From: Sabellastarte sp. h YS-2021
Taxonomy: Eukaryota; Annelida; Polychaeta; Sabellida; Sabellidae
DNA length: 64,000 bases
NCBI GenBank assembly: GCA_964017235.1
Contig: OZ024931.1
Span: forward strand, 122,523,530-122,587,529
Direction of reading: 5' to 3'
Shown here in pieces: positions 1 to 64,000 of this stretch. Within the stretch, counting starts at the first letter, position 1; every line of letters begins with the position of its first letter. The notes below the pieces were generated by a model. The model searched no databases and was not told the DNA's origin. It saw nothing but the letters and a program-made list of their open reading frames with translations. Made by a program: the position numbers and the translations under genes.

Positions 1-93
1 TGAAGTTCTGAAAATGGAAGAAGATATTCAGTAAATCAAATTATATAATGAGGAATTACACTATATTAGATTTATAAATGTGAAATTTGTTAA

Positions 94-110
94 GGGGGGG
101 GGGGGGGGGG
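94..110. repeat. Poly-G tract, 17 bp
   Basis: Uninterrupted run of 17 G. It could form a G-quadruplex and is prone to slippage and sequencing error. Confidence 0.95.
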
Positions 111-190
111 CAGCACCATTTAAAAGTTCAGATGCCCAATGGAATCACAAAATCAAAAATGTGTGAAAAAACAAATGTCCACAGTTCAAG

Positions 191-2066
191 AAAATAGCAT
201 CAGAGATGCCCGTACCCCACAGCCTTGGGAAATATTTTCAACACCATGAGATATAGAAGTACTGTACCAGTACAAACTTCAGGATACTTTCAGAGCACTG
301 TCAGTTATATAAAGGTCCAAACAATGTTTAAATGGAGAAATAATGTTTAAAAGAAAGATAATGCGTATAAAGATGAAGTATTAAAACAAGATAATTCAAT
401 GACAAGATGACAGCATTAATTAGTAAACTAAAATTCAACACTCTTTATATACATCTGCATTTCCGAATTATGGTTTAGATGGTTTGAATATTACCATGCA
501 TACAGAAGTGGTAATACATTTAATGAATGCTTATGTGTGGTGTTGGAGTAAAATCTGCGGCTCACTTGATGAAATTCTATCTCTTACAATGGGAAGTTAT
601 GAAAGTAAAATTCTTAATAAATTCTAATATGACTTTTGCTTAATCTGCATCAAAAGACAGACCCAAAGGTGCAACAAGATTTTAAAGGTCAAGGTCACTA
701 CGGCAAGGTAAAAGGTGAAATTAAGGTCACACCATGATAATACACACCTATAGCCAATAACCAATGTCCCTACCAAATATCAACTTCCTACACCTTACGG
801 TTTCCGAGATACAGCCCTGACGATTTTATAGGTCAAGGTCACTATGGCAAGGTCAAAGGTGAAAATCAAGGTCACACCATCATGCTGCACACCTACACCC
901 CCTAGCCAATGTCTCTACCAAATATCAACTTCCTGCACCTAACAGTTTCCGAGATAAAGCCCGGACAATATTTTATAGGTCAAGGTCACTACAGCAAGGT
1001 TAAAGGTCAAATCAAGGTCAGACCATGACGTTGCACACCTACACCCCCTAATCAATATCCCTACCAAGTATCAACTTCCTACACCTTACGGTTTCTGAGA
1101 TATAGCCCAGACAACATTTTATAGGTCAAGGTCACTACGGCAAGGTCAAAGGTCAAATCAAGGTCAGACCATGACGCTGCACACCTACACCCCCTAAGCA
1201 ATATCCCTACCAAGTATCAACTTCCCACACCTTACGGTTTCTGAGATATAGCCTGGACAAGATTTTATAGGTCAAGGCCACTACGGCAAGGTCACAGGTC
1301 AAATCAAGGTCACACCATGACGTTGCACACCTACACCCCCTAACCAATATCCGTACCACATATCAACTTCCTACACCTTACGGTTTCTGAGATATAGCCC
1401 GGACAACATTTTATAGGTCAAGGTCATTACGGCAAGGTCAAATCAAGGTCACACCATGACATTGCACACCTACACCCCCTAACCAATGTCCCTACCAAAT
1501 ATCAACTTCCCAAGCCTTACAGTTTCCGAGATATAGCCCGGACAACATTTTATAGGTCAAGGTCACTACGGCAAGGTCAAAGGTCAAATCAAGGTCAGAC
1601 CATGACGTTGCACACCTACACCCCCTAACCAATATCCCTACCAAGTATCAACTTCCTACACCTTACGGTTTCCAAGATATAGCCTGGACAAGATTTTATA
1701 GGTCAAGGTCACTACAGCAAGGTCAAAGGTCAAATCAAGGTCAGACTATGACGTTGGACAACTACACCCCCTAACCAATGTCCCTACCAAGTATCAACTT
1801 CCTACACCTTACAGTTTCCAAGATATAGCCCGGACAATATTTTCAAACTCAAGGTCACTACGGCAAGGTCAAAGGTCAAATCAAGGTCAGACCATGACGT
1901 TGCACAGCTACACCCCCTAACCAATGTCCCTACCAAGTATCAACTTCCTACACCTTACGGTTTCTGAGATACAGCCCGGACAAACTATTTCCCGCCGCCC
2001 ACCCACCCACCCACCCGCAGGGCCCGCCCGCCCGGACGCCCGACCATCCGGCTGTGGGGTAAAAAT
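191..2066 (-). mobile_element. HINE/Helentron-like element, family A copy 1
   Basis: The left end is AAAATAGCATCAGAGATGCC, with hairpin GCATC-AGA-GATGC at 197-209, followed by TACCCCACAGCC at 213-224. The same 12-mer occurs inverted (GGCTGTGGGGTA, 2050-2061) at the right end, after a CCCACC/CCCGCC tract (about 1988-2046). Between them lies the 146 bp tandem core. A subterminal inverted repeat plus a hairpin next to only one end, with no long terminal inverted repeats and no obvious target duplication, is the layout of Helentron-associated non-autonomous elements such as DINE-1. Read that way, its 3' end is at 191 and it points to minus. It encodes no Rep or helicase. Tandem-repeat MITE-like pearl elements are the alternative name for such structures in bivalves. 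Confidence 0.72.
640..1985. repeat. Family A tandem core, about 146 bp unit, about 9 units
   Basis: Head-to-tail units begin around GGTCAAGGTCACTACGGCAA and pass through ACACCTACACCCCCTAACC and TATCAACTTCCTACACCTTA. Corresponding positions are spaced 146 bp (for example 1143, 1289, 1574, 1720, 1866, with one slightly shorter pair). Units differ by scattered substitutions, so the array is not very young. Many units carry AGGTCA direct repeats. Confidence 0.9.
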
Positions 2067-2865
2067 GGAAGGAATTTCCTTACAGTGACTAGTGAATGTC
2101 ACATAGTGTGGTGAAGTTCATATTTCCTACTTTGAACAATATACAAAGTGACAGAGATGGAAGAGATGTCATACCCAGTTATTCAGAAACATGACATCAA
2201 GTAAAATGTTAAGAATTGTGTCTTAGATGTTATTAAAACTGGAACATATGTGGGATTGGACATTACAACAAAATGGTTTGAAGCTACAGATTTGGATCGA
2301 CGCATTAAAAAGAATAAGATTCTGCAAAACATTACTGTTGATGTATCTAATTTAGTACACTAATTGAAACATAAGGAAGTCTATGTTTGAAAATTATACC
2401 TCTTTCAGGTAATCCAAAAGAATATTCATGTTTGGTGAGTAGTAAATTGAAGCTATGTTTGCTTGCAAATTGTAGATTTGTTCAGTGAGAGCAGTATCAT
2501 TTTACATTACACTTCCCAGGGAAAATTCCCACATGCTGTGCACTTTAAGAACTTGTCCAACAGGGAGAAACACGTTTTTATGCCCTCCAGAGCTTTTTCC
2601 ATAGTCTGTAATTACTTAATGTTCTTCCTTATTCTTGTTATGTTTATTAGTTTATGTCTTAGCTGTACCAATATTGTTTTATTTTGCCACTGGCAGGGGG
2701 TATATTTCTATTTTAAACTCACAATAATTTCTTGTTTATTTAACTTAAACAGTTATTTCACAATTTGACACTGGATTTTCTGAGGCTGAAATGAAAAGGA
2801 CAATTTCACCACACTCTATTATTTTGGATGTGTTATACTGACTTATTGAATCAATTATATGCCCT

Positions 2866-3573
2866 TGTTCCACCAAAGGATTAAGCCCCGATCCTGTCGG
2901 CGACCCTTAATCGTGGGTAGTCTTGGAAAAAATGGAAAAAAAATTGACCAATGGGGTGGAAGACAGAATCGGTATGAAGGTCTGGGATTAACTACAGATC
3001 GGCCTCAGGACGCCCCAGGAGGCCCCAGATAGTCCCTAACTGGTCTGGGACTAAGGACAGACTAAGCCATTTTTCTGGTCGGTTTGAACCACGATCCTGT
3101 CGTAGACAAACCGACTGGGTCCCAGGACGCCTCAGGCCTCCTGGGACTAAGCCCCGACTAACCCAGGATTAAGTCCCGACCCCACAAGGTGTCCTGAGGC
3201 GTCCCCAGGCGTCCCCAGACCGAGATAGCCGATTTTTGCTTTGCAATGGGACTAAGGGTCGCAGGAAGCCTGGGACTAAGGTATAGAGGGTCTGGGACTA
3301 AGGGTCGGCGACTAAGGGTCGCAGGCGGCCTGGGACAGCATAGGACTGTGTAAATTTGATCTGAGGAGGCCTGAGGAAGCCTGGGACTGGACATTTTGTT
3401 TATGGCGGGAAAAAATAATCGGTTGGGGTCGGGAGAAATATCAAACATGTTTGATTTCTCACACGGCCTCAACCGACCACAACCGACCCTTACAGGAAGC
3501 CTGGGACTAAGCATATTTTTGAAACCGACCCTCAAAAACCCTTAATCGGGAGCCTTAGTCGTGTGGTGGAACA
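2866..3573. mobile_element. Non-autonomous element with imperfect terminal inverted repeats
   Basis: Ends match as inverted repeats: TGTTCCACCA at 2866 against TGGTGGAACA at 3573, and the similarity continues with gaps into GGATTAAG/CTTAGTC. The interior is packed with short repeats around CCTGGGACTAAG and CGACCC(T/A)TAATC. No transposase is present. The frame on the minus strand here is only the repeat translated. Class not determined; target duplication unclear. Confidence 0.55.
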
Positions 3574-4339
3574 CCCACAATACTGTTAACAATTATATTC
3601 ATGAGCAGACTATTGCGAAGTTAAAGTCTTGCATGAGTGGCAAATGTTATCACAGCTAGACAATCTAGTCACCTAAATACCTTCTTCAGGCACCAAATTT
3701 TTTAACCTTTGCATTAACTGGCTGAAAAAAATAATTCCGTTGTTAAAAATTACAGGAAACAAAAAGCCAGTGGAAACTGCCACTGTGGATCGTGTAGCTT
3801 GTTAATGACGCACTTTCATGCCATTAATGACAATCTTGTTCACAGTTCATTTAGGCAGAGCAAGCGATTCATTGTTTGCACATAATGGATTGAATTTTAT
3901 GTTCTAATTGAACTTCCCTATCTAGAAGACCATTTTGAATATTAGATCAAGTCCACTAATCCCGACCCTTTCTGCTGTCAGAAAATAGAGTAATAACATT
4001 CTTTAGTTATTTCCCTTTTGGTTTATTCTAAGTGCAACTGAAAGGATATTCATTTTTTTATCCACAAGGGAAAACTAACAATCCTCATCCCACAATTTTT
4101 GGGTAATGGATAGATTTGGACAAGGTCTTGCTAGGACAACTTTTATGACACACAACAGTTAAATGACCAGCACCAACATAAGGAGTGATGTTTTTATTTG
4201 TGTCAAGCGACATTTTCATAAACTTGCAGCAAACTTTCCAGATCACAGTTTGTAGACACTCTGATTTCTCACTCACAAGAATGGTACAGTAAGCATCCAT
4301 GTGAGATAGTCATGTTTTGAATGATTTGTTTCCAAAGGA

Positions 4340-4500
4340 GACAAGGCCGAAAGGGGTTTTGGTCTATCAGTACGAGCCGCAAAGCCATCAGAGACACGGG
4401 TAGTGTACTGAAGCGGTCACCCATCCCAGTGTACTAATGTACCTCATTGCTGCTTAACTTCAGTGAAGAGACAGGTACTCATCATTCGACGCAACAATTT
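4340..4500 (-). mobile_element. 5S-rRNA-like SINE or 5S pseudogene
   Basis: Read on minus, 4461-4413 gives GAAGTTAAGCAGCAATGAGG, then TTAGTACACTGGGATGGGTG and ACCGC. This matches the 5S rRNA internal promoter: box A (AAGTTAAGCA), the intermediate element (TTAGTAC) and box C (GGATGGGTGACC). Beyond it the sequence is not 5S (it ends in a CGAAAGGGG-type stretch), which suits a 5S-headed SINE (SINE3 type) more than a simple pseudogene. No target duplication was identified. Confidence 0.6.
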
Positions 4501-4510
4501 ATCAAAGTCA

Positions 4511-5206
4511 GGGGCCGTATTCATAAAAAGATCTTAAGTCTGAGACAAAAAATAGTCTCAGCTTTGAGATTTGGTCTCAGCCGAGACCAAGTCTCAACTT
4601 TGTACTCACAAATAGGTTCTCAGCTGAGACCAAGCTGAGACCAGTCTCAAGTCTTCCCAATGTAAACAAATCATTAACTTGCAAATATATCCAACATTTT
4701 TTTAAAGATCAATAGTTTTTGTGTGTTTTAATTCTTAACAAAAATTATACTGTCTATTAAAATAAAAAATAAATAGAAGATTGTGTCAATTGTTTTTTAT
4801 TTTGCATGTCATATGATCCACTTCTTTGTTGCTATGCAGTCAGAAAACTCTGTTGAAAATTGTCTCAAAGTAAGGCACTTTTGAAGCCAAAATTTGTGCT
4901 ATCAGTTGTTACAAAAGTTTAGGCCAAGTAGTATATATGTTGTAAATTATTTCTACTTTACATTAAGCCATAAAAAAAAAATATGAATCTCCGTTAAGAT
5001 GAAATAATGCTTGAGACTTTAAACAAAATATTTAAGACAACTATGTACCAGTCTTAAGCTTGAGACCAAATCTGAGACTAAATTTGATCTCAACTGTTTT
5101 GTGAATAGCTAACAAGTCTGAGACCAAAAATGGTCTCAGACTTGAGACCAAAACTTAAGACTTGAGACAAAATTTGGTCTCAGCAAGTTTTTTGAATACC
5201 GGCCCC
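4511..5206. mobile_element. Foldback MITE with GGGGCC ends, GTCTC-rich arms
   Basis: Begins GGGGCCGTATTCATAAAAAG and ends with the inverse of GGGGCCGGTATTCAAAAAAC. Both arms are filled with alternating GAGACCAA and TTGGTCTC motifs, so the arms can pair for over 100 bases. The interior is AT-rich and non-coding. It resembles PIF/Harbinger- or hAT-type MITEs of marine invertebrates, but no clear target duplication (TCA / GGA flanks) decides the class. Confidence 0.65.
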
Positions 5207-5496
5207 GGAGACAAAAAAAAAAACAGATTAAAAAAAGAAGTGATCTCTAAAAGCACGAGCCTCACTAGACCTTGTGCTTAACAATTTGAATCAACTGCTT
5301 GTTTAAAGTATCTAAGATTAAATACAAAACCAGTAAAAGATATGGCTTATACAAAGTTTTTATTTCTTCAGATTTGATGTTTGTTTCTAATACTTTAACT
5401 TCTCTCGCAATTAAATATGATGCCAGTTGTAAAATATGTAATTATCGCCCATTGGTCTTGGACACTTGAGTGGTTTCTTTACCTCAAACAGTTGTT

Positions 5497-5511
5497 CCCC
5501 CCCCCCCCCCC
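5497..5511. repeat. Poly-C tract, 15 bp
   Basis: Uninterrupted run of 15 C within AT-rich sequence. Confidence 0.93.
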
Positions 5512-8500
5512 ACTCTTTTAGAAAAAATGCACTGCCCCCAGGTGTTTATATGGATAAATACGGTATTTGCTCGCATGGATATAACTTTAAAAAAATCTGG
5601 TCCAAAACAAAGACGCTTGATGTTTTTCCAGCAGTCTCAAGTACCTTACAGAGTTGAAAATGGGTGACTTTTATCTGAAGCAGAAAGTAAGAGTCAATCA
5701 GACACACTGCAGGAAAAACCTAGAACTGAACTACATTAAGTCAAATCTCCAGAAACAAGACAAACTTCCATGTAACCAGGGACTCCAGACAACAGGATCA
5801 TTTTTCATTTCAAAAAGCCCTTGATGAACCATAAATTCAAATCTTCTTAAAACTGAAGTGAAGTGAATTCTGCTTAATAGATTTCCACTAGGGGTTTCAG
5901 AATATATTGTTTTACTTTACTGATAACAAAATACTGTTGACCAAATTAGTTTCACTGTTGCCCATTGGTGACATCAAAAGCTGCAGTCATTATTTCAGTG
6001 ACTTCCTGTGTTTACCCTGAAACAAGAGTTTATGGGTGACCTGAAGATCTCTGCTGTCAACCCTTGATCTTACAGCAGATCCAAGCACTGAGTAAAAATA
6101 CTCACTGCCCTCAGTCTGACTTAACTCTGATTCTATGCAACGTGGCAGCAAGGATGAATGAGTGCTGGAGTAGAATTAAAGCATATAAACAGACAATATA
6201 CAACGAGCTTTTGCATCAAAATTGCAGCAAAATGGGAACAATAACAATGGAACAACATATATCCATAGTTCTGGCATGAAGCATATTTTTGGCATTAAAC
6301 TAGAGTAATAATTGTTGTGTTTAAACAGATATCAAGTAATCAATAAGTGTTGATAAAACATATCAGCTTACAGAAGAAGAATGCCTTGGATAAACCAAAA
6401 TGTCTGTTAATTAGTCAGAGACAGTGTTTGAAACTGGTGCCTGCCCACCTCCAATTAATTTGCAGTTAACTATAAGGTTGTGCTTGAAGCAAGCCTGAGT
6501 GCTTGTAACATATCTTAAGTGTTTTTCTCTATTAAATAAGGGTTTATAGAGGAATATTTACACATTTTGTCTTGTTTTTGTTGCCTTTTCAGTCGGTAGC
6601 CATATTGCTTCTTTGTCGAGCAATCTGATTGGATGAAAATTCATGAAGTGGGAATGTCATCTAGACACAGTCAGTGTATGGGATTCAAATCCAACAATCA
6701 AAACAAGTCCAAAAAGTTTGTAACTTTGTATGCATTTTTTCCACTTTTTTCAGTCTTACAAAATATCTTGTTCTAATAGAACTTGCAACTTTTGCAAAGG
6801 GCTTCTACCTTTCCAAGATTACAAGCCCAACAGGCTTTTTTTGCATGAATGTTGAACACTGGTCACAGGTTTACTGCTTTATCAGCAGGCCAAAAATACA
6901 ATGAACCAGCAGAACACCAGGGATGTATAAGTAATGTCAACATGAAGTTATCAACAGCTGTTTCATAAGAATCTCAGTATCTTTCAGAAAATTTAAACAT
7001 GGCTTTGACATCTCCGTGTCTGGTTTTGCACTTTTTGGTACGGTTCACAAAATGACACCGAGAAATGATAAAATATTAAGATCTGAAGAACTGTCTGTAA
7101 CTCCAACAGAGTCTCTGTAACAGTGACAAGTTAGTTGGTCTGAACACTAATTTTTTTTTTGTACTATCCACATGTGACCACAGCAATCGCAGCCGATTTA
7201 AGCAGCCCGGTTATTATATTTGCTTTTTACCAGCTTGAATATTTAAACATTTATTTGGAGTGACGTTTTTTTTCCATAAAAACCGCAGGAATTTTAGTGG
7301 TCATTTGGTCAGATTATGGTGAACAACTGTTAGGAAAGGTTGCTAGTATTGCATGCTTGGTTTGTTGGAGTGTTTCAACAGTGTAGCAGACTTGCAGGTT
7401 GGTTACACAATATGTTTACAGACAGATTTTGATTTGACTAAATTTGTATTCAGGATTGAGTTTTAGATGTTTATATCTGTAGTGATAGATTTATTCATAT
7501 ATCCTTGATTTCTAATATTCTGTGATTTTGGTTCAGTAATTATTTTACAGAATCTACTGTATTTACACTGTAGTGCTAACAACTAGTCTGACACTTATCT
7601 AGTCATTGCAGAACGAATGGTGCTTGTAGTTGTCATAGTAGTTGTTTTATTTGTACATAGTAAATTAATTTATTTAATTTATTCGTATGCATATGATATC
7701 TTTGGAAATCTAATTATTATTCGTCTTTGATGTAGTTACAAGAGGATGGCAGTTTTTAATGTTATTATATAACATTAAGTGTGTGAATATTTAATTTAGT
7801 TCAGATTTGAAATTCCATTAGTGTGTACAATGTCTTTGTAGGTGTTTCTTGGTCTGCAGTAATGTAACCACTCAGTCTACATGTGGCTGCTGATTGTTGT
7901 AACTGCTGGTGTCCATAGATGTGAGTGATTAAAAGCTTAGATTAGCCTGCTGTCTTTTTCCCCTACCTTTCTCCATCCCCTGATTTCACACACACCTCAG
8001 AACTGAATGAAAATCATCAACTTAAAATGCTTAACCTTTTTTGTTCCTCAATAGCCCATCTCAACACCTACAATGTGAACACCACTGTGTAAAAAAGATA
8101 CCACTCTCAAAGTATGGAGTAATGAACTCTCAGTAACGAGTAAGAGTAGTTTTTCATGTTTTCATGTTTGAAGCAATAGAAATATCATTTTGAATTGACG
8201 TTAAATTCATGGCTACTTACTGCTGCTTTTAAATTACAGAAAGAAAAAATGTAAATTTTGCGAATTTAAATGCTAAAATGAGTTCTTTTAAAATAGTCCA
8301 GAAATAGTCAAATGGTCCTCTGGTAAAGAATTTAATTATCATTCCAACCCTAATTGAAGCCTACTTGAAGTAATTAAAAGTCTGATTTTGTTTTGTATAT
8401 GCTTCTGTTTTCAGAAGTAATGCAAAATTTTGATTTTTAAAGTTACCAAATCCTAGAAAATCTCAACATTATCTTCATGTTGAGAGGACTTAATAGCCAG

Positions 8501-9240
8501 TGTCAGTAGTCCATCTAGATTTCTGACTGGTCTGCTGCCAACTTTTTACAAACACAAATCCTGACATTAGAAAGCTAACCATGTGGTTTAATGCAAGTCT
8601 GTTAACCACTGATTCACCTGAAAACTTTATTCTGTGAAAATATCCCACAGAATATAAAAATCACAACTGAGACATTCCATAAGAATAATCAGACAAGTGG
8701 TTACTATCATATTTGATCAGAAGTGTTCATAAACCCACTTCAAATTACAGGGGGTTTCAATTTATGGTTTCAAAAACATTAGTCAATTTCTCATCCCTTG
8801 CAGTGGTTTTATACATTCACCTAAAATCATTTGATCAGGGTTCAAATCTCAGTACATTACTAACCATCTGCATCCTTGGCTTCCAGATCCCTGGCTTCTG
8901 TCACTGTCATGTCCAGGATCAGGATAGGGGGCTGAAAATACACAGAAACGTATATACTTCATTGTCAAAGAAAAAATAGCTGTGGTCATTAAGTTTGTGC
9001 AGATAGGTTAAATCTAATGGTGTCCAATGCATCAGTATATTGAAAACCTCAGTATGAATTAGCAATTACTATAAAGACGTTTTTAAAAGACTGCCCACAT
9101 GAAATGATCAAATAATTTTAAATCCTAATGGAAGGCAGAACACAGTAAATACGTTTGAAGGTCTATAATCCAACCTCTATTCTGTGCATTTTTGTTTATG
9201 TTTTTATGTATGTATTTGTATGTTGGAAAAAAACACAATA

Positions 9241-9267
9241 AAAAAAAAAAAATATATATATATATAA
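9241..9267. repeat. (A)n(TA)n microsatellite
   Basis: Twelve A followed by about eight TA repeats. Confidence 0.9.
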
Positions 9268-11189
9268 TCCAGCCTTCTACTATCCAAATATTTGATTTTA
9301 TGAACTTATTTCCAATCTCTCCCAAATTAGTAACTTCACTATTGCTTTTATACTGGAATACCTCTTCTATTTTATGTACCTTATGTCATCTGAACTAAAT
9401 CTTATTCACTTTATTTATATGGTTTAATAAAAGAGCTTTTCACGGAAGACATTTTTTTTGCAGTTGAAGATGAAAATATTGCGAAATATACTTCTTCAAG
9501 GCAATGAATCCTTTTAACACCCAAACAAAATAGCAGTTCTAGGCATTTCTTGCGGGTATGGGGTAAGTTTACATGGCAGAATGTTAAAAAGTTTTTTAAA
9601 CTTTAGTACCAATAGGTTTAAGAAAGCCCTGTCTCATAATGGTTTATTATATTGTAGTACATTTTGTAAATACAAGAGTGATCTTATAATTACAAAATAC
9701 ATTATTATCTTTACAAGAAAACACATCCTATGAATAGATGCCAAACTTGCTCATGACTTATTTATTATGGCCACTGAGGACCTCTACAGGCTCTGGAACT
9801 GTAGCTTTACTGAACAACTTTGAAAATATGCAAGCTATGACAACTCTAAGCTACCATTTCTTTTCTTAATATGTTAATTTTATGAACAAGTTCCTGATTC
9901 ATCTGTATAAGTTAGTAACTTGTACATGAAAGTTACTAACTCATATATACAAATTATTGTGCAACTTATTAAGCTACGTGATTGAGTTAATAACAGTTAC
10001 TGTATTTACAAGTTTGTAACTTTTAAGTAACAAGGTAGAGATGACTTGAAAATAACTTACACTATTACATGCTTGTATTGTCAGTGCAGCCTCAACATTT
10101 CCTTAAATATGTTTAAACCAACAACACACAACTAAATAAAAAGAATCAAACTTACAGTCTGTTTGGCTCCTTAATTAATACATGTAAATTTGCTTTACGC
10201 TACTTTGAGATATTACTCATAACTACATTTTTAAAGCCTCCAATGACAAATTTTAGACCTTAAGCTGTTTTAATTTTGTGGATTTATTTAACTGTTTACG
10301 TCATAAGAAAAACATTTACCTTAAAGAAGTACCCAGGTTTTTAAAAACAGACAATTTGCATGATGAAAATTTGACAGGTCACAAAAAGTCAATCCTTGTT
10401 TCATGAGAGGATGCTGTTACCTCTGATAGAATGTCAAAGCTATCACGTCATATTACTGTTTCAGAAACTTGAAAAAAAAATAGCAAGAAAGTGAGAATTG
10501 TAATGTTATAACGGTTACCTTAGTTTCTACTTAGCACATATTTTTGAATTTGTTGAAAACAGTATTCAGTTTTAAAACATTATATGCGACCTAGGAAAGC
10601 TGAACATCAGTATGGTGGTAGGTGGGAGAGGTGTCATTTGAATTGTACTAAAAAAACAATCTTCAAATGTGGACTTTTGCAGATGAACAACCAAGTTGCT
10701 TGATTGTAGTGTAGAATCTCTGACCAACTTGTATGAAGTGCTTTATTTCAGGACCTTTCAATTACAAACTATCATGTGACTCACTACATGTGGTGAAATG
10801 TATCAACAAATCACAAGTACAGCTAGTCAAAAACAATGTCAACCACTGACTAATGTACGGAAAACACAAACTTTACCATCTTATAGAAATAATACTCTTT
10901 CACTACACGGCATAAGTACAGGCTACAAACTGCACCTAAATCTGAATAGTTAAGCCTGGAATTTTGAAAGTTAATTCCAATTACATGTAGTAAAAATTCA
11001 TCACATCCCTAATGCTGGTTGCAATTTCATTTGTAAAATATAAATAGTCAGGAGTTGAGTTTGCCGAGAACAAAACAGATGTTGTCAGATTTAGTTTGAT
11101 CTTTTGAGTACCTTTCTGTTTCCCATCCATATCATTTATTTCAATAAAGTGTTGATGTGGTCCTATTCTTGCTTTCACAACCTGATGAC

Positions 11190-11370
11190 TAAAAACTATA
11201 AAATACTAGTTCCAAGTTCAAAGTTGAGGTCTTACGTCCCATTCAACAACCAGGGTCATATTGGGACAGGTCCTCAGCATTGTCAGTTGTGGGAGTCAAA
11301 CGTACACAGAGGTGACAGCCTGTGATTTAGATGCCAAACTTGCTTACCACTAAGCCACTAATGACCTTGT
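11190..11370 (-). mobile_element. tRNA-headed SINE, family 2, diverged copy
   Basis: Read on minus it begins with a box-A-like AGTGGCTTAGTGGTAAGC and has a box-B-like GTTTGACTCCC. It continues CCTGTCCCAATATGACCC and GTTGAATGGGACGTAAGACC. The body matches the copies near 25.9 and 41.5 kb. Old copy with no visible target duplication. Confidence 0.5.
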
Positions 11371-11808
11371 TATAAAATACTATTGGCCATCAACAAAATG
11401 TTTATGTGTAAATGTGTGAACATTATTAAAGTGACTTATAATAATTGTAAATGTATATTTGGTATATATATGTTATATTTGGAAAGTATAAGCTGATCTT
11501 GGAGAAGTTAGCGATGTCAAATAACATAATAGTGTTCTAAAATGAAAGCTCTTGCCAGAGATGCTGATGAATGACTGTACTGTACATATTAACAGTTGAT
11601 TACCAAAGGTGGACTGAGCTAGGTAAGTTTTACTTCTTAAGCTAGTGTGTTATGCAGTAAAGCCTCTATTATCTGACCTTTTATTATCCAAATGTTTGAT
11701 ATTTTGAACTATTATATGACATTTTCATTCCACCAAAATTGTATTTTCTGCATTATAAATGTATCAACCTTTGATTATTCAAATAAAATCGAACACTTCT
11801 AGAATATA

Positions 11809-11968
11809 CAGTGGAACCTCGATTATCTGAATTTCCAATTATTCAACCTGCATTCCGCTCTCCCAACTCCATTTAAACCTGTTATTTTAGGTTTCTATTA
11901 CCCGACCTTTCCATTATCCGACCCAATTGTTACTCTACCAAGAGGGATGGATAATAGAGGTTCTACTG
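11809..11968. mobile_element. pogo/Tigger-like MITE
   Basis: The left end CAGTGGAACCTCGATTATCT is preceded by TA. The right end is the inverse of CAGTAGAACCTCTATTATCC. The CAGT(A/G)GAACCTC(G/T)ATTATCC termini are typical of pogo-group Tc1/mariner elements. The interior (CTCTCCCAACTCCATTTAAA, then CCTGTTATTTTAG) is shared with the copy at 33.6 kb. Non-coding. Confidence 0.7.
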
Positions 11969-14900
11969 AACTACGATAAAGGAGGGTCAACTGTATCAGT
12001 TTTTAAATTGGTTCCATTTCCAAAGCTTGATGAATGAATTTTTCAGAGGATGTTCAGCTAGCTGTCCGCAATAACAGGTGTTTTATTATCAAGGCCAAAT
12101 TCATCAAAAGAATAACAAGGTCTAATAAAAGAACTGTCATCACCCACTTCATTGTTATAAATTACAGAATGATTGCCTGATTTCACCTATTCTGACATGG
12201 CTAATATCCTCAGAAAGCTACAAAGAGTATCAATACTGAGACACAAAATGCTTACACCTCTGACACAATTTCCTCCTTGTATAGCCTCCCTATAACAACG
12301 CTGCATAAAAAAGTACAATGCTTAGAACTCTGACATCCCCATAGTGTAATAAGCTCATGATATTCAAAGGATTCACCATTAAAGCTAACTTTAATACAGA
12401 ATCTTCCAATGAAAGCCCTGTTGTTACAACCATTGGTGGCTTAATGCAATATTGTGTGCTCTTGGATGTAAATGTGCTACAATTCCTTGAATACAATTAT
12501 ACTTTTATCAAATGAATAAGAACTAAATCAGAGATGATGGACAGGAACCAGGCATGAATGACTATATATTCATCCTGCTGTACACAAAATAAGAAAAAAC
12601 AGTCGTAGAGATACATACATTTCACTACCTGCAATATACAGGTACTAAACGAGACCTATAATAGAGCGATGCTTTAACTGAAGTTTGCTGAAGCCAGAAC
12701 ATATAATATTACACATCACCCTTTGATGCCTTGTTTCACAAGCGTAGTACATAAAAAGTAGTCCTGCAAAAATAGATGGGTCGAGGTCTCTATGGATATG
12801 TTTCATTTTCACAAGATCAAAACAGATCAATATGTTTGAAAAGTACAGTCTCCAAAGAATACTTATACAATTTGTACTAAATATAAGCTTTATAAACTTA
12901 TTTCAAATACATATTTCTAATTTTTATTCATGAATATCCAAAAACTTCTCCAGACAAATGAATATGTAGTAAGAAACAAAAGATTACAGTGAAAGAAGAA
13001 TACAAAGATGTGAGATATTTATATAATATGTCAGTCTTTCATGGAACTCTTCTTTTTCCTGAGTCACTAAATTCTACAAATAATAAAGACACATGAGGTT
13101 GAACCCCAAATGAAGACAACAAGCTCTAATTGTCACCACTATGTCCATAAACATACCAACAAAGGCAGATTAGTGCAATCTTAGGGTAATGACCAAGCAA
13201 CAAGATCCTTCAGATCTGGCCAAGATCACAAGATTTGGTCTCAATTTGCAGTCCCAAATCTTCTAAACAACACATCCAGACACACTTCCTGAATACACTG
13301 ATTACTTTAATTTACCACCAATTACCAACGTTATCACCATGGCTATGAATAATAACACGGTAGAGGCAGTGATAATTGTCTTGTTTACAATACATGTATC
13401 GGTGATGCCTAGGTAAAAATGACATTCCCAGATTACAATCATCACTGCACTTCTCAGTGGATACAATAATAATGTAAACAGAGAGGAAAATAGCATGTCT
13501 GCTTCTGAAGACAACAGGAAATAGGGATAAAATAAGTAGGAATCCTGAGAAAGAGAGTAGAAATGAAAGCTGAAGCTATTGGAAACATTAAGGACAGAAA
13601 TTGACGTAAATGGCAAAATTAGGAAATGAGCCCTGTTTGCTTCTTGTTCTGAATATCTTGTTTCAACTGACTTATTAGTATTATTACAATTATATATAAT
13701 TTGTCTGTAGCTAATACTAGTCACAACAGTCTTGTCTTAGAGTTTTGAATTAAATGACTGATGCCTTAGCAATAACCCTAGTTTGTAGTTAAAATAGATT
13801 TCTAACATTGCCAAAAGCTTCAGACATTGGCTGCATCTTTGTTTTGACATGGAAGTAGTTCTTTCGGGTTGGGTTAGGGATTAGGTTTACCTAAACAAGG
13901 TATTGTGATATGTTGGCTTTGAAATCTACAACAATATCTCATCAAAAACACTGGTGATGAGGATACATACACTCAGAATTATTGAAAGTGAATGTATTTA
14001 TTGCTTCCACCAATGAGTGACTATTACATCATCTGGATTTCATACTTAAGAAATAATGTATCTAAAAGCATCTGTTACTGACTGCTGGAGTAACTCACAA
14101 CAAAAATAATAACCATAGACCCATCTATCCAACACAAAATGGTGACATCTCCATAATATATCTGAAGTTTAACACTGTGTATCTAAGAAACATTGTACAT
14201 CACCTTCTATTATCAAAATAATCCATGCTAAATAAGGACTGATATGTAAACTGAAGAGTGAAAAAGTGGAACTGCCAGGTAATGCCAGTCAGGGAATCCT
14301 AGCTTGAGGAGTACCTATAAAAAATTTATAGACCAATGTTGTAGCTTAAAAGATACAAAGGTACTCAATGAGCAACTAGTGGAGTTTTTTATAATGGTTG
14401 CTGCATGACTAAATTCTATGATTTGTGACTATATCGCAAGTATTTCCTGACTACAGTGGAGCTGATGTAGGTTGAAACTTGACAAACTTCTGAACAGTGA
14501 GTTACAGTAGTCCAGACAACTACTAATCAAGGCATTTGTTGCAGGGATAGCTACTTTAATGATAAAATGCTTTCTAATACAACAAGGCTTGGGCATTTGC
14601 AGGAAACAGGCTTACAAACATGTTCAGAGAAAAAGTCCACATCTACCCACCTGGGATTCTAACAGTATCAGCAGGGTGAAGAAGGTTTTCTAAGATAGTG
14701 ACAGGAAAGTCAGATGACAGGTTTTGAGGTTGAGCCTTTGAACCAAAAACAATGAATTTTGTTTTGCTAATAGTTAATTTTAATTTATGGAAAGACATCT
14801 ATCTTTGAACATCTTGAATGCATGAATTTAGTTCAGCCAGAGCAGAGGAAGCATTCTTATTATTATCTATGCTTACCTATTTAATATCTATTAACTAGAC

Positions 14901-15299
14901 ACCTAGTCTATTAACTTATATTATGTAAACAATCACTCTAACATTTGTGAATATATGGGTTTTGTTAAGATTTTCGTTTTGTTTTGTGGGTAGCATTACA
15001 GTGATTGGTCATTTTTTTAATCCAGAGATGGCAACTGATTATTTTAAATTATACTCTATGTTTTATATTTGGAAGCCAAAAAGTCACAACCACTTCTAAC
15101 ACTAGGAGCAAAATTATTCCAAATACTCCAGATCTAAATGATATAACATCAGCAAGTTATCTTGTGTGTCCATATAACTCTCCTTGATTGCTAACAGAAA
15201 AATATTGCCTGAATTAAGAACGGCATCTGAACTAGACCAAGGATGCATCTGTGGCCAGATGCAAGATGTATCCACTGGAAAAGAACAACTAACATAGAT

Positions 15300-16490
15300 T
15301 CAAAGATAAACAGCATTTTTCAATAATAAGCAAGTTGTAGGCACTTTTAAGTTAGGCTACCCTCATTTGACCTTGAAGCAGTGGCCCAAGGTCAAATATA
15401 ACTGTATCAAAAGATTCCTAGCTCATAGTTTTCAATAGGTTTGTTCCTATTGTAAACCTTTAAGACCAAAATAAGCGAGTTATAAGCACTTTTAAGCTTG
15501 GCTATCCTCATTTGACCTTGAAGGAGGGGCCAGAAGATTTGCAGCCCATGATTTCCTATAGGTTGGTTTCACATTGCAAAACCTCTAAGATCAATAATAA
15601 GTGAGTTATAAGCACCTTTACATTTGGCTATCCTTGTTTGGCCTTGAAGGAGGGGGCCAAGGTCAAATCTGACCACATCAGATTATTCATGATTTCCTAC
15701 AGGGTGGTTTGACATTGCAAAACTCTAGGACCAAAAATAAGCAAGTTATAAGTGCATTTAAGTTTGGCTTTCCTCATTAAACCTTGAAGGAGGGGCCCAA
15801 GGACAATCTAATCACAACAGAATATTCGCAGCCCATGATATCCTACAGGTTGGTTTCACATTGCAGTGCTTTTAATTTTGTCAAAAATCTGACCACATCA
15901 GAAGAATCGCAGCCCATGATTTTCCTGTACGTTGGTTTCACAGTGCAAACCTCTAGAACCAATAATAAGTGAGATATAAGCACTTTTCATGACTGAAATG
16001 AAACGCCCAAAGCGGCCATCTTGTTTTTCAAAATGAGGCCAAAAATATTTCCAGTCAAGATTTTGTAATGATACACATATCCTGTGAATTTGAGATATCT
16101 ACCTAAAATACCCTTTGTTCTAGAGGGCCAACAAAACTCCTTGCTGAAAGTAAAAAAAATGCCTGTGGCAGCTATCTTGTTTTTCAAAATGAGGCCAAAA
16201 ATATTTCTAGTCAAGATTTTGTAATGATAAACATATCCTGTGAAATTGACATATCTACCTAAAATACCCTTTGTTCTAGAGGGCCAACAAAACTCCTTGC
16301 TGAAAGTGAAAAAAAATGCCTGTGGCAGCTATCTTGTTTTTCAAAATGAGGTCAAAATATTCCCAGGCAAGATTTTATGGTTATGAATATATCCTGCAAT
16401 TTTGAGAAGTCTACCTATAATACCCTGGCCTCTAGAGGGGTAACGAGAAAATCTCTACACACTGCGGCGGCGGCGGTGGCGGTGGCATAC
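15300..16490 (-). repeat. D repeat mosaic, left block, with trinucleotide tract
   Basis: About five diverged units of roughly 130-225 bp (marked by GAGTTATAAGCACTTTTAAG) are followed by three 156-157 bp units containing GGC(A/G)GC(C/T)AT(C/T)TTGTTTTTC (16015, 16171, 16328). The block ends in a GCG/GTG tract at 16465-16486 and an AAGCG remnant resembling a family B right end. Tandem core then GC-rich tract is again the HINE-type layout, but no left terminus was found. Confidence 0.6.
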
Positions 16491-16572
16491 TCAAGCGTAA
16501 TCCATAGTATCCACCGAATGCTATCCAGTAGATACAATGAACAAGCTCCATTCACCATGACCTTAAGCTCAC

Positions 16573-16740
16573 CTTGGATTCACTGGCCTGGGCCAGAAGT
16601 CTGGCATGCTCCTCTGGTGTCACTCCAAAGGCTTCCCTGGCATACAGGAACAGGTCCTGGATGAAAGGCAGATGCCCTCCAGTGGTGGCTCCTATTTTGT
16701 GCTTTATGGTGTACAGAACCTCCACATATAGTTGCTCAAA
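16573..16740 (-). CDS. BAIAP3: BAIAP3/UNC13D-like gene, coding exon 4 (pre-C2 helical region)
   Basis: The most diagnostic exon in the window. It is 168 bp, phase 0-0, on the minus strand, with acceptor GTACATTTCAG (ending at 16741) and donor GTGAGC (16572-16567). Its 56 residues include FEQLYVEVLYTIKHKIG and YAREAFGVTPEEHARLL. The pattern LY--LYT--H--G, then Y--EAF-V-PEEH, is the conserved segment just before the first C2 domain of the Munc13-like proteins BAIAP3 and UNC13D (Munc13-4). Family members are cytosolic Ca2+-dependent vesicle tethering and priming factors that work with SNAREs in dense-core-vesicle or granule exocytosis. I cannot separate a BAIAP3 from an UNC13D orthologue on this segment; many invertebrates may have one gene for both. 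C2 and MUN-domain exons were not found at lower coordinates, so the gene continues outside the window. A trinucleotide tract and repeat end lie within 100 bp of the donor side. Confidence 0.86.
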
Positions 16741-17049
16741 CTGAAATGTACACCAGATATGCACCAATATTAAAGAGAATTTAGTACACAAGGGTGTTTA
16801 CAAAACAATAATACATAAATAACTCTTGTTCAGTTGGATGGCATACAATGAACCTCCTTCAACACTCCTTGAAGGAAATAGAAATTCTACACATTTTCTC
16901 AAACATTTTGCAGTAATAGTAGTGACTCAATTAATGTGGTATTTCTGTGAGTACTTTTATTTTTCAAGTTTATAGGCTTACCAAAATAGGATGCTGAAAT
17001 AATAGGGTCATTTGTATGAGAAAATCTGAGGTAAGTAAAACAAGGCCAC

Positions 17050-18520
17050 TGTCGCAGCGGTTATTTCCCGCCTTAGAATCAGTAATAATGGAGAACTAAA
17101 GGAGATATAAGGCCTTTGTAGTAAGATAACCCCACTTGACATTGAAGAAGGGGTCAAACTTCCCTAGTCATATATATTTTGTGCATATTTGATTAACCTA
17201 GCTGCAATATTTCAAGTTTTAGAGCATCTTAATGATTTTTAAATAATTGGCTATGGCAGCCATTTTGTTTTTCAAAAGAAGGCCAAAATTGTTCTCAAGC
17301 AAAACATTTGAAGGCCAGGACTTTTGATGGTCTGTCTTTATATTCTGATGCCATAGTACCAATAATAAGGGTGAAATAAGGACATTTTAGTGTCACAACC
17401 CCATTTAATCTTGAAGCAGGGGTCAAAGGACAAATTCCACACCTGGAAAAGATCCCCAGGCCATGAATTCCTACAAGTTGTTTTGACATTCTGAATCTCT
17501 AAGAGCAATGTTAGGGGAGATATAAGACCTTTTTAATAGAATGACCCCGTTTGACATTAAACATGTGATATGGCAGCCATTTTCCTTTTAGAACTAGGTC
17601 AAAATTACTATTAGGCTAGGTTTTGTAGCCATATATCTTTTGTGCAAATATGATGAAGCTAGCTGGAATATTTCGAGATTTAGAACAACTTTATGATTTT
17701 TCAACAGTTGGCTATGGCGGCCATTTTGTTTTTCAAAATGAGACCAAAATTTTGCAGAGAAAGCTTTTTGTAACCATAAACATTCCTTGCAAATTTGATG
17801 AAGATATCTTTATAAATGAATGAGATGTTAAGGTTTATGTTAAAACCTGACAAGCGGACGCACGGACAGATGCACAAACAGACACATGTATGGAAGGCGT
17901 TTACAATCTTTCTACCACAACCCATGCTTTTCATGGTCTGTTTTTACAAACTGAAGCCACAGCACCAATAATAAGGGAGAAATAAGGACGTTTTAGTGTG
18001 ACGATCTCATTTAACCTTGAAGCAGGGGTCAAAGGTCAAATTCAACACCTGGAAAAGATTCCCAGGCCATAACTTCCTACAAGTTGTTTTCACATTCCGA
18101 ACATCTAGGAGCAATATTTGAGGAGATATAAGGCCTTTTTAATAGAATAACCCTGTTTGACATTAAACATGTGATATGGCGGCCATTTTGTTTTCTGAAC
18201 TAGGCCAAAATTACTATCAGGCTAGCTTTTCTAGCCATATAGCTTTTGTGCAAATTTGATGAAGCTAACTGGAATATTTCAAGATTTAGAGCACCTTTAC
18301 GATTTTCAAACAAAAATGAGGCTAAAATTTGTCAGAGACAGGCTTTCATAAGCATAAACATTCCCTACAAATTTGGTGAAGATATCTTCATAAATGAATG
18401 AGATCTTAAGGTTTATGCAAAAACATCTCGAACGGACAGACACATGCACGCACGCACGTACGGAAGGTGTTTTATAATCTCCCGACCACGGCTTTTGGCC
18501 ACAGGCTGGAGATAATAAGG
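17050..18520 (-). repeat. D repeat mosaic, right block, about 606 bp composite unit
   Basis: Blocks near 17250-17850 and 17860-18460 repeat the same order of modules: GGC(A/G)GCCATTTTGTTTTTC, CACCAATAATAAGGG and GAAGCAGGGGTCAAAGG. Each ends in a CGGACGCACGGACAGA-type tract. The right end (about 18475-18517) is an imperfect palindrome with ATAATCTCC/GGAGATAAT arms around GACCACGGCTTTTGGCCACAGG. ACGG-type microsatellite followed by a palindrome is typical of bivalve pearl/HINE elements. Confidence 0.6.
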
Positions 18521-18576
18521 TCCGCCCACTTGCACAGTAACAATCAGTGATTACTGATAACCCTACCAAAAAAATG

Positions 18577-19535
18577 AAAATAGCATCAGAGATGCCCGTA
18601 CCCCATGGTCTGAGGAAATAGTTTTCAACACCATGACATATACAAGTAGTGAAACAGTACAAAGACTGGAATACTTTTAGCGCAATGTCACTTATATAAA
18701 GGTCCAAATAATGTTTAAGTAGAGAAAATATCATCTAAGAGAAAGAAAATGTATGCAAAGATAAAGCAATAGCAAGATGACAGCATTAATCAGTAAACTA
18801 AAACTATGATGCACACTTACAACCTCTAAGCAATGTCCCTACCAACTATCAACTTCCTACAGTTTAAGAAATATTGCCTGGACAAAATTTTAGGTCAAGG
18901 TCACTACGGTAAGGTCAAATGTCAAATTAAGGTCACACCATGACATTGCACAGCTACACCCCCTAGCCAATGTCCCTGCCAAGTATCACCTTCCTACACC
19001 TTACGGTTTCTGAGATACAGCCCGGACAAGATTTTATAGGTCAATGTCACTATGGCAAGGTGAAAGGTGGAATCAAGGTCACACCATGACATTGCACACC
19101 TACACCCCCTAACCAATGTCCCTACCAAGTATCAACTTCCTACACCTTATGGTTTCCAAGATATAGCCCAGAGAAGATTTTATAGTTCAAGGTCACTACG
19201 GCAAGGGCAAAGGTCAAATTAAGGTCAGACCATAATGAGGCACACCTACACCCCCTAACCAGTGTCCCTACCAAGTATCAACTTCCTACACCTTATGGTT
19301 TCCGAGATATAGCCCGGACAAGATTTTCAAACTCAAGGTCACTACGACAAGGTCAAAGGTCAAATCAAGGTCAGACCATGACGTTGCACACCTACACCTC
19401 CTAACCAATATCCCTACCAAGTATCAACTTCCTACACCTTACAGTTTCTGACATACAGCCCGGGCAAACTTTTTCCCACCGCCCGCCCGGTGAAAACAAT
19501 ACCCCGACAGTCCTTAAGGGCTGTGGGGTAAAAAA
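18577..19535 (-). mobile_element. HINE-like element, family A copy 2
   Basis: The left end AAAATAGCATCAGAGATGCC with its hairpin and a diverged TACCCCA motif matches copy A1. About four core units follow, then a CCCACCGCCCGCCC tract and the palindrome ACAGTCCTTAAGGGCTGT (19507-19524) running into GGGGTAAAAA. The D mosaic ends about 60 bp before it. One perfect AGGTCA-A-AGGTCA lies at 19350-19362. Confidence 0.72.
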
Positions 19536-19689
19536 GTAAGTATTTTGACACAATGTCATTCCTCCTAAATCTAATTGGCAGTTTTATAAATGAGGCTTAT
19601 CCTCCTTAGCTCATTTTCTCTTATGGCTTCTCCGTGGTGCTGAACTATTTCTGTCCCTGGACTTTGAATTTGCATATTGCTATTGTCTT

Positions 19690-19762
19690 GTTGTGTCTTA
19701 GAGTCCACTACTCAGTGGAGATTAAGCGCTATAAAAGTCAATTTAGAATTAGAATTAGAGTT
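19690..19762 (+). mobile_element. LINE/SINE 3' tail
   Basis: GGAGATTAAGCGCTATAAAAG (19717-19737) is followed by a short AGAATT-type tail. The same 21 bp with one change occurs inverted at 39007-39027 with its own TTCTA tail, so this is the 3' end of a dispersed retroposon. The 5' part is not recognisable. Confidence 0.45.
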
Positions 19763-21404
19763 GATTAAAAATGGGTATGTCGCCATTTTTGTCATGTTAT
19801 ACATAGAAATCAGAGGAGATATGTCCATTACTTCAGTACTTACATGTACTTGTTTGCCATCAAATAGAAATAAGTATTAGCTAAAGTTTTAAAATAAGTT
19901 TCAGCTAACTTCTGGTAAGTCAGTTAGTACTGAAGTGACCAACTAAATGTGGACAATACAAATGTGCTACCAGTTTTACTTTTGATAGCCTTGCAACTGA
20001 AACAGGAAAGCACAAATATGTACATTACCCTTTACCAATAAATTAGATTTTGTCTGTCATTTGTCTGCCTTGTTGTAACTGAGTGAAGTTGAGTTTAGTT
20101 AGAAGGGCAAACAGGCTGTGCCTTGAGTACAGCTTTCAATTAAGTAGTGAGTCCATTGATAAGAAATGCCGTTTTACTTATTATTTTTATTAATGATTAC
20201 CTTGGTCACCTTAAGATGTCTTTGTAAGTTGTAACTGTGAGGCTCCCCAACTGTGACATTTTCTTAATTCCCTGAATGCAGTTGTTAACATATTAAACTT
20301 CAAATGTGGCCTTAACTGACTAGTGATAAACAAATAATCAACATGAGATGAAATGATTTTATGGCATTAATGTTACTCTTAACACATTATATGTTACATC
20401 ACCATAGCTTGATAAGGTGGATAGATGCAGTGTTACTCAGCTGGTCAAATGTCTGATGAGTTCTGAGGTACTTAGGTTTCCAGTTATTCTGTCTTCTTTT
20501 TATAACCAGTGAACCATTTCTGCTAAGTTCCCTCATAAGGTGGAGGTAATGGATAATTGAACACTTCTTACCCACACAGAGTATAAAACTCCAGTGGAAT
20601 TGAGACTGTACTCAAAGCTCATGGGAAATACGAATTGATTCACACTGGTCCCCAAACAGTAAATAATGCAAGCCATTGATACTCTAATGTTAGCGAAAAA
20701 AATGTGTAAGGTTCTACTGTGTTCTTTGTACTAGCCATGTACTACTGGAAAAAAGGGTTCAAAAATCCAGTACAAATCAGATAACTGTTTTTTATAATGT
20801 TAATATGCCTACATAGAATATAATAAACTAGTAAGAGCAGCTGGTACTTTACTCCAATAAAATCTCTGAAAGGAATGATCATTAAGTCACAATAACAGCT
20901 TCAATTATTTATGGAGTATTGCTTGTAGGGAACAATAGGAAACAATCGTTAAATGGGTGCAGAAATCAGGGCCCATTAAGAAATCTGAATTCTCAAAGCT
21001 TATGCTAGTATACCAGAACCCAATTGCCGCATATAAAATAGGCTAAAACACTTCTCACTTGACACAAAGGCCAGCAAAATTCAATAAATTGTTTATAATA
21101 AGTACATTGTGGACTAAAGTCACTCCCACTATAGGTGATGTTGTTATTTATTATATTATTGTTATAATTTATCATGAAAACAAAAATATTTGATATTTTA
21201 GACAAATTTTATATCCAATGTGTAAGTAGCATTAATTTGTAAAGAAGAAGTTATAAAGCTGTAATATTTATTAGTTTATCTATTTATCAGCTGCCAATGA
21301 AAATAGTACAATTAGATAAAATTTAATACAATACTTGGGTGCAGCAATCCATATAACTTTGTTACAGGAGAAATGTGTCTCACAATGTGACAGCAGTCTC
21401 ATGC

Positions 21405-21741
21405 AGAGCCAAGGTTAAAGGTCACACCAAGATATAGCCCAGAGAAGAGTTTAAAGATCAAGGTCACTATAGCAAGGTCAATTCAAGATCACACTATGAT
21501 AATGCACACCTATACTAATCAACCAGTGTCATTACCAAGTTTCAACTTCCTACACCTTAAAGTTTCTTAGATAAAAGCTGGACAAGATTTTGAAGGTCAC
21601 AGTCACTACAGCAAAGTAATATTACACATGTACACCCTGACCAATGTCCTCCCTACATATGGACTGCCTATACATTTTTTCCGGCCACCCAGACAGCTGG
21701 ATAAAAAACAATACCATACAGCCATTTAAAGGCTGTGGGGA
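21405..21741 (-). mobile_element. HINE-like element, family A copy 4, truncated and old
   Basis: Two decayed core units, a vestigial GGCCACCC tract and a right end ACAGCCATTTAAAGGCTGTG followed by GGG. The hairpin end is absent, so the copy is truncated at its low-coordinate side. Confidence 0.65.
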
Positions 21742-22578
21742 AAGATCATATCCAGTTGAGTTTTGAATGTATGGACATTATACTCAGGGGAAAAAACATG
21801 CCTGAAATGCCATTAATATGCTTCAACAGAACTCAAAAACAATGTCTATTGAGAAAAAACCTGCTAATGAAACCACTTGTTTTTAGCCTCAATGGTTTCA
21901 CAATAAAGACTAGTAGGACAAAAAGAGAAGAATGTTATTCTTGGCATCTGTAAAGGAATGTAAAGCCAGTTTTTTATTCTCTGAGCGAGTATTGGTTCAT
22001 TTTCCATTCATGATTACCATCGCCCTTGTAATGAAACCGAGATTGCACTTCACTTGTGTATCTCTGTATCTCTATATACAAGTCCAACGGGGTGTGTTGC
22101 TAAAAAGTAGCAAAAGAATGACAAAATTAAGGGGTAATCCGAGACCTTTAGACAGCAGAACTAGATGCTGGTGCAATCAAGTATCAGGGCTGAGTTTTTG
22201 GCTTCTTGTTGAATTGGAATTTTGGTGCAAGAAAAAAAAAGGTTTAAGTAATTTTTAAAGCTGACTGGCAGAATAGATTACATTTTGGTGGCTTGTCGCA
22301 TTCTTACTATGTAGGATGCCAATCTTTCTCACCTTAAAACCTGACTTGTGAGCTTATACAGCAAAAAACCTTATTATCTGACCTTCTGTAATATGCTAAC
22401 TTTATATGATGAATTCATGTGCTCGTGTATTTGTTACACAAACATATTTTAAATCTGGTACTTGGAAAAAGTAGCGTCAGTAATCTGCATCACCCATTAG
22501 CAGTCAGGCATTGATGGTCAGCAATGAGGAAACACATACTTAAACCTCGGTTAAACATCAGATCACTTTGCTGTTTGA

Positions 22579-22808
22579 TTTGTTTATTTGGGGTTTTACG
22601 TCGCTTTCAACACTGTACAGGTCATATCACGACGGGTAGTTTGAAGGGCAGAGAAAACCAGTACATACAGTTCGCTAGGGTTGTGTACTGTAAACTGCCG
22701 ACCAACGGCACGCAACTACCAGCTTTCCCACTTAAGGCCGTCATGGGGATCAAACCCCGGCCTCAGAGGTGGGAGGCGAGAGTGTTACCACTCTGCCACC
22801 GTGGCCCC
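22579..22808 (-). mobile_element. tRNA-Gly-derived SINE with 16 bp target duplication
   Basis: On minus it starts GGGCCACGGTGGCAGAGTGG, continues TAACACTCTCGCCTCCCACC and has a box-B-like GGGGTTTGATCCCC. The head follows tRNA-Gly(CCC), including the CTCGCCTCCCAC anticodon arm. The body ends GATATGACCTGTACAGTG, TTGAAAGCGACGTAAAACCC and CAAATAAACAA. Direct repeats TCACTTTGCTGTTTGA at 22563-22578 and 22809-22824 are identical, so insertion is recent. Confidence 0.9.
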
Positions 22809-23323
22809 TCACTTTGCTGTTTGAATCACCTTATTTCTTTGTACAGTGACTACTAATTGTACTGAAGAAGCCTGTCAATTCCACTAGAAGCTTTGGTCAG
22901 TTCATGATGACAATGGTTGTAAAACTAGAATACTTAAGCAGAGTATAACACATGCTACTTGTTGTCACAAGAACCAAATATGGCTTTGATAGGGCTGGGT
23001 CAAGGATCAATGTCACTAATTGCAAAGTCAGATCATACATGCAAAACACATCCATGTCTTGAGAGCCAATATCAAATCAATGGAATATTCCTTTTTTCTG
23101 TCAGAGTGGTCTTTACATTGGATTTTTGCTTGTTTCTTACTTTTTGTGCATTTCCCCACTTGTCACTGATAGTTGTTTCAATATACATTTATTATTTGAG
23201 CCACCTTCTAAACAGAGTAATAAGCTTTCAAATGTAGGCTTTTGTTCAGTGTCAAGGTAATTAAAAGAAACAGAAAATTTCCCTTGGTACACCAGCTGAC
23301 CAGAGGACCGTTTATATAACTAC

Positions 23324-23404
23324 CTCTTGTTGTGAAATATTCTCAGGTCTTCTTGCTATCACACTGGTCTCCAGTGGTGGTGGTTTCTTTGCCTCCTGTT
23401 CATC
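23324..23404 (-). CDS. BAIAP3: BAIAP3/UNC13D-like gene, coding exon 3 (linker)
   Basis: An 81 bp, phase 0-0 exon on the minus strand with a T-rich AACAG acceptor just above 23404 and a GTAGTT donor below 23324. It encodes 27 residues: an acidic/basic start (DEQEAKK), a proline run (PPPLE) and an end ENISQQE. Joined to exon 4 this gives ISQQE|FEQLYVEVLYT, which lines up with the human UNC13D segment FSPEQRALLYEDALYT and with the corresponding BAIAP3 segment (recalled family knowledge). It is probably a flexible linker leading into the conserved N-terminal helices. A tRNA-Gly SINE with intact target duplications sits only about 100 bp above the exon, in intron 2. Confidence 0.76.
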
Positions 23405-23507
23405 CTGTTAAAAAAAATAACACGTCTTCAAATAGACTGACATGCACAGATAATATTTTGATTATAAACACCCACTGGCAGGTTTTCACTATTGAGTGAT
23501 ATGTCCA

Positions 23508-23737
23508 GTGTTTATTTGGGGTTTTTACGTCACTTTCAACACTGTACAGGTCATATCACGACGGGTAGTTGGAAGGGCAGAGGAAAACCAGTACATATAG
23601 TTCGCTAGGGTTCTGTACTGTAAACTGCCGACCAACGGCAAGCAACTACCAGCTTTCCTACTTACAGCCATGACGGGATCGAACCCCGGCCACAGAGGTG
23701 GGAGGCGAGAGTGTTACCACTCTGCCACCGTGGCCCC
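23508..23737 (-). mobile_element. tRNA-Gly-derived SINE with 14 bp target duplication
   Basis: Near-identical to the copy at 22579-22808, with the same strand, tRNA-Gly head and tail. Flanked by perfect direct repeats GAGTGATATGTCCA at 23494-23507 and 23738-23751. It lies about 100 bp above exon 3. Confidence 0.92.
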
Positions 23738-23860
23738 GAGTGATATGTCCAATACTAATTAGTACTGGATGAAAAGAGAAATCACAGAATATGGGGACAA
23801 AGTATTATGTATCTTGGGACTGGGCATCAAACAGGACACATAGTGGGGTTTACAACAGCC

Positions 23861-23963
23861 AAACTCCTTAAAAGTAGCCAATACCAGGAAATATTGAAAA
23901 TCACGGCCCTATTGGGACTTGCTGCCCAATATTTTCTGGTATTGGCCACTTTTTCGGAGTTTA
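23861..23963. repeat. Imperfect inverted repeat, 36 bp arms
   Basis: The left arm (23861-23896, containing AGCCAATACCAG) pairs with the right arm (23928-23963, containing CTGGTATTGGCC) with four mismatches, around a 31 bp loop. Could be a tiny foldback element or a hairpin transcript. Confidence 0.75.
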
Positions 23964-25130
23964 ATTGTATTGAGATTGACAGTATGCTATACATTTCTAA
24001 TTGAAAATGAATACAAAAATTACAAGTAACACCCAACCATTAAGGCCTGCAAGTATTTTTGGTGTGTTTTTATGGTATGTGTAAATATGGAAAACTGATA
24101 AATTTTAAACATTATTTACTACTTTTAAATGCACCTTTGGCTTCTGTATGAAAAATAGTTTCAATAATCAAATATAGAAACTATAACTGAAACAAGCTAT
24201 CTCACATGTTTTTAATCTGATGTCTTAAGCTTTAAAAGCTAATAGCTATTTTTTTACTCATACAGGAAATAAAACACAATCAATATAGGCACGACTGGTA
24301 TCAGCCTAATTTGCAACCGGTATTTTTAGTTTCAAGTGGTGTATTTTTGTGAAGACTAAATAGCTATAAGGTGGAAACAAATCCTGAAAATAATGGAGTT
24401 TCTATATATCCAGAAACAATGGCAGTTTCAAAGTGACTCAATCTTAGAGTCGTGTGAAATGAAAGCTGTTCAAATCGTACTGACATAAATATCTGTACAA
24501 TGGAATACTGTTTTCACAGAAATGACAATTCTGAATGGAATCTGTTGAAAACTTTTGAAATCATTGCTTAAGTCAAGTTATATACTGATATAAGATGGGT
24601 CTGGGTCTGAGGTTGACATTTTGGTAAGAGAATACCTGTCATTTAATCCTAGGAGGAACTTCTGCCTGGGTTTTTTCCATAAACTGGATAACGGGGAAAG
24701 TACTCACCTTTGTATCCAAGATATGGCAAATTAAAGAACTAATTATAAGGTTGTCCATGTTTTTGGCAAGCTTTAAAAGCATTGTCTTGCATTTCCCCAT
24801 TCATTATATTTAGATGGAGGTAAATTAAGCTTGAATGAGAGATATCTATGAAATATTTTTTGACATATTATACCCCTGTACCTACAACCCAGTAATACAG
24901 GAGGAACCCTCACCATCCTGAGTGAAATCAGCAACCATAAGTTGCTAACAGTACCCCAAAATCATCCTTTGGGATCTGTGGAAATACCGCATTTCCCCAT
25001 TTCACTTACCAACCCATACACCAGGACAATTAATCATCTTAACACACACTAAACCATTTCTATTAGCCTCTGATGAGCCTCTCCGGTGAAACCGAGCACC
25101 CACTAGTACTTACAACTGCCAACATACAGT

Positions 25131-25192
25131 TGTGATGTCACAGCCACATCACTTGTGATGTCAGAGCTCTGGGACTAGTCATAGTGACATCA
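25131..25192. promoter_or_regulatory. Cluster of CRE-like TGATGTCA motifs
   Basis: TGATGTCA occurs at 25133-25140 and 25156-25163, and its inverse TGACATCA at 25185-25192. All are one base away from the CREB/ATF palindrome TGACGTCA. The location is deep in intron 2, so function is only a possibility. Confidence 0.3.
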
Positions 25193-25854
25193 CATAAACT
25201 CCATAGTGATGCCCGCTGATCACTGATTTCAGCAAAGCTATTGGTCAATCAAGCTAAATCACCTTAGTTACCAAATCTTGACCATTCAAAGTCATAAGCA
25301 GCAAGGTCACGCACCAGTGAGGACGTGCTATCGGAGTCATAGTAATAATTTGCCACATTCCATTCATATGAGATCTATGAAATAAGTATGTGCCAAAATG
25401 AGCACAATATCAGCTGACCGAGATCATCTTTCAAATAGTGTTGTACAGTCTTAAAAGAAATGATTGGTTTATTTCAATGTTAGAAGTAAGTCACAATTAA
25501 GCTTGAGCCTGACAAAAAACAATAAACCTAAAAGGCAAATGGTAAGAAAATCTTAAAATGTTTGACCAAACACAGATAACCCCTACTAAAAATATTTAGA
25601 CTTTCAATCTGTTACCAGTGCAAAGATACATGAGGCAAACAGCTTCAATAGTCAGGAAAAAATTGGGGAAAATTCTCAAGAAAATGGGGTACCTTACTTT
25701 CATAGACCCTGTAGAAACAGATATAAATCTGAATGTCATATAAACAACTGTTTATGTTGGTATTTGTTATATTAACCAGAACGTTTTCACCCCTTTAAAG
25801 CTTTGAAGAAATTTATGGCATACATGTATAGATACTGTACTGGCTGACAAAAAA

Positions 25855-26030
25855 TAGGTCACAGGTCAACCTTTTTACATCCCTTCAACCGCTGGGGTCA
25901 TATCAGGACAGACCAACAGATTATCCCACATGTTGGTATGACCTGGACTCAAACCCATGACCAGATAACTGAGAGTCAAGTGATTCAGTCCTTTACTTGC
26001 TTAACACTCAGCCACTGACACCCCCAGACA
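25855..26030 (-). mobile_element. tRNA-headed SINE, family 2
   Basis: On minus it begins GTGTCAGTGGCTGAGTGTTA, followed by a tRNA Ser/Leu-like TTGACTCTCAG and box-B-like GGTCATGGGTTTGAGTCC. The body reads CTGTCCTGATATGACCCCAG, CGGTTGAAGGGATGTAAAAA. It shares its 3' domain with the tRNA-Gly SINE family despite a different head. Confidence 0.6.
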
Positions 26031-27369
26031 ACAATATGTCAGCCACAGTATTATCACACAAATTTATGGGAAAAAAATAAAATAATAATTTTTTTTTTCA
26101 CTTTGTAGAATAAATAACATTGATATGCAACATTATTTTTGTATTTACATGCTCCTGTTTCTAATAGATGGATCAGATATGCTTTGCTCAAGCTTGAATC
26201 AGAAGCTATGCTTATTGCAATGAAAGTGCTACAGGTATGCATTGATTTTTGAGTAACCATTGTGTCAATCAATATCAAAATGTAGTCCTATATTCTACTG
26301 GGCTTTGTAGCTGGAGTTGAAAATATATGCATTAAAATGTGCCATAAATGTGTTGCACAAGATGAAAGGATGACATTTCTGGTTTTTCTAGTGATTTGTT
26401 TTTGGTCACATGTCTAAGGCATGTTCTTCTAGTACAAGATCAAAGCTCTGTCACACGATCTAATACTTCCTCCTCTCAATTTCAACAGAAAGAAATAAAA
26501 AGATTCCTGCAGTTTTTGAGTTTTCATGTTTTACAAATTAATGTTTAATTTTAAATGCTACTTCAGTGCCAAATTTATATCTTGGAGTTTTCTGTTTTAT
26601 TAACTGCGATCAACTGATTTACTGATGTATGTGGTTCAATCATTCAAATTTATTCATTTTTGCAAACTTCAATCATCTCTTTATTAGGATATTTCTGCAC
26701 AAAATCTTTACATGCCTCACAAATATGTAAATACATGCATATTTACTTTAAGACTATTTATCAGCACTTATGAAACAACTGTAAAGAACAGTTATGTTAA
26801 GCCATTGCAGAATGAATATTGTATATGTGCAGATATGATGGCTCTTTACAAGTAGATCACAACTTGCAGGATAATCATTAAATGTGTTAATGCATTTATA
26901 ACCACATAAAAATGAACACCATGATAAACAAATTTCAATTATTTTTAAAGTATCAGAATTTGTTATTCGTGTCATTGTCATTATGGCTGCTCAGCCTTTT
27001 CCAGACTGATACAATCCTTCATCCCCAGTCACACTTCTCAGTTCAGGTGCCCTGTTAGCAAACATGGGATGCATATGTGTCGAAAAGTGTTGAAAGTTTT
27101 AACAAAATAACAATAGACAGATCCTCATGGTATACTTTTTAAAGAGCGATGACATGAAACCCTCAGTATTTCTATAAGTGTTGTAGTTTTAGATGAGAAG
27201 TTAATGATATAAACATGTAAACAAGCTACCCAAAGGTCAACAGGTCAAGTCATTCCCCTGGCCTATTGGCCCACGCACTTGTTTCTAGTCTCTGTGGATT
27301 ATGACACAAGTATTTCTGCTCCTATGGATGCCAGTCTGTTCTGACTTTACCTCCCTTGATGGTACCAGT

Positions 27370-27505
27370 TTGTACACCTTAGTAAAGACGGATATAGACA
27401 CATGTTAAAAAGACTATGTTGTCCAAAGGAACAATCCAAGGGTGGAACTCTAGACCTTCTACCAAAAGTCCATCACCCTGACCACAATGCCATGTAGTCC
27501 ACCCA
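27370..27505 (-). mobile_element. Possible tRNA-headed SINE remnant
   Basis: On minus, ATGGCATTGTGGTCAGGGTG followed by GGTCTAGAGTTCCACCC resembles spaced A and B boxes of a tRNA head. No tail or target duplication was recognised, so the call is weak. Confidence 0.25.
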
Positions 27506-28449
27506 TCAACAGTGCCTCATGACTATAACAATATGTGGGCACACAAAGTCACAAAAAGCCAGACAAGAAATTGCTGGAAATGGTCAGACGCTAAGGATTG
27601 AATTTGAATGCTGCTTCCCATGAGGTTGCAGAAGCAGGTGCGTCTACAAATGGGTTTTTGATCTACATAAACTTCCACAAATCACCGCAGTCAGGGGGTT
27701 ATATCATCTGGGAATACAGTTCCATAACAATAGTCTCAAAAGATGTAAATAAATCACCAGCTCATTACACCTTGTGACAAACCTATTTTCACTTTGCTAA
27801 TAAAACAGGAGGGGATTTGCTGTCATTTACATGCAAATGTATCCAAAACACAGCTTATTCAAGTATATGATGGAGATATATGTTTTACATATAGAGGTTT
27901 TGTGTTTTATGCTCTCAAACAGGCACAACTCACAAAAACCATATAGGCAAGTATTCCATACAGTCTTTTAAGCAAGTTTTTAAGTTCAAATTCATTTGAA
28001 GTTTGTCTTCAGAACATTGCATAGGTCATATTACTGTAATTATATCAGGTAGTATCACTGGTGAAGCTAACAGACAATCTGTTTGCTTAAGATTGTGGAA
28101 TCGAAACCATTAACATTCAGCAAGTAACTCCAAACTGTATCATTTACCACCATGTGACTATCATGTGATTTAATTGAGAAAAAGGGTAATTTATTATTGA
28201 TACAAAATACAGTGGACTCAGTAGGTGTAGGCAGAACCATAATTAATTTACAAATATCAGAAAATGCTGTATTTTTGTAGATGAAAGTCTTTAAGGCCCA
28301 ACAATGACACAATGTAATTTGACAGTGTAGTTTAAACTGCTATGACATACCTGCCCCCCAATAGCGATAGAATATTTTAAGGAATTCTCCAACTTTTATC
28401 AGAACTTGAAGGTATCATCAGCATAAAACACAATGTCCCCTTTATTGAA

Positions 28450-28690
28450 TTAACAGAACTTCCTTCTGGACAGACTCTCTTCCTTTTGATATAACACTCA
28501 GGCCCTGAGTAATATCTTTTCAGAATCATCTTAAAACTCATGTCTTCAACTCAACCCCCCTCACCCCATCCTGGATTACTGACCCAGTACACCACCTGGT
28601 TGATCACCTTTGTCAATTCTTTTGTTAGTTTAGCACATTGAATTATCCTGCAAGAGGAATAAATATAAGTCTCCAGCAAAGCACTAGATT
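28450..28690 (+). mobile_element. LINE 3' fragment (ORF2 C-terminus and tail)
   Basis: The plus strand reads W-DSLPFDIT (from 28467) and then FQNHLKTHVF (from 28518). This is the WNSLP...FK-HLKTHLF signature that ends the reverse-transcriptase ORF of many CR1/L2/RTE-type LINEs in marine animals. A TTAGCACATTGAATTATCCT and GAATAAATATAAG tail follows. The two motifs are in different frames with a stop between them, so the fragment is dead and 5' truncated. Confidence 0.5.
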
Positions 28691-29239
28691 AAATTACATT
28701 AGAGTTTAAATTTTTTTTCATCTGGCTTATCTTCAGCTTAAAGAGGGCTTGTAATTGAGCTCATCAGGTCCGATTGCATCATATTGGTTTGATAGTGCAT
28801 ACAGATTTTAAGTTGTCAATTACCAGAGCCAAATTTTAGGAATATTGACCATTCAAGAAGCAGGTCTACCTGATATTCAGATGCTTGCTAATGTTTATGT
28901 CGTGACAGAACTTCCAATTCGACAGAATTTGAAATTCTGTCAACAGAACTTCCAATTGGAAGTTCTGTCGACAGAACTTCCAATTTGAAGTTCTGTCGAC
29001 AGAATTTCAAATTCTGTTGGCAGAATTTGAAATTCTGTCAGCATTTTTGGTCAGAACTTCCAATTGGAAGTTCTGTTGACAGAACTTCAAATCCAATTTC
29101 GTCCCTCAGAGCAATATCCCATTCCTCATCATTTCAGTTCAGTTATTGCTTTTCATTTGTTTTTTTAACTACATATTATTGTTGGAGTTTAACATTCAAA
29201 TTTATTTTGGAAGAATTGTATACAATGACTCAGTAGCTT

Positions 29240-29889
29240 TTATAGGTACTATGTAACAAAGGTTAATCACCTGCTCTGGCTCTCTCTGAAGTACTAAACC
29301 ACAAAGCTTAATTACCTACTCTGGCTCTCTCTGAAGTACTAAACCACAAAGCTTAATTACCTACTCTGGCTCTCTCTGAAGAACTAAACCACAAAGCTTA
29401 ATTACCTACTCTGGCTCTCTCTGAAGAACTAAACCACAAAGCTTAATTACCTACTCTGGCTCTCTCTGAAGAACTAAACCACAAAGCTTAATTACCTACT
29501 CTGGCTCTCTCTGAAGAACTAAACCACAAAGCTTAATTACCTACTCTGGCTCTCTCTGAAGTACTAAACCACAAAGCTTAATTACCTACTCTGGCTCTCT
29601 CTGAAGAACTAAACCACAAAGCTTAATTACCTACTCTGGCTCTCTCTGAAGAACTAAACCACAAAGCTTAATTACCTACTCTGGCTCTCTCTGAAGAACT
29701 AAACCACAAAGCTTAATTACCTACTCTGGCTCTCTCTGAAGTACTAAACCACAAAGCTTAATTACCTACTCTGGCTCTCTCTGAAGAACTAAACCACAAA
29801 GCTTAATTACCTACTCTGGCTCTCTCTGAAGAACTAAACCACAAAGCTTAATTACCTACTCTGGCTCTCTCTGAAGAACTAAACCACAA
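29240..29889. repeat. 45 bp satellite, about 14 units, with 180 bp super-period
   Basis: The unit reads AAGCTTAATTACCTACTCTG, GCTCTCTCTGAAG(A/T)ACT, AAACCACA. All but the first unit are nearly identical. The A/T variant after GAAG runs T T A A A A T A A A T A A A, so groups of four (180 bp) have been copied together. Stops occur in all six frames, so the array is not coding. It abuts the coding remnant directly. Confidence 0.95.
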
Positions 29890-30881
29890 CCTGAAGACAT
29901 CCCTGTCCCTGGTACAGATGAAAATCTTGATGGTGATCGTGCTTCAGATGACAATCTTGATGGTGCATCAAATGTTCTTGGGCCTGATGATAATCCTGAT
30001 GATGTATTGGCTGTCCGTTCAACAAGTTCTAGGGGGGCTGACATGATTCACACAGATGTTGACCTCCCTGAAGTATCAGATGACCCGGTTTCAGAATTAA
30101 GAAATACAGGTATCCCTGAGGTGCAGCAAAAGAAGCGTGGACGTGAATACCTTCTTCTGAAAGAAGATGTCATTGTTGCCAGTGGACATGAAGTTCCTGG
30201 TCAAACAAACCTGGATGGGATTAACATCAATCTTGAGGCACAAGCAATAGTTGCCGTGGATGAGATACATGAAGATGCAGAGTTACATGAAAATCAACAT
30301 GTTGTGTGGGACCGGGATCAACTTATTGATTCTGGAGAAGGGAGCTCCATGCACAAGGCAGTGAGACTTGAGGCTCAAAAAGCTACTTAAAGGCTGTAGC
30401 TGCACAGAGGAATAGACACAATATTCAAGTAACCACATTTGTGAAAGACTATGCTGTTGGTGATACAGTAGGAATCAAAATCCACAGTGCAGATCGCACC
30501 AATACTGATGCTCGACTTCTACCCTGCAAAGTCATGGAAGTTTCAGTGAAGAATGGAAAGAAGTTCTACAGAATTTACAGTGCCAGTGGTATTCTGAAAA
30601 ACAAATTTACAGGAGAGGAGTTAGCAGACATGAAAAATGTAACATTTCCAAGCCTTTCTTCTGCAGACCCAAGCAATTTAGAGGAAGTGTCTCTTGTACA
30701 AGCATCCAGGGCAACAACCAACTGGCAGGCCAGTAAAAGGTCCATGATGTATGTCAGTGCAAAGGGAGCTGTATCACAAATCGATGTTGTTGTAAGAAGA
30801 GAGGCATTAAATGTTCTACCAAGTGTCATATCAATAGCATGGCATGCCAAAACAAAATATGAACTGTGTTATTATTTGTGA
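29876..30881 (+). pseudogene. C-terminal remnant of an integrase-type transposon protein
   Basis: Two open stretches in different frames (about 29876-30390 and 30441-30881) have coding character in an AT-rich setting. The first is acidic with ENLDGD/DNLDGA-type repeats. The second contains YAVGDTVGIKIHSADRTNTD, LLPCKVMEV, FYRIYSASGILKNKF and LEEVSLVQASRAT. GD-VG-KI---DR--TD---LPCKV-E is a pattern I associate with the C-terminal part of integrase/KRBA2-like transposon proteins that are abundant in molluscs; I cannot confirm it without a search. No DDE catalytic domain, zinc-binding HHCC domain or start region is present, and the 45 bp satellite occupies the position just upstream. Its location between the Ginger-like termini suggests it is what remains of the transposase gene. 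Confidence 0.5.
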
Positions 30882-31400
30882 TTAAGTAGTACTGATACAT
30901 TATGTGTGATATTTTTGTGATTATTAGTTTACTACTACATTAGTTCTAATACATTATATGTTTTATTGCTGTGCTTAAACAAATTTGAGTTATTTGATGT
31001 ATCTCACTTAGTCTTAATTGTGCACTCAAAATGATCTGAATAAAGATGAAAATGAATGGTGTTATTAATTTTCAATATTACTGGAAGTTCTGTCAACAAG
31101 ATTTGAAATTCTGTCAACAAGATTTGAAATTCTGTTGACAGAATTTGAAATTCTGTCAACAGAACTTCTAATCCATTAGAACCAATGAAATACAGAAATT
31201 GGAAGTTCTGTCAACAGAACTTCCAATTGGAAGTTCTGCCGACAGAATTTCAAATTCTGTCGAATTGGAAGTTCTGTCACGACATTTATAAGAGATACCT
31301 CTACTCATTTAACACAGCAATAGGACACAATATGCTTAAAGTTAAATTAATTTTACACTTTCACTTTGCTGTTGTTCAAACATATTCAACAGCCATTTAT

Positions 31401-31591
31401 TACCTCCGCCAAAACAGGCATTATTTTCAAGACCGTTTGTCTGTTTGGATCTTCCTGAAAAATATCAGAAGATGGGTCTTGGTCAAACTTAGATCATATT
31501 AAATTTTGAGAGTGACCTGGATAATCTTCTGGATATAAATGATAATCCAGATTTTCCCATTTACTTATTATTGCCTGCCTTGGTGGAGGTA
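31401..31591. mobile_element. Small MITE with ACCTCCGCCAA ends
   Basis: TACCTCCGCCAA at 31401 and TTGGTGGAGGTA at 31580-31591 form near-perfect 12 bp inverted ends around AT-rich sequence including CCGTTTGTCTGTTTGG. Elements with this end (CTCCGCCAA...TTGGCGGAG) are widespread in marine invertebrates and fish. Confidence 0.7.
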
Positions 31592-32255
31592 TGCACTCTT
31601 GTTGTATGCACTGATACTTGTCTCCAGTGTCATTTGTATAAGTACATATCTTACTTAAAGCTGACATGCTTATTATTTGTTGTTGCTTATGCTGGGGACA
31701 TCTGTCTACCTCATCCACGTCATGTAGCATCCATTCACAACTTGCACCTACTAGGCAAAATATCTATGGGATACAAAAACCTCTTACTAATCAATCTCAC
31801 TGTCAAGAAACACTTCTCACAGAATAATATTTAGTGGAACACATTTCACAAAGTCAATTAAACTTTGACTGAAATCAGTCTTTTTTGTTTTTATGATGTT
31901 TTATCATTTTTATGATGTTTTACCCAAAAACTTACATTACAAAGTATAACATCAATTTATTAAAGGGTCAGGTTTACTGATTATCTTATAAAAACCTGAG
32001 TACATGACTTGGCATGAAGTTGGTCGATTCATGAAATGGTTAGATTTTTCAGGAATTTCCACTTGAAACTTAACTTGAAACAAATATGTTCACAGCAGAC
32101 TGGCATAATTTCTTGCAGAATCAGACCAGAATCTTTTGGCTGTGTTCCATTTTTGACCAGTTCCAAACCATGCAGCAATACAGCCATGCATATTTGCATA
32201 GCTTGGCAGTGACAGAGTTCAGTTACTCAGCTGAAACATGTAAAATATCCCTCAC

Positions 32256-32343
32256 CTCTGACTGGGCTCTCCTCCTGCGGTTTTCCTGTTTCCAGGCCAG
32301 CGCTGTGAAACTCTCAAAGAAGTTCCCGTCAGACTCTTGTACC
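32256..32343 (-). CDS. BAIAP3: BAIAP3/UNC13D-like gene, coding exon 2
   Basis: An 88 bp exon on the minus strand, bounded by a TATTTCAG acceptor (ending at 32344) and a GTGAGG donor (32255-32250). After one base that completes a codon from the previous exon it encodes 29 residues, including VQESDGNFFESFTALAW and a basic run NRRRRAQSE. It ends in phase 0, matching the next exon. The acidic-aromatic DG-FFE block followed by a basic stretch resembles the N-terminal region of BAIAP3 (a DG--FF block), upstream of the conserved LY-LYT helix. Only this frame stays open across both splice sites, and the exon is GC-richer than the AT-rich intron around it. It carries no catalytic or C2 residues. Identity is inferred from joining it to exon 4, which is far more diagnostic. 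Confidence 0.75.
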
Positions 32344-33517
32344 CTGAAATACACAATACAAATACTGTAATTGGACTTTCAAAACCCTGTTTTTTGTGTC
32401 TGATCAGATTTTCTTATTTCGCATACTCCATACTGGTTTTTTTTCTTTTTATCCCCCATTAAATCCAATTCTCGTTTTTTCAGATGCCTCTTGCAGAGGG
32501 AGCACATATTAACAGTGGGCTTTCTTGAGTCTGAGAAGGTAGTATTTTTTCACAAAAAAGTCTTAAGCTTACATAAGTGAAACTGGGTGATCTGGCTTGG
32601 TAATGATGGGCTAAACAACAAAAAAACATACATCACAGTAACAGCACAAGACACATACACAAAAAGCTCACACTGAATCTCTACAGAAGCAGATTTCAAG
32701 TCACATCAGTAGTATCCATTTTATCTCATTTTTACAGCCATCTGGATGTGGCATATGCTTGTGGTTGTTCTTGGAGGACATTTATAGTTTATCATGGTCA
32801 TCTAATCAGGCTGTAGCAGCAGTCTTTTGATTTCATCCTAATACTAACATCTATGTCTTGAAGATGTGTGCAAAGCTGCATATCTGAGAATGGTGGTGTG
32901 CCTACTTAAAAATAAGGGAAATCACTACAGTTTGTTGTATGAAGGGTTTTTGTTTAGTCTTCACCAAAGTTCACACACACACAAAAACATCAAAACTATT
33001 CATCCAGTTCAAATTAAGGTGAAATACCAAAACATATCCATCCCACTTGACACCAGTGTTTTCTGGTATTTCAATTCAATAGCTAGTGTTACAGTAACCT
33101 CCTCTTTCCAGGTGTTTGAACACACCTAGTGCTGCATCAGTGGTACTGTGGGTGACACATACCTCCCACTAATCTATCAGAAGTCAGAAAGCTCTTTCAT
33201 GATGCTATACACCAGAGGTTCCCCTCTATCCCCTCAATTAAATAATAAAACCCAATCATAAAGTTAATTGATTGTGTTTTGTCTGTGATTTCCCCAGTGC
33301 AATTTGTATTGTATTTTGATACTTTTATTCCGTATTTATTTTCATATTTGATTGTTTTTATCTAGTCATTAATTCTGTATGTTTTGTCTTTTTTTAGCCT
33401 AGTATAGTGACATACATTGCATTTATTGTGTTTCTCTTTACATTTTAATATTCTTTTTATCTAGTCATTTGTTTTACTTTTGTTTTTGTTGATGTTGTAT
33501 ATATTGCTTAATTAATA

Positions 33518-33767
33518 AAGTAGAACCTCGATTATCGGACCTTCTGTTACCCAAATTTTCAATTATCTAATCTCATCTAATCTACTGCTTTGCAGGCGCA
33601 ATATCTTCCCCACAAAGGGGAACTCATTATCATCAATTATCCAACCTCAAACCTACTCTCCCAACTCCATTTAAACCTGTTATTTTAGCCATTGTATTAT
33701 CTGGCCCTTCTATTATCCGAACTAACTGTTACTCCCCCAAGAGAGTCGGATAATAAAGGTTATACTG
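33518..33767. mobile_element. pogo/Tigger-like MITE with TA target duplication
   Basis: The left end AAGTAGAACCTCGATTATCG is preceded by TA (33516-33517). The right end is the inverse of CAGTATAACCTTTATTATCC, followed by TA. The interior shares CTCTCCCAACTCCATTTAAA and CCTGTTATTTTAG with the copy at 11.8 kb but carries extra sequence. Confidence 0.75.
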
Positions 33768-33929
33768 TATATTTATTAATTTTAATGGTGCTGTATAACA
33801 CCAAGGTGTTCAAGCACCTTAAATTTCAATTAATTTTTACTTTACTATAGCCTAAACTGATTGCAAGTGACTTAAAACCCAAACCAATGAATTGTATCAA
33901 CAAAACCTTCTTTAAATTATTAATATAAG

Positions 33930-34159
33930 AATTTATTTATTTATTTGGGTTTTAATGTCACTTTCAACACTATATAGGTGATATGACGGGTAGTTTCATG
34001 GGCAGAGGAAACCAGTACATACAGTTTGTCAAGGTTCTGTACTATAAACTGCTGACCATCGGTAAGCAACTATATACTTTCTCACATAAAGTCTGGGGTT
34101 TGAACCACAGACCTCAGAGGTGGAAGGTAAGTGTATTACCTCTGCACCACCTTGGCCCC
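33930..34159 (-). mobile_element. tRNA-Gly-derived SINE, diverged copy
   Basis: Same layout as the copies at 22.6 and 23.5 kb but more substitutions (for example AGCAACTATATACTTTCTC). Target duplication not recognisable, so an older insertion. Confidence 0.82.
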
Positions 34160-34356
34160 TTTTGAAAGTAATACATGACAATGCATATATTACTGAGATA
34201 TGTAACAATGGGGTAATATCAGAGATGTATAGATCATACCAAGGTCTCATCAGCCAGTTACTGTAAATATTTAGTAATCTCTAGGCCGTACTTTTGAGAA
34301 ATACAGTCATAGTGCAGAAGAGTCTGTGTACCTAGAACCTCTAATATTGGCAAATT

Positions 34357-34584
34357 GGGCCACAGTGGCGCAGTGGTAACACACTAGCCTCCAACCTCTC
34401 AGGTCTGCCCGGTCAAACCCCGGACCCTATGTGGGAAAGTTGGTAGTTGCTTACCAATGGTCAGCAGTTTACAGTACAAAACCTTGACCGACTATATGCA
34501 CTGGTTTCTTCTGCCCATAAAACTACCCGCCGTGATATGGCCTGTACAGGGTTGAAAGTGATATTAAAACCCAAACAAATAAAT
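34357..34584 (+). mobile_element. tRNA-Gly-derived SINE, plus strand
   Basis: Head GGGCCACAGTGGCGCAGTGG, box A at 34366-34380, box-B-like GGTCAAACCCC at 34411-34421, body GATATGGCCTGTACAGGGTT, tail ACCCAAACAAATAAATG. It lies about 200 bp from, and inverted to, the copy at 33930-34159. Confidence 0.82.
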
Positions 34585-34879
34585 GACTATTACAGGCAAT
34601 GTTTGGTTCTAATCATGGCTACATTCTACACTTACACAACAATACATGTCCATGATTGTTGACACTGGAACCTCACAAAGTGGGAATCCATTCTATTCCC
34701 TGAAGATTCTACCCACTCTAATTCTACAGACTATTGTGTTGTCATATCAAAGATACCTTGATCATATTATTTTCACATTCCATGATGTATACAAAAACTA
34801 ATTTTACCTGGACAAAACTTTGACAAGATATCATTATAATAATATGTTATCAATGATACCTGGTTTAAATTAGAAAAAT

Positions 34880-36765
34880 GTTTTTGCTAACAAAAACTAA
34901 GCGTCCCAAAAAGGTTCACTGCAATATAATATACAGTAGAAAAAGGTTTTTGAAAATAAAAACATGCAGTGCTGAGAGAAGAAGTGAAAGTTAAGCAGAC
35001 AGTGTGGAAGTTCATGCATTAACATGAAAGAAAAATTTAAGCTTTATTTTTTTTCTATGGTCATAAATTGCGAAAAGTTAATTGAATAAATGCTCTGGCT
35101 AAGAATGCATAAAGCATGAATACTTATAATAGGTCGAAAGTTACACCATAAAACTACTTAATTAAAGAGTAACAGTGCTTTATAAATGCCATATATCTAT
35201 TTACATTTTAGAAAAAGGCATAGTAAAATGTGAGCCTTTAGAAAGGCAAGAAGTTTATGACACAATGCTTTGAACACATCTATCTGGTAAATCTGACCAG
35301 CTATCTAGACTCTTCACATAAGGTTTCCCAATACCTCTGAATACATTGTAAATCTCTAAAAGCAAGAATAAAATAGATATAAGGCAAAAACACAAAATCG
35401 GATATTTGATGAATCCAGTTTGATCCATAAAAGGGGTGGGGGGTAGGGGGTGGGGGGTGGTTAAATCTGACCAGCTATCTAGACTCTTCATCACAGGTTT
35501 CCCAATACCTCTCAATACATTCTAAAACTCTAAAAGAATAAAAGACATAAAAGGCAAAAACACAAAATCGGCTATTTTATTACCCCAGTTTGACCCATAA
35601 GGGGGGATCCGGGGGTAAATCTGACCAGCTATCTAGACTCTTCACATATGGTTTCCCAATACCTCTTAATACATTCTAAAGCTGTAAAAGCAAGAATAAA
35701 GGAGATAAAAGGCCAAAACACAAAATCGACTATTTTATGACCCCAGTTTGACCCATAAGGGGGGATCCGGGGGTATATCTGACCTGCTATCTAGACTCAT
35801 CACATAAGGTTTTCCAATACCTCTTAATACATTCTAAAACTGTAAAAGTAAGAATAAAAGAGATATAAGGCAAAAACACAAAATTGGCTATTTTATGACC
35901 CCAGTTTGACCCATAAGGGAGGGTCCGGGGGTAAATCTGACCAGTTATCTAGACTCTTCACATAAGGTTTCCCAATACCTCTTAATACATTCTAAAGCTC
36001 TAAAAGCAAGAATAAAGGAGATAAAAGGCAAAAACACAAAATCGGCTATTTTATGACACCAGTTTGACCCATAAGGGAGGGTCTGGGGGTAAATATGACC
36101 GGCTATCTAGACTCTTCACATATGGTTTCCCAATACCTCTTAATACATTCTCAAGCTCTAGAAGCAAGAATAAAGGAGATATAAGGGGAAAAGATGAAAT
36201 TGGCTGTTTTATGACCCCAGTTTGACCCCTACAGGGGGGTCGGGGGGGAAATTTGACTTGCTTTCTAGACTCTCCACATATGGTTTCCTACTACCTCCCA
36301 ATACATGTTATGGCTCTAAATGCAATACTTAATAAGATAATAGGGGGGTTCACATGAACTTTAAGCTTTCTGATTGGTACCTGTGAGAAAATCACTCATA
36401 AATCGGTCAATTTTCATCGGATTGCTCCCAAAATCTAATCAGCTCACGTTTTTGATAGTATAAACATGTGTATGAAGTTACAAAAAAAAAGCCTCTGTGG
36501 TCAGTAGATTTTCCTGAACTGCGATGACGGGCGGGTGTACCTGAAAAAACTATTTTTTGATCATGTGACCTTGATAAAGATGAAAGGTCAAATTTAAGCA
36601 TGTGGAAAAATTTTGCCACGCCTAAGGTATATAACTGCCAAATTTGGTTAAAAAGCTTGCAATAATAAGGGAAATATTCAAGGGAGACCATAATGCAGCG
36701 ACGGTGGCGGCGGCGAGGAAACTGACGCGAAACCAAATAAGCGCCCTTTCAGGTACGCTTAATTA
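34880..36765 (-). mobile_element. HINE-like element, family B copy 1
   Basis: The left end has hairpin GTTTTTG-CTAA-CAAAAAC (34880-34897) followed by AAGCGTCCC (34899-34907). The right end has a GGTGGCGGCGGCG tract (about 36700-36716), then AAGCGCCC...CGCTTAATTA (36739-36765), a decayed palindrome. The right arm (TTTTTGATCATGTGACC ... CTGCCAAATTTGG) resembles that of copy B2. The core is a 158 bp tandem repeat quite unlike the core of B2. Confidence 0.66.
35275..36340. repeat. Family B1 tandem core, about 158 bp unit, six to seven units
   Basis: Units are marked by CTGACCAGCTATCTAGACTC (35293, 35468, 35621, 35779, 35938, 36085 and a diverged one near 36255). Each also carries CCCCAGTTTGACCCATAAGG and a G-rich GGGGGGATCCGGGGG stretch. 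The spacing of 153-175 bp varies because of the G-rich part. Confidence 0.88.
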
Positions 36766-37586
36766 ACTTCTAATGTACTGGTATTCAAAATTTAGAAAAA
36801 AACCTGGACCTTATTTGGGTGAAACATGAAAATGACACAGTGGACTGTAAATAAGCAGGTCAAGTTTGAGGCCGACAATGGACAGAACAAAATATACACA
36901 CATAAACAAATCCTGCGGATACAAGGTCCTAGTTTTACAGAATCTACAGTATAATGACATCCATTGATCCAACTGCCTGCCATGTCTGATAAAAACTGTT
37001 GTCAGTGAAGCATATTACCGTCCGCCATGCAACATTAATGGCACGCAGTGAGTTTTTCCCCCAAGAGGTTTCAGCCTAGTTCTGGATTGGATCACACTAG
37101 ATGGTACTCGAGCCATTATATTTTTACTAATTAACTCCATTAATGCAATACAATCTGTGGTACAGGTAACAGAGAAACAAAAAAAAAACAAATCTGCTGA
37201 AAGTACATTGTTCACTATTTTTATGCCAAATCAGGTAGTAGTCTAAGGCCAGTGGAAGGTCAAAGGTGGAGTTAAGTCCATTTCAACAGCAAAAAGTCAA
37301 TAAAAGATGAATGGTCATTGTATGACTAAGTATCAAATTACATACAACACTGAAATAGCATCAAGCCATCAGGTTAACCAAAACTAGAGGATACATTATA
37401 ATATAACTCATATCAACTACTGTTCCAAAATTCTTTTGATTACTTTTCCATATAATATAAGAGCAATTTTTATGAAATAGTTTAATAGAATCTAAAACTT
37501 TTTTCTTGCTACATTTGTGGTATTCCAACAAATATGCAGTAAACACTATTAATTCTAGCAATTTTTATACAGCTTTATAAAGCATT

Positions 37587-38563
37587 AAAATAGCATTGGA
37601 GATTCCCGTACCCCACAGCCCAAGGAAATAGCTTACAACACCATGAGATATAAAAGAAGTGATAGTGTGCAAAGATCAGGAGATTTAAAGAGCAAACAGT
37701 GTGACATAATGTTGCACACCTACACCCTACCAAGTATCAACGTCGTATACCTTACAGTTTCCGATATATCGCCTGGACAAGATTTTAAATGTCAAAGTCA
37801 TAATGGCAAGTTCAAAGGTCAAAAAAGGTCACACCATGGTGTTGCACACCAGCTCCCCCTAACAATGTCCTACCAAGTATCAACTTCCTATACCTTACAG
37901 TTTCTGGAATATAGCCCGCACAAAATTTTAAAGTTCAGGGTCACTACGGCAAGGTCTGAGGTGAAATAAAGGTCACACCATGATGTTGCATACCTTCACC
38001 CCTAACCAATGTCCGTTCCAAGTATCAACCTTCTACACCATACAGTTTCAGAAATATAGGCCAGACAAGATTGCAAAGGTCAAGGTCATTATAGCAAGGT
38101 CAAATCAAGGTCACACCATGATGCTGCACACCTAAGAATAAACTTCCTACACCTTGCAGTTTCCGAGATATAGCCTGGACAAGATTTTAAATGTCAAGGT
38201 CACTACAGCAACATCAAAGGTCAAATCAACTTCACACTATGGCATCACACACCTGCATCCCTAACCAATGTTTCTACAAAGTATGAACTTCCTATGTCTT
38301 GCAATTTCTGAGATATAGCCCAGACAAGATTTTCAAAATCAAACTATGGTACGGTTAAATCAAGGTCACACCATAACGCTGCACACCTATAACCCCTAAC
38401 CAATGTTCCTACCATTTATTTAACATCTTACACTTCAGGATTTCTGAGATACAGCCTGACAAGCTTTTTCCCACCACCTACCCGCCCGCCCAACCACCCG
38501 CCCATCCATATACCATGGGTGAGAACAATACCCGCACAGCCCTTAAAGGCTGTGAGGTAAAAA
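37587..38563 (-). mobile_element. HINE-like element, family A copy 3
   Basis: Left end AAAATAGCATTGGAGATTCC, then CGTACCCCACAGCCC. About six decayed core units follow, with a CCCACCACCTACCCGCCCGC tract and right palindrome ACAGCCCTTAAAGGCTGT (38536-38553) running into GAGGTAAAAA. Divergence suggests an older insertion than A1. Confidence 0.72.
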
Positions 38564-38983
38564 GAAGGCTCAAAGTCCCAACAAAGAGTAAAGTACAAAT
38601 TCAAGATTTCAATATCCAGGTAAACAGGAAAAAAGTTCAGCACCACTGAGATGCAGGATTGACACAGAGGCCATCAGGTCGATATGCTTTAAGAAAGAGT
38701 TAAGGCTCCAAAGTAACTTGCAGGCAAGTGAGGCAGTTCTGAACACTGAACAATATATTCAACAGGCAACCAATACAATGTTTTGAGAACAGGAGAGATT
38801 CTAATATATCAACTTACATTATATGTATTATATTATATTATAATATCACAGTATTCTCTAGACTACATTGTGTGGTTGTTTCTATATGTATCTGATTTCT
38901 GTTAGATGTTCTGATCCTTATTGCTTGGACAGAGACCCTGTAGCTTAGCAGTACCTGCTAAGAATGAGCATGCATGTATAGCC

Positions 38984-39030
38984 ATTCTATTCTATTCTAT
39001 TCTGTGCTTTTATAGCACTTAATCTCCGCC
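38984..39030 (-). mobile_element. LINE/SINE 3' tail with TTCTA microsatellite
   Basis: Inverse of the 19.7 kb tail: CTTTTATAGCACTTAATCTC (39007-39026), preceded by (TTCTA)4 at 38984-39001, which is the expected simple-sequence tail of a retroposon. Confidence 0.45.
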
Positions 39031-40443
39031 AAGGCAGACTGACTAAGGTGCAACACCAGGTCCAATTCAGTAATCATCATTCCACAGAATTGGGCATCCT
39101 ACACACACACCCCTCTTTTCTCTAGTGTGCACATTTTCAGTTTGACTCTCTGAGCTGTGTCAAGTGCATCCTACCCAAAAGTGAATCCCACTGAATAACA
39201 CTGAATGGTCCTAACAAGACACAAAGAAATCAAACAACACACAACCAAAGGCAGATTGGTCTGTTCAGGTGTAACATGTGATCCCGGCACAGAAAAGTGT
39301 GACCTAGGTGTTACATAGTTTGGATTAGGAAAGACTAGTTTGGAACTGTAGACAAACCTGACAAGTGTGACAGCTGACTTCATCAAAAATAAGTGTATGT
39401 TCAACCACAGACTACATACACTCAGAGCTAATGCAATATTCTTATATAGTGTCCTTTTTTGGCTACCAAACAGAGTGAGCTCAACTCAGTCATTTTCCCT
39501 GTTATATTACCATAAGTTTCTAGAGTGTTCTGGAATCATCTAGACCACAATGATCATTTTAAAAATCAACAACTAAAATGATAATTTTCAATAACACAAA
39601 ATCACACTAGACATGAAACATGAGACAAGCACCTGCTACTGTTATCTACTGACTCTAATTGACCAGAACTCTCTCTCTCTCTGTGGACAAGACCATGTTT
39701 TGAAACTATTTAAAATAGATGTCCTTTTTGGGGAGTTTTGTTTTTCCACGGATTATAATAGGATCAATTTTTAGTGATTTTCCAGTTTTCTCCATCTTCT
39801 GTCCTTAACCTTAGTTACTGCTATTCATCCACCCCAAATCATACTTTGTATGGCAACTGCTGTGTATTTTAGTGACAAATAATAGCCATGTTTTCGTGGA
39901 ACTTTAGCCTTGTGCACTGCTGCATAAAATCAAGCAAAACATACTTCAATTAAAACTACCAGTTTAGGAGGTCAAGGTCAAGTCTCAACTGAAACGTTTC
40001 TTTTGGGAGCCATTAATTGGGCAAATCTTGATGCTGAGTAAAAAAAGTTAGAGTTTGGAAAAATTTTGGCTTAGTTTTGGGTCACTTTTTCAAAATCATG
40101 CAAAACTTTCCAGAGACTAGGAAAAGACTAGCAAAGAAACAAGAAAACTTGCAACAATTCCACAGGAAGTTTCTCCTCAGAAAAACATCCTTGAATGTGG
40201 CAATCCAATCAAGTAACTGCCCATGACAGGCACACTTTCATTACAAAATCTCATTAAGGCCAACAAAATTAATAACATCTATACATCCTTGCTACCAACG
40301 CTGATATCAAAGTGATATCTGAAACACAGCGCAAGCAATGTGTACAGCCTTGCATTTAAATAGATCAAGGTATGAACATGACATAATGAACAAATGTTAT
40401 GCAACTGTACAGAATACCATTATGGTATGGAGTGCATTTGTTA

Positions 40444-40470
40444 CTTCAAAATCTCTCAAAGATTTTGAAG
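40444..40470. repeat. Perfect short hairpin
   Basis: CTTCAAAATCT and AGATTTTGAAG pair perfectly (11 bp) around a CTCAA loop. A TTTGTTTGTATGTATGTACG stretch follows. Possibly the end of an unrecognised element. Confidence 0.7.
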
Positions 40471-41340
40471 TATGTTGGTCAGTCTGTTTGTTTGTATGTA
40501 TGTACGTTTGCTAGAGCATTCTAGGTCACAATTTTGCAGCATGGATTCTCATTTTTTCCTATAACATTGTCATTAGGTCAGAATAGAGAAGAACCCAATT
40601 TCAACAAAATCGGTAGCATTTTCACATAGCTATGACCATTTTAGCTACTTAGCTACTGCATTCACAAATATGCGGCGAGATTTCGAAGTCTGCCACCTGT
40701 TTATTTATTTCTGTCTGTTTGAATGCATTTTTGTGGATTTCTTTTCTGTGAATATACAGGGCCTTACCAAAGGGAGATATGATTAAATTTAGAAAAGGTC
40801 TGGATACCCAAAAATCCTGAATTTTTAACAAGTCCCATTTTTAAGGATTTGGGGTTTGTGGGTGAAATTATCATGGTCTGCATAGACTAGGTTTGCTGAT
40901 GAGATTATAAGATCTACATAGACTGCATTCCAGGGGTGCTTTCTGTTTTGACTCTGTATTTTTTTCTTAAATATTCAAATAAGCTCAGCACAAGAATAAA
41001 CTGGAATCCTGAGTAGTAGAATGATTACATGTGACAAACTGTGCTGGAATGACTCGGACAAGAAGCATATTTTCATATTTACTGGTATATTTATAGATGA
41101 ACCTTGTCAAGTAAACACCTAGGGGACCAGAAAAAATATTCCACTTAAGCAGGGTATCCAGATATCAGGTTAATTTCAACATCTCCTTTTACTTGAAAAT
41201 GAATTCTACAAAGCAGAGTTCTACTTAAAGGTGTTTGACTGTATCTGGCTTTAAAGTTAGTTTTAATATATTGTACCAATCTGATCATATCAGGCATGTT
41301 CACAAGCTAATAAAACTAAGCAGACAAGTCTATCAAACCC

Positions 41341-41446
41341 TCAGGTGGAAACAAGTAACACTTGGCTTACATTCTCTCATACATTTCCTGATCTCAGGTT
41401 GACACAAGTAACACTTGGCTTACATTCTCTCATACATTTGCTGATA
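41341..41446. repeat. 53 bp tandem duplication
   Basis: ACAAGTAACACTTGGCTTAC and the following ATTCTCTCATACATTT occur at 41351 and again at 41404 with almost no change. A recent local duplication. Confidence 0.9.
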
Positions 41447-41464
41447 AATTTCAAAGTCAAGGTC

Positions 41465-41620
41465 AGTGTTCCACATCCTTTGCAGAAGCTAAGGTCATAT
41501 CAAGACAGTCCCTGAGTGAATCCAAAGCATTGTCAGCTGGGTTTAAACCCATGACCACAAGTTGAGAGTAAAGTGAATAAATGACAAAACTTTATAACCA
41601 CTCAGATGCCACTCAATATA
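41465..41620 (-). mobile_element. tRNA-headed SINE, family 2
   Basis: On minus: TGGCATCTGAGTGGTTATAA (box A), CTCTCAACTTGTGGTCATGG, GTTTAAACCC (box B), then GGACTGTCTTGATATGACCT. Shares head and body with the copy at 25.9 kb. Confidence 0.55.
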
Positions 41621-41664
41621 TTTCAAGTTAAATATCTGACTCATTTTCATGACCTATGAAAGAC

Positions 41665-42023
41665 CTGGGGCCGATTTCACGAAGCCTCCTTTGGAAAGGA
41701 ACTCCTTTCACTTTTATTCCTTTTGGAACGCCACCTTAAAATTCAGTTTCACAAAGCCTCCTTTAACACTCCTTAACAAAGGTCTACCTCAAAACTCAAG
41801 GAGCGAGCAAATGTTCTTTAAAGTTATCAAACATTCCTTGAAGGACACTTCCTTAGGTTTAAGGTACGTCCTTAGCTTCCTTGAAAGTTCAGGGAGTTTC
41901 CAAGGTCTCCTTAAAGGAAGGAGGGTTTGTGAAACTGAGATTTTTAAAGGAGGGAGAAATTCAAGGAAATCCTTGAATTGAAGGTGACCTTTATCTTAAG
42001 GAGGCTTAGTGAAATGGCCCCAG
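41665..42023. mobile_element. Foldback MITE with CTGGGGCC ends
   Basis: The left end CTGGGGCCGATTTCACGAAG and the right end, inverse of CTGGGGCCATTTCACTAAGC, match over about 27 bp with small gaps. The interior is made of CCTCCTT/AAGGAGG and TCCTTGAA/TTCAAGGA modules in both orientations. Non-coding, 359 bp. Confidence 0.75.
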
Positions 42024-43885
42024 ATTTTATACTTGGGATGTTGCTATGAGCAGACAAGAGCAGAAAAAAAAACTAACAAAATATGTGATATGTCCAAAGT
42101 GAATAGTTGCATGACAAGTGAGATCAACCTCACAATCTCCTCCCTTAACTGCTACAGTTGATAAAGACATGTCATAGCACCAAGCCATGGGCACTCCTCG
42201 GGAGATTACCTGGCAGACTTTTAATACTAAATCTTCTCAAGGAACAAAATTACTCCACTATGTAGGAAATGAGTCATAACACCATACAGATATGCTTAGC
42301 ACCAAAAAGACAAGTGCTAACTGACTTATGATGGAAACGATTGGTTTCGAATACTCAGAACAGAAATGATCACTCATACAACATGCTTAATATTTATTTT
42401 GATGGCTTCCACAGTTTGGCATCTGAACTTCACTTATATAGAGTCCATCCTCTACAACTTTGCAAATGGGAAGCAAACTCACAATGGAGGAAGAGGCTGA
42501 TCAGAGGTATAAACAAAGACAGTACAGACTCACTCAGTATTTTATATACTAGGTGCAGTTAGAATATATTAGACTTGTTTTACAGCACTGAAGATACTTC
42601 TTAACCTTGTAAATTCTGTGCTGAGAGCATTCAATTTAAGGAAATGGTTCAATCAAAGGAGCTTTTAGCTATTTCCATTTTTTGGTTACAGGGATTATTG
42701 ATTCAATCAATGATAATTAGTAAAACAATACCCCGGATATCAAACCAACCATTCACAGTTATTTTGCTTAAAGTGTTTCTCAAGGACACGTCAGTGTCCA
42801 ATAACTCCAAAACAAAAAGGGGAACAATATGTGCTACAAAATAAATGCCACAAAGAAATGGACCTCCCAATGATGTCACAGATACAAGGCAATCAATTGA
42901 AGATACAAACTAAAGAACCTGAAGGTTTTGATATCATGCAGCAATTATTTTAATATACCAGTACCAACTGGATGACAATCTGCATACTTTTGAGTAATAT
43001 ATTTTCTGCCATAATAAACCGAGGTTATATAGATTTTAACAGGCTTTTTTACATATGTGACTGTTTAACAACTACCTTAAAACATTTCCCTCTCACTCTA
43101 GTTTTTTTTTGACTAACTTTGTGTAGGTGTAACAGGTGACAAACATGCCAAATTAATAATGAAACATATTTTACTACATTCTCTTCATTGTGTCCAGCAA
43201 CTGGAAAACAAATGTAACAATGTTTGTGTGTTACATCAAGACTTTGCTTTATGTATGTCATATAACATCTACACTGAAAAACTGTAAAGTTTACTATTAC
43301 TGGAGTGGATTCTATACAAGCATGCATTCACAGTTTTCATTAATTTTTGACCCTTGGTAACTTAATTTTTTGAAGTGTTACAGGCAATAACTAGAGAGGG
43401 GGGGATTAACACAGAAATTACGGTATAATATTTTTTAAAATGTGTTTTGGCACACTTATTTGTTACAATATCTCTGCAAATTCTGAATGTATTCAAAATA
43501 ACATACATCAATGCCACTACAACATTTCACATGACTCCAAAAAGATCCTGAAATATTACCACTTTTAAACCAATCTATCAAACTTAAAATCACAGAGCAG
43601 GATTACTGTTTATCAGTAAAGCATATTTAGTATAACTGCCTAACAGGTTAAAAATAGCAATAAACATTATTTGGAATGCCAAAACCTAACTTCCAGTTAA
43701 CCCCTTCCAACAAGAAGTCTGGTTTTTGAAATTTATAAAAAAATTTCAAATATGAAATCCTGTGAAAGAGTTTTTGATACAAATATTGCATTATTTTTTG
43801 GGGGAAAGTAGATGTATTTTTAGGTCATGTCTTATGATTAGATTTAACATTGTCCTGTAGTATTTTACTATGAGCCGATACTTAC

Positions 43886-43938
43886 CATCCAATTCTGAAG
43901 CCCTTGTTCTGGCTAAGCATACTGCCCAACAAAACCAT
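43886..43938 (-). CDS. BAIAP3: BAIAP3/UNC13D-like gene, first coding exon (putative)
   Basis: Probable start exon of the Munc13-related gene whose later exons lie at lower coordinates. On the minus strand an ATG at 43938-43936 opens 17 codons (MVLLGSMLSQNKGFRIG) plus two bases (TG). A consensus GTAAGT donor follows at 43885-43880. The split codon TG|G closes with the first base of the exon at 32343, giving Trp and then VQESDGNFFE, so the phase fits. An in-frame TAA at 43986-43984 lies 15 codons upstream, which supports this ATG; a second in-frame ATG six codons downstream is an alternative. Vertebrate BAIAP3 and UNC13D also begin with a short basic or hydrophobic segment, but this stretch is not conserved enough to prove identity. 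The assignment rests on donor quality, phase and position. No promoter motif is evident upstream, and an untranslated 5' exon could exist. Confidence 0.62.
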
Positions 43939-44821
43939 TAGGATTCTCCCATTGACATGAGTTTCAGAAATGCACTGGGTTAGTTATCTCCGATACACAG
44001 AAACACAAACCGTTTTCCTTGGCATCTAGAACTAATACTCTAATATCATGTGACAACAGAAACAATTTCTCAGTTTTTTAGACTTTTTATAATATTTCTG
44101 CACTTTCTTGCTGTTCAGTACATATCTTGATTTCAGGATAAATCATTTGATCACCCACTATAAACTGTATCCAACATATAATGGACACACCCTTCACACG
44201 GCAATGAAATGTAACAGCCTACAGTGAATCATACATTTAAATATCTAGTGTCTACAGATATCTTACTGTATAAAAGCAAGTCTAATAAGGTTGTATTTAT
44301 CAGAGAATATTTCACTGCTCTGAATACTTTAAATCCCAGTCCTATTTCACAGCTGTGACATGTATCAACACGGCTTTTATTTCCTTCCAATGCAGCTTCA
44401 AATGCTCCAGTTCTTGTTAATTTATAGCTGCAGATACTACTAAGAAAAGAACACCCAGTAGATTGCTACTAAAACTTAATTTCCCCTTCCACAAATTGTA
44501 AAATTATACAATAGTATTCACTGTAAAAATTAACACTTCTCAGCTGTCAATAAGTACCATTGTGTGTCCTATAATTCATTGCAATTACTTCATTTATAGA
44601 GCAGCTACATCAATACTATAACTAGAAATAGGCCGCCCTGTTGATAGTAGATGCGAATAGAAACAGGATAGCATAGAAGAACACACATTATCATGTGTAA
44701 TGTCCACCCATGAACCTTTTGCCCAAATTGTACAGTAGTCTTACAAGACCCTGTTTCATTTGTAAAATATATCAATGATGCTTAAATATTTGATAGTGTA
44801 GATGTAATTTATTTCAGCTTC

Positions 44822-47800
44822 ATGCCTTTTTGCATTGGTTGGGTTGAAAATTTTGACGAAATCACTCTATCTTGCACGGTTAAGAAGATAGAAGCCAATT
44901 CCTGTTTTTCTATTTTTGGCAAAAATTTGAAAATTCAAAATGGCCGCCATTATTGGGAAAAGGAAATTTTTTTGAAAATTGCCAAGAGTACATTTCTTAG
45001 ATACCCTATGGGTCGAAAATTTCAACAAAATAACTCTATTTTGCACGGTTAAGGCCAGTTTGTGTTTTTCCATTTTGGGCAAAAATTCGAAAATTCAAAA
45101 TGGCTGCCATTTTTGGGGAGGGGAAAATTTTTTGAAAATTGCAAAGATTACATTCCTTAGATACCCTGTGGGTTGAAAATTTCGACGAAATCGCTCTATC
45201 TCGCATGGTTAAGGAGATAGAAGCAAATTTGTGTTTTGCCATTTTTGGCAAAAATTTGAAAATTCAAAATGGCCGCCATTTTAGGGGAGGGGAAAATTTT
45301 TTAGAAATTACCAAGAGTACAATGCTCAGATACCCTGTGGGTCGAAAATTTTGACGAAATCACTCTATCTGGCACGGTTAAGGAGATAGAAGCAAATTTG
45401 TGTTTTGCCATTTTTGGCAAAAATTCGAAAATTCAAAATGGCCGCCATTTTTGGGGAGGGGAAAATTTTTGGAAAATTGCAAAGATTGCATTCCTTAGAT
45501 ACCCTGTGGGTCGAAAATTTCGACGAAATCGCTCTATCTCGCACGGTTAAGGAGATAGAAGCAAATTTGTGTTTTGCAATTTTTGGCAAAAATTCGAAAA
45601 TTCAAAATGGCCGCCATTTTTGGGGAGGGGAAAATTTTTTGAAAATTGCAAAGATTACATTCCTTAGATACCCTGTGGGTCGAAAATTTCGACGAAATCG
45701 CTCTATCTCGCACGGTTAAGGAGATAGAAGCAAATTTGTGTTTTGCCATTTTTGGCAAAAATTCGAAAATTCAAAATGGCCGCCATTTTTGGGGAGGGGA
45801 AAATATTTTGAAAATTGCAAAGATTGCATTGCTTAGATACCCTGTGCGTCGAAAATTTTGCCGAAATCGCTCTATCTCGCACGGTTAAGGAGATAGAAGC
45901 AAATTAGTGTTTTGCCATTTTTGGCAAAAATTCGAAAATTCAAAATGGCCGCCATTTTTGGGGAGGGGAAAATTTTTGGAAAATTGCAAAGATTGCATTC
46001 CTTAGATCCCCTGTGGGTCGAAAATTTTGCCGAAATCGCTCTATCTCGCACGGTTAAGGAGATAGAAGCAAATTTGTGTTTTGCCATTTTTGGCAAAAAT
46101 TCGAAAATTCAAAATGGCCGCCATTTTTGGGGAGGGGAAATTTTTTTGAAAATTGCAAATATTACATACCTTAGATACCCTGTGGGTCGAAAATTTCGAC
46201 GAAATCGCTCTATCTCGCACGGTTAAGGAGATAGAAGCAAATTTGTGTTTTGCCATTTTTGGCAAAAATTCGAAAATTCAAAATGGCCGCCATTTTTGGG
46301 GAGGGGAAAATTTTTGGAAAATTGCAAAGATTGCATTCCTTAGATACCCTGTGGGTCGAAAATTTCGACGAAATCGCTCTATCTCGCACGGTTAAGGAGA
46401 TAGAAGCAAATTTGTGTTTTGCCATTTTTGGCAAAAATTCGAAAATTCAAAATGGCCGCCATTTTTGGGGAGGGGAAAATTTTTTGAAAATTGCAAATAT
46501 TACATTCCTTAGATACCCTGTGGGTCGAAAATTTCGACGAAATCGCTCTATCTCGCACGGTTAAGGAGATAGAAGCAAATTTGTGTTTTGCCATTTTTGG
46601 CAAAAATTCGAAAATTCAAAATGGCCGCCATTTTTGGGGAGGGGAAAATTTTTTGAAAATTGCAAAGATTGCATTCCTTAGATACCCTGTGGGTCGAAAA
46701 TTTCGACGAAATCGCTCTATCTCGCACGGTTAAGGAGATAGAAGCAAATTTGTGTTTTGCCATTTTTGGCAAAAATTCGAAAATTCAAAATGGCCGCCAT
46801 TTTTGGGGAGGGGAAAATATTTTGAAAATTGCAAAGATTGCATTGCTTAGATACCCTGTGCGTCTAAAATTTTGCCGAAATCGCTCTATCTCGCACGGTT
46901 AAGGAGATAGAAGCAAATTAGTGTTTTGCCATTTTTGGCAAAAATTCGAAAATTCAAAATGGCCGCCATTTTTGGGGAGGGGAAAATTTTTGGAAAATTG
47001 CAAAGATTGCATTCCTTAGATCCCCTGTGGGTCGAAAATTTTGCCGAAATCGCTCTATCTCGCACGGTTAAGGAGATAGAAGCAAATTTGTGTTTTGCCA
47101 TTTTTGGCAAAAATTCGAAAATTCAAAATGGCCGCCATTTTTGGGGAGGGGAAATTTTTTTGAAAATTGCAAATATTACATTCCTTAGATACCCTGTGGG
47201 TCGAAAATTTCGACGAAATCGCTCTATCTCGCACGGTTAAGGAGATAGAAGCAAATTTGTGTTTTGCCATTTTTGGCAAAAATTCGAAAATTCAAAATGG
47301 CCGCCATTTTTGGGGAGGGGAAAATTTTTGGAAAATTGCAAAGATTGCATTCCTTAGATACCCTGTGGGTCGAAAATTTCGACGAAATCGCTCTATCTCG
47401 CACGGTTAAGGAGATAGAAGCAAATTTGTGTTTTGCCATTTTTGGCAAAAATTCGAAAATTCAAAATGGCCGCCATTTTTGGGGAGGGGAAAATTTTTTG
47501 AAAATTGCAAATATTACATTCCTTAGATACCCTGTGGGTCGAAAATTTCGACGAAATCGCTCTATCTCGCACGGTTAAGGAGATAGAAGCAAATTTGTGT
47601 TTTGCCATTTTTGGCAAAAATTCGAAAATTCAAAATGGCCGCCATTTTTGGGGAGGGGAAATTTTTTTGAAAATTGCAAATATTACATTCCTTAGATACC
47701 CTGTGGGTCGAAAATTTCGATGAAATCGTTCTATCTCGCACGGTTAAGGAGATAGAAGCAAATTTGTGTTTTGCCATTTTTGGCAAAAATTCGAAAATTC

Positions 47801-50640
47801 AAAATGGCCGCCATTTTTGGGGAGGGGAAAATTTTTGGAAAATTGCAAAGATTGCATTCCTTAGATACCCTGTGGGTCGAAAATTTCGACGAAATCGCTC
47901 TATCTCGCACGGTTAAGGAGATAGAAGCAAATTTGTGTTTTGCCATTTTTGGCAAAAATTCGAAAATTCAAAATGGCCGCCATTTTTGGGGAGGGGAAAA
48001 TTTTTGGAAAATTGCAAAGATTGCATTCCTTAGATACCCTGTGGGTCGAAAATTTCGACGAAATCGCTCTATCTCGCACGGTTAAGGAGATAGAAGCAAA
48101 TTTGTGTTTTGCCATTTTTGGCAAAAATTCGAAAATTCAAAATGGCCGCCATTTTTGGGGAGGGGAAAATATTTTGAAAATTGCAAAGATTGCATTGCTT
48201 AGATACCCTGTGCGTCTAAAATTTTGCCGAAATCGCTCTATCTCGCACGGTTAAGGAGATAGAAGCAAATTAGTGTTTTGCCATTTTTGGCAAAAATTCG
48301 AAAATTCAAAATGGCCGCCATTTTTGGGGAGGGGAAAATTTTTGGAAAAGTGCAAAGATTGCATTCCTTAGATCCCCTGTGGGTCGAAAATTTTGCCGAA
48401 ATCGCTCTATCTCGCACGGTTAAGGAGATAGAAGCAAATTTGTGTTTTGCCATTTTTGGCAAAAATTCGAAAATTCAAAATGGCCGCCATTTTTGGGGAG
48501 GGGAAATTTTTTTGAAAATTGCAAATATTACATTCCTTAGATACCCTGTGGGTCGAAAATTTCGACGAAATCGCTCTATCTCGCACGGTTAAGGAGATAG
48601 AAGCAAATTTGTGTTTTGCCATTTTTGGCAAAAATTCGAAAATTCAAAATGGCCGCCATTTTTGGGGAGGGGAAAATTTTTGGAAAATTGCAAAGATTGC
48701 ATTCCTTAGATACCCTGTGGGTCGAAAATTTCGACGAAATCGCTCTATCTCGCACGGTTAAGGAGATAGAAGCAAATTTGTGTTTTGCCATTTTTGGCAA
48801 AAATTCGAAAATTCAAAATGGCCGCCATTTTTGGGGAGGGGAAAATTTTTGGAAAATTGCAAATATTACATTCCTTAGATACCCTGTGGGTCGAAAATTT
48901 CGACGAAATCGCTCTATCTCGCACGGTTAAGGAGATAGAAGCAAATTTGTGTTTTGCCATTTTTGGCAAAAATTCGAAAATTCAAAATGGCCGCCATTTT
49001 TGGGGAGGGGAAATTTTTTTGAAAATTGCAAATATTACATTCCTTAGATACCCTGTGGGTCGAAAATTTCGATGAAATCGTTCTATCTCGCACGGTTAAG
49101 GAGATAGAAGCAAATTTGTGTTTTGCCATTTTTGGCAAAAATTCGAAAATTCAAAATGGCCGCCATTTTTGGGGAGGGGAAAATTTTTGGAAAATTGCAA
49201 AGATTGCATTCCTTAGATACCCTGTGGGTCGAAAATTTCGACGAAATCGCTCTATCTCGCACGGTTAAGGAGATAGAAGCAAATTTGTGTTTTGCCATTT
49301 TTGGCAAAAATTCGAAAATTCAAAATGGCCGCCATTTTTGGGGAGGGGAAAATTTTTTGAAAATTGCAAAGATTGCATTCCTTAGATACCCTGTGGGTCG
49401 AAAATTTCGACGAAATCGCTCTATCTCGCACGGTTAAGGAGATAGAAGCAAATTTGTGTTTTGCCATTTTTGGCAAAAATTCGAAAATTCAAAATGGCCG
49501 CCATTTTTGGGGAGGGGAAAATATTTTGAAAATTGCAAAGATTGCATTGCTTAGATACCCTGTGCGTCTAAAATTTTGCCGAAATCGCTCTATCTCGCAC
49601 GGTTAAGGAGATAGAAGCAAATTAGTGTTTTGCCATTTTTGGCAAAAATTCGAAAATTCAAAATGGCCGCCATTTTTGGGGAGGGGAAAATTTTTGGAAA
49701 ATTGCAAAGATTGCATTCCTTAGATCCCCTGTGGGTCGAAAATTTTGCCGAAATCGCTCTATCTCGCACGGTTAAGGAGATAGAAGCAAATTTGTGTTTT
49801 GCCATTTTTGGCAAAAATTCGAAAATTCAAAATGGCCGCCATTTTTGGGGAGGGGAAATTTTTTTGAAAATTGCAAATATTACATTCCTTAGATACCCTG
49901 TGGGTCGAAAATTTCGACGAAATCGCTCTATCTCGCACGGTTAAGGAGATAGAAGCAAATTTGTGTTTTGCCATTTTTGGCAAAAATTCGAAAATTCAAA
50001 ATGGCCGCCATTTTTGGGGAGGGGAAAATTTTTGGAAAATTGCAAAGATTGCATTCCTTAGATACCCTGTGGGTCGAAAATTTCGACGAAATCGCTCTAT
50101 CTCGCACGGTTAAGGAGATAGAAGCAAATTTGTGTTTTGCCATTTTTGGCAAAAATTCGAAAATTCAAAATGGCCGCCATTTTTGGGGAGGGGAAATTTT
50201 TTTGAAAATTGCAAATATTACATTCCTTAGATACCCTGTGGGTCGAAAATTTCGACGAAATCGCTCTATCTCGCACGGTTAAGGAGATAGAAGCAAATTT
50301 GTGTTTTGCCATTTTTGGCAAAAATTCGAAAATTCAAAATGGCCGCCATTTTTGGGGAGGGGAAAATTTTTGGAAAATTGCAAATATTACATTCCTTAGA
50401 TACCCTGTGGGTCGAAAATTTCGACGAAATCGCTCTATCTCGCACGGTTAAGGAGATAGAAGCAAATTTGTGTTTTGCCATTTTTGGCAAAAATTCGAAA
50501 ATTCAAAATGGCCGCCATTTTTGGGGAGGGGAAAATTTTTCGAAAATTGCAAAGAGTACACTCCTCCGATACCCTGCGGGTCGAAAATTTTGCCGAAATC
50601 GCTCTATCTCGCACGGTTAAGGAGATAGAAGCAAATTACT
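44822..50640. repeat. 169 bp satellite array, about 34 monomers
   Basis: Monomers contain GATACCCTGTGGGTCGAAAA, CTCTATCTCGCACGGTTAAG, GAGATAGAAGCAAATTTGTG, a TTGCCATTTTTGGCAA dyad and AAAATGGCCGCCATTTTTGG. Early monomers (to about 45.4 kb) and the last one are diverged; the middle is highly homogeneous. Marker variants recur every 1014 or 1352 bp. Because 169 is not a multiple of three, frames run through all phases and open in both strands; these are not genes. Confidence 0.96.
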
Positions 50641-50976
50641 CAAAAGTAGTACTGAAAATACACAATGAAGTACCTAAATGGCTATTACTCATGTACTGAC
50701 AAAGCTATCAGTCCCAAATGCAATACCAAGCGAGCTATGGACATAACAATCTTGTATTCAAAATTGTAGTAAAATATCTTTAATTATTTTGGCTTAAATG
50801 CACGGAAACCAATGGGTACTGAAAATAGCTGTACTTAAGTATTACTCAGTAAGCAAAAGAGGTACAACAGCCAAAAGCAATCCCAAGCAAGCTACTGACC
50901 CAATAAGCCTGCATACCAAATTTGGTGACAATAGCTCTAATACTTTTCCTTTAAATGAGCGGAAACCATGCGTGAC

Positions 50977-51079
50977 GCCGGACATCGGACGCCGGACGCC
51001 GGACATCGGACATCGGACATCGGACATCGGACGGCGAAAAAAGCAAAAATAATATATCCACCCCCCAGGGGGGTGGACA
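50977..51079. repeat. GGACATC microsatellite and terminal palindrome of element C
   Basis: About seven copies of GGACATC or GGACGCC (50977-51031), a short AT-rich spacer, then TCCACCCCCC-A-GGGGGGTGGA (51057-51077), a perfect 10 bp stem with a one-base centre. Confidence 0.9.
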
Positions 51080-51833
51080 TAATAATAAGTGCTGATCGCT
51101 CTTGTTGAGTCAAATCTTTCAAGCTTATTAACACCCCAAATGAGCACAGTTAGCAACTGCATATTACAAAATGTGCTGCATAAAGTTCCATATTTTCTAC
51201 CATGCATTGTCTTTTTTCCTCACAAATCTTTGATTACCTTTCAACTAATCTTTACTATCCAATCAGCTGTTACAAAAACCATGTTAAAAATTGCTTTTTT
51301 AATCCCAAAATGAGGAATATCATTTACAAATTCTTTTTTTTATAACGCTGCATCACACAAGTTGGTTATATTTTAGGTTTTTCTGGAAATAAGTTACTTC
51401 TCCAGCATTACAGATATATATTTATTTTTAAAAGAAGAAAATGCTGAAATTGCACAATTAATCAAAACATCCTTGATTTCCAGAATCAGTGCAGGCTTTT
51501 GATGACTCTGCAGTGAAACTAGTTGAACTAATGACATGGTGTAAGGGAGACTGCTCCCGTCTCTACTGTCAGTGCTGATTTATTACCTTCACTAATTGTC
51601 ACATCTCTCAATGTGATGACAGCAACAACAAGTCTACCCTATTTCAAGGTCACTGGTTTACTTAGTTCCTTGTCCAAACTAGCAACACACAAAAACACAT
51701 CAAAACAGGGAACTTGACCTCTCATCAATTTCCAATTTTTGCTGGCAGACCAGGCATTACATCTCTGCATCTGTAACAGGTTTTTTTCCTCTCTCCTGGT
51801 TTGCCTGTGCTGGTATGTTTGCTGGTTGACTCT

Positions 51834-51848
51834 TTGTGTGTGTGTGTG
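51834..51848. repeat. (TG)n microsatellite
   Basis: About seven TG repeats. Confidence 0.85.
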
Positions 51849-52904
51849 GTGATGGCATGGGAAAAAAATTGGGAAATTTGCCACATTATGTGAAATTCAC
51901 CATAGCATATGCATTTCGCCAATGGGGTTCAGACAAGAAGCTACATTAAAGGAAACTCAACATCACATGAGATAAAAGGCTAACATAGTGGTAATTATTA
52001 GAAATTAGATAATTATAGTCTATTATAATAAGAGGGTGGTGGTTCCTAAGTGACAAATTTTCCAGGCTCTGCAGAATTTCATGCTTTACTACCCTAGTAC
52101 ACAAATGAAAGGGGGTGCTGACACGTCAGTCAATACTGGAAAATTATGAACATTGGGGGTGCTTCAACACCGGCACCAAAAATCAGCTGTTTATATGTGT
52201 TGGTGCTTTCATCAGATCAAGGGTGGTGGCTCTTTTTTTCTCAATAACGGGTTACTATTACACTTCTGTAGCATCTGAAATTGCAATTAAGCAAAGGGGT
52301 TTTCCATGTATCGTGGATGACAAAAGTATGAAAACCTGGAACTGCCATCTAAATTTAAAATTAGAACTTATGTCCTATTTGGAATTCCAAATGTGTATTT
52401 GGAAATGAAAATACACTATTTGGAATGCCAAATGCATATTCAGAACTACAAATAGCATATTCAAATTTTGAGTTTGTATAGCCATTCCAGACTTATGTAC
52501 AAAATTTCTGAAACAAAGCACTTCAATGATGTAAATCTGTTCAGCAAGAACAAGAACGTTCACACACAAAATTTACCACACCTTTGTGGCTTTAATGTTC
52601 AGCCGATCGATAGTTTAAAACCACCATAAAGCACTCGAATATGTCTTTTATTCCTATAATAAAACCCAGTAACAGTTCTCTTGTGTCAAATCTCCAATAT
52701 TTTTTTCATAATGGAGAATTAACACTGCATTATTTTCTGACAGTGGAATGTAGTCAAGTTCAGTAGGCAAGCTGTCAAGAACAAAAAGGCACTCATCCTC
52801 AGCACAATGCATTCAATATTGAATTGTTTTCACAACTTTTTTTCATATTACCGTATTTATTTGTATAAACGCCCCAGGGGGCGATGCAGTTTTCAAAAGG
52901 GGGG

Positions 52905-54096
52905 GTGCATACCTACAACCCCCAACCAATGTCCCTACAAAATATCAACTTTCTACACCTTATGGTTTCCGAGATATAGCCTGGACAAGATTTTATAGGT
53001 CAAGGTCACTATGGCAAGGTCAGAGGTCAAATCAAGGTCACACATGACATTGCACACCTACAACCCCCAACCAATGTCCCTAGCAAGTATCAACTTCCTA
53101 CACCTTACGGTTTCTGAGATATAGCCTGGACAAGATTTTATAGGTCAAGGTCACTACAGCAAGGTCAAAGGTAAAATCAAGGTCACACCATGACATTGCA
53201 CACCTACACCCCCTAACCAATGTCCCTACCAAGTATCAACTTCCTACACCTTATGGTTTCTGAGATATAGCCTGGACAAGATTTTATAGGTCAAGGTCAC
53301 TACAGCAAGGTCAAAGGTAAAATCAAGGTCACACCATGACATTGCACACCTACACCCCCTAACCAATGTCCCTACCAAGTATCAACTTCCTACACTTTAC
53401 GGTTTCCGAGATATAGTCCAGACAACATTTTATAGGTAAAGGTCACTACAGAAAGGTCAAAGGTCAAATCAAGGTTACACCATGACGTTGCATACCTACA
53501 ACCCCCAACCAATGTCCCTACAAAATATCAACTTTCTACACCTTACGGTTTCCGAGATATAGCCTGGACAAGATTTTATAAGTCAAGGTCACTACGGCAA
53601 GGTCAGAGGTCAAATCAAGGTCACACAATGACATGGCACACCTACACCATGACGTTGCATACCTACAACCCCCAACCAATGTCCCTACCAAGTATCAACT
53701 TCCTACACCTTACGGTTCTCAAGATATAGTCCGGACAAAATATTAAAGATCAAGGTCACTACGGCAAGGTTAAAGGTCAAATCAAGGTCACACTATAACA
53801 TTGCACACTTACAACCCCTAACTAATGTCCCTGCCAAGTATCAACTTCCTACACTGAAGATTTTTACACTCAAGGTCACTGTGGCAAGGTCAAAGGTCAA
53901 ATCAAGGTCACACCATGACGTTGCACACCTACAATCCCTAACCAATGTCCTTACCATTTATGAATGTCCTACAGCTTAAGGTTTCTGAGATACGGCCCGG
54001 ACAAACTTTTTCCCGCCGACCACCCGTCCACCCGCCTATCCGAACACCATGGGTGAAAACAATACCCTGACAGCCCTTAAGGGCTGTGGGTAAAAA
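52905..54096 (-). mobile_element. HINE-like element, family A copy 5, hairpin end missing
   Basis: About seven to eight core units of 146 bp, a CCCGCCGACCACCCGTCCAC tract, then a perfect palindrome ACAGCCCTTAAGGGCTGT (54070-54087) and GGGTAAAAA. The low-coordinate end starts within a core unit next to GCCCCAGGGGGC (52871-52882), so the left end with the hairpin is lost. DR1-like motifs at 53454-53466 and 53887-53899. Confidence 0.78.
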
Positions 54097-56130
54097 CTAT
54101 TAATATTATCAATAATATACAACAAAATTATGAGTAAATCAGGATTAAAAATTTAACTACCCTGTTTTATAATAGATCCACAGTTTTATATATCTATATA
54201 TCTTCACATTAAATAGTACGCTCACTTATGTCCATGTAATGGGATATTACGTATTTTTAATATGGGGTTATCAGTTTTTAGTTACAGTCTGACTCATCCA
54301 CATGAAAAACTAAAATTGCAACCACATAATCAAAATCTAAAATTACATAAGACATCTTTGACATTTTGTTTCTCAAAATACCACAAACTGTTTCTGTTTT
54401 GGGTTGAATTTCAAACAAAAAAATGATGTTTGATATTTCAACTGGATGCTGTTAAAAGCACACCATGCTCAATGAAATCAAAGGGACTTTTCCCCTTCTG
54501 ATTTATTCATAAAAGGCCCATAAGTATGTAGTCTATCTTTTCTGATTTATTTTTATGTCATGGGGCAAAGAACCAGCAAAGTACAATATCAATACATGGA
54601 AATCCCAGGAGTCATAAGCAGTCAAGGTTCTATAGGAGGCTTGATCAGAATTCACAAATAATATAAGCATAGAAACAACAGAACTAGCGTATCATTTTCT
54701 TCCACTCTGTATTAATCAGAAATTAGGACTACAAATGTACATTTTCCATAAGTCTCTAGACTAGTCTCTGGTTTCCAGTTAATTTTGTGTTGTTGACAGG
54801 GAAAAACTTTATCTATAAATGTAAAAAGAATAACAAAGAATGATTTTTAAACAATTTCTTGCAGAATGTGAAATAGAATTTGAAGTTAAAAGAGGGAATA
54901 TCTTTATCAAACAAGGGGAATTGTTGACATTCAATGAACGATACTAAATCATGTCTGATTTTTTGAAATAGCTCAACAATTTTATAAATGTCCACATATA
55001 AATGTGTATCTTCCTGTTTTATCCTGAGTTTATCCTCTTTCTACTCTTTTCTGGGTTTTTTATGCAATTTCTGAGAAAGCTTGAAAGTAAATATTATTGA
55101 TATATAATGTTAGTCAATTAATTTTTAGAGTTTGTGCTATTGTAAACTTATGTAACATTGTTTTCTGGCATTAAAAACAAATAAAAAATTTTAAAAGTCT
55201 CTAGCCAGTATAATACTATTCATCACTGAGACAAAATTTTGGAGCTTCAGATAAATATTTCAATTATCAAATAAACAAAGAATCCAATGTGCTGTTTAAT
55301 TGCTGTACACAAAAATAAAACATCAATCAATTGACCTTTTTGACTGTTTTTGGCATCACAAATTAACCTGTAGAACTTGTATTATCCAAGTAAGTTTGGA
55401 AAGCAACATTTTGTCACATAATAGAAGATTCATACAACAGAAGTGGCAGGGTAGCATAAATCAAAAGGCAAATACAAATTTAGGAGAGTGGATATCAGTG
55501 TGTAAAATCAAATGTACAGATGATAGAAGATAAGGTCAGATAGCTGAGATTCTACTATAATTTGTGTATAATCTCAGTGACTCATCCTGACAGAAAACCA
55601 GTCAGCTTTTAGATTAGCTTCATGGCTAAACTAGGAATGAGAAAACTTCTTGTTCATACTGATTTTAGGCCTGTGCTGATTTACATTGCCGAGTAGTACA
55701 GAAGCTAATTAATTAATTACTATGAAATGTACTTGTCCCTAGTGAAAATATAGACAACAAGAAGTTCCTAACAAGACTCACTGCCATACAAAGGTGACAA
55801 AAATTGGTAAATTTATCACTCACATGGTTAATTATGTTTACATAGTTGAAGTCAACTGAACCTTAAAGGGATCAGACAAAAAATACTTTTACTTAACCAG
55901 GAATTAAAGATTATACATTTCAATTGAGAAAGTCTTTACAGCACCTAATATTTACTTTTATTTAGGAAGGGAATTCTATTTGATGGTCAATGGTGTATAC
56001 AATACTTAAAATTGCTTTCCATAAAATATCAAACATCCCTAAATTATTAACATCCTTTAACTATCAATATTACTGGGATAACTCAGAATCTTGTGAGGTT
56101 CAACAAGTCTGGATCTATTTAGCAATGCTA

Positions 56131-56770
56131 AGGGGCCAGTTATACTTCCACGGATATGCCATGGATATAGCCACTGTTCCATATATAGTAATTGACAGGG
56201 ATGTACAAGGGATGAGTAAAAGATTTAAGAAATTGGCACGGATCTGCTACGGACTGCCACAGACAGGTTCGTGGATGAAAAAACTGCACAAAGGATTTTT
56301 TTAATCCGCAAACCTTTTCCATGTCAGTCCGTAGCAGATCCATAGCAGATCCGGTTAAATCCGGCAATGTTTTTACGGATATTTAGTCTTGCGGAAGCGT
56401 CAAGGTTGAAAGGGATGTCACAAGGACATCCAGGATGGGTATAGGAACAATAAGGACACTCACAGATGAGCTACTGGATGAGATATGGAAGAGCTACTGA
56501 TACTAACGGACTTCCCGGAAAAATCAAACAAGTCGTATTGCCCTAGGGATCTTATCTGATCCTTGGCATGCCACTACGGATCACAGCATGCCACTGCAGA
56601 TCACAGCATGCCACTACGGATCGCAGCATGCCACTACGAATCTCCGAAGGACATTACGGATGTTACGGAGGACCTTACGGATGGAAAAGATAACTGTAAA
56701 TCACTCACAATTTTCCACATTATGAATCCTGCCGCGATCCGGCGGAGCATCCATGGATGTGTAACTGGGG
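56131..56770. mobile_element. MITE-like element rich in ACGGAT repeats
   Basis: The left end AGGGGCCAGTTATACTTCCA and the right end, inverse of ACCCCAGTTACACATCCA, form imperfect inverted ends. A CTA may be the 3 bp target duplication. Inside are an inverted pair GGATCTGCTACGGACTG / CAGTCCGTAGCAGATCC (near 56239 and 56322) and four 20 bp units GCATGCCACTACGGATCACA (56565-56645). Confidence 0.6.
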
Positions 56771-57199
56771 TCTAAAGGATCCATCAAAAGAGATTTGGAT
56801 GCTGAAATTATACTAGATTAGTACACAGTACCTTGGTGCTTTCTCTGACCTAATGGTTGGGGTGATGCCGCGACCTTTATGTTGTTGTATACATGGATAT
56901 ATACTGAAGTATTACTGGTTCATCTTTTAGAAACTGGGATCCTATTCACAGTAATAGCTGTTCTGACAGAATCCTATCACACCAGACATAAACTGGGAAC
57001 GACTTTACCTTAACATAGTACCTACATAAATTGTCATTTTGCCATAAACAAGTAAAACTAGAGGATCGCTCGCAAAAAAAAAAGATAATGTTTTTGCATA
57101 GCAAAAACAAAGCGTCCCGAAAAGGATATAAAGGTGAGTGCTAAAGTATTAAGAAAATGCTTCGTTTCTAGCCTTATACTGTTGTGGCAACCAAAGTCA

Positions 57200-57470
57200 G
57201 CGCAGTCTGCTCTATCTAGCACGGTTTTCACGATATAAGCATTTTTGTGTTTTGCAAAAAATAAAAAAATTAAAAATGTCCGCTATATTTGGCGAGACAA
57301 AAATATTTTGAAAATTGGCATGGCTACTCTGCACAGATACCCAGCAGGTCCAAAATTTTGTTGAGTTCGCTCCATATAGCACAGTTTTCGAGATATAAGC
57401 ATTTTTGTGTTTTGCAAAAACTTTGAAAATTTAAAATGGCCACCATTTTTGGGGAGACAAAAATTTTTGT
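57200..57470. repeat. 169 bp satellite subfamily, left part
   Basis: Under two monomers, marked by TAGCACGGTTTTC and GATATAAGCATTTTTGTGTT. Homologous to the core of element C (same order GATACCC, CTCTAT, AGCACGGTT, AAAATGGCC) but diverged. Confidence 0.85.
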
Positions 57471-57539
57471 CAAGACCACTGCCGTGGTGTGTATCTCCCG
57501 CCGAGCATTAAAGGAGAAGAAATAGCTTTTCCGAGATAT

Positions 57540-60500
57540 TCATAATTTTTCATTTTCGTGTGTGAAAGGTCTTCCAAAAGTAGGTGAATGAGTTATTTGA
57601 GAAAAATTGGCTATCTGCAATACTATTAAGAGATAATTCACATTTACTCATTTTGAGTAGGTGAGTAATTATCTATGGGTCTGAAACTTCACCAAGTGAA
57701 AGCTCTCCTAAAAGTAGGTGAATGAGTTATTTGAGAAAAATTGGCTATCTGCAATACTTTTAGAGATAATTCGCATTTACTCATTTTGAGTAGGTGAGTA
57801 ATTAGCTATGGGTCTGAAACTTCACCATGTGAAAGCTCTCCCACAAGTAGATGAATGAGTATTTGATAAAAATTGGGTATCCGCAATACTTTTACAGATA
57901 ATTAGCATTTACTCATTTTGAGTAGGTGAATAAATAGCTATGGGTCTGAAACTTCACAGAGTGAAAGTTCTCCCAAAAGTAGGTGAATGAGTTATTTGAG
58001 AAAAATTGGCTATCTGCAATACTTTTAGAGATAATTCACATTTACTCATTTTGAGTAGGTGAATAATTAGCTATGGGTCTGAAACTTCACCAAGTGAAAG
58101 CTCTGCCAAAAGTAGGTGAATGAGTTATTTGAGAAAAATTGGCTATCTGCAATACTTTTAGAGATAATTCGCATTTACTTATTTTGAGTAGGCGAGTAAT
58201 TAGCTATGGGTCTGAAACTTCACCAAGTGAAAGCTCTCCCAAAAGTAGGTGAATGAGTTATTTGAGAAAAATTGGCTATCTGCAATACTTTTAGAGATAA
58301 TTCGCATTTACTCATTTTGAGTAGGTGAGTAATTAGCTATGGGTCTGAAACTTCACGAAGTGAAAGCTCTCCCAAAAGTAGGTGAATGAGTTATTTGAGA
58401 AAAATTGGCTATCTGCAATACTTTTAGAGATAATTCGCATTTACTCATTTTGAGTAGGTGAGTAATTAGCTATGGGTCTGAAACTTCACAGAGTGAAAGC
58501 TCTCCCAAAAGTAGGTGATGGAGTTATTTGAGAAAAATTGGCTATCTGCAATACTTTTAGAGATAATTCGCATTTACTCATTTTGAGTAGTTGAGTAATT
58601 AGCTATGGGTCTGAAACTTCACCAAGTGAAAGCTCTCCCAAAAGTAGGTGAATGATTAATTTGACAAAAATTGGCTATCTGCAATACTTTATGAGATAAT
58701 TCGCATTTACTCATTTTGAGTAGGTGAGTAATTAGCTATGGGTCTGAAACTTCACCAAGTGAAAGCTCTCCCAAAAGTAGGTGAATGAGTTATTTGAGAA
58801 AAATTGGCTATCTGCAATACTTTTAGAGATAATTCGCATTTACTCATTTTGAGTAGGTGAGTAATTAGCTATGGGTCTGAAACTTCACCAAGTGAAAGCT
58901 CTCCCAAAAGTAGGTGAATGATTAATTTGAGAAAAATTGGCTATCTGCAATACTTTTAGAGATAATTCGCATTTACTCATTTTGAGTAGGTGAGTAATTA
59001 GCTATGGGTCTGAAACTTCACGAAGTGAAAGCTCTCCCAAAAGTAGGTGAATGAGTTATTTGAGAAAAATTGGCTATCTGCAATACTTTTACAGATAATT
59101 CGCATTTACTCATTTTGAGTAGGTGAGTAATTAGCTATGGGTCTGAAACTTCACCAAGTGAAAGCTCTCCCAAAAGTAGGTGAATGATTAATTTGACAAA
59201 AATTGGCTATCTGCAATACTTTATGAGATAATTCGCATTTACTCATTTTGAGTAGGTGAGTAATTAGCTATGGGTCTGAAACTTCACCAAGTGAAAGCTC
59301 TCCCAAAAGTAGGTGAATGAGTTATTTGAGAAAAATTGGCTATCTGCAATACTTTTAGAGATAATTCACATTTACTCATTTTGAGTAGGTGAATAATTAG
59401 CTATGGGTCTGAAACTTCACCAAGTGAAAGCTCTGCCAAAAGTAGGTGAATGAGTTATTTGAGAAAAATTGGCTATCTGCAATACTTTTAGAGATAATTC
59501 GCATTTACTCATTTTGAGTAGGTGAGTAATTAGCTATGGGTCTGAAACTTCACCAAGTGAAAGCTCTCCCAAAAGTAGGTGAATGAGTTATTTGAGAAAA
59601 ATTGGCTATCTGCAATACTTTTAGAGATAATTCGCATTTACTCATTTTGAGTAGGTGAGTAATTAGCTATGGGTCTGAAACTTCACCAAGTGAAAGCTCT
59701 CCCAAAAGTAGGTGAATGATTAATTTGACAAAAATTGGCTATCTGCAATACTTTATGAAATAATTCGCATTTACTCATTTTGAGTAGGTGAGTAATTAGC
59801 TATGGGTCTGAAACTTCACCAAGTGAAAGCTCTCCCAAAAGTAGGTGAATGAGTTATTTGAGAAAAATTGGCTATCTGCAATACTTTTAGAGATAATTCA
59901 CATTTACTCATTTTGAGTAGGTGAATAATTAGCTATGGGTCTGAAACTTCACCAAGTGAAAGCTCTCCCAAAAGTAGGTGAATGAGTTATTTGAGAAAAA
60001 TTGGCTATCTGCAATACTTTTAGAGATAATTCGCATTTACTCATTTTGAGTAGGTGAGTAATTAGCTATGGGTCTGAAACTTCACCAAGTGAAAGCTCTC
60101 CCAAAAGTAGGTGAATGAGTTATTTGAGAAAAATTGGCTATCTGCAATACTTTTACAGATAATTCGCATTTACTCATTTTGAGTAGGTGAGTAATTAGCT
60201 ATGGGTCTGAAACTTCACCAAGTGAAAGCTCTCCCAAAAGTAGGTGAATGAGTTATTTGAGAAAAATTGGCTATCTGCAATACTTTTAGAGATAATTCGC
60301 ATTTACTCATTTTGAGTAGGTGAGTAATTAGCTATGGGTCTGAAACTTCGCGAAGTGAAAGCTCTCCCAAAAGTAGGTGAATGAGTTATTTGAGAAAAAT
60401 TGGCTATCTGCAATACTTTTAGAGATAATTCGCATTTACTCATTTTGAGTAGGGGAGTAATTAGCTATGGGTCTGAAACTTCACAGAGTGAAAGCTCTCC

Positions 60501-61431
60501 CAAAAGTAGGTGATGGAGTTATTTGAGAAAAATTGGCTATCTGCACTACTTTTAGAGATAATTCGCATTTACTCATTTTGAGTAGGTGAGTAATTAGCTA
60601 TGGGTCTGAAACTTCACCAAGTGAAAGCTCTCCCAAAAGTAGGTGAATGATTAATTTGACAAAAATTGGCTATCTGCAATACTTTATGAGATAATTCGCA
60701 TTTACTCATTTTGAGTAGGTGAGTAATTAGCTATGGGTCTGAAACTTCACCAAGTGAAAGCTCTCCCAAAAGTAGGTGAATGAGTTATTTGAGAAAAATT
60801 GGCTATCTGCAATACTTTTAGAGATAATTCGCATTTACTCATTTTGAGTAGGTGAATAATTATCTATGGGTCTGAAACTTCACCAAGTGAAAGCTCTCCC
60901 AAAAGTAGGTGAATGAGTTATTTGAGAAAAATTGGCTATCTGCAATACTTTTAGAGATAATTCGCATTTACTCATTTTGAGTAGGTGAGTAATTAGCTAT
61001 GGGTCTGAAACTTCACCATGTGAAAGCTCTCCCACAAGTAGATGAATGAGTTATTTGATAAAAATTGGGTATCCGCAATACTTTTACAGATAATTAGCAT
61101 TTACTCATTTTGAGTAGGTAAATAATTAGCTATGGGTCTGAAACTTCACCAAGTGAAAGCTCTCCCAAAAGTAGGTGAATGAGTTATTTGAGAAAAATTG
61201 GCTATCTGCAATACTTTTAGAAATAATTCACATTTACTCATTTTGAGTAGGTGAATAATTGGCTATGGGTCTGAAACTTCACCATGTGAAAGCTCTTCCA
61301 AAAGTAGGTGAATGAGTTATTTGAGAAAAATTGGCCATCTGCAATACTTTTAGAGGTAATTCGCATTTACTCTTTTTGAGTAGGTGAGCAATTAGCTATG
61401 GGTCTGAAACTTCACCAAGTGAAAGCTCTTT
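57540..61431. repeat. 133 bp satellite array, about 29 monomers
   Basis: Monomers read GTGAAAGCTCTCCCAAAAGT, AGGTGAATGAGTTATTTGAG, AAAAATTGGCTATCTGCAAT, ACTTTTAGAGATAATTCGCA, TTTACTCATTTTGAGTAGGT, GAGTAATTAGCTATGGGTCT, GAAACTTCACCAA. Period 133 (58081, 58214, 58347). TTACTCA...TGAGTAA forms a dyad. Variant markers recur at multiples of 133 (see findings). No coding potential. Confidence 0.96.
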
Positions 61432-62715
61432 GGGATAGCTGCTCTGCAGAGATACCCTGAAGATAAAAAATTTCGTCGAAATCGCTCTATGTAGCACGGT
61501 TTTCGAAATATAAGCATTTTTGTGTTTTGCAATTTTTGCGCAAAAATTCGAAAATTCAAACTGGCCGCCATTTTTGGCAAGATAAAATTTTTTTGAAAAT
61601 TGGTATGGCTACTCTGCAGAGATACCCTGTGGGTCAAAAATTTCGTTGAAATCGCTCTATCTAGCACGGTTTTCGAGATATAAGCATTTTTGTGTTTTGC
61701 AATTTTGCGAAAAATTTGAAAATTCAAAATGGCCGCCATTTTTGGCGAGACAAAAATTTTTTCAAAATTGGGATAACTACTCTGCAGAGATACCCTGAGG
61801 GTCAAAAATTTCGTCGAAATCACTCTATCTAGCAGGGTTTTTGAGATATAAGCATTTTTATGTTTTGCAATTTTTGCGAAAAATTCGAAAATTCAAAATG
61901 GCCGCCATTTTTGGCGAGACAAAATTTTTTTGAAAATTGGCATGGCTACTCTGCAGATATACCCTGTGGGTCAAAAATTTCGACGAAATCGCTCGATCTA
62001 GCAGGGTTTTCGAGATATAAGCATTTTTATGTTTTGCAATTTTTGCGAAAAATTCGAAAATTCAAAATGGCCGCCATTTTTTGCGAGAAATTTCTTGTTT
62101 GAAAATTGGCATGGCTACTCTGCAGATATACCCTGTGGGTCAAAAATTTCGTCGAAATCGCTCTATCTAGCAGGGTTTTCGAGATATAAGCATTTTTGTG
62201 TTTTGCAATTTTTGCGAAAAATTCGAAAATTCAAAATGGCCGCCATTTTTGGCGAGACAAAAATTTTTTCAAAATTGGGATAACTACTCTGCAGAGATAC
62301 CCTGAGAGTCAAAAATTTTGTCGAAATTGCTCTATCTAGCACAGTTTTTGAGATATAAGCATTTTTGTGTTTTGCAATTTTTGCGAAAATTTTGAAAATT
62401 CAAAATGGCCACCATTTTTGGCGAGACAAAAATTTTTTTGAAAATTGGGAAAAGTACTCCCCAGAGATATCCTGTGGGTCAAAAATTTTGTCGAAATTGC
62501 TCTATCTAGCACGGTTTTTGAGATATAAGCATTTTTGTGTTTTACAATTTTTGCGAAAATTTCGAAAATTCAAAATGGCCGCCATTTTGGGCGAGACAAA
62601 AATTTTTTGAAAATTGGGAAAACTACTCCGCAGAGATACCCTGTGGGTCAAAAATTTTGTCGAAATCGCTCTATCTAGCACGGTTTTCGAGATATAAGCA
62701 TTTTTGTGTTTTCCT
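61432..62715. repeat. 169 bp satellite subfamily, right part, about 7-8 monomers
   Basis: Units of 169-172 bp with CTACTCTGCAGAGATACCCT, TCAAAAATTTCGTCGAAATC, TCTAGCACGGTTTTCGAGAT, ATAAGCATTTTTGTGTTTTG and AAAATGGCCGCCATTTTTGG. Open frames on both strands are repeat shadows. Confidence 0.92.
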
Positions 62716-63284
62716 TATTTGGAAAATTCGTAATGATTAATTAATCATTAATTACTCGGCCATTTCTTGACCAATCAATGCCAAAATCTAATGATTTCCA
62801 GATTTTAATAGAATGAATGTATTTGCCAAGTTTCAGGTGAATTGGTAAAATTCCTTTCAAGTTATCATCCGGACAAGCTTCCCCATCGAAAAAAGACATT
62901 TTTGGTCATGTGACCTCTCTGATTGGTTGAAATGTCACTGCAGCATATTCAAAAAAATTCCCCAGGGCTACTGCCTAAACCTGCCAAATTTGAAAAGAAT
63001 CCGCCTAACGGTTACAGAGTTATAAGGAAAACAAAATGCGGAGCCGGCGGAGCCGCCGGAGCCGGCGGAGCCGGCGGAGCCAGAAGCTCTCCCATACACA
63101 AACAAGCGTCCCTTGCGGGACGCTTAATTATACCCTCCTTCTCACTTATATCAGAACCAACTCTTTAGGAGAATACAGTATATTTAATAGATTTATTGAA
63201 GTCAGTTTAGCAGTTATAAACAAATAAATGGCTTTTAAACAGAATGTTCCACAAAGAGATAATCAAAGTCTGTTTTGAAATTAT

Positions 63285-63760
63285 TTGACCATATTTTCAA
63301 AATTTGGCTTATACTTATATACCCCAGTGAACATTAGAAACATTTTTAAATGGTTTAAACGCTTACAAAATGTTTTTAAAACCTGTTTAAACCCTATCTT
63401 ATTGTTTTCTAAATGTTTCCAAGTGAAAGTTTATGCTATAATGTTTAAAAAACGTTTTATAAACATTCTCTATACAAACGTTTTTACTGAAAATGTTTGT
63501 TAAATATTTATAAAATAATTCAAGAGGCTAGGTTTGACTGAAAACCTTTTTCAAACATTTATAAAATAGTTGAAGAAATGAACCTTATGCTGGAAAAGTT
63601 TTTCAAACATTCATCATGAAATGTTTGATACATAGTACATGTAAAATGTTTAAACAACATTATTGATCAAATGTTTTAAAAACATTCTATCAAAAACGTT
63701 TTTTAAACCCATATTTTCAGAATGCTTATCAAACCTTCACCTTTAAACATCTCCAAACAA
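63285..63760. repeat. AT-rich block dense in AAATGTTT/AAACATTT
   Basis: About a dozen AAATGTTT or AAACATTT motifs in 450 bp with intervening AACGTTTTT variants. Probably a decayed short-period repeat; no terminal structure was found. The remaining sequence to 64000 shows nothing recognisable. Confidence 0.5.
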
Positions 63761-64000
63761 AGATGGAGGTGTGCAGTTACAGGGGATTTTAGAGGACTTT
63801 GTAAAAAATTGCCTCACATGCAATCCCTTAAAGTAAGAATTGAATGGGGGCACAATTTCTAAGCCACTATTTTACAATTTTAGACATAAAAATAATATTT
63901 TCATTAGTGAGCAACCTTAAAAAGATAATGAATTTGAACTCTGACCCCATTATTATCCAGACATTATTATGTTCATTTATAATGATTTTTTAACATTTAT

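Follow-up and report, generated by a model that had tools for sequence, protein, structure and literature searches.

The closest described counterparts of the elements studied here are the Cg_HINEs of Crassostrea gigas, which carry a 5' subTIR with an inverted partner, a microsatellite, a 138-181 bp tandem core, and a 3' subTIR followed by a palindrome. They prefer TT, insert without duplication and in some cases hold two arrays, and no autonomous partner is identified in the sections that describe them (PMC7492417). According to a later review, different oyster elements can carry the same arrays (PMC12628747). The DINE-1/HINE elements of Drosophila and mites likewise have subTIRs, a palindrome near the 3' end, a TT target, and optional tandem repeats and a microsatellite; their autonomous partners are known (PMC4067079). 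Two coding systems of about 5-14 kb are also relevant: the proto-Helentron of Phytophthora infestans, with a 5' TT, a 3' CTAG and A-T insertion without duplication (PMC4067079), and the Helitron2-type FoHeli1/2 of Fusarium, whose target is given as TNAT^T in a figure legend and as TNAT and A in the running text (PMC5148889).

The stretch analysed here, called the window, spans 64,000 nt and contains families A to D, all reading 5' to 3' on its minus strand (Table 1). On that strand an element runs from a 5' terminus with its subTIR folded into a palindrome, through a GC-rich microsatellite and a tandem core, to a unique stretch, the 3' subTIR, a hairpin and the 3' terminus. The subTIRs measure 12 nt in A, 9 nt in B and about 12 nt in C, the B repeat being shorter than the 11 nt quoted as a family criterion. 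The GC-rich tracts are seen directly in the sequence.

Table 1. Elements in the window and their parts (positions in the window).
Feature	Position	Strand	Details
A family copy 1	191..2062	(-)	3' end AAAATAGCATC; hairpin 197-209; subTIR 213-224
A family copy 1, continued		(-)	146-bp array 674-1983; C-rich tract; 5' subTIR 2050-2061
A family copy 2	18577..19531	(-)	hairpin 18583-18595; array 18810-19467; right motif 19519-19530; left subTIR inexact, low-coordinate end placed from the hairpin position
A family copy 3	37587..38560	(-)	right motif 38548-38560, decayed
A family copy 4	52906..54093	(-)	array; 5' end with right motif 54082-54093; no low-coordinate end located
B1 subfamily	57058..63127	(-)	CTAG terminus; hairpin 57089-57109; subTIR 57110-57118
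B1 arrays	57562-61429, then 61430-62712	(-)	133-bp, 29.1 copies; then 169-bp, 7.6 copies
B1 5' side		(-)	GCGGAGCCG tract 63038-63081; 5' palindrome 63104-63125; inverted motif at 63117
B3 subfamily	34867..36344	(-)	terminus AAATTAG, decayed; hairpin and AAGCGTCCC at 34899; 158-bp array 35286-36344; right end not located for this window copy
C family	44622..51082	(-)	CTAG terminus; hairpin 44683-44698; subTIR at 44701
C array and 5' side		(-)	169-bp array 44840-50637, 34.4 copies; GC tract 50974-51033
C 5' end		(-)	palindrome and TT ending at 51082; inverted motif at 51071
D family	15232..16535	(-)	CTAG terminus; hairpin 15245-15262; subTIR GTATCCACTGGA 15268-15279
D cores and 5' side		(-)	cores 15321-15987 and 16012-16439; GCGGCGG tract; 5' palindrome 16507-16535

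A preliminary description of this DNA had proposed three unrelated families, A, B and C, built to one plan. The plan itself is borne out in all three: a hairpin and motif at the low-coordinate end, the motif inverted at the other end, a tandem core and a GC-rich tract. The palindrome said to accompany the inverted motif is exact in B, but carries one mismatch in window C and is absent from the right end of window copy A1, which lacks the inverted partner. The hairpin does not form the terminus: CTAG begins farther out, at a distance of 10-33 nt in B and of 61 nt in window C, the latter outside the range of 8-35 published for mite HINEs. Nor are the families unrelated, because B and C have an outermost AACTAG in common and their 169-bp cores are 86% identical. 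There are also more than three, since family D is present (with further 5' ends at loci L013 and L063) and B divides into three subfamilies. The proposed Helentron/HINE affiliation holds for the HINE-type anatomy, the T-rich or TT target, the lack of duplication beyond TT and the sharpness of the ends, seen both in copies and at empty sites; Helentron-like ends in T-runs are confined to A, whereas B and C have CTAG 3' ends in A^T sites.

The ends are abundant genome-wide. The A end motif occurs 33,027 times against 78 in the reversed-pattern control, and those of B and C 9,604 and 9,001 times, with none in either control. B and C elements run 5'-TT...CTAG-3', with the 3' CTAG found at 30/30 B and 27/30 C loci, and D also has CTAG at its 3' end. 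The 5' palindromes of A, B and C fold better than shuffles, as do the 3' ends of A and B1. At the 3' ends of B2 and C the hairpins are exact, but the ends as a whole are not clearly better at folding than shuffles, 8 and 45 of 200 shuffles, respectively, folding as well.

Taken together, A, B, C and D are very probably non-autonomous Helitron-like elements of the Helentron/Helitron2 group. In A, B and C the 5' subTIR has an inverted partner (window copy A1 excepted), the 3' subTIR is followed by a single hairpin close to the 3' end, and insertion is at TT or T-rich sites without duplication as judged by empty sites, best called A^TT for B and C. Canonical Helitrons (5' TC, 3' CTRR, no subTIRs) do not fit, as B and C, although ending in CTAG, start with TT and carry subTIRs. 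Rep-helicase proteins encoded by autonomous Helentron-like elements of the same genome may mobilise such elements in trans, with copying by rolling-circle replication and the 3' hairpin presumably acting as terminator; the tandem cores would ride along and be re-used between end families.

The elements thus belong to a kind already known from oyster and fruit fly, and their ends and insertion sites are precisely mapped here. The design of A, B and C is that of Cg_HINE as described, including the subTIRs, microsatellite, core, palindrome, TT preference and lack of duplication; unlike Cg_HINE, B and C end in CTAG at TWA^TT sites, and cores related to one another are not restricted to a single end pair, whereas each oyster cluster is described as tied to one flank pair (PMC7492417). 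The end features of the proto-Helentron are those of B and C but not of A (PMC4067079). The FoHeli1/2 target is close to that of B and C, their ATTTT end recalls A, and the Helitron2 target TTTT^T or C, from the same legend, is close to the T-runs of A (PMC5148889). The likeness of A, B and C to these two systems is one of features; both are coding elements whereas A, B and C are non-autonomous, and the relevant passages on them do not mention satellite cores (PMC4067079, PMC5148889). To the case for satellite spreading, the present families add well-bounded HINE-like elements whose end sites number in the tens of thousands, and for the CTAG-ended class they give exact ends and target.

The core monomers measure 146 bp in A, 133 then 169 bp in B, and 169 bp in C. 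A tandem array lies on the element side at 29/30 B and 30/30 C loci, one of these 59 arrays belonging to a nested copy; the core matches listed all share one orientation, with a match at 58 of 60 loci. Ends of one kind can enclose unlike cores, and related cores are found with more than one end pair (169 bp in B1 and C; 147 bp in B2 and C, the latter at one locus). No motif common to all cores emerged: A and the 169-bp monomer have no more than 17 matching nt in common (score 30, against 29 for the best shuffle), and scores for most other core pairs compared lie within those of shuffles. About 100 nt lying ~0.7 kb downstream of a Rep-helicase ORF at L075/L093 match the B3 158-bp monomer with a score of 121, against a maximum of 40 in 60 shuffles.

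Rolling-circle replication might itself make the tandem cores, as the preliminary description suggested, a stronger claim that concerns core origin and is compatible with the Helentron/Helitron2 assignment; we consider it possible but somewhat doubtful. It is consistent with the arrays at 59 of the 60 B and C end loci, with the two array kinds of B1 and the abrupt monomer switch at L059, and with the 158-bp match near the Rep-helicase ORF. Against it, slippage or unequal exchange after insertion yields the same arrays, capture of a pre-existing satellite is equally possible, and a HINE inserted downstream of the L075/L093 ORF could also give the match. A wider reading is rather unlikely as a whole: Helentron-type A and CTAG-type B, C and D would coexist at high copy, the CTAG-type families would share one pool of cores, of which one or more (158 bp) would derive from non-coding sequence at the tail of a Helentron Rep-helicase element, and replication with template switching inside arrays would make and trade satellites. 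Should replication indeed trade cores between end families, satellite origin and movement could be measured well in this genome.

Insertion sites were read from the 36 copies whose two ends are both mapped (13 of A, 17 of B and 6 of C). The target-duplication check suggested with the preliminary description was run on these copies and gave nothing beyond TT above shuffled pairing. TT flanks both B junctions in 17/17 copies; TT was a condition set by the parser, but one that cost none of the chosen B pairs. TWA precedes the 5' TT in 20/23 B and C copies, against 702/14,834 TTs in the window, and the nucleotide before TT is A in 16/17 B and 6/6 C copies. Empty sites were found for three B copies, with identity across the junction of up to 96.6%, 100% and 96.7%; for a further B copy (L016/L104) the junction-spanning match reaches only 72%. 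One C copy also has an empty site: it lies inside a reverse-transcriptase gene of which 20 paralogues are uninterrupted, the query being spanned from position 1 or 2 to 222 at 80-97% by 20 of 40 scored matches. For A, one copy has an empty site, less exact than those of B and C, which 38/40 scored matches cross at 77-83%; alignments are exact in only 1/5 cases, the others differing by 1-2 A in the run. B and C are thus inserted at TWA^TT without duplication, and A in T-runs.

Because TT flanks both B ends, a 2-bp TT duplication and insertion at A^T or T^T without duplication are indistinguishable by sequence, and TT alone would equally suit TIR/MITE-type cut-and-paste transposons. Such an origin is nevertheless highly improbable: long terminal inverted repeats were rejected, the inverted motifs being subterminal and at unequal distances from the ends, and the ends are asymmetric, with a palindrome at one and CTAG and a hairpin at the other. 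DINE-1, which has the same layout, was reportedly first classed as a MITE, a precedent counted against this reading. That these are classical satellites spread by recombination, with conserved flanks as hitch-hikers, is the least credible account, since long homogeneous arrays (34 copies at 95% matches) would suit it but the exact ends, fixed target and unlike cores between like ends do not, and plain satellites are disfavoured already by the empty sites.

Helentron-type Rep-domain matches number only 24 genome-wide. At one locus Rep is accompanied by a PIF1 helicase and, C-terminally, by an endonuclease-type match of 24.2 bits, just under the Pfam cut-off of 24.5 bits. Unlike DINE-1/HINE, with its known autonomous partners (PMC4067079), no A, B or C ends enclosing Rep were found within ~1.5 kb either side of the 24 matches, a span that falls short of the Rep elements' own ends. 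At L085 an A copy lies ~650 nt from a Rep remnant, and at L070 and L076 (99% identical) a B-type end lies ~1.3 kb past Rep; in each case the element reads away from Rep, and neither arrangement places Rep inside it. A fuzzy scan returned C-like words with two mismatches at L072 (two), L073, L081 and L082, which were attributed to chance. Its hairpins at L073, L078, L081 and L089 match none of the families.

A strict 9-nt triad of hairpin, motif and motif palindrome was positive in 1/15 first-order Markov surrogates, and its 8-nt form in 3/15. In the window the exact triad survives in B but not in A or C. The 9-nt form gives 31 hits there, nearly all in arrays or in a foldback-like repeat at 28.9-31.3 kb, which together swamped the scan.

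The hairpin, motif, inverted motif, tandem core and GC-rich tract claimed in the preliminary description for families A, B and C of HINE-like elements (non-autonomous Helentrons) were each found where it had placed them. There is little doubt that the motifs are the termini of repeated elements, because their counts across the 1.786 Gb genome, taken as exact matches alone and including lone ends, lie far above those of the reversed patterns. The A motif occurs at 33,027 sites (78 for the reversed pattern), the hairpin plus motif at 9,604 sites for B and 9,001 for C (0 for each reversed pattern), the B palindrome at 7,842 places (0 reversed), and the C palindrome with its terminus at 2,825 (0 reversed).

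The left ends of B start with AACTAG in all 30 loci, and the distance from the CTAG start to the hairpin is 10-11 nt in subfamilies B2 and B3 and 30-33 nt in B1. Of the 30 left ends of C, 27 carry a CTAG-AAAT-like sequence at the distance expected, 25 of them with AA in front of it, and 3 have none. The terminus of A is AAAATAGCATC, and its right ends read GGGGTAA. From these left-end reads, the 3' end on the element strand (the usual HINE drawing strand, which for the itemised copies is the window's minus strand) is therefore ...CTAG-3' followed by host TT for B and C, and ...GATGCTATTTT for A.

Empty sites bridge the joints of B and C copies and, less exactly, of an A copy. For one B copy (L027/L097), the joined flanks match uninterrupted B 133-bp monomers at up to 96.6%, with 200 spanning alignments among the sequences read from the genome. 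Those of a second (L031/L099) show 100% identity to intact B copies across 122 nt, those of a third (L038/L107) match locus L048 at 96.7% over 122 nt, and for a fourth (L016/L104) a single match spans the joint, at only 72%. A C copy breaks a reverse-transcriptase gene in L043: translated in pieces between stop codons, one flank matches RVT_1 (E 6.5e-16), and a 100-residue piece of the other has no domain match over the cut-off. Among 40 scored of 139 candidates, two being its own flanks, 20 uninterrupted paralogues run across this site (query 1/2-222, 80-97% identity). For an A copy (L119/120), two of the 40 matches scored out of 1,048 candidates come from its own flanks and the other 38 run across the joint at 77-83%; in five aligned sequences the A-run length is exact in one and 1-2 A shorter in four.

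Where the B and C empty sites are exact, the host's one TT becomes two, so the sequences fit equally well a 5'-TT...CTAG-3' element placed between A and T with no duplication and one placed between T and T. Beyond TT, the proposed lack of target duplication held: in copies with both ends known (13 A, 17 B, 6 C), longer words shared by the flanks were no commoner than with shuffled pairing, on small numbers (36 copies). Five-base words were common to both flanks in 1 of 17 B copies (0.7 shuffled), and four-base words in 6 of 13 A copies (shuffled mean 5.9), the latter because of A's T-runs. TWA precedes the 5' TT in 14/17 B and 6/6 C copies, against 702 of the window's 14,834 TTs; A is preceded by TTT in 11/13.

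After corrections, the preliminary reading is accurate and useful, and the kind of element is already described. In the portions available of the cited papers, A, B and C share the design of oyster Cg_HINE (PMC7492417) and of mite and fly HINE/DINE-1 (PMC4067079), the B and C ends fit those of proto-Helentrons (PMC4067079), and their target is close to that of FoHeli1/2 (PMC5148889). The available text of an oyster satellitome paper (PMC8268682) has no occurrence of CTAG; because it alone of the oyster papers was checked for CTAG, no claim is made that this end is new for such elements.

Folding as single-stranded DNA is far stronger for the 5' palindromes than for shuffled sequences (z -5.3 to -6.5). 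The 3' ends of A (z -3.6) and B1 (z -4.6) also exceed shuffles, that of B2 weakly (z -1.9), and that of C does not (z -0.8), despite its exact hairpin.

Tandem arrays (period at least 60) occur no more than 1.5 kb from the end, on its element side, in 29/30 B loci, one of them (L030) being part of a nested B2 copy, and in 30/30 C loci; among 8 A loci, which overlap in part, 6 contain arrays at some position. B1 carries 169-bp units and then a 133-bp array in 21/22 loci, and the window copy continues into a second 169-bp array. B2 has a 147-bp core in 5/7 loci and no core match in 2/7, the single B3 locus a 158-bp core, and all 30 C loci 169- and/or 151-bp core types, to which L047 adds a unit of A type deeper inside. 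Between B and C, the 169-bp units show 86% identity. B2's 147-bp unit has a 147-bp counterpart, 93-95% identical, arrayed in C-ended L059, a single case in an L059 copy without the C terminus, where the core switches inside a monomer without an intervening B end. Family D has a relative of this unit (83-86% identical); one D copy has a B1 copy inserted immediately at its 5' end. That such elements spread satellites, with arrays across different elements, is already in print (PMC7492417, PMC12628747, available portions). Generation of satellites by the elements' own mechanism, as first proposed, is a hypothesis.

The Rep profile Helitron_like_N matches 24 places genome-wide. One locus (L075/L093) encodes DUF6570, Rep, a PIF1 helicase and an endonuclease-type domain in one open frame, the last just under the cut-off (24.2 vs 24.5 bits), and an OTU match lies in L078; Rep, helicase, endonuclease and OTU are among the Helentron domains in the available portions of PMC4067079 and PMC5148889. 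Within ~1.5 kb each side of the 24 matches, the only exact A, B or C termini were ends pointing away from Rep; a few two-mismatch C-like words were regarded as chance. About 100 nt, ~0.7 kb downstream of the L075/L093 frame, match the 158-bp unit of B3 (score 121, against at most 40 in 60 shuffles) and may be an inserted HINE. Two further Rep-bearing loci, 99% identical, have a common B-type end (AACTAG, hairpin, GAAGCGGCCC) ~1.3 kb past Rep, pointing away.

Coordinates of the window and of individual loci and elements
Feature	Sequence	Coordinates
Window	C5	122523530-122587529
Locus of C copy in reverse-transcriptase gene (L043)	C1	1687107-1690123
Rep-bearing locus L070	C1	175361048-175364617
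Rep-bearing locus L076	C2	115879416-115882976
B1 copy at 5' end of D copy	L013	1439-1469
Foldback-like element	window	28903-31256
Region of recurring C ends	C1	17090928-17104964
C ends in that region	C1	17090928, 17095602, 17100275, 17104948

The window also holds a foldback-like element whose inverted arrays, built of 21/28-bp units (AAGTTCTGTCGACAGAACTT type), flank a 45-bp minisatellite (14 copies) and two open frames, neither with a Pfam match over the cut-off. Elsewhere, C ends recur every ~4,673 bases, and this spacing suggests that a segment with a C element in it has been tandemly duplicated.
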